Positions 1 through 64,000 of a DNA stretch of 64,000 nt are shown piece after piece (the stretch's first letter is position 1; every line of letters begins with the position of its first letter). The position numbers and the translations under genes are program-made. The notes beneath the pieces are model-generated. The model was not told the DNA's origin. It did not search any database and saw nothing but the letters and a program-made list of their open reading frames with translations. The stretch is from positions 3,679,246-3,743,245 of the forward strand of contig NC_088296.1 in assembly GCF_032854445.1 (NCBI RefSeq), read 5' to 3'. The stretch comes from Liolophura sinensis (lineage: Eukaryota; Mollusca; Polyplacophora; Chitonida; Chitonidae).

Positions 1-1130
1 TGTAAGGTGAGTGAGTGGGTCTGTGGTCAGGGCAAGTCCGCTATGGGGTGATAAGCTGTGAGGGATGTAAAGTGAGCGAGTGGGTCTGTGGTCAGGGCAA
101 GTCGGCTATGGGGTGATAACCTGTGAGGGGTGTAAGGTGAGTGAGTGGGTCTGTGGTCAGGACAAGTCCGATATGGGGTGATAACCTGTGAGGGGTGTAA
201 AGTGAGTGAGTGGGTCTGTGGTCAGGGCAAGTCCACTATGGGGTGATAACCTGTGAGGGGTGTAAGGTGAGTGAGTGGGTCTGTGGTCAGGACAAGTCCG
301 ATATGGGGTGATAACCTGTGAGGGGTGTAAAGTGAGCGAGTGGGTCTGTGGTCAGGGCAAGTCCACTATGGGGTGATAACCTGTGAGGGGTGTAAGGTGA
401 GTGAGTGGGTCTGTGGTCAGGGCAAGTCCGATATGGGGTGATAACCTGTGAGGGGTGTAAAGTGAGCGAGTGGGTCTGTGGTCAGGGCAAGTCCACTATG
501 GGGTGATAACCTGTGAGGGGTGTAAGGTGAGTGAGTGGGTCTGTGGTCAGGGCAAGTCCGATATGGGGTGATAACCTGTGAGGGGTGTAAGGTGAGTGAG
601 TGGGTCTGTGGTCAGGACAAGTCCGATATGGGGTGATAACCTGTGAGGGGTGTAAAGTGAGCGAGTGGGCCTGTGGTCAGGGCAAGTCCACTATGGGGTG
701 ATAACCTGTGAGGGGTGTAAGGTGAGTGAGTGGGTCTGTGGTCAGGGCAAGTCCGATATGGGGTGATAAGCTGTGAGGGGTGTAAAGTGAGCGAGTGGGT
801 CTGTGGTCAGGGCAAGTCCACTATGGGGTGATAACCTGTGAGGGGTGTAAGGTGAATGAGTGGGTCTGTGGTCAGGGCAAGTCCGCTATGGGGTGATAAC
901 CTGTGAGGGGTGTAAAGTGAGTGAGTGGGTCTGTGGTCAGGGCAAGTCCACTATGGGGTGATAACCTGTGAGGGGTGTAAGGTGAGTGAGTGGGTCTGTG
1001 GTCAGGACAAGTCCGATATGGGGTGATAACCTGTGAGGGGTGTAAAGTGAGTGAGTGGGTCTGTGGTCAGGGCAAGTCCACTTTGGGGTGATAATCTGTG
1101 AGAGGTGTAAAGTGAGTGAGTGTTGGCAGT
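1..1130 (+). repeat. 65-bp minisatellite carrying HR3 P-box exon end and 5' splice site
   Basis: Seventeen 65-bp periods (TGTAA phase at 1, 66, 131 ... 1106). In register, each unit reads TATGGGGTGATAACC then TGTGAGGGGTGTAAG|GTGAGT. This encodes YGVITCEGCK, the nuclear-receptor P-box that must immediately precede the GFFRR exon at 2130, followed by a consensus donor. Units alternate between type A (AAGGTGAGT) and type B (AAAGTGAGC/T), giving a roughly 130-bp higher-order dimer, with one A-A junction at 521/586. The genuine first zinc-finger exon is the leftmost copy or lies just outside the window. Confidence 0.9.
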
Positions 1131-1226
1131 GCAAGTCCGTTATGAGTATATAACCTGCAGTTATAACTTTTGAATGGGGTGAGACAAGATAGACATAAAA
1201 AGTTCAGTAAGAAATTGTTGCGCAAG

Positions 1227-1780
1227 ACGGTGGGACAACGTGGAGACCAGACAGTGATTGACATTGTGGTGGGACAATGTAGAGACGAGACAGTGACTGA
1301 CATTGTGGTGGGACAACGTAGAGACGAGAGGGTGATTGACATTGTGGTGGGACAACGTAGAGACGAGACAGTGATTGACATTGTGGTGGGACAACGTAGA
1401 GACGAGACAGTGACTGACATTGTGGTGGGACAACATAGAGACGAGACAGTGACTGACATTGTTGTGGGACAAGGTAGAGACAAGACAGTGATTGACATTG
1501 TTGTGGGACAAGGTAGAGACAAGACAGTGATTGACATTGTTGTGGGACAAGGTAGAGACAAGACAGTGATTGACATTGTTGTGGGACAAGGTAGAGACAA
1601 GACAGTGATTGACATTGTTGTGGGACAAGGTAGAGACAAGACAGTGATTGACATTGTTGTGGGACAAGGTAGAGACAAGACAGTGATTGACATTGTTGTG
1701 GGACAAGGTAGAGACAAGACAGTGATTGACATTATTGTGGGACAACGTAGAGACAAGACAGTGATTAACATTGTGGTGGA
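1227..1780. repeat. 39-bp minisatellite in HR3 intron (about 14 copies)
   Basis: Unit of 39 bp (GACATTGTTGTGGGACAAGG and 19 more bases). It is divisible by three, which is why overlapping open frames occur on both strands. The left copies carry GGTGGGACAACG variants and the right copies are homogenised to TTGTGGGACAAGG. No splice site was seen in the unit. Confidence 0.95.
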
Positions 1781-2129
1781 ACTAGGTTAAGCTAGAAGAT
1801 GAGAAAGTAATTGTGGTAGAAAAGATGATATGACGGTAGAAAAGAGAAGTTACCTGAACATCTTGTAGTTGTCTCTACATTTTCAAGTATTTATTCTGAG
1901 GATATTATTTAGTAAAAAGTGAAAAGGCTCAGTAATGGATTACTCCATTAGAAAAGTCTTGGCTTGTATGTGGAGTGAATACTGTAAAAGTACTTTACTC
2001 TTGGGAACATATCTTCCAAAATTAATTTGATGAGTCTAATACAAGAAATGTCTGACATTGGATGTACAAAATGCTTCCAACCACAAGGAAATGGGTCCAA
2101 TACTTCTGTTCTCTCGGAATTGTTATTAG

Positions 2130-2271
2130 GGATTTTTCCGCCGCAGTCAGGCTGGTCCTGTCAACTATCAATGTCCCCGCAACAAAAACTGTTTGATAGA
2201 CCGTGTCAACCGCAACCGCTGTCAGTACTGCCGGCTGCAGAAGTGCATCGCCCTTGGCATGTCCAGAGACG
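2130..2271 (+). CDS. HR3: HR3 exon: second zinc finger of DNA-binding domain
   Basis: Acceptor ttattag|GGA and donor GACG|gtgagt. It starts exactly after the P-box codons, at GFFRRSQ, which is the conserved nuclear-receptor intron position between the zinc fingers. It carries the four second-finger cysteines ([23 protein letters not shown]). It ends with one base carried into the next exon. Confidence 0.95.
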
Positions 2272-5200
2272 GTGAGTTACCATGGTTACACTAGGCAGTC
2301 TTTTTTTAAATTTTTTTTATTTTGGATCAGGTGTTTGATAATCAAGTCAGTCCTCTGAATGTTGGTGTAAAGTACAGTAAATTTTGTTCAAATGGTGCCT
2401 TTTTGATTGGCAAATTAAATAACAATGCTGAAAATTACAATTTTTCCAGTAGGAGATCATGATAACTTTTAAACAAACCTCAAAACACCTTTCTAAAATC
2501 AGTAGCGCTCGGGTCTTTCATCAACCTGAGGATGGGCGTGGGTTTCCCCCAGGCTCTGCCCAGTTTCCTCCCACCATAATGCTGGCTGCTGTCATATAAG
2601 TGAAATATTCTTAAGCATGGCGTAAAACCCCAGTCAAATAAATAAATAAGTCAATAGGACTCGCATTCGAGTCAAAACAAGCGACCTAGTCCGGGAAGGC
2701 AGGTAGACCACAGGTGTGCTTTGATTCACGTAGTTTTCCATTGGTTTTCAGCGGTGAAGTTTGGTCGGATGTCCAAGAAACAGCGTGAGCGCGTAGAGGA
2801 CGAGGTGAACATGGTGAAGCAGGGTCAGCTGAATGGGTATGCCCCCACCTCCCCCGCACCCACCCACTACACGCATCTCCCCAACAACGTCAACAACAAC
2901 AACAACAACCAATACAGCACGTAAGCTTCAGTCATGTACTCTTCTGTTGCCTGGCAAACGCCTGATATCTTAACCTTTCTCGTGTGTAGTGGGAAGAGCT
3001 AGGAAACTGTTTGACCGGTTTGGCAGATTCTAACCAAAAGTAGTTAACAACACACATATCAAGTACAAGAACATCTCAACATGGGCCATCTATATTGGCC
3101 ATCTTACACTGATTCTGGTTTCTTTCCCATTCAAAATTGAAAAGAAAGAAGTGTGGCTTATCTTAGGCCTGTTTGGCAAAATGGCTGTTTTAAACCTTTG
3201 TACCAGCTGATAGTTACCATGGTAATTTAGCATCTCCATAGTTACACACTAGTGAACATCAGTCATATTGACAATCTTAAGAGATTCTGTGAAAGAATGA
3301 TGGATTCTAGTTCTTTCGTTTCCAAAATTTAAAAAAAAACTCAAAATATTCCAGTTTTGTGTCGGGGAAAGTGTTAACTAAAATGAGACATGGTCATTTT
3401 TGTCCATGCCTGAAGATTGCCGCGTTACAATTCTAGCAAACTCGTGAAGTGAAGAACCTCTTTCTTACAAATCAGTCTTGCCAGCTTTACTGTGGACGCA
3501 GTTTGCATTCTATTGAACAAAGTCATAGCAAATATAGTTGAAAAGCAAAGAATCAGTGGTTGTTCCACTTGGACACCTGACAAAATAATTATATGAATAG
3601 ATAGGATTATGTTCGATAAAAATTACATATAACTTTACATCATTGATAACAGGCAGAAAGGTTGAGATATTGGGGGTGATTCTCTGCTATTTTTGTGTTT
3701 TTAATTTCCTATTAACACGAATCGTCTGGTATTCACAAGCAAAAATCTGAACTTTGGGCAGAAATGTTACAGATATCTGTAATGTGGATATGGAAGAGAA
3801 AGGGTAGCCACAATTGACCCACGATTTTGGATTTGGTGGCTGATCAATTCTGAGGCACATCATTTTTTTGAAAATTTTATGTGAAAATCATTGAAAAGCT
3901 GCTCAAAGTTCAGTTTTGTCTTGCTGAATTTTCTGAGAGTTATAATGAGGTTTCCAGCAGAAGAAAAATTTTTCCTTGAAGAAGAAACAGGAATGAAGCC
4001 TGTAAAGTCTTTGAAATATTTTATTATCCATGGTCACTGAATTTAACATCAGTAATAATGAGTTGCTTTCTGCTGTGTTTTTGATGAAAACATATGTCAT
4101 TAAGAGTTATCAGAATAAGTAAAAAATACTTCCGAAGAACCCAAAAATGTTCAGAATTCTCAAAGAAATGTAGACAAAGATTATTTGCCGAAAAGTAATA
4201 ATGTACGAAAAAAAAGTGGTTTAAGATATTTTCTTCTGCTGAAAATCTTATACATGTATGCATGAATGTATTTGTTTTTTTTTGTGCGCAAATCATATCC
4301 TCAAAGGTGAAATGAAAGATGCACGACTTTATTCAGCTTAAAGACACAAATGCTTTTCTTTTTGGCAGAATGACAGGAAGTAATATCCTGTTATTTGTAA
4401 AAGGGTTTTATTTAAAGGTGAAAAAAAAAATCGTTAATCCTTTCAGGATATCTTAATTTTTATTTACTTAGAGCATTCCTGAAATATGAAGATGGAGTTT
4501 GTTTTCTTCAGACCAAAGAGTTACTGTTGCATTTCACCTTTGAACAAGTCTTTAGACGAGAATAAATTTGTTAAGATGTGCTTTGGTGGGGCTGAGTTAC
4601 TTGCAATCTCGCCATAGAAGTCATCCAGATCTGGTGGTTGCTCCCTGTTCTTGACTTGCTGCTTACAAGATCTGAAGTATTTAAACACCTATTCATGGTA
4701 GGCCCTCCATTTACCCAACCAAACTCTAGCTTCAATGGTGTGGTAATTGGCTCTTCTCAAGGTTTCTACCGGACCTCAAAAACTGTGAAAACCATGGAAT
4801 TTGAAAGTAACTTTTCCAGGCCTGGGAAATCCTTGAAAAAGGGGTTTTGTGGTTGGGCCTGGAAAAACCTTGAACTTGTGAATTATCCTGGCAAGGTCTG
4901 ACATGAGAGCTCATGTGATTGGGTTACAGCAGATGTTACTTCAGATTAGTCTGACGTGCCTATTCAAAGAGAGCTCATGGGATTGGCTTACAGCAGATGT
5001 TAGTTCAGATTAGTCTGACGTGCCTATTCAAAGAGAGCTCATGTGATTGGCTTACAGCAGATGTTAGTTCAGATTAGTCTGACGTGCCTATTCAAAGAGA
5101 GCTCATGATTGGCTTACAGCAGATGTTACTTCAGATTAGTCTGACGTGCCTATTCAAAGAGAGCTCATGTGATTGGCTTACAGCAGATGTTACTTCAGAT

Positions 5201-8200
5201 CAAGTAAACATTAAATCACTTAATGGAGCAGCTCTTAGATCTTAGATGTACGAGATTAGGTTTACATATAGAACACGTTTGATGTGCATTTGTACATGTG
5301 TGTGTGTGTATTTGGTATTGTTCGGGTGGTGTCTATATTGGGCATTTCACTGTATCCAGTTTGGCTGTTCAAGTATAGGATGTGGGACTCCATGAAATGC
5401 TAAATGACTTAACATATTGTGTGTTGACACCATTTTGTCACCTTGGTTACCCTGGCTGACAATTGTTTTTTTGCAAATCCTCCACCTTCTGAATTGTGGC
5501 TCCATGTTGCAAACATTTGTCCTGTAGAGCAAAATGTGGTATTTATAACACACGTTGTTTAATAGAGACGTAGTCATAGATGTTGGAATGTGTTGTTTGT
5601 CAGCTGTATGTAAAAAAGGGAGATCAGTCAGTTATGCTTCCGTAAAGTGCAAAAATCAAATAAAATTATGTTTAAAATGTTCATGTCCATATTGATGTAA
5701 CGACTACATTGCAAGTTTACTTAACCTGTGTCAACATACAATTGTCATATTTGCATGGGCATAATTTTAGTGACTAACACCGTTTGTGAGCTTCGAGTAA
5801 GACATAACCCAACGAAGTGAGCTTAAGAATGGCATTAAACATCCTGAAAGCACTTTAAATCTGCCGGGATTTGTGATCTGAATCAGTGGTGAAAAGGGTC
5901 ACATCTGCATGGTTATTTGGGAAAGCATTAATGCAGTTGTGAGCGTAAGTGGACAGATATGGGGTGTATTCGGTTTTATTGGACTATGAGCTGGATGTGA
6001 TAATGTGTCATTGCTTGAATTGTCTCTTACTGCTTTGGAAAAAAATGTGTCCATTTTGTATGCAGAGTAAAAGAAACGTTGTGGAATTTGTCTCCATTTA
6101 CTCATCGAAAAATAATACAATACAGAAAATAAATGGGAAGTGCAGGTATAAAGTTGAACAAAACTCTCTCTTGTCCATTCAGGAGTGCCATGGCGTTTGG
6201 AAATGCTCTTAGAAGGTGCATGAGAAACTAATATGTTTTGCTTTGAGGATGTTGGGACTCTTCATTCTACACTGGGTAGTGACGAACAGGCAGACATCCT
6301 GATTTTATATTCTCACTCAGAGAAAGGCAGAAATAATTACAGATTGTGTTTCTGTATTTACAGTGAATATATTGTATATGTATTTACATATATTGATTTC
6401 ACAATTGTACCACCGTTACCCAATCATTGACCTCAGTAGTTCTTGGAACTTTTTTCTCGGTAAAAATTTAGACAAAGGCGAAGGAAGAAAAAGACTTGTA
6501 AGAAACTGATTTGAATATGGATTTATGATCAAGTAGCAGAAACTATTTTTCAGTCATGTTCAGGATGGTAAGCCTTTGGGAAGAGAATTGCAGTTTTGAA
6601 AACTGTTTCCATGGAAGTAATTCATTGGTAATTTGAATAACCACATAAGGATGAATTGGCATTTATAACCAGACGTGTAGTTGTATGGCACTCAGTCATC
6701 AAGTCTGGGAAACAGTTTTAGAAGGCCCTTACATGTATTAAATGTGTCAGCCATTGAGTATTCCACGCCCTCTCCAGTTTCACAGACACGCAGTATCAAT
6801 ATCCGGCCAATGGGGTGACGTCTTACCCAAGCCCCACTCCCCAGGAATACCTGCCTGCTGGGGCTGATGTCAACACATACACCGTAGCGCCAGCACCACA
6901 CCCGGTCGCCCTGGTGAAGGCAGTGGATGTCATGGATCATGGTGAGTGTTAAATCTTGAAAAGGGTTCACGGCAGATCTCATGGGCATATTTTTTATCTA
7001 TACTCAAGGTAGAGTAGCCTTTTTGAAGTGTGTGATTGCATTTGTCTTTAGAAAATATTTGTTCAGTTCTTTTAAGTTCATCATAGCAGGAATTATATCG
7101 AGTCTCAGGGTGATCAAAATAAAAAAAACTTGGTATTTTGTCACATGAACTGTTGATGAAAGAGAAGATAGAGGCACTGTAATTCCACAACCTTTTCAAA
7201 TGTGTGCACGGTGTTTATTCAAGCATATTCTGGAGGCATTGATAAAATAATAAATACGGTATTGATTGATAAAATTATAAATGTTGTTTTGTCTCGAAAA
7301 TCAGATTAAAATTGTGTGTAAATTGTGCTGAAAGTTATTTTATGTGAAGAGGTTTGGGAATTAAGGTACTTATAATGAAATGTTTGTAATTGTACCACTA
7401 ATTATGGTTGTAAGTTCTAATGCTTAAGGACACTTGATGGCAACCGTGAGCCGATCTTGTCACATGACTAACTTATGAACAAAGGTTAAAGTAATATTCA
7501 GAATACAGTAATATTGGCAGCGTGGTTACACCATTTATCAGGTAATGGCTTCCTCTCCGGCTGTACGTGGGTAGGTCTTCCAGCAACCTGCGGATGGTCG
7601 TGGGTTTCCCCCGGGCTCTGCCCGGTTTCCTTCCACCTTAATGCTGGCCGCCGTCATATAAATGAAATATTCTTGAGTACGGCGTAAAACACCAATCAAA
7701 TAAATAAATAAATTTGTCAGGGACATTTACATGTGTATGACTTGACACTGTTTCCGCTTTACTCTGCTGTGAAATACCTGACCACTGTTACAGAAGTGAA
7801 GTCTGATTTAAAATAGTGAAGTAAATATCCACATTTGCTGTTTAACAAAGTAATGTCCATCTCATCACAGTTCTTACCTAAATTGACCTTCCAAAATCTT
7901 GAGCAATTTGCAATCACCTATATATAGGTATTGATTAGTCAACATTGTGATTGTCATTCTGCACCCCCCCCCCCCCCCAAAAAAAAATTATGTAAGTTGT
8001 GAAAACCTTGCCTGTATTTGAATCACCTATGCTTGACTCACCTGTACTCAACGCACCTGTGCTTTCCTTGACCAGGTACGTTCGGTAAGGCGATAGCTGA
8101 GGCTCACATCAGGACGTACCTGTACACAGAAGATCAGGTGCAACAAATGCGGCATCAGCCTGTGTCACAGGAGCAGATCACCGCTTATAAAAGTATGGTG

Positions 8201-11200
8201 AGTGCTATAGTTGTGAAAAACTCGGACATCAGTAAAAGGAGTGCAAGATGTGTATGGTGAGTGCTGTAGTTGTGGAAAATGTGGAAATCAGTAAAGGGAG
8301 TGCAGGATGTGTATGGTGAGTGCTGTAGTTGTGAAAAACTCGGACATCAGTAAAAGGAGTGCAGGATGTGTATGGTGAGTGCTGTAGTTGTGAAAAACTC
8401 GGACATCAGTAAAAGGAGTGCAGGATGTGTATGGTGAGTGCTATAGTTGTGAAAAACTCGGACATCAGTAAAAGGAGTGCAAGATGTGTATGGTGAGTGC
8501 TGTAGTTGTGGAAAATGTGGAAATCAGTAAAAGGAGTGCAAGATGTGTATGGTGAGTGCTGTAGTTGTGGAAAATGTGGAAATCAGTAAAAGGAGTGCAG
8601 GATGGGTATGGTGAGTGCTGTAGTTGTGAAAAACTCGGACATCAGTAAAAGGAGTGCAGGATGTGTATGGTGAGTGCTATAGTTGTAGAAAATGTGGAAA
8701 TCAGTAAAGGGAGTGCAGGATGGGTATGGTGAGTGCTGTAGTTGTAGAAAATGTGGAAATCAGTAAAGGGAGTGCAGGATGTGTATGAGGAGTGCTGTAG
8801 TTGTGGAAAATGTGGAAATCAGTAAAAGGAGTGCAGGATGTGTATGGTGAGTGCTATAGTTGTAGAAAACGTGGAAATCAGTAAAGGGAGTGCAAGATGG
8901 GTATGGTGAGTGCTGTAGTTGTGAAAAACTCGGACATCAGTGAAAGGAGTGCAGGATGTGTATGGTGAATGCTATAGTTGTAGAAAATGTGGAAATCAGT
9001 AAAGGGAGTGCAGGATGTGTATGGTGAGTGCTGTAGTTGTAGAAAATGTGGAAATCAGTAAAGGGAGTGCAGGATGTGTATGGTGAGTGCTGTAGTTGTA
9101 GAAAATGTGGAAATCAGTAAAGGGAGTGCAGGATGTGTATGGTGAGTGCTGTAGTTGTAGAAAATGTGGAAATCAGTAAAGGGAGTGCAGGATGGGTATG
9201 GTGAGTGCTATAGTTGTAGAAAATGTGGAAATCAGTAAAGGGAGTGCAGGATGTGTATGGTGAGTGCTGTAGTTGTAGAAAATGTGGAAATCAGTAAAGG
9301 GAGTGCAGGATGTGTATGGTGAGTGCTGTAGTTGTGGAAAATGTGGAAATCAGTAAAGGGAGTGCAGGATGTGTATGGTGAGTGCTGTAGTTGTGAAAAA
9401 CTCGGACGTCAGTAAAAGGAGTGCAGGATGTGTATGGTGAGTGCTGTAGTTGTGGAAAATGTGGAAATCAGTAAAGGGAGTGCAGGATGTGTATGAGGAG
9501 TGCTGTAGTTGTGAAAAACTCGGACATCAGTAAAAGGAGTGCAGGATGTGTATGGTGAGTGCTGTAGTTGTGAAAAACTCGGACATCAGTAAAAGGAGTG
9601 CAGGATGTGTATGGTGAGTGCTGTAGTTGTGAAAAACTCGGACATCAGTAAAAGGAGTGCAGGATGGGTATGGTGAGTGCTGTAGTTGTGAAAAACTCGG
9701 ACATCAGTAAAAGGAGTGCAAGATGTGTATGGTGAGTGCTGTAGTTGTGGAAAATGTGGAAATCAGTAAAGGGAGTGCAGGATGTGTATGAGGAGTGCTG
9801 TAGTTGTGGAAAATGTGGAAATCAGTAAAAGGAGTGCAGGATGTGTATGAGGAGTGCTTTAGTTGTGGAAAATGTGGAAATCAGTAAAAGGAGTGCAGGA
9901 TGTGTATGAGGAGTGCTGTAGTTGTGGAAAATGTGGAAATCAGTAAAAGGAGTGCAGGATGTGTATGAGGAGTGCTGTAGTTGTGGAAAAGGTGGAAATC
10001 AGTAAAAGGAGGGCAGGATGTGTATGAGGAGTGCTGTAGTTGTGGAAAATGTGGAAATCAGTAAAAGGAGTGCAGGATGTGTATGAGGAGTGCTATAGTT
10101 GTAGAAAATGTGGAAGTCAGTAAAAGGAGTGCAGGATGTGTATGAGGAGTGCTGTAGTTGTGGAAAAGGTGGAAATCAGTAAAATGAGTGCAGGATGTGT
10201 ATGAGGAGTGCTATAGTTGTAGAAAATGTGGAAATCAGTAAAGGGAGTGCAGGATGTGTATGAGGAGTGCTGTAGTTGTGGAAAACGTGGAAATCAGTAA
10301 AGGGAGTGCAGGATGTGTATGAGGAGTGCTGTAGTTGTGGAAAACGTGGAAATCAGTAAAAGGAGTGCAGTATGTGTATGAGGAGTGCTGTAGTTGTGGA
10401 AAACGTGGAAATCAGTAAAAGGAGTGCAGGATGTGTATGAGGAGTGCTGTAGTTGTGGAAAACGTGGAAATCAGTAAAAGGAGTGCAGGATGTGTATGAG
10501 GAGTGCTGTAGTTGTGGAAAACGTGGAAATCAGTAAAAGGAGTGCAGGATGTGTATGAGGAGTGCTGTAGTTGTAGAAAACGTGGAAATCAGTAAAAGAA
10601 GTGCAGTATGTGTATGAGGAGTGCTGTAGTTGTGGAAAACGTGGAAATCAGTAAAAGGAGTGCAGTATGTGTATGAGGAGTGCTATAGTTGTGGAAAACG
10701 TGGAAATCAGTAAAAGGAGTGCAGGATGTGTATGAGGAGTGCTGTAGTTGTGGAAAACGTGGAAATCAGTAAAAGGAATGCAAGTTGTGTATAATGAGTT
10801 CAGTAGTTGTGGAAAACATTCTGATTTAACGGGGTGTCTTTATTTTGACATTTTTGTATACTAATCTCCTTTCTTTTCGTCATTGTTTCAGACTCATCGT
10901 CAGCTTTGGCAGGAGGTGGCAGACAAAGTAACGTTAGCAGTGCAGCAGATCATAGAGTTTGCCAAAATGGTGCCGGGCTTCATGGACCTGTCTCAAGATG
11001 ATCAGATCATGCTACTCAAGGCTGGTGGGTAGAATTCCCTTCTCCGAAGAAACCCAAGGTCTGATGCTTGCTGGTCACACCTGTTATCACTTGGTTTTAT
11101 TCAGTGGTAACAAGTTGCTAACTTGGAAGTGAGCCCTGGTCTAATGGTAAAGGCTCTTGCCTTTCAGTTGCGAGTTTCAAAACCAGCTTAGGACAAGTAA

Positions 11201-13451
11201 TTTCTAGGTGCCCCATGGGGTCTAGTGGGGTCTTGGTGACAATAAGCAGTCGACGACGCATCTGTGGCGACTGCTTCACTTTCACCAGTATGGTGTGCCT
11301 AGCTGTATGTCTCATGTGAGAAAGTTTGTCAGTAACTTGCCTTAGATCAATGGCACTCCAAAAGCTTGAGGGTGAGGTTAAAGATCGATCAAACCATGCA
11401 GTTAAAACATTCATCAAGCTGTGGAAACTAAATTGTTTTTGTCTTTCTCTTACAGGAAGCTTTGAACTAGCCTTGATCCGATTGGTCCAAGCCTATGATG
11501 CGCCAAGCAATAGCGTGATCTTCGGCAATAGTTTTGTTCCTCTTGATGCCTTTACGTCTTTGAGTAAGTTCGTTGGGTGTTAGCGACAACATAAAGTTGA
11601 AACATACAGTTTTTAGCATCTTTTGCGTTCAGAGTCCGATAATATGTGTGAGGTGAATTCTGCCTCTGGGTTTAGGAGAAATGCATAGGATTTAAGATGA
11701 AATTTTACAACACTGATTTAGTGCAGTCATTGCAGGTTGAATGGTAATTAAGTGCACTTAACAAAAAAGAAAAAAAAAACAAACACAGCAAAGGAAAAAC
11801 AGGGCACTACCTAACGTCATTAGACTGAGTGTTTGAAGGAGTTACTTTTTGTTTACAAGGGCTGATATGGGCTGATAGAAAATGAAGAAACAACAATGCC
11901 TCGTATAATCTCTGGTACAAGGAGATACACAGATTGATTACAGCTCTTAGATTGTGAAGGCTCCCAGAGCTAGCTATTTTCATTCTTACCAGAAGGCTGC
12001 ACATTCAGAAAATTTAATGGTTGCAGAAAGCCTTTTTACAGCGTGTTGGATGCAAGGCTCTTGACCAATGAGATTCAAGTCCAGTAGTCACTGCTTTAGT
12101 TGAGGCCTATGTTGAGAGGTTCCTGGTGAACTCCTAAAAACTGTTTTTTTTTTCTTCTCTCTCATAAACCTAATGTCAGACAGGTGACATGGTGTGGATT
12201 ACATTTGGGTTGTGTAGATTCATACTTTTAAAATTCACGGGATATCCAGGTGTCTGTCAAAGGCTACGAGAAGAAAAATAAGGTCAGACTGTCTGTTGAT
12301 GAAAGATCGAAATTAATTGTTTTGTTATGTTTTTTTTCAGATGAAGAGGAACGCCGTTTGATGGACAGCATTTTCATATTCGCCAAAGAAATGCAGATGT
12401 TGGAGTTAACAGAGACAGAGCTGGCCTTACTGAGCGCACTTATCTTGATCACAGGAGGTGAGTTGTCTTCTTCTGATAGGTCCCGTTTAAGACCTCCACA
12501 ATTCCCATGTAGTATGAGCCTTGAGGTCATTCCCAAAATTACTTTGTATTACTTACTTGTATTACTTACTTGTGTTGTGAGCTGTGGAGCAAGAGAGAAC
12601 CGGGGCCTCCGTGGCTCAGTCGGTTAAAGCGCTAGCGCAGCGTAATGACCCAGGAGTCTCTCACCAATGCGGTCGATGTGAGTTCAAGTCCAGCTCATGC
12701 TGGCTTCCTCTCCGGTCGTACGTGAGAAGGTCTGTCAGCAACCTGCGGATGGTCGTGGGTTTCCCCCGGGCTGTGCCCGGTTTCCACCCACCATAATGCT
12801 GGCCGCCGTCGTATAAGTGAAATATTCTTGAGTACGGCATAAAACACCAATCAAAAAAAAAAAAAAAAAAAAAGAGAGAACCATAATGGTAGCCAAAGTG
12901 TAACGTACCATTGTCACATGACAAATTTATAAAATAAATTCAGAAAGCTAGCCTTTCAAAACCGGTCTGAAATGTTTGAGTGTTCTTTTTATCCCATGCT
13001 TTCACAAAAAGCGAGAGATAGATATGGATCTGTTAGTTCTGTGCAATAACTCTGAAAAATATTGGATGATTTTTTAGAAAATTGTGCTTGCCGATTCATT
13101 TTGTGACTCTAAGAACTAGGGGTGTGAAATTTTGCGTATATAGCTTGGGGATATCACTTAGCTGAATTTGCTTGTATGATTTTGTTAACAGATCGGCCAG
13201 GGTTGAAGGAGGTTGTTGACATTCAGAAATTACGAGATAAAATAACGTCATCATTAAAAATGGAGATCGGCTTGAATCACCCTGGTAACGAGGAGCTGGT
13301 AACTAAGGTGCTGCACCAAATCCCCATCATGCGGGGTCTGAGCTTACAGCACGTGTCTGTGCTAAACAAGTTCAAACAGACAGAGCCAGACATGGAATTC
13401 CCTGCCTTGCATAAAGAACTCTTCTCCATTGAAGGAACAGAAAGCTCATGA
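2130..13451 (+). CDS. HR3: HR3 / ROR-type nuclear receptor (NR1F), 3' part of gene, 8 exons
   Basis: Ligand-regulated or orphan transcription factor of the NR1F group (insect HR3, vertebrate ROR), acting in the nucleus on RORE-type sites. Exons: 2130-2271, 2752-2920, 6778-6941, 8076-8197, 10892-11024, 11456-11563, 12341-12457, 13192-13451. They sum to 1215 nt (404 codons plus TGA) and all phases join. Seen in order: the end of the DNA-binding domain (GFFRRSQ, second zinc finger [13 protein letters not shown]), the NR1F C-terminal extension ([18 protein letters not shown]), an Asn-rich and Pro-rich hinge, then the ligand-binding domain ([35 protein letters not shown]) ending in helix 12/AF-2 ([10 protein letters not shown]), which is the HR3 ending. 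The first zinc-finger exon is outside or at the window edge, and its terminal P-box codons recur in the array at 1-1130. Orthology to HR3/NR1F is recognised from remembered family motifs, not from a search. Confidence 0.95.
2512..2650 (+). mobile_element. SINE-A 3' part
   Basis: Old copy of the window's commonest SINE. Body motifs are GGTTTCCCCCAGGCTCTGCC and CATAATGCTGGCTGC, the tail is GGCGTAAAACCCCAGTCAAA and then AATAAATAAATAA. Confidence 0.8.
2752..2920 (+). CDS. HR3: HR3 exon: C-terminal extension and hinge start
   Basis: Acceptor ggttttcag, donor gtaagc. It begins [19 protein letters not shown], the A/T-box typical of NR1F receptors that contacts the 5' extension of the RORE half-site. 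It ends in a low-complexity hinge containing a run of Asn (NNVNNNNNN). It leaves two bases carried over. Confidence 0.95.
4907..5210. repeat. 64-bp tandem repeat, about 5 copies, HR3 intron
   Basis: GAGCTCATGTGATTGGCTTA recurs at 4907, 4971, 5035, about 5099 and 5160 with the rest of the 64-bp unit. One unit has a 3-bp deletion (CATGATTGG). Confidence 0.93.
6778..6941 (+). CDS. HR3: HR3 exon: hinge
   Basis: The acceptor is ctctccag at 6777. The alternative ttcacag seven bases later is out of phase with the preceding exon. The donor is gtgagt. The encoded hinge is Pro, Tyr and Val rich ([14 protein letters not shown]) and ends VKAVDVMDH. Hinge sequence is not conserved, so support comes from phase, splice sites and position. 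Confidence 0.85.
7176..7368. mobile_element. MITE-like element with terminal inverted repeats
   Basis: The left end CTGTAATTCCACAACCTTTT and the right end (GAAGAGGTTTGGGAATTAAG) are imperfect inverted repeats. The interior (TGTTTATTCAAGCATATTCT, TTTTGTCTCGAAAATCA) matches the elements at 21162, 44729 and 51252. Confidence 0.7.
7545..7713 (+). mobile_element. SINE-A, 3' two thirds
   Basis: It runs from GGCTTCCTCTCCGGCTGTAC through CCACCTTAATGCTGGCCGCC to the GGCGTAAAACACCAATCAAA tail. It lies in an HR3 intron. Confidence 0.85.
8076..8197 (+). CDS. HR3: HR3 exon: start of ligand-binding domain
   Basis: Acceptor gaccag, donor ATG|gtgagt. It encodes [20 protein letters not shown], equivalent to the ROR/HR3 helix 1-2 region (K-A-hydrophobic-AH-T), and ends ITAYKSM. 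The donor is the first of a 59-bp tandem array that fills the following intron. Confidence 0.93.
8193..10805 (+). repeat. 59-bp minisatellite seeded at HR3 splice donor (about 44 copies)
   Basis: Strict 59-bp period from the real exon/intron junction (8197/8198) to about 10,790. Each unit ends GTATG, matching the last five exon bases, and is followed by GTGAGTGCTGTAGTTGTG. In copies 1-27 nearly all keep TATG|GTGAGT (exceptions: GAGGAGT at 8788 and 9496, GTGAAT at 8965). From the copy at 9788 onward every unit reads TATGAGGAGT, so the donor is lost. Copies therefore fall into an exon-proximal donor-bearing block and a distal donor-dead block. Confidence 0.95.
10892..11024 (+). CDS. HR3: HR3 exon: LBD helices 3-5 (signature region)
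   Basis: Acceptor attgtttcag, donor gtgggt. It contains the nuclear-receptor LBD signature [20 protein letters not shown] followed by MLLKAG, the co-activator groove region. Confidence 0.96.
11456..11563 (+). CDS. HR3: HR3 exon: LBD helices 5-7
   Basis: Acceptor ctcttacag, donor gtaagt. It encodes [20 protein letters not shown] and continues to the beta-turn segment [16 protein letters not shown], matching the HR3 LBD order. Confidence 0.95.
12341..12457 (+). CDS. HR3: HR3 exon: LBD helices 7-8
   Basis: A poly-T tract leads into ttttttcag; the donor is gtgagt. It encodes [20 protein letters not shown] and then [16 protein letters not shown], a hallmark NR1F helix 8 segment. Confidence 0.95.
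12601..12874 (+). mobile_element. Full-length tRNA-derived SINE-A
   Basis: The tRNA-like head has an A-box GTGGCTCAGTCGGTTAAAGC and a B-box region GTGAGTTCAAGTCC. The body (GGATGGTCGTGGGTTTCCCC, CATAATGCTGGCCGCCGTCG) and the tail ACGGCATAAAACACCAATCA end in a roughly 20-nt poly-A. It is the most complete plus-strand copy and the reference for the other SINE-A entries. Confidence 0.9.
13192..13451 (+). CDS. HR3: HR3 terminal exon: LBD helices 9-12, AF-2 and stop
   Basis: Acceptor ttgttaacag. It encodes [18 protein letters not shown], then the helix 10-11 region [13 protein letters not shown], then AF-2 ([10 protein letters not shown]), ending TESS and TGA at 13449-13451. AF-2 is intact, so the receptor should be competent for co-activator binding. 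Confidence 0.96.
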
Positions 13452-14411
13452 GGCACTGCTGGACTGGTGCACACAAGGGAGTAGATATTGCTCCCATGGT
13501 TACGCATTGTTCACGAAATATGGTTAGGTTTGGTGCACTAAATAGCCTGTGGCATTTTTTTTTTATACGCAAAACAAAAAGGAGGACTGTATATTGAAGA
13601 AGATATATACAGGAGAAAAAAAGAAAAACATAAAAAATGCATTTTATCACTATGGGCTGCACTTTATATTCATCCAATCAGAAAACGTGTTGCAAGGCTC
13701 CACCTCGGCCAATCAGAGGCAGTGTCAGGGAATTTGTTGGCCGTACCGCCCCAGCCAATCACAGTGCCTATGTCAGAAGGGGGCATGTACAAACATTTGT
13801 CTTAGATTATACATACATACATATATATTCATTGATATATACTTACATATATATATATGTATATATACACATATATATGTGTATATATATATAGTGCTGT
13901 TAATTGTTTATCTTTCAGAAAGGTTTTTTTTATGTAAAAATCGAAAACCGTTTTATGGTACATATAGGGTTAGGTGAACCATTTGTAGGACCTTGGGAAT
14001 GAAATCCAGCAATAAGGCATTGTTGATATGAACATGTTCTGCTTTTACTTTATTTTGATTTTTTTTTTTTTTTAAATTTTTTTTTTCATCTGTAAATTTT
14101 GCACGCTCGTTTTACAGTGGTTTTCTTACAGTGTATGTAATATTATAACATGTATGGACTGGGACATGGAATGCCTATGCCACACTGAGCTCCACAAGCT
14201 GACACTGTAATGGACACTTTGTTGGACACTTATGGAGCTGCAAATCGCCTGAGTATGCTTAGCAGCTTGATACTAAATATGAATGGACACCGTTTATACT
14301 GTTAGCTCAACCAGTCTGACATTGAATTATATTTTTTTGGTGTAACTTGCTCTGTGGTTGAGTACACGTATGTTTCACAGCCAATGCGCCAAATGCTAAG
14401 GTAACGGACAA

Positions 14412-14700
14412 GCAGCGCAACAGTTGAGTATGGTAACAGATAAGCAACCCAACAGTTGAGTATGGTAACAGATAAGCAACCCAACAGTTGAGTATGGTAA
14501 TGGACAAGCAGTGCAACAGTTGAGTATGGTAACAGACAAGCAGCCCAACAATTGAGTATGGTAACAGACGAGCAGCCCAGCAGTTGAGTATGGTAACGCA
14601 CAAAATGAACAACAACTGAGTACTGGTATTGTAAGACAAGATACCACAATGGTTGAGTATTGTAACGGACAAGATACCACAACGGTTGAGTATTTTAACT
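14412..14700. repeat. 32-bp minisatellite, about 9 copies
   Basis: CAGTTGAGTATGGTAACAGA recurs every 32 bp (14421, 14453 and on), degenerating at the right. The minus-strand reading frames here are repeat artefacts. Confidence 0.9.
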
Positions 14701-14715
14701 GAAAAGGACATAGAT

Positions 14716-14812
14716 GTCAGCTAGCATACAGATTTGACAACAATTGAGTCTAGTAACAGGGGTGTCAGCTAGCATACAGATTTGACAACAATTGAGTCTA
14801 GTAACAGGGGTG
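14716..14812. repeat. 47-bp direct duplication
   Basis: GTCAGCTAGCATACAGATTT and the bases that follow occur twice, 47 bp apart and essentially identical. Confidence 0.9.
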
Positions 14813-16226
14813 CCATTGACCAAGTGTGTCGGTCTGTGTGTCAAAAACACGTGTACATTAAAAAATTTCTGTGAAGGCATACTCCATGTGTGTGATAGAT
14901 ATCACAGGTCAAATTGGGCTGGGCTTTCTGACATACAAGATTAAACCAAGAATAGATTACTAGATCAGCTTGATACAGTCAGTCTGAAAAAGGGGCCGGA
15001 AAAGTTTTAAGCCATTGTAGTTGATGTACCAGAAGCTGTTCTTGTTGTTCTGGACATTGAAGTCCCAGTGGGCTTTGAACGTGTACATATTTCTATAAAA
15101 CCTGTACAGAGCAAAATCATTATTATTTTAGGTTTGTACCGGTAACAGGAAGAAAATATTTCATTTTTGTGTATGTATGTTGCGTGTGATGAGGCATCTG
15201 AGCAATGTGACTTGTTTTGCTCTCTGCTTTAGGATGACGTGAAATCATGAAGATTCCTTGCAGAATTAAATTCAGTCGGCAAAAAAAGCTGATTCTGTCA
15301 GAGTTTTTGAGGGGTATTGAACTCTTATCGCTGCATACAACTTACACAACTTTCTCCTCCGCAGCAGATCTTAGGAATCGACCAAACAGAAAATACCCTA
15401 GTATAATACCTCTCTACTCTGACTGGGGCAGATTTTTTAAACAATCAACCAATCAGTCACATGTCTGCTCAACAGTTTTTTCTGGTTTGTTTTAACATCA
15501 TATTCATAGTGAAGACCCATCACAACATTGCTTGATATTGACCTGGAATTCAAGGATTGCTATGTATACACTGTTTCCATGGCGATAGACGCTACTGTTC
15601 CGAAGTAGAATTCACTTTCTTTTGTGCAAATTTCACATAGAATATACAAGACTCGAGCATATTGCTCTTGGTGTGGAAGAGTTACTTCAAGAGCAGGTAA
15701 CTCTTCACTGTCACGTGAAATGTAATGGGACCTTGACGTCATTTTATTGACATTATTTTACTGACATCAAATGTTCCTTTCCTAGCTCATCATGACGACG
15801 TCACCTTAAAGACAGTGCGATGTTGCACTAGACACTGATACATTGTAACGGTGTAGACGTTGCGCTACAATCCATTTTTGACGTCACAGTGGCTCGAAGT
15901 CCTGCTTCACACTAGCGCCACCAGATGCGATTAAAAATATGCTGCCTCCCCTTTGTTATGTCGGATTATGACTTTTGGTAATTCGCTGCACTCCTCCAGG
16001 TAGAAAACTTCAACCAAACTCACTAATACATACAACTGCTAACGGGGTTTAGCTATTAATAGTATGGTAAGTTTTGGAAGGAGACAACCACAGTTAGCCT
16101 TTGCATTCGTACATGTATTTACACATGCAGTGTATAAATCTGTTGTTGTTGTTGTTGTACAGTATACAGAACATGTAGAGTATTTTTATAAAAAACATTT
16201 TTTTTCTCCCCATGGCTTGTTATTAG

Positions 16227-16258
<32 letters not shown>

Positions 16259-16532
16259 CACCCTGAGCTCTTTAGGAGGTTATGTAATCAGTGAAATTTG
16301 GATTTGTACACTGTTGCCATAGTAACAAGACCTTTCTCCTAAGACATTTAACTGTGTGCTGCTGCATATAGTTTTTACTTGCTAATTATTGTAAACAGTT
16401 TTACTTTTGCTATAGCCAGCGTTATTAAGGCAGTGAAATATCTGAAAACTACATAAATTTAGGTGGCTTTGTCTGAGTCATTCATCTTGTCTTTTTTTTT
16501 TTTCATGTTTTTCTTCATCATACCAATGACCC

Positions 16533-16710
16533 AGAGCAACAAAGGCCCAGCCTTTAGCTACAAGGGTCTGGCCTTAGCAACAAGGGTCTGTCTTTAGCAA
16601 CAGGGGTACAGCCATTAGCTACAGGGGTCTGGCATAGCAACAAGGATCCAGCCCTAAGCTATTCCGGGGCAGGGCACCTTGTTACAGGGGTCTGGCCTTT
16701 AGCTAAGGAC
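16533..16710. repeat. Degenerate roughly 28-bp repeat (AGCAACAAGGGTCTGGCCTT type)
   Basis: About six imperfect copies of TTAGCAACAAGGGTCTGGCC occur in the HR3 3' flank. Confidence 0.75.
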
Positions 16711-19204
16711 TTAGTTTTTAGGGAGGGTTTTTTCCGCATACCAAAAAAGGTGTATTATTTTTGGAATCATTTGTTTATATTTTATGGTGTATGTACGTTT
16801 ATATTGGTGGTCAAACATTGGAATTATTACTGTCAGCCAAATCACTGCACTTTGCGTAAATTCATCATTTTCTTTTTTTTGCTGGAGTTATGTGTGACTC
16901 ACTACACGTGTGTTTTAAAAACGAAAAAAAATGAATTGAATAATCCCGGATATTGCAGATTCAGTGAGTAAGTCATGCAGCATTCACACATATGAAGTTC
17001 TTCTTGGCCAAATGTTCTTATGGTCGTCATGAGTTTTGAGATGAGTTTTTCTCTGATAAAATCAATCAAGGATGTCGTCGTGTTAACGGAGGGTATAGCT
17101 TTACCCCAAAAGTAAATGTCTTAGGTACTGTGATTTTTACTGGAACCCAACCACTAGATCGGGGTTCCAAGATGCGAGACGTTGAAAATGTTTTACGCAG
17201 TAAATGTGTTCAGGTGTGTTCACAGTTGACAATGGCAAGTTAAAATTGTCCAAAAACAAAAACTGAAGCAGATTTTTGTGAAAGGGATGGTGGATAGGTC
17301 AAAAGTTAGGAGAACAGTGTTTTTGTTGTTTTTTTTTTTTCTATTTTTTTTTTTATTTTTTTATTTACATATTCAGTCTCATTCTCTTCTGTGTGATAAC
17401 TAGAGAACATGTAGATACACCCGAACTGACTTTTTGTGGGCGCGCAATTGTACCTTGGTACAGTAGTTAATGTTGTGAAGTGCTACAGAATAGTGTTTAT
17501 CATATGCCCTAAGGGCGCAGGGGCGCATTCCACAAAGCTAGTTTGGATTTAAGGCAAAATGTAAAGTTTGATTTCTATTAGAAGTTAAAACACCTAATGT
17601 GTTTCATGTTTAAAGATATCTGTTCACAATATGAAGTTTTTGGGCAGTAAATTACACAATATATTGAAGTTTTAAAGTTTGGCTCAGGTCATTCATTTTG
17701 TAGGATGGGCCCCTGGTCTTTGGATTCTTTTTACATGAAATAATTTGTCTGCCATATTGGAGCCAATCTGCTAAACCAGTACCAACATGGCTGATTAGCT
17801 ATGTGTACGTGATGGTATGACATGCAAGCTGTGTTTCTTGGAGAGTTGGGGGTGGTTGGGGTGGTGAAAGCGTTGTCTAAAAACTGAGGTGGATTGGATT
17901 TCATCTGACCTTGAAACCTGCACAGTTGATGTTGTTTCACATGATTAAAAGTTCAGTGCTTAATTTGATGATAGATGATGTGTCAGATTGACGTGTAAAT
18001 TTTTCTGTTTTGAAACTGAAGGAAAATTTTGGAGTTATTGAGATTTGATGAATATTTAGTCTTGAATCAGAATTCCATTTCCAAGTGAATGTTCGGAGTT
18101 CACAATTTCACAACACGAAACTGTTAATTTCTTTGCTTGCTACAAATTTGAATTTACGTAGGGTTTGGTTCAATTATTATGAAGTCCTATTACTTTTGCT
18201 CTGCTTTACACTTTATTCAGTGATTTACTTGTATTTGATATAAACACTGCCCTGTTTTAGTGAGTTAGAAATGTAACATTTCTTGCAGTTCTTTCACCTG
18301 CCACATTTCTGATTGCAGTTGTGAAATTGATTGAAGATCTATTTTGATTGGTGGACAAAGAAGAAAAAAAAAAAAAAGGCTTGTGAAATGTAAATGAAAT
18401 TGTGTGGTGCACCATCTGGTGGCCAGTATTGACTAATCTGCTTTCTGCATGTAAGATGCTGCTGCCTCTGCTTGGATAGCTTTTTGCAGAAGAGAGATTG
18501 AGTCTGGACTCTTATAAAGGTCAAGTTTTGTGTCTCACTGAACCTTTTCAAAACACTGACCACCCCCCACTTCCACCTCCACCCGATGTTTACAATTAAC
18601 ATTTAAGAATAAACTCAAATCTGTGAAAAAACACAAAACAAACTAGTGTATTAGTACACCTTAATGATTGTCATTGTTTTCCCATTGTTTTTGTTTTGTT
18701 TTTTTCTACCCAATTTATTGCATATTGTTATGGCTGCCATATTGTATAAATGGTTTGCTTGTTAGTTTCATTTGCGCGTTGCGTGTTATGTCGCGGGTGA
18801 AAACTGTGTACCCAGTTGCTTCAAAACAATGTACAGATAACCCAGTTGTTGAGACGTCGTTGATCATGTGACAGCTCTTAACCAATAGAATTGATCCATT
18901 CTAATTTGATCATGGTCATACATTGTACAGGTATAATAAAATACTATATATATATATATGTGTATATATATAGACATAGTAGTCAGAAAAAAACAAATTG
19001 TTTATAACTATTTTTCTGCAATCAAAGAAATGCATGAGAACATTTTTTTTTTCTCTTTAGGAGGAAAAATTGTTGATTCTTCCGAATAAAAGCGATTAAG
19101 ACAGCAGAATATTAGTGTAGTTGTCTGGAGTCCTGTTACCACGGTTACAGTAATCTGTCTGGGAGATATAACATATAATTCTTAAAACATTTATTTCTTT
19201 TAAA

Positions 19205-19720
19205 TTTCAAGGAACCTGCGGAAAAACGTGTTTCGCCTGGGTGCTCTGCCTGGTTTCCTCCTGCTGTAACGTTCGGCCCTGATAGCTCAGTTGGTAGAGC
19301 ATCCGCGCTAAGGACGGTACATCCAGGGTCAATCCTGGGTCTGGTTGCACCTTAAACCTTGAAGGATGAGGTTGTAACTACCTCTCGGCGTTCAGCATTA
19401 AGGGGATAGAGCAACGACTGGTTGACCTGTATCAGTGTAAGGGTTCGGGTGGGGCGGCTTACTTGCCTTCGGTAACTCTTCTCAGTGAAGCAGCACTAGA
19501 TAAAAGAAGTGGAAATCCATCCTGCAACAAGGAGGTTCATTGCACGCACTCTAAGGACTCCTCCGTTGTCATATGACTGAAAAATTGTGAAGTACGACGT
19601 TAAACCCCCAAGCACTCGCGCACCTCACTCCTACTAGAACGCTGGTCGTCTTCATCATCATGAAATGTTCTTGTGTACATCCTTAAACACCAGTGTTAAA
19701 TTGTCTCTCCTGGTTTAAAT
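19205..19720 (+). mobile_element. SINE-A interrupted by SINE-B (nested insertion)
   Basis: Left of 19270, GAACCTGCGG to CTGCCTGGTTTCCTCCTGCT is SINE-A body. Right of 19628, AACGCTGGTCGTCTTCATCA through CATCCTTAAACACCAGT is the rest of the same SINE-A. SINE-B sits between, so SINE-A is the older insertion. Confidence 0.75.
19272..19628 (+). mobile_element. SINE-B, full length, tRNA-derived
   Basis: The head GATAGCTCAGTTGGTAGAGC (A-box) is followed by a B-box-like ATCCAGGGTCAATCCTGG. The body is CGACTGGTTGACCTGTATCA and GGCGGCTTACTTGCCTTCGG. The tail is TGACTGAAAAATTGTGAAGT and then ACGACGTTAAACCCCCAAGC. Copies also occur at 19792, 27813 and 58051. Confidence 0.88.
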
Positions 19721-19791
19721 CCATCACTTTCCAGCAGTTGGATATTTATTGCACTGGAAGGTTGCTAACTGTAATTTTGTCTCTGACCATT

Positions 19792-20135
19792 GAGTGAGCA
19801 AGCGCGTGCTTAGGGTGTGACGTCGCACTTAGGAATTTTTCAGTCATGTGACAAAGGGGTCCTTTTGAACGACTCCTTGTTGCTGGACGCAGTCCAACAG
19901 CTCTTTCGCTGCTTCACTGAGACCACTCACCAAAGGCAAGTAAGCCGCCCCACTCGATCCATTATACTGATACGGGCCAACCAGCAGTTGCACTTCCGAA
20001 TGCTAATGCTCAGTGCCAAGCCAGGAAGTTACAACTTCCTTTTGTACGATGTTAGGTGTGACCCAACCCAGGACTCACCTTGGATCTACTGCCCCAAAGC
20101 AGACGCTCTACCGAGCTATCGGGGCCGGTCGGTCT
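19792..20135 (-). mobile_element. SINE-B, minus-strand copy
   Basis: Reverse complement of SINE-B: TTTTTCAGTCATGTGACAAA at the tail side, GGCAAGTAAGCCGCCCCACT in the body, and the head CGCTCTACCGAGCTATCGGG near 20,105-20,125. It lies inverted to the copy at 19272 with a gap of about 160 bp. Confidence 0.85.
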
Positions 20136-20196
20136 TTGAGTATTGAGGTCAAGGCTTTAGTTTCACCTCCTGAGGTTTCTCCAGTACCTGAAACTG

Positions 20197-20802
20197 TGCG
20201 GTGGTTAGTGTATTTACTTGTAATATACACACAGAAACGGCGGTGGTTAGTGTAATTACTGGTAATATACACACACAAGCTGTGCAGTGCTTACTGTAAA
20301 TTACTGGTAATATACACACAGAAACTGCGGTGGTTAGTGTAATTACTGGTAATATACACACAGAAACTGCATCGGTTAGTGTAATTACTGGTAATATACA
20401 CACAGAAACTGCATCGGTTAGTGTAATTACTGGTAATATACACACAGAAACTGCGGTGGTTAGTGCAATTACTGGTAATATACACACAGAAGCTGTGCAG
20501 TGCTTACTGTAAATAACTGGTAATATACACACAGAAACTGCGATGGTTACTGTAAATTACTGGTAATATACACAAAGAAACTGCAGTGCTTACTGTAAAT
20601 TACTGGTAATATACACACAGAAACTGTGCGATGGTTACTGTAAATTACTGGTAATATACACAAAGAAACTGTGCAGTGCTTACTGTAAATTACTGGTAAT
20701 ATACACACAGAAACTGTGCGATGGTTACTGTAAATTACTGGTAATATACACAAAGAAACTGTGCAGTGCTTACTGTAAATTACTGGTAATATACACACAG
20801 AT
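20197..20802. repeat. 42-46-bp minisatellite, about 14 copies
   Basis: TTACTGGTAATATACACACA recurs with variable GAAACTG(TG)CGGTGGTTAGT linkers. The right half alternates two subtypes (ACACAGAAACTGTGCGATGG and ACAAAGAAACTGTGCAGTGC), a higher-order dimer. Confidence 0.93.
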
Positions 20803-21161
20803 CAACAGCAATGGAACAACTCCCTTATGTGTGTGTCATAGTGTGTTACATTTATGCAAAACCTCAGCTCAATACATGCAGTACTTCATGTGATATCAAC
20901 TTTACCTTAAAGAGTTTTGGCAAAATATCAATCAGCGGAAATCAATTTAAATTTTTTCTAACATTTTAGCACAGCCCGAATAAATAGCTTTCACAAAATA
21001 CCAGCTTCATCTGTGCATGTGTTACTGTTCACAATCAGTACAAAAAAATCTATGGCAATTTATAAAGCAGGTTGTAGTAAACTTTTTCAAACTTAGGAAT
21101 CCTTTAAACACCAAGTACACTTACGAGTATAATACTTACAGAATGGCAATGACTGGAGCTA

Positions 21162-21352
21162 CTGTAATTCCTCAGCCTTTTTGCATGTTTGCAAGGTGTT
21201 TATTCTTTGTAGACTGATAAAATTGTTTTTTTTGAGAAGTCCCTGAAATTGGCCAATCCAACCAATGTAGTTTTGTCTCCAAAATCAAATTAAGGATGTG
21301 TCATAGCTAGCACTGAAAGTTGCTCTTTCATATGCGAAAAGGTTGAGACCTT
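21162..21352. mobile_element. MITE-like element with terminal inverted repeats
   Basis: Left end GTAATTCCTCAGCCTTTTTG and right end CATATGCGAAAAGGTTGAGA are inverted repeats. The interior (CCAATCCAACCAATGTAGTT, TTGTCTCCAAAATC) is shared with the copy at 51252 and, inverted, with the copy at 44729. Confidence 0.78.
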
Positions 21353-21602
21353 CGGATTTTCTTGGTAAATGCAGAAAATTTGATTTGATAAGTGAGGATG
21401 GACTTTTTTTCCTCCCTAACTCTCTGGTATCGCCTCTTTAAGCTGTTATTAGGCACTGACATGGTATAGGTGTTAAATGCTACAGGCAAAGAAAACTCAG
21501 TTCAACCGATTTGCAAAATTTTATATTCTTTACTAAAAACAGATCATACTGGAACAAAAAGTGAATCACACCAAATTCTGAGAGATGGAAATTTCTCTGA
21601 AA

Positions 21603-21960
21603 GGTGTATATTCCTAGAGAAGTTTTCCTACATGTGTTATACCTCAGGTGTATATTCCCTGAGAAGTCTTTCCACAGGTGTTTTACCTCAGGTGTATATT
21701 CCTAGAGAAGTCTTCCCACAGGTGTTTTACCTCAGGTGTATATTCCTCGAGAAGTCTTCCCACAGGTGCTATACCTCAGGTGTACATTCCTAGAGAAGTC
21801 TTCTCACAGGTGTTATACCTCCCGTGTATATTTCTAGAGAAATCTTCCCAGGGGTGTTATCCTTAAGGTGTATATTCATAGAGAAGTCTTCAAACAGGTG
21901 TTCTACCTCAGGTGTATATTCCTAGAGAAGTCTTCCCACAGGTGCTATACCTCAGGTGTT
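21603..21960. repeat. 44-bp minisatellite, about 8 copies, 3' of MRPL9
   Basis: TGTATATTCCTAGAGAAGTC followed by TTCCCACAGGTGTTATACCT recurs about every 44 bp. Confidence 0.92.
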
Positions 21961-22043
21961 GTCCCCAGCCACTGTTCCTGTAAGCATCACACGTTAATTC
22001 TGCTATTCTCTCATCAAAATGGAACAGCTCGTCCTGCTATCTG

Positions 22044-22049
22044 TTTATT
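22044..22049 (-). terminator. Candidate MRPL9 poly(A) signal
   Basis: AATAAA on the minus strand, about 270 nt past the MRPL9 stop codon, with no closer canonical hexamer noticed. Confidence 0.4.
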
Positions 22050-22318
22050 ACTCTCTAGTCTTCACCTTAGCACCACATATCTCAAAGCCTGACCACTTTA
22101 TGCCTGTCTGCTTATTCTTCATCTTGATAGGACGCTGGTTATGGTACAAGTGTGGAGGTAGAGGAGGGTCATGTTACGTTCCTCCCCCCTGCACCCCTGT
22201 AAATCTTGGCACAGACACACTGTTACAGTATCTCCTTCCCCATCTCTGTATCTCTGTTGTCATGATGGGCACTCACCCTCACATGTAAACAAGGGAGGTA
22301 ACTCTGGGGGATCGGTCA

Positions 22319-22441
22319 TCATGATGGAAGCGCATCTACATATGTGAACAAGGGAGGTAAATCCGGGGGAACATTTTTAGACTGGTCCTTGAAGATGTGG
22401 TAAATTCTGGCCTTGACAGGAACAGTCAGAGTGCCGTTAAT
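22319..22441 (-). CDS. MRPL9: MRPL9 exon 7, stop
   Basis: Acceptor tccgtttcag. It encodes INGTLTVPVKARIYHIFKDQ and ends DALPS with TGA at 22321-22319. It corresponds to vertebrate VNGLDTVRVPMSVV. Confidence 0.9.
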   Translation of the reverse strand: MNGTLTVPVKARIYHIFKDQSKNVPPDLPPLFTYVDALPS

Positions 22442-25400
22442 CTGAAACGGAGAATGCAGCACTTCGAATTTGTCCAGATTTTAAACCAAGGAAAACAAAT
22501 TGTGAATTAATTGGATTTGGAAAAGAAAAAAAGCTGTGTGAAGTTGTCTAGATCTGGAACAAACAAAAAAATGAATTGGAAAATTGCCTAGATTTGGAAG
22601 ACTGGAAATACAAGGGAGCTGAATAAATCTCAAACATGTTTTCAGCAACGCATCAAGCTCGTGCTATACTGGTGGAAGGCACAAAGGTGGTGGAAGGATG
22701 ATCTCCAACATCTATCCTTCATGTAAGCCTTACTGAATGCATCAATGGCTGCTGATTCATCACAGTACCAATAACACAGCAAATGATAACTACACAGGCT
22801 GATGAACAACCCTTGCATTCAGGCAGGTTTGTATTTCCTGCCGATGACCACAGATACATGAATAAGCTTACCGTGACTTTAATTTCCAAGTCTCTTGGTT
22901 CTGTTATTTCCTCGTCTGGTAATTCTATACAGTCCTCTGTCAACTCCACATACTGTCAACAGATAACAGTTATGTATTACCAGAACTTGGAAACAAAAGA
23001 CAGGTGAAGCATCAGGATTTCCTTCAATAAACTAGAGAGGCTGCCAAAGAGCTTGCCTATAGGACACACAGGAATGTAAAACTTCAGCTTGATACAAAAA
23101 GTACAGAAATCACAAAATTTGGTAACTTACAGGAATTAATATGCACACAGATGGAACATCCCCCTTTTGCCATTGTGCTTTATATGCATGTAAAACTTCA
23201 TCCAAGTATTTAATATGCACACAGGGCATCAACGGTGGAAGATCATTCTCGTGTTCTTGTGCTGCACAAGTGTGCAGAATCTCAGCTCAATACATGCAGT
23301 ACTTCTAAAGACACCACTCCTTACAAGTACTTTATTAACATTGTTTTCCCCGTCATTGGACGCTGACCCTTGGGATATGACCTGAGCTAGAAGTGCAAAA
23401 GATCAAACTAAAAATCAGATCACTCTTCTGTTATCTCATCACTCACCATTCTCCTGACACCCATATTCTTCACTCACCATTCTCCTGACACCCATATTCT
23501 TCACTCACCATTCTCCTGACACCCATACTCATCACTCACCATTCTCCTGACACCCATACTCTTCACTCACCATTCTCCTGACACTCATATGCATCACTCG
23601 CCATTCTCCTGACACCCATACTCATTACTCACCATTCTCATGACACCCATACTCATCACTCACCATTCTAATGACACCCATACTCATCACTCACCATTCT
23701 CATGACACCCACACTCATAACTTAGCATTTTCCAATTCTCCTGAGGCCGACACTCATCACTCAATATTTTCCTGACACCCATACTCATTACTCACCATTC
23801 TCCTGACACCCATACTCATCACTTAGCATTCTCCTGACACCCATACTCATCACTTAGCATTTTTAGACACCCATACTCATTACTCACCATTCTCCTGACA
23901 CCCATACCCGTCACTTACCATTCTACTGACACCCATACTCATTACTCACAATTCTCCTGACACCCACTCATCACTCACCATTCTTCAGAAATCCATACTC
24001 ATCACTCAATATTTTCCTGACACCCATACTCATCACTCACCATTCTCCCAATACTCATACTCACCACTCACCATTCTCCTGACACCCATACTCATCACTT
24101 AGCATTTTCCAGACACCCATACTCATTACTCACCATTTTCCTAACACCCATACTCATCACTCACTTTTCTCCTGACACCCATACTCATCACTCACCATTC
24201 TCCTGAAGGCCACTTTGACATGAGTTTTGTTGAGTATCCATGGATTGTCACCACTCATAGGTACTGGTAAAAACATCCCAAACAGCTTCTTGGCGGTCTG
24301 GGGACAGAGATAATGACAATGGAAACAGTTCGGAGTGGGAAACAAAAATACTAAACTTTCACTCATATCATGCAAAATCCAGGCAGACTATACATAAAAC
24401 TGCTTATCGTTTTATTGATTTGATTAGTGTTCAATGCCGTATTGGAGAATATTTCATGTTACAACTCTCACTTTTGTGACAGGTGGGTGTACACAACCCT
24501 CTGGACACAAATCCACAGCCAAAGTAGTGAAAACGGAGATATAACTAAGACAATGCCCCTTGGCCAAAGTTCGCCGAAGGGTAACAAAAAAAATTACCCT
24601 TAGTCATGTTTGTCAGTCACAAATTTACATTTAGACGTACTTTTTTGGGGGGGGGGGGGAGGAAAACGTTGTGGAGATGCACACAATGTACAGTACAGCT
24701 CAGGCTAAAAGTCAAGAGTTTGTAGAGGGCCTGTAGACAGACAGTCACCTGCAGAGTCAGTGATCCGTCCCACTGTGACCGATCACATACGTGTGGCTAA
24801 ACACTGGTAGAATTTGTAGTTTGTACGAAACCATGTAGGAAAAAGCACCCACATAACAAACGGATGAAGGATTGAAAAAATCTGGATTGAAAGGCTTGTC
24901 TCACAGAAAAAGTAATCCGGTGCAAATTTCCCAATTGCACCTATACACTTTATTCAAATTTTTGGTTTACCAGACACAGTGTACCTTTTCTTTTCTGACT
25001 CTGTGACTATAAAATGCCATCATGGAATTCCTTCCACTCGGTAAATTTGTGCTTACACAATCCTTGCAGTGATATGAAAACAGGATGTTATTTTGATGTT
25101 ACCTTTATACAAACACGACAAATGGTAAGACATGAGCGTGAAAGAACATGCAGAGACATGGCCACACAAGAGTGCTGTATGCCTGTGTTGGGGCGAGGTC
25201 CTGGCTGGGAAATGCTTGTTATTGCACATGCTTTATTGACAAGAAAGTCGCACTGGTTTGTGAAGTTTTTACTATAGTTTGTGAAATTTACTATAAAATA
25301 TCTGTTGCATGGTTCTATATGGCATACTATAAATGTATACCAAAATTAGATGTGTCGACCATCTACCCCAATTGGAGACTTTGATTGCATATTTACTCCC

Positions 25401-28400
25401 TTAATCAAGTTAATGAACTGATTTTGTTTTGCAGAGGTAGGTTATACGTGTATATTGAAAGATAAATTTTCCAACTAGTATATGCTCAAATAGCTGAAAA
25501 ATAGGGACTGCACCTTCACTGGCAAGCTAGACTAGGCACATGTCGGTAGACGGAGCTATATTCACACCTTCCGACGATAATCCTGCACGCCTCAGCAGCT
25601 CTCCAACACAGCCCAGTAGAGAGTTTGTCATGCGCCAGTGGAGCATTATTTAATATCTCGGAGCATTATACGAGTGATAAACAATTGACTTTTAGTCTGA
25701 GCTGTACTGTATGTGTAAATATACTACAGAAAAAGAAGTTAAACTCACCATCTTGGCATAGACACTCTCAACAGCAGTCTCCCTTTCTTCACCACTCTCC
25801 TGTGAAAGAGAAATACAGCACCACCATGGCAATGTACACATACAGTTAGAAGAGATTTCATCAGTCCCCTTCCTCATGTTAAAAGAAGAAAATCTCACCT
25901 AGAGGATACTTAGCACAGCCTCTCACCAACGTGGGTTCAAGTCTAGCTCATGCTGGCTTTATCTCCGATTATATGTGGGAAAGTATACCAAAAACTTGCT
26001 GATGGTTGTGGGGTTTTTTTCCCAGGCTCTGCCAAGTTTCCTCATACCATAATGCTGAAATATTCTTTGGTACAGCATAAAACGCCAATTAAATAAATAA
26101 ATATGATTGAATGCTTCAAACGATACCCTGCACAGCCGTGTTATCCTTTCAGTCTCTTATTTAAGACTTTTCCATCTAGATTAAAGCCAATGTTAACAAT
26201 GTCAACTTCAGATTGATTTATTTATTTATTTGATTCGTGTTTTACGCTGTACTCAAGAATATTTCACTGATACGACGGCGGCCAGCATTATGGTGGGTGG
26301 AAACCGGGCACAGCCCGGGGGAAACCCACTACCATCCGCAGGTTGCTGACAGACCTTCCCACTTACGGCCGGAGAGGAAGCCTGCATGACTTCAGATTGA
26401 ACCCCAGACCCAAGCATCCCCTTTATGACTATCCTAAGATAGGATTGACCCTTCTACCTTCAGTGATACAGCAACCATAACTTTACAAAGGGCTACTTTG
26501 TTCGCTATGACTTAAAATTTGAATTGTATTTGATTCATTAGATCTCGAAAAAACAAGATCAAACGATACAATGAATGCTTCATCTTTTTAGCCTCACTGC
26601 ACAAAATATTGCGCTGTATGTGGGGAGGTCTGCCAGCAACCTGCAGATGGTAGTGGGTTTCCTCCAACTATAATGCTGGCCGCCGTAGTATAAGTGAAAT
26701 ATTCTTGCGTACGGCGTACAACACCAATCAAATAAATTAATAAACAGAGTATGGCGAGAGCTAGCTCTAAGATCGGTTGGCCATGTTCCCAGCTTGGCTT
26801 CCACATTAACGGCTCTGAACCGTTACATTCACCAATCTGGAACAGTCCTGCCATCTGCGCTGTTTCAAAGTGCCAACGCTGTACGCCACAAAAAACAATG
26901 TCCAATGATCTTAAAGTAATTCTGAATTCATATCTCATTAATAAAGGCCATAACATCGCAAATAACACAAATGTAACCAACGCACCTACTCCGACAGCAT
27001 CAGAACTTCGCAAGCTGCCATTTTAAATCGTGTGACTTGGTTGCTAGGCTGCTCTTCACAAAATTAAGAAAATTTTTTGTTCATTATAAACAACACCGAT
27101 CAAAGTTAAGACTCCCAAACAATTTGTCAATCACCCCTTTGGATCGTGTAGATCTCATTGGTTTCAATCAAATCATTCCATGAGTTTATCTTCTGCTGGA
27201 AGATGCCGAGTGCAGCTGACTCATGTTGAAAATGGCGGTTAGTAAAGTTTGGCTTGCTGCCGATGTAACAGATACATTTGTGTTAACTGTGACGTTACTG
27301 TTCATGAATAACTAGGTAACTTGAGGTAAGAATTACTGAAGGATTACAGGAAATAAGTTTTCGTAGCGTACAGCTTTGACATGTTGAGGACAGCATACAT
27401 GGAAGGAACAAGTTTCAGGTTAGTGAATGGCAGAGTACAGATCTGTATTTCTGATAGCTAAGCTGGGAAGAATGAAACCGATCTCAGATCTAGGCAGGAG
27501 CTCATATCTCATTCCAAGCATCTGTGTTCAGTAACAGTGACAGGAATATTAAAGAGGTGAATAATAAAGTAAATGTTAAGGGTGATGTCTCAAAAAATAA
27601 TGCAAACACTGTGCTCAAAAAGTAATGCAAGCACTGTGCTCAAAAAGTAATGCAAACACTGTGCTCAAAAAGTAATGCAAACACTGTGCTCAAAAAGTAA
27701 TGCAAACACTGTGCTCAAAAAGTAATGCAAGCACTGTGCTCAAAAAGTAAAGCACAGTTAAGGATAATATTAAAGTTAATGCTATGTGTGGTATCTCAAT
27801 AGGAGAGAGAGAGTGAGTAAGTGCTTGGGGTTTCACGTCGTACTTAACAATTCTTCAGTCATTTGAAGACGAAAGAATCCTTAGACTGCATGTGATATGC
27901 CTCCTTGCTGCAGGTCGGATTTCCCCGCTCTTTTATCTAGTGCTGCTTCACCGAGATGCCTTACCGAAGGCAAGTAAGCTGCCCTGCCCAAGCCATTATA
28001 CTGATACAGGTCACCCAGTCGTTGCACTATCCCCTTCATGCTGAACGTTACGCGAGGGTATCACAAAAGGAACTTTCATATCTATTTTCCATTCACTTAT
28101 CAAGTATGAGTAAGCTCTTCTGCAGCCTTGCAAACAAATGGATTATTCTTTTTCCTGGTTTCTCTTTTCCTACAGTGTGATAAGATAAAATTTTCATTTA
28201 AATTTTTGTCCTACAAATGAACAGAAATTTACCTGCATAGCTTTACATGTGTGACTCAAAATCATGACAAAAAAGTACCTCGATCTTACTCACCGGGTGC
28301 AGAGCCCACAGGGGGCTTACGAGCAGACATAAATTTACGGAGGTTTTTGACTGGTGTATAATTGCCCTGATTTTATCCAATCAGAGAGCTCACCTGTCGG

Positions 28401-31400
28401 AGCTGCTTCCATTCAGCGATGTTCTCAGGAGAGGCGTACTTCGCAAAGCCCGCCGGGTACAGGTAGTTTCTAAACAACCGCCTTTTCACATATAGAAGAT
28501 CACCACGGTTACCTACACCTGAGGAATAAAACATCACGCATGTTGAATACTAGAATAGCCATTGAAATTTATTTATCTGATTGTTGTGGAAGGACATATT
28601 CAAGAATTTATTGCTTAATACAATCTGCGGATGGTCACAGATTGCTGTCATGTTATTTATCTCCCCATTCCTTACCTTCCACATCAGCTGTGAGTATACA
28701 CTCGATATCTGACTTGGGATGTTATTTGTCTCCCCATACCTTACCCCCCACATCATCTGTGAGTATACACAGGATGTCTGACTTGGGATGTTATTTGTTT
28801 CCCCATTTCTTACCTTCCACATCATCTGTGAGTATACACTGGATATCTGACTTGGGATGTTATTTGTCTCCCCATATCTTACCCTCCACATTATCTGTGA
28901 GTATACACTGGATATCTGACTTGGGATGTTATTTGTTTCCCCATTTCTTACCTTCCACATCATCTGTGAGTATACACTGGATATCTGACTTGGGATGTTA
29001 TTTGTTTCCCCATTTCTTACCTTCCACATCATCTGTGAGTATACACTGGATATCTGACTTGGGATGTTATTTGTCTCCCCATATCTTACCCTCCACATTA
29101 TCTGTGAGTATACACTGGATATCTGACTTGGGATGTTATTTGTTTCCCCATTTCTTACCTTCCACATCATCTGTGAGTATACACTGGATATCTGACTTGG
29201 GATGTTATTTGTCTCCCCATATCTTACCCCCCACATCATCTGTGAGTATACACAGGATATCTGACTTGGGATGTTATTTGTTTCCCCATTTCTTACCTTC
29301 CACATCATCTGTGAGTATACACTGGATAAAAGACTTGGGACGTTATTTGTTTCCCCATATCTTACCTTCCACATCATCTGTGAGTATACACTGGATATCT
29401 GACTTGGGATGTTATTTGTTTCCCCATTTCTTACCTTCCACATCATCTGTGAGTATACACTGGATATCTGACTTGGGATGTTATTTGTCTCCCCATATCT
29501 TACCCTCCACATTATCTGTGAGTATACACTGGATATCTGACTTGGGATGTTATTTGTTTCCCCGTTTCTTATCTTCCACATCATCTGTGAGTATACACTG
29601 GATATCTGACTTGGGATGTTATTTGTTTCCCCATATCTTACCTTCCACATCATCTGTGAGTGTACACTGGATATCTGACTTGGGATGTTATTTATCTCCC
29701 CATATCTTACCCTCCACATTGTCTGTGAGTATACACTGGATAAAAGACTTGGGATGTTATTTGTCTCCCCATTTCTTACCCTCCACATCATCTGTGAGTA
29801 TACACTGGATATCTGACTTGGGATGTTATTTGTTTCCCCATTTCTTACCTTCCACATCATCTGTGAGTATACACTGGATATCTGACTTGGGATGTTATTT
29901 GTCTCCCCATATCTTACCCTCCACATTGTCTGTGAGTATACACTGGATGCCTGACTTGGGATGTTATTTGTCTCCCCATTTCTTACCCTACACATCATCT
30001 GTGAGTATACACTGGATATCTGACTTGGGATGTTATTTGTTTCCCCATTTCTTACCCTCCACATCAGCTGTGAGTATACACTCGATATCTGACTTGGGAT
30101 GTTATTTATCTCCCCATATCTTACCCTCCACATTGTCTGTGAGTATACACTGGATGCCTGACTTGGGATGTTATTTGTCTCCCCATATCTTACCCTCCAC
30201 ATCATCTGTGAGTATACACTGGATATCTGACTTGGGATGTTATTTGTCTCCCCATATCTTACCCTCCACATCGTCTGTGAGTATACACTGGATGTCTGAC
30301 TTGGGATGTTATTTGTCTCCCCATATCTTACCCTCCACATCATCTGTGAGTATACACTGGATATCTGACTTGGGATGTTATTTGTTTCCCCGTTTCTTAT
30401 CTTCCACATCATCTGTGAGTATACACTGGAAATCTGGCTTGGGATGTCATTTATCTCTCCATTTACCCCCCACATCATCTGTGAGTATACACTGGATATC
30501 TGGCTTGGGATGTTATTTGTTTCCCCATTTCTTACCTTCCACATCGTCTGTGAGTATACACTGGATGCCTGACTTGGGATGTTATTTATCTCCCCATTCC
30601 TTACCCTACACATCATCTGTGAGTATACACTGGATACCTGACTTGGGATGTTATTTCTCCCCATATCTTACCCACCACATCATCTGTGAGTATACACTGG
30701 ATATCTGACTTGGGATGTTATTTGTTTCCCCATTTCTTACCCCCCACATCATCTGTGAGTATACACTGGATATCTGACTTGGGATGTTATTTGTTTCCCC
30801 ATTTCTTACCCTCCACACCATCTGTGAGTATACACTGGATACCTGACTTGGGATGTTATTTCTCCCCATATCTTACCCACCACATCATCTGTGAGTATAC
30901 ACTGGATATCTGACTTGGGATGTTATTTGTTTCCCCATATCTTACCCTCCACATCGTCTGTGAGTATACACTGGATATCTGACTTGGGATGTTATTTCTC
31001 CCCATATCTTACCCACCACATCATCTGTGAGTATACACTGGATATCTGACTTGGGATGTTATTTGTTTCCCCATTTCTTACCCCCCACATCATCTGTGAG
31101 TATACACTGGATATCTGACTTGGGATGTTATTTGTTTCCCCATTTCTTACCCTCCACACCATCTGTGAGTATACACTGGATATCTGACTTGGGATGTTAT
31201 TTGTTTCCCCATTTCTTACCCTCCACATCAGCTGTGAGTATACACTCGATATCTGACTTGGGATGTTATTTGTCTCCCCATATCTTACCCTCCACATCGT
31301 CTGTGAGTATACACTGGATATCTGACTTGGGATGTTATTTGTCTCCCCATATCTTACCCTCCACATCGTCTGTGAGTATACACTGGATATCTGGCTTGGG

Positions 31401-34400
31401 ATGTTATTTGTTTCCCCATATCTTACCCTCCACATCGTCTGTGAGTATACACTGGATACCTGACTTGGGATGTTATTTGTTTCCCCATATCTTACCTTCC
31501 ACATCATCTGTGAGTATGCACTGGATATCTGGCTTGGGATGTGCATGCTCTACGTCCACCATCTGTAGAATCTTCTGCATGCTCCGCACCCGTGGTCTGT
31601 GTCCCTGCTTCGGCAGACGAGGCGGGTACATCCTCTTCACCACAATCGTGTTCTGCAAACGAAAAGCAATACATTTTGGTGATCTATTCTGCTGGTGTTT
31701 TAATAAACATGTCACACTCTAAATAAATTTACTTTATTTATTTACATAACTGTTGTTTATAAAGGACATCCTCAACAAGCTTTCACTTAATCCTTTGTGA
31801 CAAAAGGCAGTTTTGTGGGTGTCACCAGGGTTTATGAAGAGGGGGGTCGTTTTGCCGCAATTTTGTTACCAAATTAAATCAAGGTACTCATTGTATTGGT
31901 GTCACCTGAGTTTTGGTGTCACCTGAGTTTTGGTGTCACCTGAGTTTTGGTGTCACCTGAGTTTGTCACCTGAAAAGATGTATATTAAGATCATAACATA
32001 AAGGATAAATAATTCGAAAATCATCAACACGGGTTTTTGTGCTATGAGAGATATAAATTGAGTTCATCCAAACAGTCGCATCACGTTACCAAAAGAGACA
32101 CGAAATGTTATCCTTATTTAAGAGTGGTATATACATTTGTATGCAGAACAAAAAAACTACATTTCTATCCAGAATTTAAAAAAAAAAATTAAAATGTTGC
32201 TATGTACAAACTAAATGCTCAGGACTGCAATCTCCGGTTTACGGTTTGACGGCCAGGATTCGCAAGCTCTTACACTTTTGCCACAATTTTATTCAAATAA
32301 TTTTGCACGAGTGAAGGTGCAAGAGAATGTCAAATGCCTTGCGGTGATCGACTTTGCGACTGTAATGAATATTTATAAGCGCCAGCAGAAGTCCGTTACC
32401 AAGAAGTATGCAACTTCGCTATAGCCAGTGTCCACGGCACAGTACACATGTAACAGTATCTGTAGAAGCTCGCGCCACCTGGTGGAGAAATATGCCAACC
32501 TCTGGGGTGGAAATTGTGAACTGAATCATGGGAAATCTAACTGTAAATAGCTCCTACAAGAACTGGCCACACCTGGAAACTGAAACTGCATATTTGAAAA
32601 GTACGATTTCTCTGATCATTGTTGCTAGGCAGTTAAGAATCCATTGGCTATTTTTATATTTCCAAGTAACTATAAACCAATTACTATCACAGATATTGTT
32701 GTCATTTTACAAAACTTTTCACCGTCATAATTTTTCAAAGTTTATTTCAACACAACTGCATTTGGAACCCATCAGGCATCTGCCGTTTCTCAAACGTTTG
32801 TGGCGCAACAGAAATAAAGAAAAATACATGGCTGCGAAGATACGGCAAATAATGTGTTAAAGACCGAAGAAAAGTGTAAAGTGCCGTGGAGACTAGCTAC
32901 CGGGAAGTTGCATACTTCTAGGTAATGGACTTTTTGAATTCGTGCAATCTCACAAATACGTCCGAAGTTGCTGCACTGTTGATAAAGAGTGCTCGCATTC
33001 TGCAGAAGTGACACCTAAAGTTGCAGGCTATCTGCAGGAGGACCAAAACATTTGGAAACTGGCTGTTGTCACCAAGTTGACTTAATTCTGCAAGCGAATT
33101 AGGTTGATACTGTTTTCCAATCAGGCTTCAACTGGTTTTCCAGCAGAGAAGTTCAGGGTTTGGCAGATCATCTGCATACATCTCAATAGATTCTTTAAAT
33201 GTGTGCGTTTTTGATGCCATCATAACAAAATAAAGGTATGGTGAGGTGTAACAATTGTGCTACTCTCTTGGGTTAACAATGAGTTGATTTTCCCGTTTCG
33301 ACTGACGTTTGGAAATGCGGCACATTGAACGCGTTACAAAAACTTTGTCGGCAAGTCTCACACCTTGAGCGTAAATACTGTGAAACTGAGTGACAAAGTC
33401 TTGTCTCACTGCCTTCAAGCTGACTTTAGTTTCACTAATGCAGGGGTACCCTTTTCCCCGGAAGGTGATGAGTGGGACTGGGGGCCTGATGCAGCCAGGA
33501 ACACAAACAGACCAAGTCAGCAATGAAACCAAAGTCTGTAATTGACTCTAAAATTAAGTGGTAGCCTCGACTTTAATGTGACTGTCCAATCCTACGGTGA
33601 ACACCTTTTCAAATTCGTCTATATTTGGGGGTTCCCTTTATAATTTCAAAGCACTCCACTACGAAAGGAAGAGGAAGACAAAAGTGCTCATGAGCTATGT
33701 AAGACTTATCATACTCTGGCCAATGGGTCTCGCACAACCCAACAATCACCTTCCGACTACCCAAATGTTCCACCCTTTTCTTAGATACCATTTCTAACAG
33801 GCTTTTTCGGTTGGGAGAATAATTAATGAAAATGGTTGTCTTTCATGGATGCTCGCACATGCTGGTTGCCATTATCTGAGCAACAAGACGCTAGAGATAA
33901 ACTAATGTGACAGGCGCCATTTGAGTGTATGTAATTTTTAATAGGGGCATGACGCAAAATCAATCCTGCGATGCCTTTTATCTGACTCGACATACAGTAG
34001 CCTTGACCCCAGAATTCTCTAGTATCCAAACCCACTTTTCCGTAGAATTATAAGATTGATTTCACTATTGTTTCCCTGTTTTCTGTGCAAGTCTAGGAAT
34101 TCCACGAATTCTTCGTGAATGTTTCTGCGAATGGACTGCAATGAAAGCTGGTGTCCAAATACTCAAGTTTGTGCCTTGTGTTACACCCGTGCTGTTTAGT
34201 GATTTGAAATTCATGACGCGACTGTGGATGGAAGTGCTGCGTCAATATTCTGTACTGCTCATTGCCTTCGAGCGTTTCCGAAACGTTGCTCGTAAAGTAC
34301 GCGTTGTCTTTATACCTTTTATGCCCATTTGACACAACTTTGATTATGTCATGGACCAAGTGAAGCTGTGTGCAAGGGCTCAAGGAACGCAAAGGAACGC

Positions 34401-37319
34401 AAAGGAACGCAAGGGAACGCAAAGGAAAGCAAAGGAACGCAAGGGAACATTACCGCAAGACAATTCATCAGAGTTGCCAGCTTTTTCCATTTCCTGCCCA
34501 AAGTAAAATTCATCAAAATCTGACTGGGTCTTTACTTCTTTCCGAAGGCTATTTATACTCTGAAGATATGTCACATGGTCTTGTGGTGAATAAAACAACT
34601 CGTCCTTACACACAAGAGTTTGAACGGAGTGAATTATGAATAACAGAGAGCAAGCATCACAACCCCGAATTCTAATAAACCACATAAGCCTACTGCCCTG
34701 TTGCTTCACCAGCTCAGTGTATAATTCTGTGAATATGTTACTCTTGCAGTTGTCCTGACTAATTAACATCCAACGTATTTCTGGAAAAAAATCCTATTTG
34801 TCCACCACCCTAGTGCGTTTTGGTTGTATGTCGCCTATGTTGTGGAAACATGACTTCCCTTTCAAATTAAATATATGAACCGGCAAATTAAAAGGGAGAT
34901 CACTCCAATAGTTTTGGGAGTGGGAGAAATGTTTATCATGAAATGGCCTATCATTAGTTATTTATTTAGGCTATCGGTTGTAACTGGGGGATACATGTTA
35001 CTGGGGGATACATGTTACTGATATTTACATGTAGTTGTATTCATTTAACGTTTTTGTTGCCATTATTTTTACATTTAGTGACAATGCTTCACAGTCAAAT
35101 TTACGAAATATTACACGACCCAAAAATCAAATTGATTTTTAAAAGCGGGATCTTTTGCACCTGACGACACAACCCCCACCCACCCGCTCTTGGCGACGCC
35201 CTGCAAGAGGAGGAGTGCCCAAGGCAAGCTACTGGCTTTTGTCAAGGTAAACTTTATGACAATCTTTCACTTATGGCGTTTAACAAATGTTGGAAACCTG
35301 CAGATCACTGTGGGATTCCCTTTCATCCCATCATTCTTCTGGCCATTGTCATACCAGTAAAACATTCTTGAATAATGCATAAAGATCTAATCAAGTAAAT
35401 AAACAAAATAAATCAAGATAGGTTTGGGTATGTAAATATGAATCACTGTTAATTTTTAATTGTCATGAAGATCAAAGGGGTATTAACCTGCAAGCAAAAT
35501 GCAGTCGAAGTATTTCAAGCCTGCAGCTGGACACTTACCCTTCTCTGTTCCACATTACCCAAAGGGAGACAACTACCTACTCCAGGTATGCCCACCCTTC
35601 CACAGGTGGCAGAACAAGGGGAGATGACCCTGGCCACATGGGGAGCCTGGTTCACCGCCTGACAAACACCCCTCAGCATTGTCCCTGGAAGACAAACACA
35701 GGCTGCAGTGTAATGTAACTGATCAAACAGATTCTAGTTGTGCAGTTCTGAATCACAAGTTGTTCTGAATGACTTTCACACAACACTTTCACACACTGGT
35801 TGGTTAACTGTAGTTTAATACCACACACAAAATTTTACTCTTATTCCGTATATGATGGCAGCCAGTTCCATAAAGCTGAAACAAGATAAATTCTGCATCT
35901 GTGAAGCGCATCTCTGTGACGTAACTATGTGGTGTTTGACAGAGCCAGTGATAATGGCAGTTGAGCTAATGACAACTACGCGGATTGTCTGAGATACTGG
36001 CTTTGAAGACAAAGATAATATATCAAAATATTTAAATTACACTTACTAACAAGACTTTCAAATTTATTGCTATCTAGCTTGCACCTGCATTATTAGCTTG
36101 CATTTGGTTAGTGGCCATTTGACTTACTTGATAGAGCTGCTATTGGCACTATAACCCAAAACTCTGGTCTCAGGGTAGCTTACACTGACTGATATGAAGT
36201 GACTGTTGGTCATCCTTAACACTCGATAAAATGACAACAAATTGACTCTTTGACAGCAAGCTGGTGTGTCATCACAACCACTGCGCATGCATGTCCAGTG
36301 ATTCCTCAGGTGTAAAATAACGCTGGCAGTTGTTAGTCCGAGTACACTGACTGTTGGTGGAGAAATATTCAGACAACCAGAGTCAGAGTGGAGCAAGTTT
36401 GTCTCAACGGTGTGACAGGGGTAGTGGCCCCACTAACCACTCCACCTACCTCTAGATGCTTAAATCTGCGCCATAACATCTACCCTTCCATTCGCCACAA
36501 AACATTTTGTAATGATAAACCAATAAAGTGTTGTTTCACACGTTAAATGCCTTCAGGCCATGTGATACTGTTGTGTTTTCAAGACATGTATTTAAAATGG
36601 GTGAATACAATTTTGGTAACGCATCCAAAAGCAGACTTTTGTACTTTTTCATTTCTAACAGTGATAATCTTAGTCTCATGCATTATTTTTGAAGCGCAAT
36701 ATTTAATTTGTAGAATTAGGTTATTTATAGTATAAAAATTTTGCAATATCTAAAATGAAATCAACTATGAGTAATAGAGTACAGGAGTTGGACTGTACAG
36801 TTCAACTTTTCACGTGATCCAGTCAAACGATGAGGCAAATGGTGCTTGTGTTCAAATCACTGATGAAAGTATGGCACGGCAGCATTTAACATGTGAAACG
36901 ATACTGTATTGGATTATCATTACAAAATTTTGTTTAGCAATTGGAAGAGGATGTGCTACAACATGGATTTGACCAACTATAGATAGGTGAAGTGGTTATT
37001 TGGGCCACTACCCATACCACAACACTGAGACAAACTTGCTCCACTCTGACTGTGGTTGAGCGGCCATGAATATGGCGAATCTGAATATTTCTCAACCAAG
37101 AGTCAGGCTAGCGGTTGTGTGCTGAGCAAAAAAGCAAGATGTCTTGGAATCACCACAGATATATGCCACGGAACAGAATAAGCATACCCAAGGTACCGTA
37201 GAAAGTGAAGCGGAGAGCACATCATGCGCTGAAACTCTTCTGATTTTGCCAACAACTCGCAACTTATGACAAGCACTTTTGTTCTGCCAACTTACTCCTC
37301 TGAGGGCTCTGCTAAACAA
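22319..37319 (-). CDS. MRPL9: Mitochondrial ribosomal protein L9 (bL9m), complete, 7 exons
   Basis: Structural protein of the mitochondrial large ribosomal subunit. Exons in transcript order: 37319-37197, 31652-31496, 28518-28394, 25799-25749, 24297-24196, 22952-22872, 22441-22319. All introns are GT-AG and phases join, giving 253 codons plus TGA; remembered vertebrate MRPL9 is about 267 aa. The start MFSRALRGVSWQNK is Arg-rich and looks like a mitochondrial presequence. Family matches seen: SASLST|NTIVVKR (human SLSQNRGTVIVER), PKPDIQCILTDDVEG (human PKENLELILTQSVENVG), GNRGDLLYVKRRLFRNYLYP followed by FAKYASPEN (human VRGDLVSVKKSLGRNRLLP, LAVYASPEN), and the C-terminal bL9 domain to INGTLTVPVKARIY. 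The gene spans 15 kb because introns carry huge tandem arrays. It is convergent with HR3 and head to head with COMMD4. Confidence 0.95.
22872..22952 (-). CDS. MRPL9: MRPL9 exon 6
   Basis: Acceptor tgttgacag, donor ACG|gtaagc. It encodes YVELTEDCIELPDEEITEPR followed by DLEIKVT, matching the vertebrate LKLPEEPIT...CEVTV segment. Confidence 0.92.
23441..24206 (-). repeat. 31-bp minisatellite seeded at MRPL9 exon 5 splice donor (about 24 copies)
   Basis: On the coding strand the unit is TCAGGAGAATG|GTGAGTGA plus 12 further intronic bases: 11 bases identical to the exon end and 20 of intron. The array starts at the real donor (24196/24195) and runs into the intron with point variants and a few indels. 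Plus-strand text reads CACTCACCATTCTCCTGACA. Confidence 0.93.
24196..24297 (-). CDS. MRPL9: MRPL9 exon 5
   Basis: Acceptor tctgtccccag, donor AGAATG|gtgagt. It encodes TAKKLFGMFLPVPMSGDNPW and then ILNKTHVKVAFRRM, aligning with the vertebrate segment KNNVKWELNPEIVARHFFK. Its donor begins the 31-bp array. Confidence 0.9.
25749..25799 (-). CDS. MRPL9: MRPL9 exon 4 (51 nt)
   Basis: Acceptor tctttcacag, donor ATG|gtgagt, phase 0 at both ends. It encodes ESGEERETAVESVYAKM, corresponding to the charged helix after LLRQ in vertebrate MRPL9. Confidence 0.85.
25905..26103 (+). mobile_element. SINE-A, diverged, near full length
   Basis: B-box side GGGTTCAAGTCTAGCTCATG, body CATAATGCTGAAATATTCTT with an internal deletion, tail CATAAAACGCCAATTAAATA. 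Confidence 0.8.
26215..26395 (-). mobile_element. SINE-A, minus strand
   Basis: Tail TTTATTTATTTGATTCGTGT, body GGCGGCCAGCATTATGGTGG and ACAGCCCGGGGGAAACCCAC, head side CGGCCGGAGAGGAAGCCTGC. Confidence 0.88.
26614..26745 (+). mobile_element. SINE-A fragment
   Basis: GGGGAGGTCTGCCAGCAACC to the tail ACAACACCAATCAAATAAAT, with an internal deletion of the CCCGGGCTCTGCCCGG block. Confidence 0.82.
26750..27240. other. Uncharacterised open frame and two divergent AAAATGGC starts
   Basis: Inside MRPL9 intron 3. Minus-strand frame 27,013-26,750 stays open for about 90 codons and includes a hydrophobic stretch (ALVTFVLFAMLWPLL). The frame lacks a proper ATG near its start. Motifs AAAATGGC point outward at about 27,023 (minus) and 27,232 (plus), which resembles a small divergent promoter with YY1-type sites. 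I recognise no family and this could be chance. Confidence 0.2.
27590..27750. repeat. 25-bp minisatellite, 6-7 copies
   Basis: CAAAAAGTAATGCAAACACT plus GTGCT repeats in MRPL9 intron 3, with single-base G/A variants. Confidence 0.93.
27813..28065 (-). mobile_element. SINE-B, partial minus-strand copy
   Basis: Tail GAGTGAGTAAGTGCTTGGGG and TCACGTCGTACTTAACAATT, body GGCAAGTAAGCTGCCCTGCC, CAGTCGTTGCACTATCCCCT. The tRNA-like head is missing. Confidence 0.82.
28394..28518 (-). CDS. MRPL9: MRPL9 exon 3: bL9 core
   Basis: Acceptor attcctcag, donor CAG|gtgagc. It encodes GVGNRGDLLYVKRRLFRNYL and then FAKYASPENIAEWKQLRQ, the most conserved bL9 stretch (GxxGDLxxVK and YASPEN). Confidence 0.97.
28640..31540 (-). 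repeat. 69-bp minisatellite seeded at MRPL9 exon 2 splice donor (about 42 copies)
   Basis: Coding-strand unit: 47 bases of exon 2 end (encoding HPKPDIQCILTDDVE) plus 22 intron bases starting GTAAGA. The unit nearest the exon is the exon itself (31496 junction). Copies fill almost the whole intron to within about 120 bp of exon 3. Donor variants are GGAAG|GTAAG, GGAGG|GTAAG and GGGGG|GTAAG, plus rare dead copies (GGAAGATAAG near 29,570 and 30,405). The unit has length 3n, which explains open frames of more than 700 codons on both strands. In the MRPL9 frame each unit reads to a TAA about 20 bases after the donor. Confidence 0.97.
31496..31652 (-). CDS. MRPL9: MRPL9 exon 2: N-terminal bL9 region
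   Basis: Acceptor cgtttgcag, donor GGAAG|gtaaga. It encodes NTIVVKRMYPPRLPKQGHRP and ends PDIQCILTDDVE. Its last 47 bases plus 22 bases of intron are the founding unit of the 69-bp array to its left. Confidence 0.95.
31897..31971. repeat. 17-bp tandem repeat, 4-5 copies
   Basis: TGGTGTCACCTGAGTTT repeats four times and then shortens, in MRPL9 intron 1. Confidence 0.93.
33260..34769 (-). pseudogene. Decayed hAT-like (DUF4371/ZMYM1-type) transposase
   Basis: Broken minus-strand frames in MRPL9 intron 1 line up in family order. FWGQGYCMSSQIKGI (34,000 region) resembles the GQSYDGASNMSG motif and is followed by a Y-x-x-x-NGACHISL stretch resembling the CAAHSLNLV motif. RKVIVGLCETHW (33,740 region) resembles LCxTRW. 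A late basic segment (CRISKRQSKREN, about 33,290) resembles the RKKRQFDYE region. Frames are shifted and stops intervene, so it is dead. Terminal inverted repeats and target duplications were not identified. The match is from remembered motifs only. Confidence 0.5.
34381..34449. repeat. 10-bp tandem repeat (AAAGGAACGC)
   Basis: About seven copies inside the hAT-like remnant, suggesting that expansion followed insertion. Confidence 0.92.
34800..36339. other. MRPL9 intron 1 sequence, no gene
   Basis: No exon recognised. Faint SINE-A-like words (ATTGTCATACCAGTAAAACATTC near 35,345) suggest a very old copy. Confidence 0.35.
36340..37105. mobile_element. Inverted-repeat (foldback/MITE-like) element upstream of MRPL9 exon 2
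   Basis: The arm at about 36,358-36,435 (GAGAAATATTCAGACAACCA, AGTCAGAGTGGAGCAAGTTT, GGGTAGTGGCCC) is inverted at about 37,000-37,095 (GGGCCACTACCC, AAACTTGCTCCACTCTGACT, TGAATATTTCTC). The right arm carries about 15 extra bases. The arms are about 560 bp apart and end about 90 bp before the MRPL9 exon 1 donor. No coding capacity was seen between them. Confidence 0.7.
37197..37319 (-). CDS. MRPL9: MRPL9 exon 1: mitochondrial presequence
   Basis: ATG at 37319. It encodes MFSRALRGVSWQNKSACHKL and ends SASLST at donor ACG|gtacct. The donor is weaker than the others but in phase 0 with exon 2. Basic residues without acids near the start fit an amphipathic import signal. Confidence 0.85.
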
Positions 37320-38027
37320 CAGAGATTTGAAAACGAACGTCGTCTCAGCTCTGATCGAACTACATCTTATATCGAATACCGGTAATAAATGTTTACAGCA
37401 GATTTCTTTTCAATCAGCTGTTCGTAGCCACAAACAGTACATTGCACCGCAGAAACAACCAGAAATGTATAAATCATGTGCCAGAAGAACTGGAAAGAAC
37501 TAGCCAGAGAAGAAAGACACAGTTGATAGAGCTCGTACCCGACGGATCTACACAGACGTTATTCGGAACTGCTAAATCAAGTGTATTTTATTTATGACTA
37601 TAAGCGTTGTTGTTGTTCAGTCTCAAAACGACACAGGCACAATCTGGAAATAATGCTTAAAATTACATTGTTTTTAATTGACAGCCATTTAGATCAACTG
37701 GTAGTTGGAGAATAAGTCTGGTAATGTACATGGTCAAGGAAATCAGCCAATAACTTTGGTATACGCACCGTTTTAAAACTGTGCTTTCACCTGCGACATG
37801 TGCAGATATTGTTCAGTCACCAGATGGCGCTTCAGTTCAAGCAAACCTAAAATAATACGAAGATGGATTACAGGCTAATTTTATTTCATCACAGATTTCT
37901 TTGTCAGAAAAAGGAAATCAGATTTTTGTTATATTTTACACCGTGACTAATAAATAAAAATATAATAATAGGATTTCTCTTTCTCTTTCGAATCTGTATT
38001 CCTTCCGGAATTCAAGTGCAACCAATC
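37320..38027. promoter_or_regulatory. Putative bidirectional MRPL9/COMMD4 promoter region
   Basis: The head-to-head arrangement is inferred: the MRPL9 ATG is at 37319 (minus) and a tentative COMMD4 initiator exon ends at 38030 (plus). Just upstream of the latter are a pyrimidine-rich tract (TTTCTCTTTCTCTTTCG) and an ETS-like TTCCGGAA. No TATA box is obvious. The boundaries are inference only. Confidence 0.3.
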
Positions 38028-38030
38028 ATG
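38028..38030 (+). CDS. COMMD4: Tentative COMMD4 exon 1 (initiator ATG only)
   Basis: The first confident exon starts in phase 0 with RFRFCGD, and vertebrate COMMD4 starts MRFRFCGD. An upstream exon ending in ATG is therefore needed. ATG|gtaggt at 38028 gives a good donor beside an ETS-like, pyrimidine-rich promoter-like stretch. Weaker alternatives are ATG|gtaaat near 38,570 and ATG|gtaaaa at 40251. Confidence 0.35.
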
Positions 38031-40575
38031 GTAGGTGGTACCGTCTGCTGTTTTCTTTCCTATCAAAATGTTGTTTAACCTTACAGTTATTGAAATGCCA
38101 GCTCATTTGTTACAGATGTATGGTGTTTGACTTTGTCTTGCTAGCACGTTTTATCAGTTTGAGTTATTTGCGACAAGTTGTACAATCGACACACTGGTAA
38201 TCAAAATGAAAATGTTGATGGAGCGCTGTTGACAACAGGGATGAAGTGACAGGAATGGCATAGCCAAATGATTTTCAAAATTCATAGAAACCACAACAAA
38301 CTATATATTTTTGGAAAGCTCAATATATGTGTGTTTCAAAAATACATTGTTCATGATTCAGCAATGAGACATATTTGCGCACGACCACCTGGAATGCAGC
38401 CCCTCCTCCCCTCCATAAAACGTAATTTTCTGTATAATAGTCAAAAATAACCTCACTTTTCTGCGGGTCAAAACAAGCCCTAAATTATTACTTTTAATGT
38501 TTCTCTGGGGAGTATATGGACACAATGTTATAATACTGAAAGAAGAATTACGGTATTGAAGAATTAATGGTAAATTCAGAGGTACATGCCACAAAATTAA
38601 ATATAAAAAATGCAGAAGTTCAGCTTTTTGGGTACCCCCATTTTGATTTTCCAGAAGCCATTTCGTCAAAAATATTTCTTCTTTGGTTAATTTGTAACAA
38701 GTAAAAATTAATTACTAATAAAGTGTTTGAAGTTTTCATGTTTAACTCAAAATTAAGTCTGATATTCTTTTGTGAAATCCACCCTATGAATATTTGCCCT
38801 AAAATAAAATGGTTGTTGTCGTATTTATCAGTTATTTTGACTAGATATTAATAATTATTTATTTTGTAATGCCATATTACTCTGTCTAAGCAAATGCCAC
38901 AATCTCTTCACATATAATCAGCTGTCAAGTATTTTTTATAAGAGCTCAATTGCTTCTGGAGGCATATAAGTTCCATCCTTTGCAATTCAAATTTATTTTA
39001 TTCATTTAATCAGACATTTACTTATATCACATGATTCAGTTTTAAAATAAGCTGATTATATGATCCGATCACGCACAGTTAGTAAGTCATTGTGAATTTA
39101 AAACCAGACAACTGAGCACTACATGCTTACTGAGCAATGCTGTGGACACTATGGGCTACAGTGTAAACAAGGGCTTTCAGCGCATGTGCACTTAGCATTT
39201 TGTTACTTCCTTCTGTCAAACCCCAACCGTCAAAATCAGTTCTAAAATCACTCTGGTCCTATGGTGAAACCCCAAAATAAGCGGGTCATTGTTAGCCAAT
39301 GAGTTTTTCTTTTGTTTTAAACTGTTATCAGCTGTGTAATATGCATAAAATAAACATATGTATGTATCTGAAGTCTTTAGCACAGACCCTGGCTTTGTCG
39401 TCACTGTTTCCTGCTGTGAAAATGACTAGTACACAGCCTCTAACACCTAGTTCCTCGATCCCCCCTATATATTGGGTGCTATTGTGATGCAGTAATACAG
39501 AAAAACATGGTGCGAAACGGGTCCTATGACTGGGCATCTTGAGGTCAGCTTTCAGCCATTTAACAAAAGAAACTGGTGCAGCCCCCTGACAAGCTTTGGG
39601 AACACGAATATGAGTCATGCTCAGTGTCTGTGAAAAAATGACACAACTGACATTCACAGTTATTGTTTATCCCTCTTTTGGAAATAACAGATTGAATGGA
39701 TGCTTTTACCTCAAATCCCTTCATAATAAATCACGTATATATGATCTGACGCTTTGCAAAAAACGAATCAATGTTCATAGCAAGAACTATTTATAGACTA
39801 GCTTTGAGCAACTGGGTTCTTGACAAGGAGCAGAGTTGATAAATAATATAGGGCTAAATGGGCATAATGCAGATTTTGGCCAGTTCCTAAAGTTTAAAAT
39901 ACTGCAGAACACTGGAACTAGCATGTTTGAAGGTTGGACACATTCTGATTACTTTTCAATAAAGAATTTCTTACATACAAGCTATATTTTTCATTTTTCA
40001 GGCTAAAATATTCCTTAGTGACTGTCTCACCAAGCCGGGTTAAGTTCACTTTGTGTTCACCTCCAGTACTTTAGTCACATGACCAAAGAGTGTGCCGATG
40101 ATTGGCTCAGAGTGGCTGTGATATCACTGCATAACTAAGAATACATGTACATACAGTACACATGGAAATCTGATGAAGGATCCAGTCCTAAATGTGCAAC
40201 TATTGACCGCTTACAACTGTTATTTACTGGCTATGTCATTCGGTTAAAGCATGGTAAAATTTTTCTCGCTGCAGGTAGTCCACGTTTAAGTGCTTACATA
40301 TACGCCCTCAGCATTGTATCCTGCTCTTGGATTGGCTGTTTGCTTGCCTTTAACACAATGGTTTCCTCCGGCAATATACCTGGCCATTGTCATATCAGTG
40401 AAATATTCTTTATCACTATCATAGGCAGTAAACACCAAATAAATAGGTAAAAAAATAAATTAAAATAAGTCAGTTCTTTCAATAGTCGTTCAACTTTAAA
40501 GATTCTTTCAACATGACCTCAGTTCATTTCAGTGCATGAACAACTTTCTTTACAGAGTGTTTCCTATTTTTTCAG
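38031..40575. other. Gene-poor stretch, probable COMMD4 intron 1
   Basis: AT-rich, no recognised exons, no arrays. It would be the first intron if the ATG at 38028 is used. Confidence 0.4.
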
Positions 40576-40647
40576 AGGTTCAGATTTTGCGGAGATTTGG
40601 ATTGCCCAGACTGGGTCCTGGCGGAGATTAGTACATTGTCCAGAGTG
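40576..40647 (+). CDS. COMMD4: COMMD4 exon 2
   Basis: Acceptor attttttcag, donor gtgagt. It encodes [20 protein letters not shown] and then LSRV, nearly identical to the vertebrate N-terminus. Confidence 0.97.
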
Positions 40648-43600
40648 GTGAGTTACCTCCCTTAATTGCCTTTCCATCTCCTTCAGCATGCTAAAAAGAA
40701 ACAGTTTTATAAAATATGTTGAGAACATCCAAAATAAATATGGATTATTGTATTGTGATTTTGTTGTTGTAGGGTCAGGGTGCAGTTCACATGTGTATAT
40801 AAATCACAGATACACAGCACAGTGTACGATAAGCACATCTTCATGGTACATGCACTGTGTGGTCTCCATTCTCCACAGGTTATAGGCCTTAGTACAGTGT
40901 GGTAACATGCATGTTCACTTCAATACAGTTGAAAAAGGGGATCAAAGATATTGCTAATAATAACAAGGGAGCAGAATACTGCTCTGCTTCTTCGTTTGTT
41001 TGTTATTAAAATGCTAGGTTGGGTATTTTTTCACCTTTTAAAGCAGTTATTGAGATTCTGTACTTAATATGGATGTATGGTGATATTGTTTTCAGACATC
41101 CATCAAAATGAAACTGCTGTGTGCTCAAGTGATCAAAGATCTTATGGGACAGGGCATTGATGTAAGTTGATAGTTCTGATAATATGTGCCTACAATTCAT
41201 GACAGAGTTGTCTCACCCTTAATATTGTAACTATATGTACTCAGTGAATGTGACTGCCAAGCCATTTAACGACCTCTCTCAGAATATGTCTAGCCCTATA
41301 TTAAAGAGGTGACAAGTTCAAATTCACGGTGCACTAATTCAGCTACGTTTTTACTTCTAACTGATCGGGCTTTTTCTTTTTGTTTCTGCAGTATGATAAA
41401 GTGTCTAAGCTGACAGCAGATGCAAAGTTTGGTGAGTTTTTTTTTTTGTTGACTTCCTAAATTTCTTCTGAACATGCTGAAGTCAATGAATTCAAATATA
41501 TTTGCACATAAATATGGTAAAAAATTGAATGTTCACACATGCCCAACATTCACATCAGTAAACATGAATCAACTCTGGTCATCTGTGTCAATGATTTGAT
41601 TTTTTTTGATTGGTGTTTTACGCCGTACTCAAGAATATTTCACATATACGACATCAGCCAGCTTTATAGTGGGAGGAAACCAGGCAGAGCCAGGGGGAAA
41701 CCCACAACCATCTACAGGTTGATGGCAGACCAGCTGTGTCATGGGTCAGTATTTGTAAAGCTATATAGTTTAACAGGACTTTACTTCCATGGCCATATCT
41801 GGAAAAAAGCTGAAGATTCTTATGCCAAACTTCAAAGATGGGATCAGGATCGTGATTGAAGATATTTGTTAAAATGCAAATCAAAATCATTCTCACTGAA
41901 AACTTTTAAAGTTTGTGAATAAAGTTTATTTAACGCGGCTTGATGAATTGGGGTGCCCAGTAGTTTTGGTTTCCAGAACTAAAATGGCTCTGTAAATAGC
42001 CCTGACTTTAAAATCCCTTTAACTGATGTTTTCTGGGTAGTAGTAGACCAAGGAGAAGGATACCTGTAAGTCATGATAAAGATTGTAATAGTAACTGTAC
42101 CATATGGTGAGCGGCCTATCACGAACAAGTTCATCATTTCAGCTGTACATGAGTTTTTATCATCAAGTTTTGTGGTCAGGCACCTTGGGCTGGTATATTC
42201 AGGGCACTCTGGTCAGACACCATGGGGTGGTATATTCAGGGCACTGTGGTCAGGCACCTTGGGGTTGTATTCAGGGCACTGTGGTCAGGCACCTTGGGAT
42301 TGTATTCAGGGCACTCTGGTCAGGCACCTTGGGGTGGTATATTCAGGGCACTATGGTCAGGCACCTTGCAGTGGTATATTCTGGGCACTCTGGTCAGGCA
42401 CCTAGGGGTGGTGTATTCAGGGCACTCTGGTCAGGCACCTTGGGATTGTATTCAGGGCACTCTGGTCAGGCACCTTGGGGTGGTATATTCAGGGCACTAT
42501 GGTCAGGCACCTTGCGGTGGTATATTCTGGGCACTCTGGTCAGGCACCTAGGGGTGGTATATTCAGGGCACTCTGGTCAGGCACCTTGGGATGGTATATT
42601 CAGGGCACTCTGGTCAGGCACCTTGGGGTGGTGTCTTCAGGGCTCTCTGGTCAGGCATCTTGGGGTGGTATATTAAGGGCACTGTGGTCAGGCACCTTGG
42701 GGTGGTATATTCTGGGCGGTCTGGTCAGGCACCTTGGGGTGGTATATTCAGGGCACCCTGGTCAGGCATCTTGGGGTGGTATATTCAGTGCACTCTGGTC
42801 AGACACTGTGGGGTGGTGTATTCAGGGCACTCTGGTCAGACACCCTAGGGTGGTATATTTTGGGCACCCTGGTCAGTTACCTGGGGATGTATATTCAGGG
42901 CACTCTGGTCAGTCACATGAGGTTGTATATTCAGGGCACTCTGGTCAGGCACCTTGGGGTGGTATATTCTGGGCACCCTGGTCAGTCACCTGGGGATGTA
43001 TATTCAGGGCACTCTGGTCAGGCGCCTTGGGGTGGTATATTCAGGGCACCCTGGTCAGGCACCTTGGGGTGGTATATTCTGGGCACTCTGGTCAGGCACC
43101 TTGGGGTGGTATATTCAGGGCACTCTGGTCAGGCACCTTTGGGTGGTATATTTAGGGCACTCTGGTCAGGCATCTTGGGGTGGTATATTCAAGGCATTGG
43201 TCAGGCACCTTGGGATGGTATATTCAGGGCACTCTGGTATCCTGTACCCATAAATCTGACCACAGGTATATAAATGTGGGAGAAAATTTCTTGAGTACAG
43301 TGGTAAAACCTGATCAATCATTGACTCATTTGGGCATACCTGGATTACAGAGGTCGGAGATGTGAAGGCCAGTATAGCTGCTCTGAACTTCATACTGTCC
43401 AGTGCTGCCAAGTATAATGTGGATGGAGAGTCGTTAGCTAATGAGCTACAGCAGCTGGGTCTGCCTAAAGGTGAGTGATTCCTCTACAGGTACATGTTGT
43501 GCCAGTTTTCTGACGAGAACTTGTAGCTGTGGTAAGTGTAACGCCTAAAGGCGAGTGATTCCTCTACAGGTACATGTTGTGGCAGTTTTCTGACGAGGAC

Positions 43601-46600
43601 TTGTAGCTGTGGTAAGTGTAACGCCTAAAGGTGAGTGATTGTTTCATCTACAGCAGATATGTAGATCTGCTCCAAATTGTCTGACGAGAACTTTCAGCAG
43701 AAATTATGATCTGCCTTATAGCATGCAGCAGTTCTAGCCAGAAGTCACTCCATGTAGAATATTTAAGAGTTTCAAAATTTTCATTACCTCTTCTCTGTGT
43801 ACATGTACCTGCCACTTATACACATGGAAACTCTAAATGGAGTGACTTCTGACTAGAACTGCAGCATATTGATAGCCTTATCACAGTATCTGTTGTAAGT
43901 TTTAGTCAGAAAATACAAGTTAAGGTGCATGTAAAACAGGATCTATGGTGCTGATGTCATGAAGAGGGAAAGCAGATTTGTACCTTATACTGCTGGGAAA
44001 AACTGGCCATCCTGGTACTTTAACATGAGGTGCTCAACAAAACAGGATTGACCAAGTTGGTATATAGTACATGTAGCACTGTCATTTTGTCTACAAATAA
44101 AACTGACCAAAATGGTATACATGTAGGTGAAAATGTTCTTCACCAATCGATCAAACAATCAAGCACTCTTCATAAGATGTGTTGTTTGCTAGGTTCAAAC
44201 TTTACATGCCAAAACCAATATAAAATGAAACCATATATGCCCCTAAAGAAAAATATGGCCTATAAAGCCTGCATTGGAATTCAAATATTTAAATGCATTT
44301 AGACAAATTTTAAATTAACTTTATGTGCTTACATGGCATCTGTTGACTATTTTTTCAGAACATTCCATGGCACTGTGCCGATCCTATGCTGACAATCTGA
44401 CCAATCTACAGGAAGAGTTCCGGAGGAAAAGTCTTCGCTGTGAGTACCAGAAACACCATCATCATGTCGCCTGTTACTGGGACCAGTGACCAATGAGGTT
44501 AAGAGTCCAAATCCAGCTCTGGCTGTCTTGGCGCTGGCCTAGAATCAGGTGGTTTGTCAGATATGTAACAAGGCACAGTTGATTTGTCACATTTGTGTGC
44601 TCTGGCCAGTTTGCTGTACTTGCATTCTTTGCTGTTGTTATATCTCTACAAATAGAATAGTAACCAAGTAAATAATTACACAATCTGCTGCAGAAAACTT
44701 GGAATTCAGGAGTTTGAATGATGACACTGTGCCCTAATTCCTCAACCTAATTCCTCAACCTTTTTGCATGTGAAAGGGCAACTTTCAGTGCAATTTATGA
44801 ACATTTTTGATTGATTTTGGCGACAAAACTACATTGGTTGGGCTGGTCAATTTGAGCCAGAGGGTTTCACAAAACTGACAATTTTATCAGCCTACGCAGA
44901 ATAATACTTTCAGAATATGCTTGAATAAAGACCTTGACATCATGCGAACAGGTTGAAGAATTAGGGTGCATCACTCCTCTAAAGTGATCACTGTCCTGTT
45001 CTGGTATGACCCTCAGCCTAAGTAAATCCATCATCATTTTTTTGTTTTTTTGTATAGTGTCCAGATTAGAGTCTGTGGATTGGAGAGTGGATTACATTAT
45101 CAGCTCTAGTGAACTCAAGGTAACCTTTTTACCTTTAAAAATTCATACACTAAACGTTAGGTGTTACTATAATCTTACATTGATGAGTTCCTGGTCACAC
45201 TTTCCCCTCTTATAGGCCACACAGGCCAGGTGAGGGTCTCTCTTCTCACAGTATTTCCCCACACTGCGGCTGTCGTAGAACTGGTTCTCCCTGAAAACAC
45301 GCAATCAACATATATAAATATATACTAAGATTTACTTGATTATAATCCAGTTATAGAATGTTGGCATAATACTTCCATTTACTCTGTGTGCAGCACATTA
45401 TTTAATTTGACGCTGAATAAGCAATGTCACTAAAATACGGGCACTTTTTTATGCTCATAACAGTTGCCAGGATCAGTTGCCAATAGCCGCAATAAACTGA
45501 AATTTACATGGCTTATTCTTCACTGTAATTCTTTGCATGGTGAAAGTTACTGAGCTGTGCTAGACATAATACCACCGCCCTGAGTGACCAGTGTACAAAT
45601 CCCTACATGCAGGCTGGACCATTAACCATGCAGGCCAGCACTACCAGTTGAAATGAGTTCGATTCTATATTATTTGCCTGTAGGACTTCATGTGGCGCAC
45701 TTTGAGTGAGGGTTGTTAGGTACTGATATAACATATTTAATGCACACATCTGGAACTGTTCTGTATTGGAGGATGTGTTGTAATTATTTATTTATTTGAT
45801 TGGTGTTTTGCGCCCTACTCAAGAATAATTCATTTATACAATGGGGACCAGCATTATGGTGGGAGGATACCGGGCAGAGCCCTGAGGAAACCCACGACCA
45901 TCCGCAGGTTGCTGCAGACCTACCCACGTACGACCAGGGAGGAATCCTGTATGAGCTGGACATGAAGCTACAATGACCACACTGGTAAATATATAAACAT
46001 CTGCTTTCTGACTGTAGGATGTGAATGAGCCTTGTGTGCAGTTACGGCTGGGTATCCGTAATCCGGATGTGGATACTGTAGATCCAGTGGCCTTCACCTT
46101 ATCCGCCGACAAGTTCAGGGTCTTCCTCAGAGGTTAGTCACCTGACCTTCACAAAGCTACTTGTGAAGGTTAGAAACAAAAGGCAATTTGTTCTGCATCG
46201 GTACACGTGCCTGTTTAATAATTTTTAGATATGCTAGACCTTTGCCAAGTGAGACAACAAATATGTTGTGAATTCCCTTTGATCTGGAAAAGGTATACAA
46301 AATTTGAACGTTAGCATGAAATTTCTTATAGGGATGATTTTAACTACATGGTTACTCAGTGATAGGTTTATGTAAATGTATGGTGTCAATAATCCTCATA
46401 TTGAGAATTGAAAATAGGATTATTGTCACCACATATTTGCGTATCCTATCACTGAATCTCCATGTAACAAATTTATCCAGCAAAGACCCATCAATTCCGT
46501 GCAGAGGACCGATGTATAGGTGAATCGCTTCAGTGATGTGACCATAGTATTCACAACCCAACAAAGGGAGATAACCTACTCAGCAGACACATCAAGAATA

Positions 46601-48075
46601 TATCTGTACCCCACTTGACCGTTGTTGTCCAGTGAAAAGCGGAGTATTTTGTCTGATGCAGGATAAATGATACATATACCTATTGGTGTGTTTGTTTGTT
46701 TGAACATACATGTACAGGTAGGAGCAGCACTTACTTGTACATGTACAGATAGGAGCAGGACTTACGTGCACATGTACAGATAGGAGCAGGACTTACATGT
46801 ACAGGTAGGAGCAAGACTTGCGTGCACATGTACAGATAGGGGCAGGACTTACATGTACATGTACATGGAGGAGCAGCACTTACGTGTACATGTACAGATA
46901 GGAGCAGGACTTACATGTTCATGTACAGATAGGAGCAGGACTTACGTGTTCATGTACAGATAGGAGCAGGACTTACATGTACAGATAGGAGCAGGACTTG
47001 CGTGCACATGTACAGATAGGGGCAGGACTTACATGTACATGTACATGGAGGAGCAGCACTTACGTGTACATGTACAGATAGGAGCAGGACTTACGTGTAC
47101 ATGTACAGATAGGAGCAGCACTTACGTGTACATGTACAGATAGGAGCAGGACTTACGTGTACATGTACAGATAGGAGCAGGACTTACGTGTTCATGTACA
47201 GATGTACAGATAGGAGCAGGACTTACATGTACATGTACAGATAGGAGCAGGACTTACGTGTTCATGTACAGATAGGAGGAGGACTTTTGTGTACATGTAG
47301 TAGGTATAACACATTTAAACTTCTCGGGACACCCAGAACACACAGCTAGTTGAGTGACATTAGATCATCATCAGAATGTTCTATAGGAAGACAACTCCTC
47401 GCACAGAAAATCTTGCATGTGATTCCTAGCTCTTCCTTTCTCATAGTCTGATAAGGGGAATGGTTATCATACATTTATTCCAGGAATGAAGACGGGAATG
47501 CTTGCTATAGTTTGCCAAACATTTCTGGACAGTTTTCTGTAAAACTAAAATCTGATGTTGTAGTATAATTAACTTTAACCTTATTTCTTCAAGTCAACGG
47601 AGGACTATTCCACAAAGCCTTTTCTAACTTCATTCAAAAACTTTGAAGTACAATTCTAGAGCTTATTTTTAAACATCAAAAATTAAGATTATGACAACAC
47701 CATAAATGTTATATCTAGATAAATGTGTTCAGATTCCATCTCTCAGTGCCAGACTAAGTATTGTGACAAGGTTTTAAAGTTTGAATGGGCCAGAAATGGT
47801 TTTGTGGAATCCTTCATGCAAAAACCATGTTTGCTTTAAATCAGTAGGTTTGTCAGGTACCAGTCAAAGCATGGGGGTAATCTCTAGGCAGTGCCTAGTT
47901 TTTGCCTCTCATAAACTGGACTTTAAGGGCATGAAACATTAATCCAGTGAAAACTATTATTTTTGCACTATATATGTCACAGTATTCTTGTTTTGGGTAA
48001 GATCTTATTCATAAATGTTTTCTGTTTTCAGATTTAAAACAAGCCAATTCTATGATGGAGAATTTAACTTCCTAG
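40576..48075 (+). CDS. COMMD4: COMM domain-containing protein 4, essentially complete
   Basis: Member of the COMMD family (subunits of the Commander assembly, linked to endosomal trafficking, copper handling and NF-kB control). Exons: 40576-40647, 41096-41161, 41392-41431, 43351-43470, 44359-44439, 45058-45119, 46018-46132, 48032-48075. All phases join and give 199 codons plus TAG, so 200 aa with the initiator Met; human COMMD4 is 199 aa. Matches to remembered human sequence: [31 protein letters not shown]...[48 protein letters not shown] and the last-exon DLKQANSMM. The C-terminal half is the COMM domain. It is head to head with MRPL9; intron 3 holds a 37-bp minisatellite and intron 6 an antisense clathrin-like exon. 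Confidence 0.96.
41096..41161 (+). CDS. COMMD4: COMMD4 exon 3
   Basis: Acceptor attgttttcag, donor GAT|gtaagt. It encodes [19 protein letters not shown], matching vertebrate KLRLLCSQVLKELLGQGID. Confidence 0.96.
41392..41431 (+). CDS. COMMD4: COMMD4 exon (40 nt)
   Basis: Acceptor gtttctgcag, donor gtgagt. It encodes [13 protein letters not shown] and leaves one base carried over. Confidence 0.95.
41598..41735 (-). mobile_element. SINE-A, minus strand, in COMMD4 intron
   Basis: TTTTGATTGGTGTTTTACGC, CTCAAGAATATTTCACATAT, AGAGCCAGGGGGAAACCCAC. Confidence 0.85.
42170..43240. repeat. 37-bp minisatellite, about 29 copies, COMMD4 intron
   Basis: CTCTGGTCAGGCACCTTGGG followed by GTGGTATATTCAGGGCA, with CTGGGCA, ACTATGG and CACCCTGG subtypes in mixed order. 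It ends about 110 bp before the exon at 43351. Its open frames are repeat artefacts. Confidence 0.95.
43351..43470 (+). CDS. COMMD4: COMMD4 exon 4 of the body, with duplicated donor
   Basis: Acceptor tggattacag, donor CTAAAG|gtgagt. It encodes [20 protein letters not shown] and then [17 protein letters not shown]. The donor region is repeated at 80-bp intervals downstream. Confidence 0.96.
43463..43640 (+). repeat. 80-bp duplication of COMMD4 exon end plus splice donor
   Basis: GCCTAAAGGTGAGTGATTCC occurs at the real junction (43463), at 43543 as GCCTAAAGGCGAGTG (a GC donor) and at 43623 as GCCTAAAGGTGAGTGATT, exactly 80 bp apart. The 8 exon bases GCCTAAAG are carried in each copy. Confidence 0.92.
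43723..43867. mobile_element. Hairpin/MITE-like inverted repeat
   Basis: The left arm GCAGTTCTAGCCAGAAGTCA (then CTCCAT) and the right arm (ATGGAGTGACTTCTGACTAGAACTGC) are near-perfect complements, continuing into AGAGTTTC/GAAACTCT. The spacer is about 60 bp. The transcript would fold into a roughly 40-bp stem. Confidence 0.8.
44359..44439 (+). CDS. COMMD4: COMMD4 exon
   Basis: Acceptor tattttttcag, donor gtgagt. It encodes [20 protein letters not shown] and ends FRRKSLR, equivalent to vertebrate [20 protein letters not shown]. Confidence 0.94.
44729..44971. mobile_element. MITE with long terminal inverted repeats
   Basis: The left end GTGCCCTAATTCCTCAACC (internally duplicated) and the right end GGTTGAAGAATTAGGGTGCA are inverted repeats of about 25 bp including GCATG. 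It is the best-preserved member of the family also seen at 7176, 21162 and 51252. Confidence 0.85.
45058..45119 (+). CDS. COMMD4: COMMD4 exon: start of COMM domain
   Basis: Acceptor ttgtatag, donor AAG|gtaacc. It encodes [20 protein letters not shown] plus K. The W-R-V-D-Y motif is the COMM domain signature. Confidence 0.97.
45179..45290 (-). pseudogene. Orphan clathrin-heavy-chain-like exon, antisense in COMMD4 intron 6
   Basis: A 112-nt open stretch flanked by a good acceptor (gcgtgttttcag) and donor (AAT|gtaaga) on the minus strand. The encoded pieces [20 protein letters not shown] and [17 protein letters not shown] match the strongly conserved clathrin heavy chain segment [20 protein letters not shown]... 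LACVAYERGQCDLELIN (remembered). The phase (one leading base completing a codon, ending at a codon boundary) fits an in-gene exon. It has no stop and about six substitutions. I found no flanking clathrin exons in the window. It retains its introns' edges, so it is a DNA-level exon duplicate and not a retrocopy. Confidence 0.8.
45783..45965 (-). mobile_element. SINE-A, minus strand
   Basis: TTTATTTGATTGGTGTTTTG, CCAGCATTATGGTGGGAGGA, CCCACGACCATCCGCAGGTT, and the head side GTATGAGCTGGACATGAAGC just before the COMMD4 exon at 46018. Confidence 0.88.
46018..46132 (+). CDS. COMMD4: COMMD4 exon: COMM domain
   Basis: Acceptor tgactgtag, donor AGAG|gttagt. It encodes [20 protein letters not shown] and then [13 protein letters not shown]. 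Confidence 0.94.
46705..47305. repeat. 31-bp minisatellite, about 19 copies, COMMD4 last intron
   Basis: ACATGTACAGATAGGAGCAG followed by GACTTACGTGT, with CATGTACATGGAGGAGCAGC variants. Confidence 0.93.
48032..48075 (+). CDS. COMMD4: COMMD4 terminal exon
   Basis: Acceptor tgttttcag. With the carried base it encodes [14 protein letters not shown] and TAG at 48073-48075, matching vertebrate ELKQAQTLMSSLG. Confidence 0.93.
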
Positions 48076-48123
48076 TCACAACCCTAAGAAGAAAACATTT
48101 TATAATATGTTTTTATTATTTAC

Positions 48124-48285
48124 TGTACATGGAAAGGTCTGCCAGCAACCTGCGAATGGTTGTGGGCTTCCCCTGGGCTCTGCCCGGTTTCCTCCCACTA
48201 TATTGCTGGCCGCCGTCGTATAAGTGAAATATTCTTGAGTATGGCGTAAAACACCAATCTGATAAGTAAAATAAAATAAATATTA
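48124..48285 (+). mobile_element. SINE-A in COMMD4 3' UTR/flank
   Basis: GGTCTGCCAGCAACCTGCGA, TATTGCTGGCCGCCGTCGTA, GGCGTAAAACACCAATCTGA, then an AATAAA-rich tail. Confidence 0.88.
48270..48280 (+). terminator. Candidate COMMD4 poly(A) signal supplied by SINE-A tail
   Basis: Overlapping AATAAA hexamers lie at 48270 and 48275, about 195 nt past the stop, inside the A-rich tail of the SINE at 48124. Use of this site is inferred. Confidence 0.4.
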
Positions 48286-48687
48286 TTTGTGTATCTTTCA
48301 CATGTAAGGATTAGGTCATGCTGGTCAAGGCATTAAACTATCACAAAATTTTGTAAATCAGTATTCTTGTAAAAATTTTCAGAAATAGAAATGTCTGGAT
48401 TAAAATGCCATGAGGTGACGTGATTTGGCCAAAAAAAAAGAAAGAAAAAAGAATTGATTTTTAGAGTTTTTTGGAATGTTGACTTATATATTATAAACAT
48501 TTTTGTTTCTCATAGTGATGAATTTTATTTATTCTGTGAAAGAAAAAATCTGGATTTTACTTGAATGGCTAGAAAGTTGAGGACATGTATTTGTCAAGTG
48601 AAGGGCATTTTGACATAAATTTCACAAACTTTTATGACTTTGAAGGAAAAAATTCCTTGGGTCAGTAATAAGCTTATTTTCCTATGA

Positions 48688-49012
48688 AATCTGTGAGTGA
48701 ATGAATGCTTGGGCTTTAACGTCGTACCAAATTTAAGCTATGATAGTAACACCATTCGGTTATGGTTGTAACTACCATAACAGAATATGACCTTGACATG
48801 TGCCCCTGTTTATAATTACAGTTATTTTAGCTTGTGTCATAAGCCAATCGTTTTCATGGGGGCCTATGAAGCTGTGAGTGAATGAATGCTTGGGGTTTAA
48901 CGTTGTACCAGATTTAAGCTATGATAGTCACTTGTGAAAAATCCATAACAGCACATGACCTAAACATGTGCCCTTTTGTCATTACAGTTATTTTAGCCTG
49001 TGTTAACTTTTT
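48688..49012 (+). repeat. Roughly 183-bp tandem duplication of a SINE-B-like tail
   Basis: GTGAGTGAATGAATGCTTGG, TTTAAGCTATGATAGT and ATTACAGTTATTTTAGC each occur twice, about 183 bp apart. Confidence 0.75.
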
Positions 49013-49045
49013 GGAAGTATAAATGTGTCATATCACTAACTTCTG

Positions 49046-49250
49046 CAGTCGCTGTGAGTTTAAGTCCAGCTCATGCTGGCTTCCTCTCCGGTTGTAAGTG
49101 AGAAGATCTGTCAGCAACCTGCGGATGGTTGTGGGTTTCCCCCGAGCTCTGCCCGGTTTCCGCCCAACGTAATGCTGGCCGCCGTCGTATAAGTGAAATA
49201 TTCTTGAATACGGCGTAAAACACCAATCAAATAAATCGATAAATAAATCA
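49046..49250 (+). mobile_element. SINE-A, near full length
   Basis: The B-box side GTGAGTTTAAGTCCAGCTCA runs through AATGCTGGCCGCCGTCGTAT to GGCGTAAAACACCAATCAAA. Confidence 0.88.
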
Positions 49251-49529
49251 CTAACTTTGTGTAAAGGAGTTGTGTCCCCTGTTCTGTATACAACATTCCA
49301 TGTGTTGCACAAATTTACTGGTGACAAGACCACTACTATGTATCAGGTACACTGTAGAAGTAAGTGATAAATAAACATGTGTACATAGATTTACAAGGCG
49401 ATCACTTGTTTCTTTATAGTGAATGGCGTATCAGCGTTTCTGGAAGACATCTCATAAAAACAATATTTGTCAGTCAACATTGTGTCCTACCAATGCTGAA
49501 ACTTTTACACCACAGTGATGATATGTTGG

Positions 49530-50650
49530 TCAAGTTGTATTGACTGAGTTGTATTGGCTGAGTTGTATTTGCTGAGTTGTATTAGGTGGCTTGTGTTGGT
49601 TGAGTTGTATTGGCTGAGTTGCATTAGGTGGTTTGTGTTGGTTGAGTTGTATTGGCTGAGTTGCATTAGTTGGTTTGTGTTGGTTGAGTTATATTTGCTG
49701 AATGGTATTAATACTCTGAGTTATATTAATTCGATGAGTTGTGTTGGCTGAGTTGTGTTGGCTGAGTTGTGTTGGCTGAGTTGTGTTAGCTGAGTTGTGT
49801 TAGCTGAGTTGTGTTGGCTGAGTTGTGTTGGCTGAGTTGTGGTGGCTGAGTTGTGTTGGCTGAGTTGTGTTAGCTGAGTTGTGTTGGCTGAGTTGTATTA
49901 GCTGAGTTGTGTTGGCTGAGTTGTGTTAGCGGAGTTGTGTTGGCTGAGTTGTGTTGGCTGAGTTGTGTTGGCTGAGCTGTATTTGCTTAGTTGTGTTGGT
50001 TGAGTTGTATTTGCTGAGTTGTGTTGGTTGAGTTGTGCTGGCTGAGTTATGTTGGCTGAGTTGTGTTGGCTGAGTTGTGTTGGCTGAGCTGTATTTGCTT
50101 AGTTGTGTTGGTTGAGTTGTATTTGCTGAGTTGTGTTGGTTGAGTTGTGCTGGCGGAGTTATGTTGGCTGAGTTGTATTGACTAAATTGTGATTGCTGAG
50201 TTACATTGGTCGAATTGTATTGGTCCAGTCATGTTAGCTGGTATGTAGTGGCTCAGTTGTGTTGCTTAAGTTGGATTGGCTAAGTTGTATTGGATGAGTT
50301 GTATTGTCTGAATTATGTTGACTGAGTTGTGATTGCTGAGTTGGGTTGGCCGAATTGTATTGGTCGAGTCATGTTGGCTGGTATGTAGTGGCTCAGTTGT
50401 GTTGGCTGGGTTGTATTAATTCATTAAGTTGTCTGTGTCAAGATGTGTTGGATGAGTTGTGTTAGCCCTAAGTTTTATTGGCCGAATTGTGTGGACTAAG
50501 TTGTGTTGGCTGAGTTGTGATTGCTGAGTTGCTTTGTCCGAATTGTACTGGCATGTTGGCTGGTATGTAGTGCCTGAGTTGTCTTGCGTAAGTTGTATCG
50601 ACTGGGTTGTGTTGCCTTTTATATTGGCTGGTTGTATTGGCTGAGAAAGT
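49530..50650. repeat. 14-15-bp minisatellite (GGCTGAGTTGTGTT), about 75 units
   Basis: Uniform centre (49,740-50,170) and degenerate flanks, including a larger duplication in the centre (GAGCTGTATTTGCTTAGTTG occurs near 49,975 and 50,085). Confidence 0.93.
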
Positions 50651-50670
50651 CATGTTTGTTGAAGAAAGAT

Positions 50671-50850
50671 GCCTGGTGAGTTGTGGTTTTCTCCACTGTG
50701 CGAGATGCCTCGTGAGTTGTTATGGTTTCCTCCACTGTGCGAAGTGCCTGGTTAGGTGTTGTGGTTTTCTCCACTGTGCGAAGTGCCTGGTTAGGTGTTG
50801 TGGTTTTCTCCACTGTGCGAGGTCCCTGGTTAAGTGTTGTGGTTTACTTT
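50671..50850. repeat. 39-bp minisatellite, 5 copies
   Basis: GCCTGGTTAGGTGTTGTGGT followed by TTTCTCCACTGTGCGAAGT. Confidence 0.92.
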
Positions 50851-51251
50851 AGTACCCGAACAGAGAAGGTTCAAATTTAGCCAATTGGTTAAATTTGATG
50901 TGTAGGACTTACTCACACCTGTAGACCCCAGTTAGTCTAGTTTTGAAGTCAGTTTTAGTCGGACACACAGTAGAGTCGAATTTACTCTCGGTGTCATTCT
51001 GCAGAAAACTCAGCTCGCATAGATATATTCTCGTCAGATTTTACGAAACAGTGGTATCAACGTGCATCAAAATTGTCTCGGCCCTGTACTAGCTTTGAGC
51101 GTGTGACGTAATACTGATTGATAGATAGATAGATTAATTGACTGATTGGTCGATGTTAAACGCCGTGCGCAGGAATCTTTTACTTGCGATCAGGTTTATG
51201 GACCAAGGAATCCCAAATATCCAAGGGGAAACGAACGACCTCCTCCAGATA

Positions 51252-51482
51252 GTGTAATTCTTCAACCTTTTCGCATGTTTGAAAGTGTTTATTCAAGCAA
51301 ATTCTTAGGGCATTATTTTGAGTTTTTATTTATTATTCTGAATAATAAAATTATTATTTTTGCGAAGCCCAGAAATCTGCCAATCCAACCAAAGTAGTTT
51401 TGTGTGTAAAGTCAAGTTAAAAACGTGCATATATTGGATAGAAAGTTACTCTTTCATATGCGGAAAGGTTGAGGCATGAGGG
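51252..51482. mobile_element. MITE-like element with terminal inverted repeats
   Basis: Left TGTAATTCTTCAACCTTTTC then GCATG, right CATATGCGGAAAGGTTGAGG. The interior CCAATCCAACCAAAGTAGTT is shared with the element at 21162. Confidence 0.8.
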
Positions 51483-52741
51483 TATACCTGACAAACCTCC
51501 GGACTTAATACAGCCGCAGGAGAACAAAAGAGAACTGCAGGGATTCGAGCTCGCTACCTCCATGACCTTGCTGGTCATCCTCCGATCTGCCGCTGCCAGT
51601 GGAGGTATGGTATATCATTCTGCTGTCAATCACATAGCTATTTTGTATCATTCTGTATGGTTTTGAATGTATGTATGCTTTGGGTTTTACCTCGCACTTA
51701 ACACTATTTCAGGCATATGATGACAAGGATTTGTTCGATGTACCCATATACTGTGTCTCATTGTTGCAAGTCGAGTCTATGCCGCCAATGTACTAACAGT
51801 CCTGCATGTTTCCTCGCTGAGTGCCAGAGGAGGCATCAACAAGTTCCATTTTTGAAGTCCCGGGATCACGAAGCAATCTTAAACTTAAGTTAAAATTTCA
51901 GATCACTTCAAATTGTTATTTCTCATGAAACAAGACCAGAATATTGCTTGACAGCATGAAGTTTTAGTGAGTTATTGTACCACAAATTTAAGCTAAAATA
52001 ATGGAAACGAAATATACCATTTAAATAAATTTTGACTTGATCGCTTGTTTCCAGATTTCGATGTATCAGTTTGTTTGACCGGGATTTAGCGTCATACACG
52101 AAAATACACGAAGACGGCCAGCTTTTTTTAGAAGTCGGAATGCTCGAAAAAACCAAACAAAAAAAAAAAACCAAACAAAAAAACGCAACACCCTGCTGTG
52201 CCATGTTGTTTTGTAATAATTGCATACTTAGATTGCAACATTTACTTAAAAACCAAACATTTTATTCATATTTCAGTTTTATCAATACATATACATATTA
52301 TATATAGATACTATAATAAATTAAATACCATCTCATTATAGAGTAAGGTACAATTTAAAATTAACAGCCGCATATCATACCTATATATAACGACAATAAT
52401 TGTAACAAACATAGTAAGTATATAAACTATTTACCATTCCACTCTTGCGCCCAGCCTTTTAGAGATATACATGTTCTTTGATGTTTTTTTTCATATAAAC
52501 AAAGGTTATAGCCAGGTAATATCGTGCTGTTAAAATACATAAGCGATATGTACAGCTGTGCTGTCAAAGGCAAAGGCAGATTTATGCATAACTACATTGT
52601 ACACTGTGACCACGTGTAATTTTTTTTTTTAATTAAGTAAAACGTTGATATAGTATTCCTCACGTTCCTCATAAAAACCATATCCTGTACCCTTCCAAAC
52701 ACAACGATCGTTGGGTAAATGTCTACGTTATCGTGGTATAC

Positions 52742-52787
52742 ATGTATTTATTTATTTGACTGGTGTTTTACGCCGTACTCAAGCCGT
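52742..52787 (-). mobile_element. SINE-A 3' tail fragment
   Basis: TTTATTTATTTGACTGGTGT and TTTACGCCGTACTCAAG only. Confidence 0.75.
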
Positions 52788-53070
52788 GGAATATAGTTGG
52801 GCCTAACTGGACCACGATGACATTGTGTAACGATGCTTGCGGTTCTGGTTTTACGAAACTTCTTACGTTTTTTTTGTTGCTTTGCTTAGCTGGCCAAATC
52901 AAGCTCTATGTGTTGTTTCCTCCTTAAGTTTCTTGAAGAAACACTTCATGCTTGACTCCCTGAGCTTGGGAAGTTTCGTGAAACATGCCTGTTGCAGTTT
53001 GTTGTCCATTTCTGTGCTGTACACTGTTCTGTAAGAATCTACTGAATTATGTTTCTTTGGCTTACAGTAC

Positions 53071-53278
53071 ATGTGAAGTGCAGATTTCCATAGCCGCCAT
53101 AAACACGAATCGCGGCGTCCTTATGTGAAGTGCAGATTTCCACAGGCGCCATAAACACGAATCGCGGCGTCCTTATGTGAAGTGCAGATTTCCATAGGCG
53201 CCATAAACACGAATCGAGGCGTCCTTATGTGAAGTGCAGATTTCCATAGGCGCCATAAACACGAATCGCGGCGTCCTT
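53071..53278. repeat. 52-bp tandem repeat, 4 exact periods
   Basis: ATGTGAAGTGCAGATTTCCA recurs at 53071, 53123, 53175 and 53227. The unit is unusually GC-rich (GGCGCCATAAACACGAATCG) and CpG-containing compared with its surroundings. Confidence 0.95.
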
Positions 53279-53854
53279 TAATCGAAGCAGTGCAATTTTC
53301 ACGGCTTAACGTCACTTCAGTAATAGTACTGCCACATCGTGGCGAATTCGGTCACTTCTAGGCGGTTGTATTGTGTAGTGGAAGCTGACATATAAGACGT
53401 AAAAACGTGCACAGGGCAACGAAGAAAAGGATGTAGACCTTATTATTCATTTTTTAATCTAATGAAACATTGAATTATTGGGGCAAATGCGGAATCCAGA
53501 TGGCCAATCTATGCGCCTTTATAAAGTTGCAAGTATAATGTATTCGGAAGTTGTCATCACCTGATGTTACATTATGGTGAGTGTTTCATTAACTGGTGTA
53601 AGCTGTTTAGCAGTGAAGCAAATGAAGTCTGTGTGCCAAATGGGGATTTTGGGTCACTTCTACAGCACCTCGTACTAAAAAGCCCATTCTTTTTACTTTT
53701 ATTGACATTGTCTATTTATCCATTTAAGATGACGTGATTTACAATGGAAGTTACAAAAAGTTGATGTACTAATTTTTCCGAAAAATGAGTGATCTCTCAT
53801 ACCAGCAGAGGGGAAGTCTCATTTTTTTTAATAACGATTAGCACGTATATTTTT

Positions 53855-53995
53855 TATTTATTTCTTTTTTGGTGTTTTACGCCATACTCAAGAAATTTTC
53901 ACTTACACCACGGCAGCCAGCATTATGGTGGGAGAAAACCTCTGACAGCTCGGGGGGAACCCATGACCATCCGCATGCAGCTGCAGACTGGCGGG
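53855..53995 (-). mobile_element. SINE-A, minus strand, diverged
   Basis: TTGGTGTTTTACGCCATACT, GGCAGCCAGCATTATGGTGG, CCCATGACCATCCGCATGCA. Confidence 0.82.
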
Positions 53996-54455
53996 AAAGG
54001 CGTCTATTTTTTGTCACTTTTCCTTGCCGTACGGTATAGGGCACGGTGCTGTGTCAACTGTGTTAATTAAATGAGCTCGCATACAATTTGGTCCAGTGTT
54101 TCAATTTCATTTCTTGTTCCATCTGTGAAAAAAAGATCTTCTTGCTCGTCCAAATTGACTTTATATGTGAAGTAGCACATATTCAACGCCGGTTAGCTTA
54201 TTACGTCCAGTAGAATTCTTGCTTTGTGATTTATTGGAAAAGGTTGTGTTCAACGACTTTCAGTCGCAACAGGCATAACCGAAAAGTGATGCGTTAACGT
54301 AAATACGCCTACATGTGTATGGCTAGACCTGGTCTACAAGTTATATATCACTGTTGTTGTTTTTTTCTGTGAAAGTTCCGTGGTTTCTGTTGTGCATTAC
54401 TCACAAACTGGCTTCATGTTCAACAAAGAGCGAAATGCACAAAACGTGAATGGCA

Positions 54456-54461
54456 TTTATT
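54456..54461 (-). terminator. Candidate poly(A) signal of the LPMO gene
   Basis: AATAAA on the minus strand, 114 nt past the TAA stop at 54575. Confidence 0.45.
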
Positions 54462-54574
54462 TCCAGTTTGCACTCAAACTCCAACCGATGTGGTTAAGGA
54501 TGATGTACGTCTGAAAAATCAGCTGGATGTGTGTCCCAGTCACTATACCCCCCCCCCCCCCCTCACTCACCCCA

Positions 54575-55728
54575 TTAATCGCTACAGCCGGGACTACAGT
54601 ACCCATGGGGACAGAATCCCGCTGCGCAGTTCAGTAAGCACCACTGTTTCATCCCGGGCAGTGACGTCCAAATTCCCATTGGGTAACAGTCGGACGTGAT
54701 CTGCGCAACTTCGGACGAAGCCTCTTCGTAACGTTCATTCTCATTGCGGTCGTATTCATCTCCCATATCATTATTATCATTATGCCAATCTCCCTGCTCC
54801 TCGACGGCCGACGACCACGATTCGGTAGTTGTCGTCGTCGTCGATGGCTTGGTCCGGTGTGTCCGTGGCTGCCACCTTGGCCTGGACTTGATTTTGGTGT
54901 CGGTGTCGTCGTCCCAGACTCTCGCCCACGGCCAGCTGTCCCACCATGACCGGTATTTAGGCGCCGGCGTCGTGGTTTTCCGCCTGTCCTGTTGCCACCA
55001 TTTCCACCACTGCGTCGTCGTTCTTCTGGGTTGAGGCGTTGTGGTTGTGGTTGTAGTTGTTCTTCGGGTTGTTTTCGGCTTTCTCCGGGACGTCCGCCCG
55101 ATTTTCCGTCCATTCAGGAGCCACGACCAGATGGTCTGACGAGCTCGAGAGAAGATTCGCTCCCAGAACCCGAGCAGTTTATCCTTTGTTGCCTGTTTTT
55201 TCTTCGGATTAACCAAAGGAATATTTCTCGGGTTTGTTTTCGTCGTTTGATCCAAGAACCAACGATTCCAGAACGGAACCCTCGTCGTCTGCGGTCGATG
55301 CGTCCAGTCATCCCAGCTCTCGGTTGATGGTTGCGTCGGTGCCACGGTCGTCTCCGCCCACACATCGCGATTGAACCATCCGGCGTCCTTGTCGAAGAAC
55401 CACCAAGGCCAAAACCTGGCTTTCGGTGTTGAGCGCGTCGGACTGGAGGTGGTTGGCGTCTGGAACGCGGGGTTCTGCCTCCAGCCCGGTATCCCAGGCA
55501 CTCGTGTCCAGAACGACGGATTTGTTGTGGATCGCTCCACGTTATTTCTTTGCGTTTTGTCCCAAGACCACGTCGTTGACGCGGACGGCGTCGTCCAGCT
55601 GTTGGCGGGAGGCTGGTGACGTCCGTGGGCGGCGCCGGTGATCTGGACGTCGGCACAAGAGTAGAACTGCTCCTGATGACCGCATCCCATACAATCTGAA
55701 CCGTTCGTGGCTTTCCCCCAGCTATTCC
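54575..55728 (-). CDS. LPMO last exon: domain end, Trp-rich tail, Cys module
   Basis: Acceptor tctcacccacag, in phase after YNTG. The first 33 codons complete the LPMO domain (GNSWG to SCADVQI). The remainder has about 30 Trp in 350 residues, in clusters such as RFWPWWFFDKDAGW, PFWNRWFLDQ, FWERIF, QWWKWWQQDRR and SWWDSWPWARVW, separated by Thr/Pro/Arg linkers (RRTTTTTTTTPQPRR). TAA at 54577-54575. It is GC-rich relative to the surroundings. Confidence 0.92.
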
Positions 55729-58700
55729 CTGTGGGTGAGAAACAATAATACCAGTCAATAACAGATCAGTACCATACTCTTGTACCAACTTGCGGCTTAT
55801 TTTGCGTTTTATTTAGTGACTTCCCTGAATGAAAGGTTGTCATTCACAGATGGTTTCTCTTCATCGAGTCGCTCATCTCTCACTTTTTCATCAGTAATTC
55901 GTGTGAACAACGTGCATAACAGTGTACAGATAAGGAACTGCACCCTCTTTTGGTAGACCTATACCTGTGCTGCTATGGATATAGCTTCAAGCGGAAGTGA
56001 ATGAAGAGCAATCTTCATCAAGATCGACCCGCCTAATTTACCAGACGGTCTGATGGTAGTACTATACAGCAAATCACCTGTATGTAACATGGATGTGAAG
56101 GGAATATGTTCACCTTCACGCGATTTACAGGAAAGTGCGGAATGCCCAGATAGTGCATGTGTTAGATATATTTACTCATAAAAAGCAGTAATCTGTACGT
56201 TAAGCATAAAATGACATACTTCAGAGCCTGACCCTGTATAGGATCATACAGCTCATACCGTACACCGTACGTGGGAAAGTCTGTCAGAAACCTTTGGATG
56301 GTCGTGGGGTTGCCCTGGGTTCTGCCCGGTTTCCTCCCACCATAATGCTGGTCCCCAGCACATACGTGAAATTTTCTTGTGTACGGCGTAAAACACAAAT
56401 CAAACAAATAAAATGAATAAAGAGGTATAACTAACACAACGCTCAACCGATTATACAGTTAAACAAGAAAAAATATCAAGTCCGACCTTCGTATACCACT
56501 CATAAACCATAAAGCGGCTTTCCGAATCGATAATCGCAAGGCCCATTTCCAAGACAACTTAAAACATCAGTTCCCAAGGGAACACATATAGGAGAGAGCA
56601 TATAAATAGGAAATAAAGTAGACAGTATTTGTGAGAGAAGCAGTCATCAGTTATAATGATGCAGAGAAGACGGTCAATAGGTTAAGCATGAATATCACTG
56701 CAACTAAATATGAACAGTAAGTGCCAGAAACATTAGTACCGTAAGTAAAAACCATGGACTGTAATGAGTTATGTAACCCATTAATTACTTCACTAAATGA
56801 ACTTGGCGAATAGGTGCATGTGATGTTTTCATGACAACGTAGTGAGGGCCGTCTCTAAAGGTGGCCAGATCTCGAGTGTCGTCTAGGCAACCAGGTCACG
56901 GGAGATCGTTCTTGTTGGTTTATCCAAAATTCATCACCTGCTTTATGATTGCCACAGCGTCCCGCTTTTACTTGTCCGTGAAATCTCACAGTGTAATCAC
57001 CCCTCAACTTGTCGAAATACGTGCAAACACATGAAGATAGAAGACAGAGATAAAATGGCCAACTTTTGGTAATTCAAAGTCTTCTCGAACTTGCTGAGTA
57101 AGAGGGATGGATAAGAAATTATACATACACTTAACCTATCTTTAAACATACGAAATATTTTGGAACTTGAGTGGCCCTTTCATAATTTCCAAGGAATGCC
57201 TCCATGTTCGATTGCCACAAAAAAACGTATGTTTGAACTACGTCTCACAGACTCATATTTGGGGTATCTTTACCCGTAAAATGGCGACTCGGGTCAAAGC
57301 TGGATTGGTCACTTTTCTCTTGAAATGCTTCAGTAATGCGTACGTAACAAGTTTGCACAGAAACCGACACCACAAGGGCATGAGCAATAGACTACACAGC
57401 ATAGAATCAAATTATTCTAGGGTGAGAACATTTTTTGTATTGCTACCGTATTATAAAACGGACCCCAAGGGACTGTTTTTCGAAGCAGTCAAACTATGCC
57501 TGGCGTAACATCTGTGAGTATATACATGTATAGTGAAAAGATATATTTATTTATTTATTTATTTATTTGATTGGTGTTTTACGCCGTACTCCAGAATATT
57601 TCACTTATACGACGGCGGCTAGCATTATGGTGAGAGGAAACCGGGCAGAGCCCGGGGGAAACCCACGACCATCCGCAGGTTGCTGATAGACCTTCCCACG
57701 TACGGCCGGAGAGGAAGCCAGCATGATCTGGACTTGAACTCACGGCAACCGCATTGGTGAGAGACTCCTGGGTCATTACGCTGCGCTAGCGTGCTAACCG
57801 ACAGAGCCAAGGAGGCCCCCGAAAAGATATAAGACACCATGATATCTGCGCTTTACGCGGGGTTGCGACAGCTTTCTAAAACGAGCCACAGGAGATCGTG
57901 AAGGGTCACACGTCTCTTGGTTGATCGACTTTACAATCGCATATGACAAAATGGAACACTGATATCACCAGCTTGTTGGCTGACCATATTTAACACCGGT
58001 ACGTCAAAATCATTCTGTGGTCCTTAACACTCGCTGACCTTCGTAGTTAACCGGCCCGGATAGCACAGTTGGTAGAGCGTCCGCTTCGGGACCGGTAGAT
58101 CCAGGATCAATCCTTGATCGAGTCACACCTAAGACTTAAAAAGAGGAAGTTGTAACTTTCTCGCTTGGAGTTCAGAATGAAGAGGAGCAACGACTGGTTG
58201 ACCCGTATCAGTATAATGGCTCGTCCGGGGCGGCTTACTTTCCTTCGGTAAGTCGTCTCAGTGAAGCAGCACTAAATAAAAGAGCGTTGGAAATCCGTCC
58301 TGCAACAAGGAGGCACATTACACGTACATGCACCCTAAGGATTCCTTCGTCGTCATATGACTGAAAAATTGTTGAGTATGACGTTAAACCCCAAGCACTC
58401 ACTCACTCACTCACCTTCATAGTCAATTTTTCATCACTGTGGCAGACAAGGTTCCTAGTAATGTCATCTTTATTCGCAAGAATTATTATTATCAAATTCT
58501 TGTTCAAAAGCTATGTACATCTACAACAACATCCACGTATTCTGCTACGACATGTACTCTGGAGGAACTATTTAACAAACACAAAACTTTTCTTAAAGAA
58601 AGGCGCCTAAATATACCCACCCATCGTACAGAAATACCACAACGTTACTGGATTCGTAAAATGCATAAATCCCCATACAGGGCTCGATTTATTGCGATTT

Positions 58701-61700
58701 CAAGAAGTTGTACCACCAAACTGTTGTCAACCCTACTTACGAGAGTGTTACAAGAAGTAAAGTCATTTTGGAATAAGTATTGTTGTGCCATAACAAAAAA
58801 TTCAGGTGTCAACTGCATGTGGATTCTTAACAACTCCAAACGTCTTACAGAAGAACTCGATGCTCATATGTATATACCGTACAAAGACGTATCCACATTG
58901 TATTTCTCTACTCTCTATACTACAATTCCTCACAGAGATCTTATTAAAAGAATATCGTCGTTAATTGTCTCGGTATTTACTAAAACAGGTCACCGTTATA
59001 TTAACGTCAGAAGCAATACGGCTTTCTTTAGTCCTACTATTTATAAAGGTTTCCACTCATGGGATGTTACATTATTTATTGAATTACTTGAATTTCTCAT
59101 TAATAGCATCTATGTGAAATTCGGGGATACCACTTGCCAACAGTGCATAGATATTCCAATGGGTACCAATTGTGCGCCTCTTTTGGCGGACCTATACCTG
59201 TTTTCATATGAATACGACTATATGCAGAAATTACTTAAAAGTAATATCTTTAAAGCCCGAGCCTTTTCATTTACCAAGCGGTATATTGATGATCTACTGG
59301 CGTTAAATAATCCCCATATTGCTGAAGCGGTGAAGGAAATCTATCCGCCTTCATTGGATTTAAAGGAGACAACAGATAGTCCTGATGGTACATCTTATTT
59401 GGATCTATATCTGTACAAAGACGGACAAGGTCTCCTTTCACACCGCCTTTAGAACAAAAGGGATAATTTCAATTTTCATATTGTAATTTATCCTTATTTG
59501 GATAGCAATATACCAAAGGGTCCTGCATATGGCGTATACATATCTCGCCTTGCAGCATTTGTCAGATCTTGCGTTAATTGTGATGACTTTAATCTGCGTC
59601 ACAAGTTGCTAGTTCAAAAACTAGTTTGTCAAGGATACTCCATCAAACGCCTTCATTCTAAGTTTCTCAAATTTTACAATGAGTATAACACTCTCGTCGG
59701 CAGGTATGTACAGAGCGTTCAGAATCTCTGGCGATCTGCAATCCCGTACATGGTATTTAACAGCACAGATGGCGCTGATTGCCCAGTGTAACCGTCTATC
59801 TTGTAGACAGCTTTTATACAGACCAGCATGTCATTTGTAACATCATAGATGGCACCTCTTGTAGTGTGAGATCTTTACATATTAACGGGAAAGACGTAAT
59901 CGTCCGTTACTTTTGAATCACAATCTGTTCGGTTAAGGTCTGCAACGCTCGTCATTTTCGAACTGTATCTAATACCGCTTAACCTGGGGCTAGGGGCCGT
60001 AAAGGTACCAATGCTCATTACATCTGCATGATGCCTTTATGAACAGTTGCAATCAAAGCGCGACTGGGATGAATTGTTTAATTGTTATTTGACCTGGAAC
60101 TCATTCATTGACTACGAATTTGAACTTTGATATGGAATTCATGCCTGGAATATCCACTGTCTACCGGGCATCATTGAAAACTGATGACCGCTTCTCTCTT
60201 CTGTGTTACCAGCTTTATTTCCTATCTGTATAATTTCTTACATACCTTTGTCTTTGGGAGCCAGTGTTAAACGTTGCTTTAGAAATGGATCTTGCGATTA
60301 TCGACTTTGAACGCCCTTTACGGACTACGGATGGTATACGAATGTCGGACATGACGAATTAGTCTGGCAACACGCACGCACTGGTAAAAGTAAAAGTCCT
60401 AACTTTGGCCTGTTTGTTTGACGTGTTTAACCGGCAATCCGGGGATTGTTTTGGCCTGTTTATTTGACGTGTTTAACCAGCAATCCGGGGATTGTTTTGG
60501 CCAATTTGTTTGACGGTTTAACCGGCAATCCGGGGATTGTTTTGGCCAGTTTGTTTGACGTGTTTAACGGGCAATCCGGGGATTTTTTTGGCCAATTTGT
60601 TTGAGGGTTTAACCGGCAATCCGGGTATTGTTTTGGCCAGTTTGTTTGACGTGTTTAACCGGCAATCCGGGAATTTTACTTTTACAGTAAACGTAGCCGG
60701 CGTGCCAGTTTCATTTATACTACTATAATGTCATTTCATAAACGGTGAACAGCTTTTTGTATATTACAAGTTGTACATGCATTTTACTAGAACGTAGATC
60801 CAAAATATACATGTTTGGCTAAATATTTCACAGGCTAAACTTGGAACAAAAGCTACAAGAAAGAGGCTGCTAAACTGTCTTTTCGTAAGACGATGGCTTA
60901 TTTAAACTAATTTAAATTATTAAGGGAAAAATTCTCATCACATTTTCGCTGCAATATATGGCTCTATACTAGGACAGGCGCGACAACGAGACACCGAGAA
61001 TTGTCGGCATTGTTCGGACATGTAGCGGAAGGCTCCGGAATGTGACGAACTGTGCTGAGGTCACGTTTCACAAACACAAACAAAATGGCGCAAGTGGATT
61101 TTACACACGGAGGGAATGTCCACGCTGTTTACCCCGGGGAGAGGGATAAATGTCTGTCTCTGAGCTGGGGGTGTTGTTACAAAAGAAACAAACACTTCAT
61201 CCGTCAAAGATAAGGAGTATTACATAGTAAAACATTTCTCAGACGGTAAATCAAGAGATTAAGATATTTTTGTACTTCCGCGAGTTTCAATAATACGACT
61301 GCTGTATTTCGTATTTTATTTTGGGACAGTATTTATATATGATATGTACACGTACCTGGCTGCCATGATAACATGGCCATTTCCTGTCTGTAAACCCCTC
61401 ATACATGATTTATTTGATTGGTGTTTTTACGCCGTACTCAAAAATATTTCACTTATACGACGGCGGCCAGCATTATGGTGGGAGGAAACCGGGCCGAGCT
61501 CGGGGGAGACCCACGACCATCCGCAGATTGTGGCAGACCTTCCTACGTATACCCGGAGAGAAAGCCAGCATGAGCGTTTGTGAGAGGCTCCTGTGTCATT
61601 CACACAACCCCTTCCCCCAAGCAACCGATCATAAGTGAGAATGATTTATCACTGGAGGATGTTACAATAGGACCAGGGCCCTCGAATCGTGTTCGAAACC

Positions 61701-62972
61701 AGGCTTAGTTGCTTTTGTACCTTTTTGAAAGGCTGTAGATTGTTTCCCATCAGGATTTATCCAGTTCCCTCCACCCGTAAAGCTATAACTGCCGTCGACT
61801 ATTAGTGCCATATTATTGTGAATATTCCAATCAAAGACACAAACAAATCAGGACAGCAAAGGAAAACACAATAAGGTTGGGAAAGGAAACACAGGAATAG
61901 TGTGAAAAGGACAAAGGAATAACGTGATAATGGACAAACGAATGGCGTGACGATGGATAAAGGAAAAAGGTGGTGATGTACACAAGTATAAGGTGACGAC
62001 AAACAAAGGAATAAAGTGATGACACACAAAGGGATAAGGTGACGACAGACAAAGGAATAACGTGACGACAGACAGAGGAATAACGTAGTGATGTACACAG
62101 GAATGGTGTGCCAATAGACAAAGGAATAACGTGATAATGGACAAACGAATGGCGTGACGATGGATAAAGGAAAAAGGTTGTGATGTACACAAGAATAAGG
62201 TGACGACAAACAAAGGAATAAGGTGACGACAAACAAAGGAATAACGTGGTAATGTACACAAGAATCACGCGGTGATGTACAAACAAATGACGTGACGATG
62301 GACGACAGGCAAAGGAATAACTTGTACAATGCCGGAAGTTGTTTGATGAAAGCTACATTGAGCGAACAAAAGCTTGACCAGTAAACGTTTAATGACAAGT
62401 TTATCTAGTGTTTGTACTAAGTCAAAAAAAAGGAAAAGATGTGCTAAGACTGGACAAAACAGAAAGTAGGTGTGGGGAAAAACGACGGTAAAAAAACATT
62501 GTCGACAAAAAGTGGGTGGGGCCCATTGCTCTCCACAATCACCTGTTGACTTACCAGTATTGTATTTCCACTGGAAGAGACACTTGTTACAGACCAGATT
62601 AAAGGGTAGCCTCAGCTTGACAGTATGAATCCCGCGTTTCCACGGATTGGGCAGCTCGTAGCGGTACCCAGAGCCGTCAGCCAATGGGATGGGATGCTTG
62701 TCCAGACATCTTTGCGTCACCTCTATGAACTGCCCATTAGCGCCTCGTTCTATATCTTCCGGCGCTGGGTTGTCATAGGGACAGATTTTGAATTCAAACC
62801 AGCCTCTGTGATTGGCTGTAACTTCCACATCCGCCTCCACGATGTCTCCCTGTTTGAAGGTCTTCGTTATCTCCCCGCTGTAGTATCTCCCACCACGCTC
62901 GTGCGCACGTGGGATGGGATAAAAAGCGTCACCGCACACGCCGCATTTTCCTTTAAACTCGTTCCAAAGACG
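54575..62972 (-). CDS. AA15-like lytic polysaccharide monooxygenase with Trp/Thr-rich tail (3' two exons)
   Basis: Secreted copper enzyme family that oxidatively cleaves chitin or cellulose. Exons 62972-62555 and 55728-54575 join in phase (one base carried) to 523 codons. Family features: KCGVCGD, YYSGEITKTFKQGDIVEADV, TANHRGWFEF with the second copper-brace His, CNKCLFQWKYNTG, NSWG and CMGCGHQEQFYSCADVQI, the conserved catalytic-domain end with the axial aromatic position (EQFYS). After about residue 175 comes a roughly 320-residue extension rich in Trp, Thr, Arg and Pro, an acidic patch (NDNNDMGDEYDRNENE) and a small Cys module ending WCLLNCAAGFCPHGYCSPGC. The signal peptide and catalytic N-terminal His exon lie beyond the window or were not found in 62,973-64,000. 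AA15 is assigned from remembered motifs. Confidence 0.9.
56268..56425 (+). mobile_element. SINE-A in LPMO intron
   Basis: TTTGGATGGTCGTGGGGTTG, TCCCACCATAATGCTGGTCC, GGCGTAAAACACAAATCAAA. Confidence 0.85.
57546..57821 (-). mobile_element. SINE-A, full-length minus-strand copy
   Basis: It extends from (ATTT)n GATTGGTGTTTTACGCCGTA to the tRNA-like head GCGCTAGCGTGCTAACCGAC plus GGAGGCCCC. It is little diverged from the 12601 copy, so it is among the younger insertions. Confidence 0.92.
57960..59791 (+). pseudogene. Penelope-like reverse transcriptase, broken copy
   Basis: Retroelement polymerase remnant in the LPMO intron. After the SINE the frame from 58,439 reads ADKVPSNVIFIRKNYY, then FDVSTLY-like motif A (DVSTLYFSTLYTTIPH), motif B IPMGTNCAPLLADLYLFSYE, and the catalytic YIDD (FTKRYIDDLLALNN). 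It is broken by TAG at 59450-59452, after which the same frame continues open (NIPKGPAYGVYISRL ... FYNEYNTLVGRY) to 59,791. A fragment of the same frame precedes the SINE (LTLADLRS). No GIY-YIG endonuclease was seen. Penelope-like is my best family assignment; another non-LTR-type RT is possible. Confidence 0.75.
58051..58413 (+). mobile_element. SINE-B, full length with target-site duplication, inside a retroelement
   Basis: Head GGATAGCACAGTTGGTAGAG, body GACTGGTTGACCCGTATCAG, tail TGACGTTAAACCCCAAGCAC then (ACTC)n. It is flanked by imperfect 14-bp direct repeats ACCTTCGTAGTTAA (58037) and ACCTTCATAGTCAA (58413), read as the target-site duplication. Confidence 0.88.
60412..60676. repeat. 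About 46-bp minisatellite, 6 copies
   Basis: TTTAACCGGCAATCCGGGGA followed by TTGTTTTGGCCAGTTTGTTTGACG. Confidence 0.93.
61085..61216 (+). other. Short open frame with strong start context, unknown
   Basis: AAACAAAATGGCGCAAGTGG gives a near-optimal start context in a locally CpG-rich stretch (60,960-61,160). The frame MAQVDFTHGGNVHAVYPGER continues to about 43 codons. I recognise no family. It may be a cryptic first exon or an alternative promoter within the LPMO intron, or chance. Confidence 0.2.
61407..61605 (-). mobile_element. SINE-A, minus strand
   Basis: TTTGATTGGTGTTTTTACGC, CTTATACGACGGCGGCCAGC, GAGACCCACGACCATCCGCA, and head side GTGAGAGGCTCCTGTGTCAT. Confidence 0.9.
61893..62330. 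repeat. Interspersed 17-36-bp minisatellite (ACAAAGGAATAACGTGACGA)
   Basis: ACAAAGGAATAA(C/G)GTG(A/G) units are separated by GATGTACACA or ACGACAGAC spacers, with a larger repeat (ATGGACAAACGAATGGCGTG at 61,930 and 62,137) indicating a roughly 207-bp duplication. It lies about 225 bp from the LPMO exon donor and does not overlap it. Confidence 0.88.
62555..62972 (-). CDS. LPMO catalytic-domain exon
   Basis: Acceptor ctctattttcag, donor ACTG|gtaagt. It starts RLWNEFKGKCGVCGDAFYPI and ends CNKCLFQWKYNT. It contains TANHRGWFEFKICP, where His is the second copper ligand in AA15 enzymes. Cysteines pair as expected for the family. Confidence 0.93.
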
Positions 62973-63106
62973 CTGAAAATAGAGGAAAATTTTTAATCTA
63001 TAACGCGTGACGAATGGATGAAGGAAAATCTCCCGAATCCGTCCTTTACCAATAATTTTACCGTAATCTTAAATGAGCCACAACACTGTTACTAGTTATG
63101 TACTAT

Positions 63107-63416
63107 TTGACGGCCTGGCCTGGGATCAAACCCGAGCAGGGTCATACCAATGACTCAAAAATGGCACTTATTGCTGCCTCGTTTGGCGCTCAGCACTTAA
63201 AGGTCAGAGCAAGGAAATTGGACTGGTTGGCCCCGTGTCTGTATAATGTGATGGGCTGAGGTGTCATGTCTGGTGTCTTACGCATGATACTTCAGTGGTG
63301 GCAGCACTTTGGCAACACAGCCGGCCACAAGAAGATACCATATATACACACACACCAAATGACTTCTCGTCATCATATGAGTAAAAAAAAAATTGCCAAG
63401 TACGGCGTAAAACCCA
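63107..63416 (+). mobile_element. SINE-C, related tRNA-type SINE with diverged body
   Basis: B-box-like GGGATCAAACCCGAGCAGGG, body GGACTGGTTGGCCCCGTGTC and AGGTGTCATGTCTGGTGTCT, tail CATATGAGTAAAAAAAAAAT then TACGGCGTAAAACCCATACA. It shares the ACTGGTTG block with SINE-B and the GGCGTAAAAC tail with SINE-A. Confidence 0.75.
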
Positions 63417-63566
63417 TACATACATACATACATACATACATACACACACATACACACACACATACATACACACACACATACACACATACATACACACATA
63501 CATACACACATACATACATACATACATACACACATACATACACACATACATACACACATACATATT
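63417..63566. repeat. (CATA)n/(CACA)n microsatellite at SINE-C 3' end
   Basis: About 150 bp of CATACATA and CACACATA, starting exactly at the SINE tail, so it probably grew from the SINE's 3' repeat. Confidence 0.95.
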
Positions 63567-64000
63567 CGAAGATCTAAGTTTACAGATACCTAGAGACATG
63601 GAATGTGAGATATGAAGAGTTTAATGGCATGCACTTGCCATTGAACTCAGATTCCATTAAAATCTATGAGTCTTTGCAAAATAGATCTGTTTAGTTGTAG
63701 AACTCAGAAAGTGTACGCACACTTTACAGTATTGTATTATGGTTTTGTTGGTTGATGTACTATAGGCCTACATACTAATTTTATCTACCCATGTAGTCTT
63801 TCATACATAGCACATGTTTTGAAATACTATGGACAGAAAAACAGATATGGCGGGTTTCTCTGCATACGGACTGTTCACATAGATCTTCTTGGGTATTCTT
63901 GATTGAATCCCTCGATTTCTGCCCAGGTTATACAGTCCCGATTTTTTCCTAAAACCTTTTCGTACTCTTTGATTTTCGCAAAAACAATGCAAAGGTCACG

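Follow-up and report, generated by a model that had tools for sequence, protein, structure and literature searches.

The window, by which we mean the whole 64-kb stretch of chiton (Liolophura sinensis) DNA that was analysed, holds an HR3/ROR nuclear receptor gene, MRPL9, COMMD4 and an LPMO-like gene, with exon models deduced by homology. HR3/ROR runs on the plus strand (nt 2130–13451) with 8 exons in view, and the 404 residues spliced from them are 100% identical to L. sinensis HR3 isoform X2. On the minus strand, the 7 exons of MRPL9 (bL9m, nt 22319–35678) encode 259 residues with 100% identity to 'large ribosomal subunit protein bL9m-like [Liolophura sinensis]'. COMMD4 lies on the plus strand (nt 38028–48075) with 9 exons, including a putative exon 1 that is absent from the NCBI model. 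The last two exons of the LPMO-like gene (nt 54575–62972, minus strand; exons 54575–55728 and 62555–62972) encode a PF03067 domain and a long tail of low complexity in which T, W and R abound; we take the protein to resemble the animal AA15 enzymes. An open frame of 354 residues (nt 58388–59452) is located between these two exons. Its YIDDL-like letters recall reverse transcriptase, and a Pfam scan assigned the frame to no family. A search for direct repeats only, over nt 41590–64000, found two dispersed families of about 150 bp, one at nt 41616–41766, 45806–45956, 53875–54025, 57577–57727 and 61425–61575, and the other at nt 48124–48265, 49093–49234 and 56266–56407. Judged by eye, both families appear to represent a single SINE-like element, present in either orientation and carrying AATAAATA-type tails.

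Tandem Repeats Finder (TRF) reported 62 rows in the window, which were merged into 23 arrays with a period of at least 20 bp, covering 13,816 bp or 21.6% of the window. Five of the arrays contain a splice donor, and the other 18 lie away from donors. The exon models give 23 donors, namely 22 with their exon in view and one in HR3 that belongs to an exon beyond the left edge of the window, and 24 acceptors. Five of the 23 donors are inside arrays whose unit holds an exon end together with the donor, while none of the 24 acceptors is in an array. An earlier note, made by reading the sequence, had claimed five of about 22 donors, in three genes and on both strands, with some 20 acceptors free of arrays, and both statements are borne out. 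TRF recovers each of the five close to the position that the note had given, and the donor-spanning arrays are confirmed as real features of this window.

Two of the five belong to HR3. The array at nt 1–1122 (plus strand; 17.3 copies by TRF) comprises 18 units of 65 bp, the first and the last being partial, and each unit joins the last 36 bp of the HR3 exon (VHYGVITCEGCK) to 29 bp of intron with the donor; the exon itself is left of the window. Among the 17 units that can be read up to the donor, 6 encode VHYGVITCEGCK, 7 encode VRYGVITCEGCK and 4 encode close variants. The HR3 protein reads VHYGVITCEGCK directly followed by GFFRRS, matching the exon end coded in the units. Beyond this array, the same intron carries a second, unrelated one (nt 1230–1787, 39 bp, 14.3 copies by TRF). 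The donor of HR3 exon 4 (nt 8076–8197, plus strand) is multiplied in a 59-bp array of 44.5 copies (nt 8193–10817) whose unit includes 5 coding bp. The array makes up 97% of the intron that follows, leaving 74 bp before the acceptor.

Similarly, two donors of MRPL9 lie in arrays on the minus strand. A 31-bp array of 24.7 copies (nt 23435–24206) takes in 11 coding bp of exon 5 (nt 24196–24297) and accounts for 61% of the following intron. At exon 2 (nt 31496–31652), a 69-bp array of 42.1 copies (nt 28650–31542) takes in 47 coding bp and accounts for 96% of the intron, of which 131 bp remain. The fifth array, with an 80-bp unit, spans the donor of COMMD4 exon 5 (nt 43351–43470, plus strand) at nt 43463–43693 and includes 8 coding bp. 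Two of its copies are nearly identical and the third has diverged; TRF (2.2 copies) ends the array at nt 43640, and the array forms 19% of its intron. At the four junctions in view the arrays thus include 5, 11, 47 and 8 coding bases, and all the rest is intronic. The claim that each array reaches the junction and then extends only into the intron therefore fits these four; the junction of the 65-bp array is off the window, and its units code for the exon end.

The GT of the donor is retained in 18/18 units of the 65-bp array, 25/44 of the 59-bp array (a variant lacking GT occupies the other 19), 18/25 of the 31-bp array, 40/42 of the 69-bp array and 2/3 of the 80-bp array, that is, in 103 of 132 scored copies. 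When the units of the five arrays were compared pairwise, five of the ten comparisons scored above shuffles at P<0.05. The aligned string in all five similar pairs contains GGTGAGTG, which is the donor, and the weak alignment between the 65- and 31-bp units extends over 26 bases. Units from different loci appear unrelated to one another outside the donor core, and to that extent the earlier view of unrelated units holds; it has to be qualified for the donor string shared by half of the pairs and for the one match that runs over 26 bases.

Which copy of the donor is joined can be read from predicted proteins. In the NCBI-named proteins, the junction falls at the exon-proximal boundary for each of the five arrays, these proteins being predictions, with HR3 represented by isoform X2 only and the COMMD4 model starting without the first 29 residues. 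HR3 X2 reads CK/GF and KSM/THR across the two junctions, MRPL9 reads VEG/VGN and RRM/YVE, and COMMD4 reads LPK/EHS, all without insert. Solved chains of mitoribosomal L9 and COMMD4, which we take to be human, align over VEG/VGN, RRM/YVE and LPK/EHS and are free of insert at the junction. In the four arrays where use of a later donor copy can be tested, it would bring an early stop in 111 of 111 cases. Many later copies are strong nonetheless, with GT and U1 pairing equal to or better than the first copy seen in 7/17, 23/43, 14/24 and 12/40 units. Strong later copies, set against an exon-proximal junction in the protein models and the early stops, suggest that the donor adjoining the exon likely wins. 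This is what exon definition predicts.

Whether five donor-spanning arrays are more than chance would produce depends on the null. Raw coverage of 21.6% predicts 4.97 of 23 donors in arrays, and the five seen are no excess on that count; the excess therefore depends on a null of seeding. Naive coverage was set aside as the main test because the position of an array bounded at an exon reflects that of its seed unit. If each array grew from a single unit set down at random, 0.48 arrays would be expected to span a donor (P=1.5e-4). Placing whole arrays at random while sparing exons gives 0.81 (P=0.0008), and restriction to genic sequence, with 13 arrays, gives 0.45 (P=1.0e-4). Under the genic null the result is P=1.2e-3 for four arrays, with the 80-bp array left out, and P=0.011 for three, with the 65-bp array also left out. 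The donor excess within this window is well supported, with the reading that it is a single window, picked for its striking pattern, and that the P values take no account of that choice. We infer that donors would be struck more often than other places genome-wide.

The side of the acceptors is less telling. Random seeding predicts 0.50 acceptor-spanning arrays, so that finding none is by itself not unusual. Between donors and acceptors, Fisher's test gives P=0.022, or 0.045 when only the four donor junctions in view are counted. The convergence of arrays on the donor position, as the earlier note put it, stands insofar as the arrays are independent and exceed random seeding, but the contrast with acceptors is weaker than it had stated. 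A search for diverged duplicates within 500 bp of junctions, judged against mononucleotide shuffles, found none at the 18 other donors (z at most 1.3). Self-similarity was raised at 2 of 24 acceptors, those of COMMD4 exons 8 and 3. At exon 8 (nt 45740–46030), 27 junction bases have a gapped match about 250 bp upstream that spans the junction. Its z of 5.1 is above all of the 200 shuffles run at this junction, though chance alone would give about 0.2 excesses of this kind across the 47 junctions. At exon 3 the z is 3.7, which ties the best shuffle, and the match is intronic only. The exon 8 match is possibly an old acceptor duplicate, and therefore slightly lowers the odds of donor-specific readings. 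The absence of acceptors from arrays had been noted earlier; the zero of 24 is correct, but with 0.5 expected and one faint, possibly old acceptor duplicate it does not support an avoidance of acceptors.

We consider it very probable that all five arrays belong to the 'mirage' kind of boundary-spanning minisatellite known from amphioxus, in which a tandemly duplicated segment grew into the intron and the exon-proximal copy is joined. Three observations support this reading: the anatomy of the arrays, the exon-proximal junction in the NCBI protein models, and the excess over random seeding within the window. As a course of events, a segment of 31–80 bp over the exon end and donor would have been duplicated in tandem, and the array would then have grown into the intron by slippage or unequal exchange, nearly filling it in two cases. 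Such growth may be presumed because the units are homogeneous and their variants clustered. The 80-bp array of COMMD4, with its two near-identical copies and one older, diverged copy, looks like an early stage. The gene would survive since splicing would take the copy nearest the exon; the other copies, often equal in U1 match, would leave with the intron. With all but one unit removed, the original introns would have measured perhaps 130–200 bp, which suggests how introns of this size might expand from the 5′ side to 3 kb. Each array also amounts to a natural competition test, in which up to about 45 similar donors are offered and the one adjoining the exon is taken according to the models. 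At the array density found in 64 kb, a single genome could show whether donors seed tandem duplication.

What brought the mirage-type arrays to donors is a separate matter. One explanation, quite plausible to us though somewhat short of probable, invokes random seeding and survival, whereby minisatellites arise everywhere, are purged over coding exons and acceptors, and are tolerated at donors because it is the proximal donor that is used, with no donor-specific cause. Arrays do occupy over a fifth of the window, most of them away from donors, and the missing acceptor arrays require no cause. The array donors also pair somewhat better with U1 than the others (median −9.5 against −8.45; one-sided P=0.025), as would fit a survival filter. 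By reasoning, however, survival alone should not exceed the neutral expectation of 0.48 arrays (0.45 in genic sequence), and five are seen.

Alternatively, events at working donors, such as transcription, U1 binding, R-loops or breaks, may cause the tandem duplication. A donor-specific cause of this sort is possible, though we rate it as less likely than not. It draws on the same seeding excess and on a comparison of donors with sites of equal strength. The comparison took GT-bearing sites that lie outside coding exons and pair with U1 at −8.6 kcal/mol or better; the donor at window base 7 served in place of the off-window junction of the 65-bp array, and the non-authentic count omits any array strand that carries copies of an authentic donor. 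On these terms, 5/14 authentic donors lie in arrays against 1/33 of all non-authentic sites (P=0.006). With the non-authentic sites of sense introns alone (1/13), the strict cut-off gives P=0.098, which speaks against the idea. A cut-off of −8.0 gives 5/16 against 1/64 (P=0.00096; P=0.017 for sense introns alone), and one of −7.0 gives 5/17 against 2/106 (P=0.0005; P=0.013 for sense introns alone). The skew of G over C on the sense strand is positive in 5/5 donor arrays and in 5/9 of the other arrays listed; this favours events at working donors, but the skew is partly a product of copying the donor itself. The possible old duplicate at the COMMD4 exon 8 acceptor also counts against a donor-specific cause. 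The wider proposition would be that minisatellites in chitons arise again and again at working 5′ splice sites, where something tied to donor use would seed duplication, so that about one-fifth of donors bear arrays and introns lengthen from the 5′ end, with few arrays at acceptors or at donor-like sites of equal strength. We regard this generalization as rather unlikely.

The sequence of the donor, used or not, might be what matters, if motifs of GTGAGTG type, which contain a short internal repeat, seed duplication by slippage. GTGAGTG occupies positions +1 to +7 in 4/5 array donors and in 1/18 others (P=0.003), and a motif effect therefore stays in play. On the other hand, strong donor-like motifs are not above chance in the 18 non-donor arrays (1 of 36 array-strands, 0.9 expected; the hit is at 50667 or 46707, depending on whether the consensus or the copies are scored), and slippage driven by the motif is an improbable cause. 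The 31-bp array at nt 46707–47299, in the last COMMD4 intron, has a donor-like antisense consensus, CACGTAAGT (P=0.02 against shuffles). Downstream of COMMD4, the 39-bp array at nt 50667–50845 has the donor-like consensus CTG/GTGAGG (P=0.06 against shuffles); this site could mark the end of an unannotated exon.

A selected function, in which extra donors keep U1 snRNP on the nascent RNA for redundancy or to suppress early polyadenylation, might be read into the retention of GT by most copies, but it is very unlikely: the divergence of the donor 9-mer equals or exceeds that of 88, 81, 42 and 86% of 9-bp stretches in the 65-, 59-, 31- and 69-bp units, and the 9-mer is therefore not better conserved than the remainder of the unit, which speaks against a function of the copies, as do the units of the 59-bp array that lack GT. 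Long tandem arrays are often misassembled, and the arrays or their copy numbers could be wrong, but we give an assembly artefact hardly any credence, given the ordered variants (AAG and AAA alternate through much of the 65-bp array, and AGGAGT variants cluster distally in the 59-bp array), a window without N, and many arrays of other sequence.

The mirage-type reading places the chiton arrays among known systems. The earlier note had named as precedent the gain of introns by tandem duplication of AGGT-bearing segments (PMC4974935). As far as the portions available to us describe them, this process and the human internal tandem repeats at exon–intron boundaries (PMC2812944) share with the chiton arrays the multiplying of splice signals by tandem duplication; however, they create introns or alter exons, whereas in the chiton an existing intron appears to have been lengthened. 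In the human IFI6 (6-16) gene, a minisatellite supplies several splice donors (Turri 1995, as cited in PMC4526556). The repeat units bear donors in both cases, but according to the cited account inner copies are used in IFI6 and yield several mRNAs, whereas the predicted chiton proteins show the exon-proximal copy only. Papers on intron minisatellites of C. elegans and earthworm describe no repeated donors in the passages on them. Among the literature matches listed, there was no mollusc report of donor-spanning minisatellites and none on L. sinensis tandem repeats.

The closest counterpart, to judge from the parts of the reports at hand, is the amphioxus 'mirages', minisatellite-like tandem duplications of exon–intron boundaries in several genes (PMC3087553), among them Adh3, the globins Gb6 and Gb9, TnC and PGBD5, and first reported in Canestro 2002, as cited (PMC3087553; PMC3902484). 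Their units measure 10–72 or 150–160 bp, and many copies carry splice signals (PMC3087553; PMC3902484). The multiplied boundaries include donors as well as acceptors, and RT-PCR points to normal splicing (PMC3087553). The Gb6 mirage has 3 or 6 copies in two haplotypes (PMC3087553; PMC3902484). The chiton arrays agree with mirages in that the unit spans a real exon–intron boundary (four in view, the fifth through the coding of the exon end) and in that units are mostly unrelated between loci, a feature that we read from the differing unit lengths of mirages. The predicted proteins would fit normal mRNA from the authentic boundary. The chiton arrays differ in lying at donors only (5/23 against 0/24 acceptors, with 0.5 expected and one faint acceptor duplicate), where amphioxus has them at both boundaries, and in reaching about 45 copies, in a mollusc, where Gb6 has 3 or 6. 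For the most part, then, the chiton arrays represent a known kind; their novelty lies in the phylum, as far as the literature searched shows, and in the copy number, the density and the donor bias.
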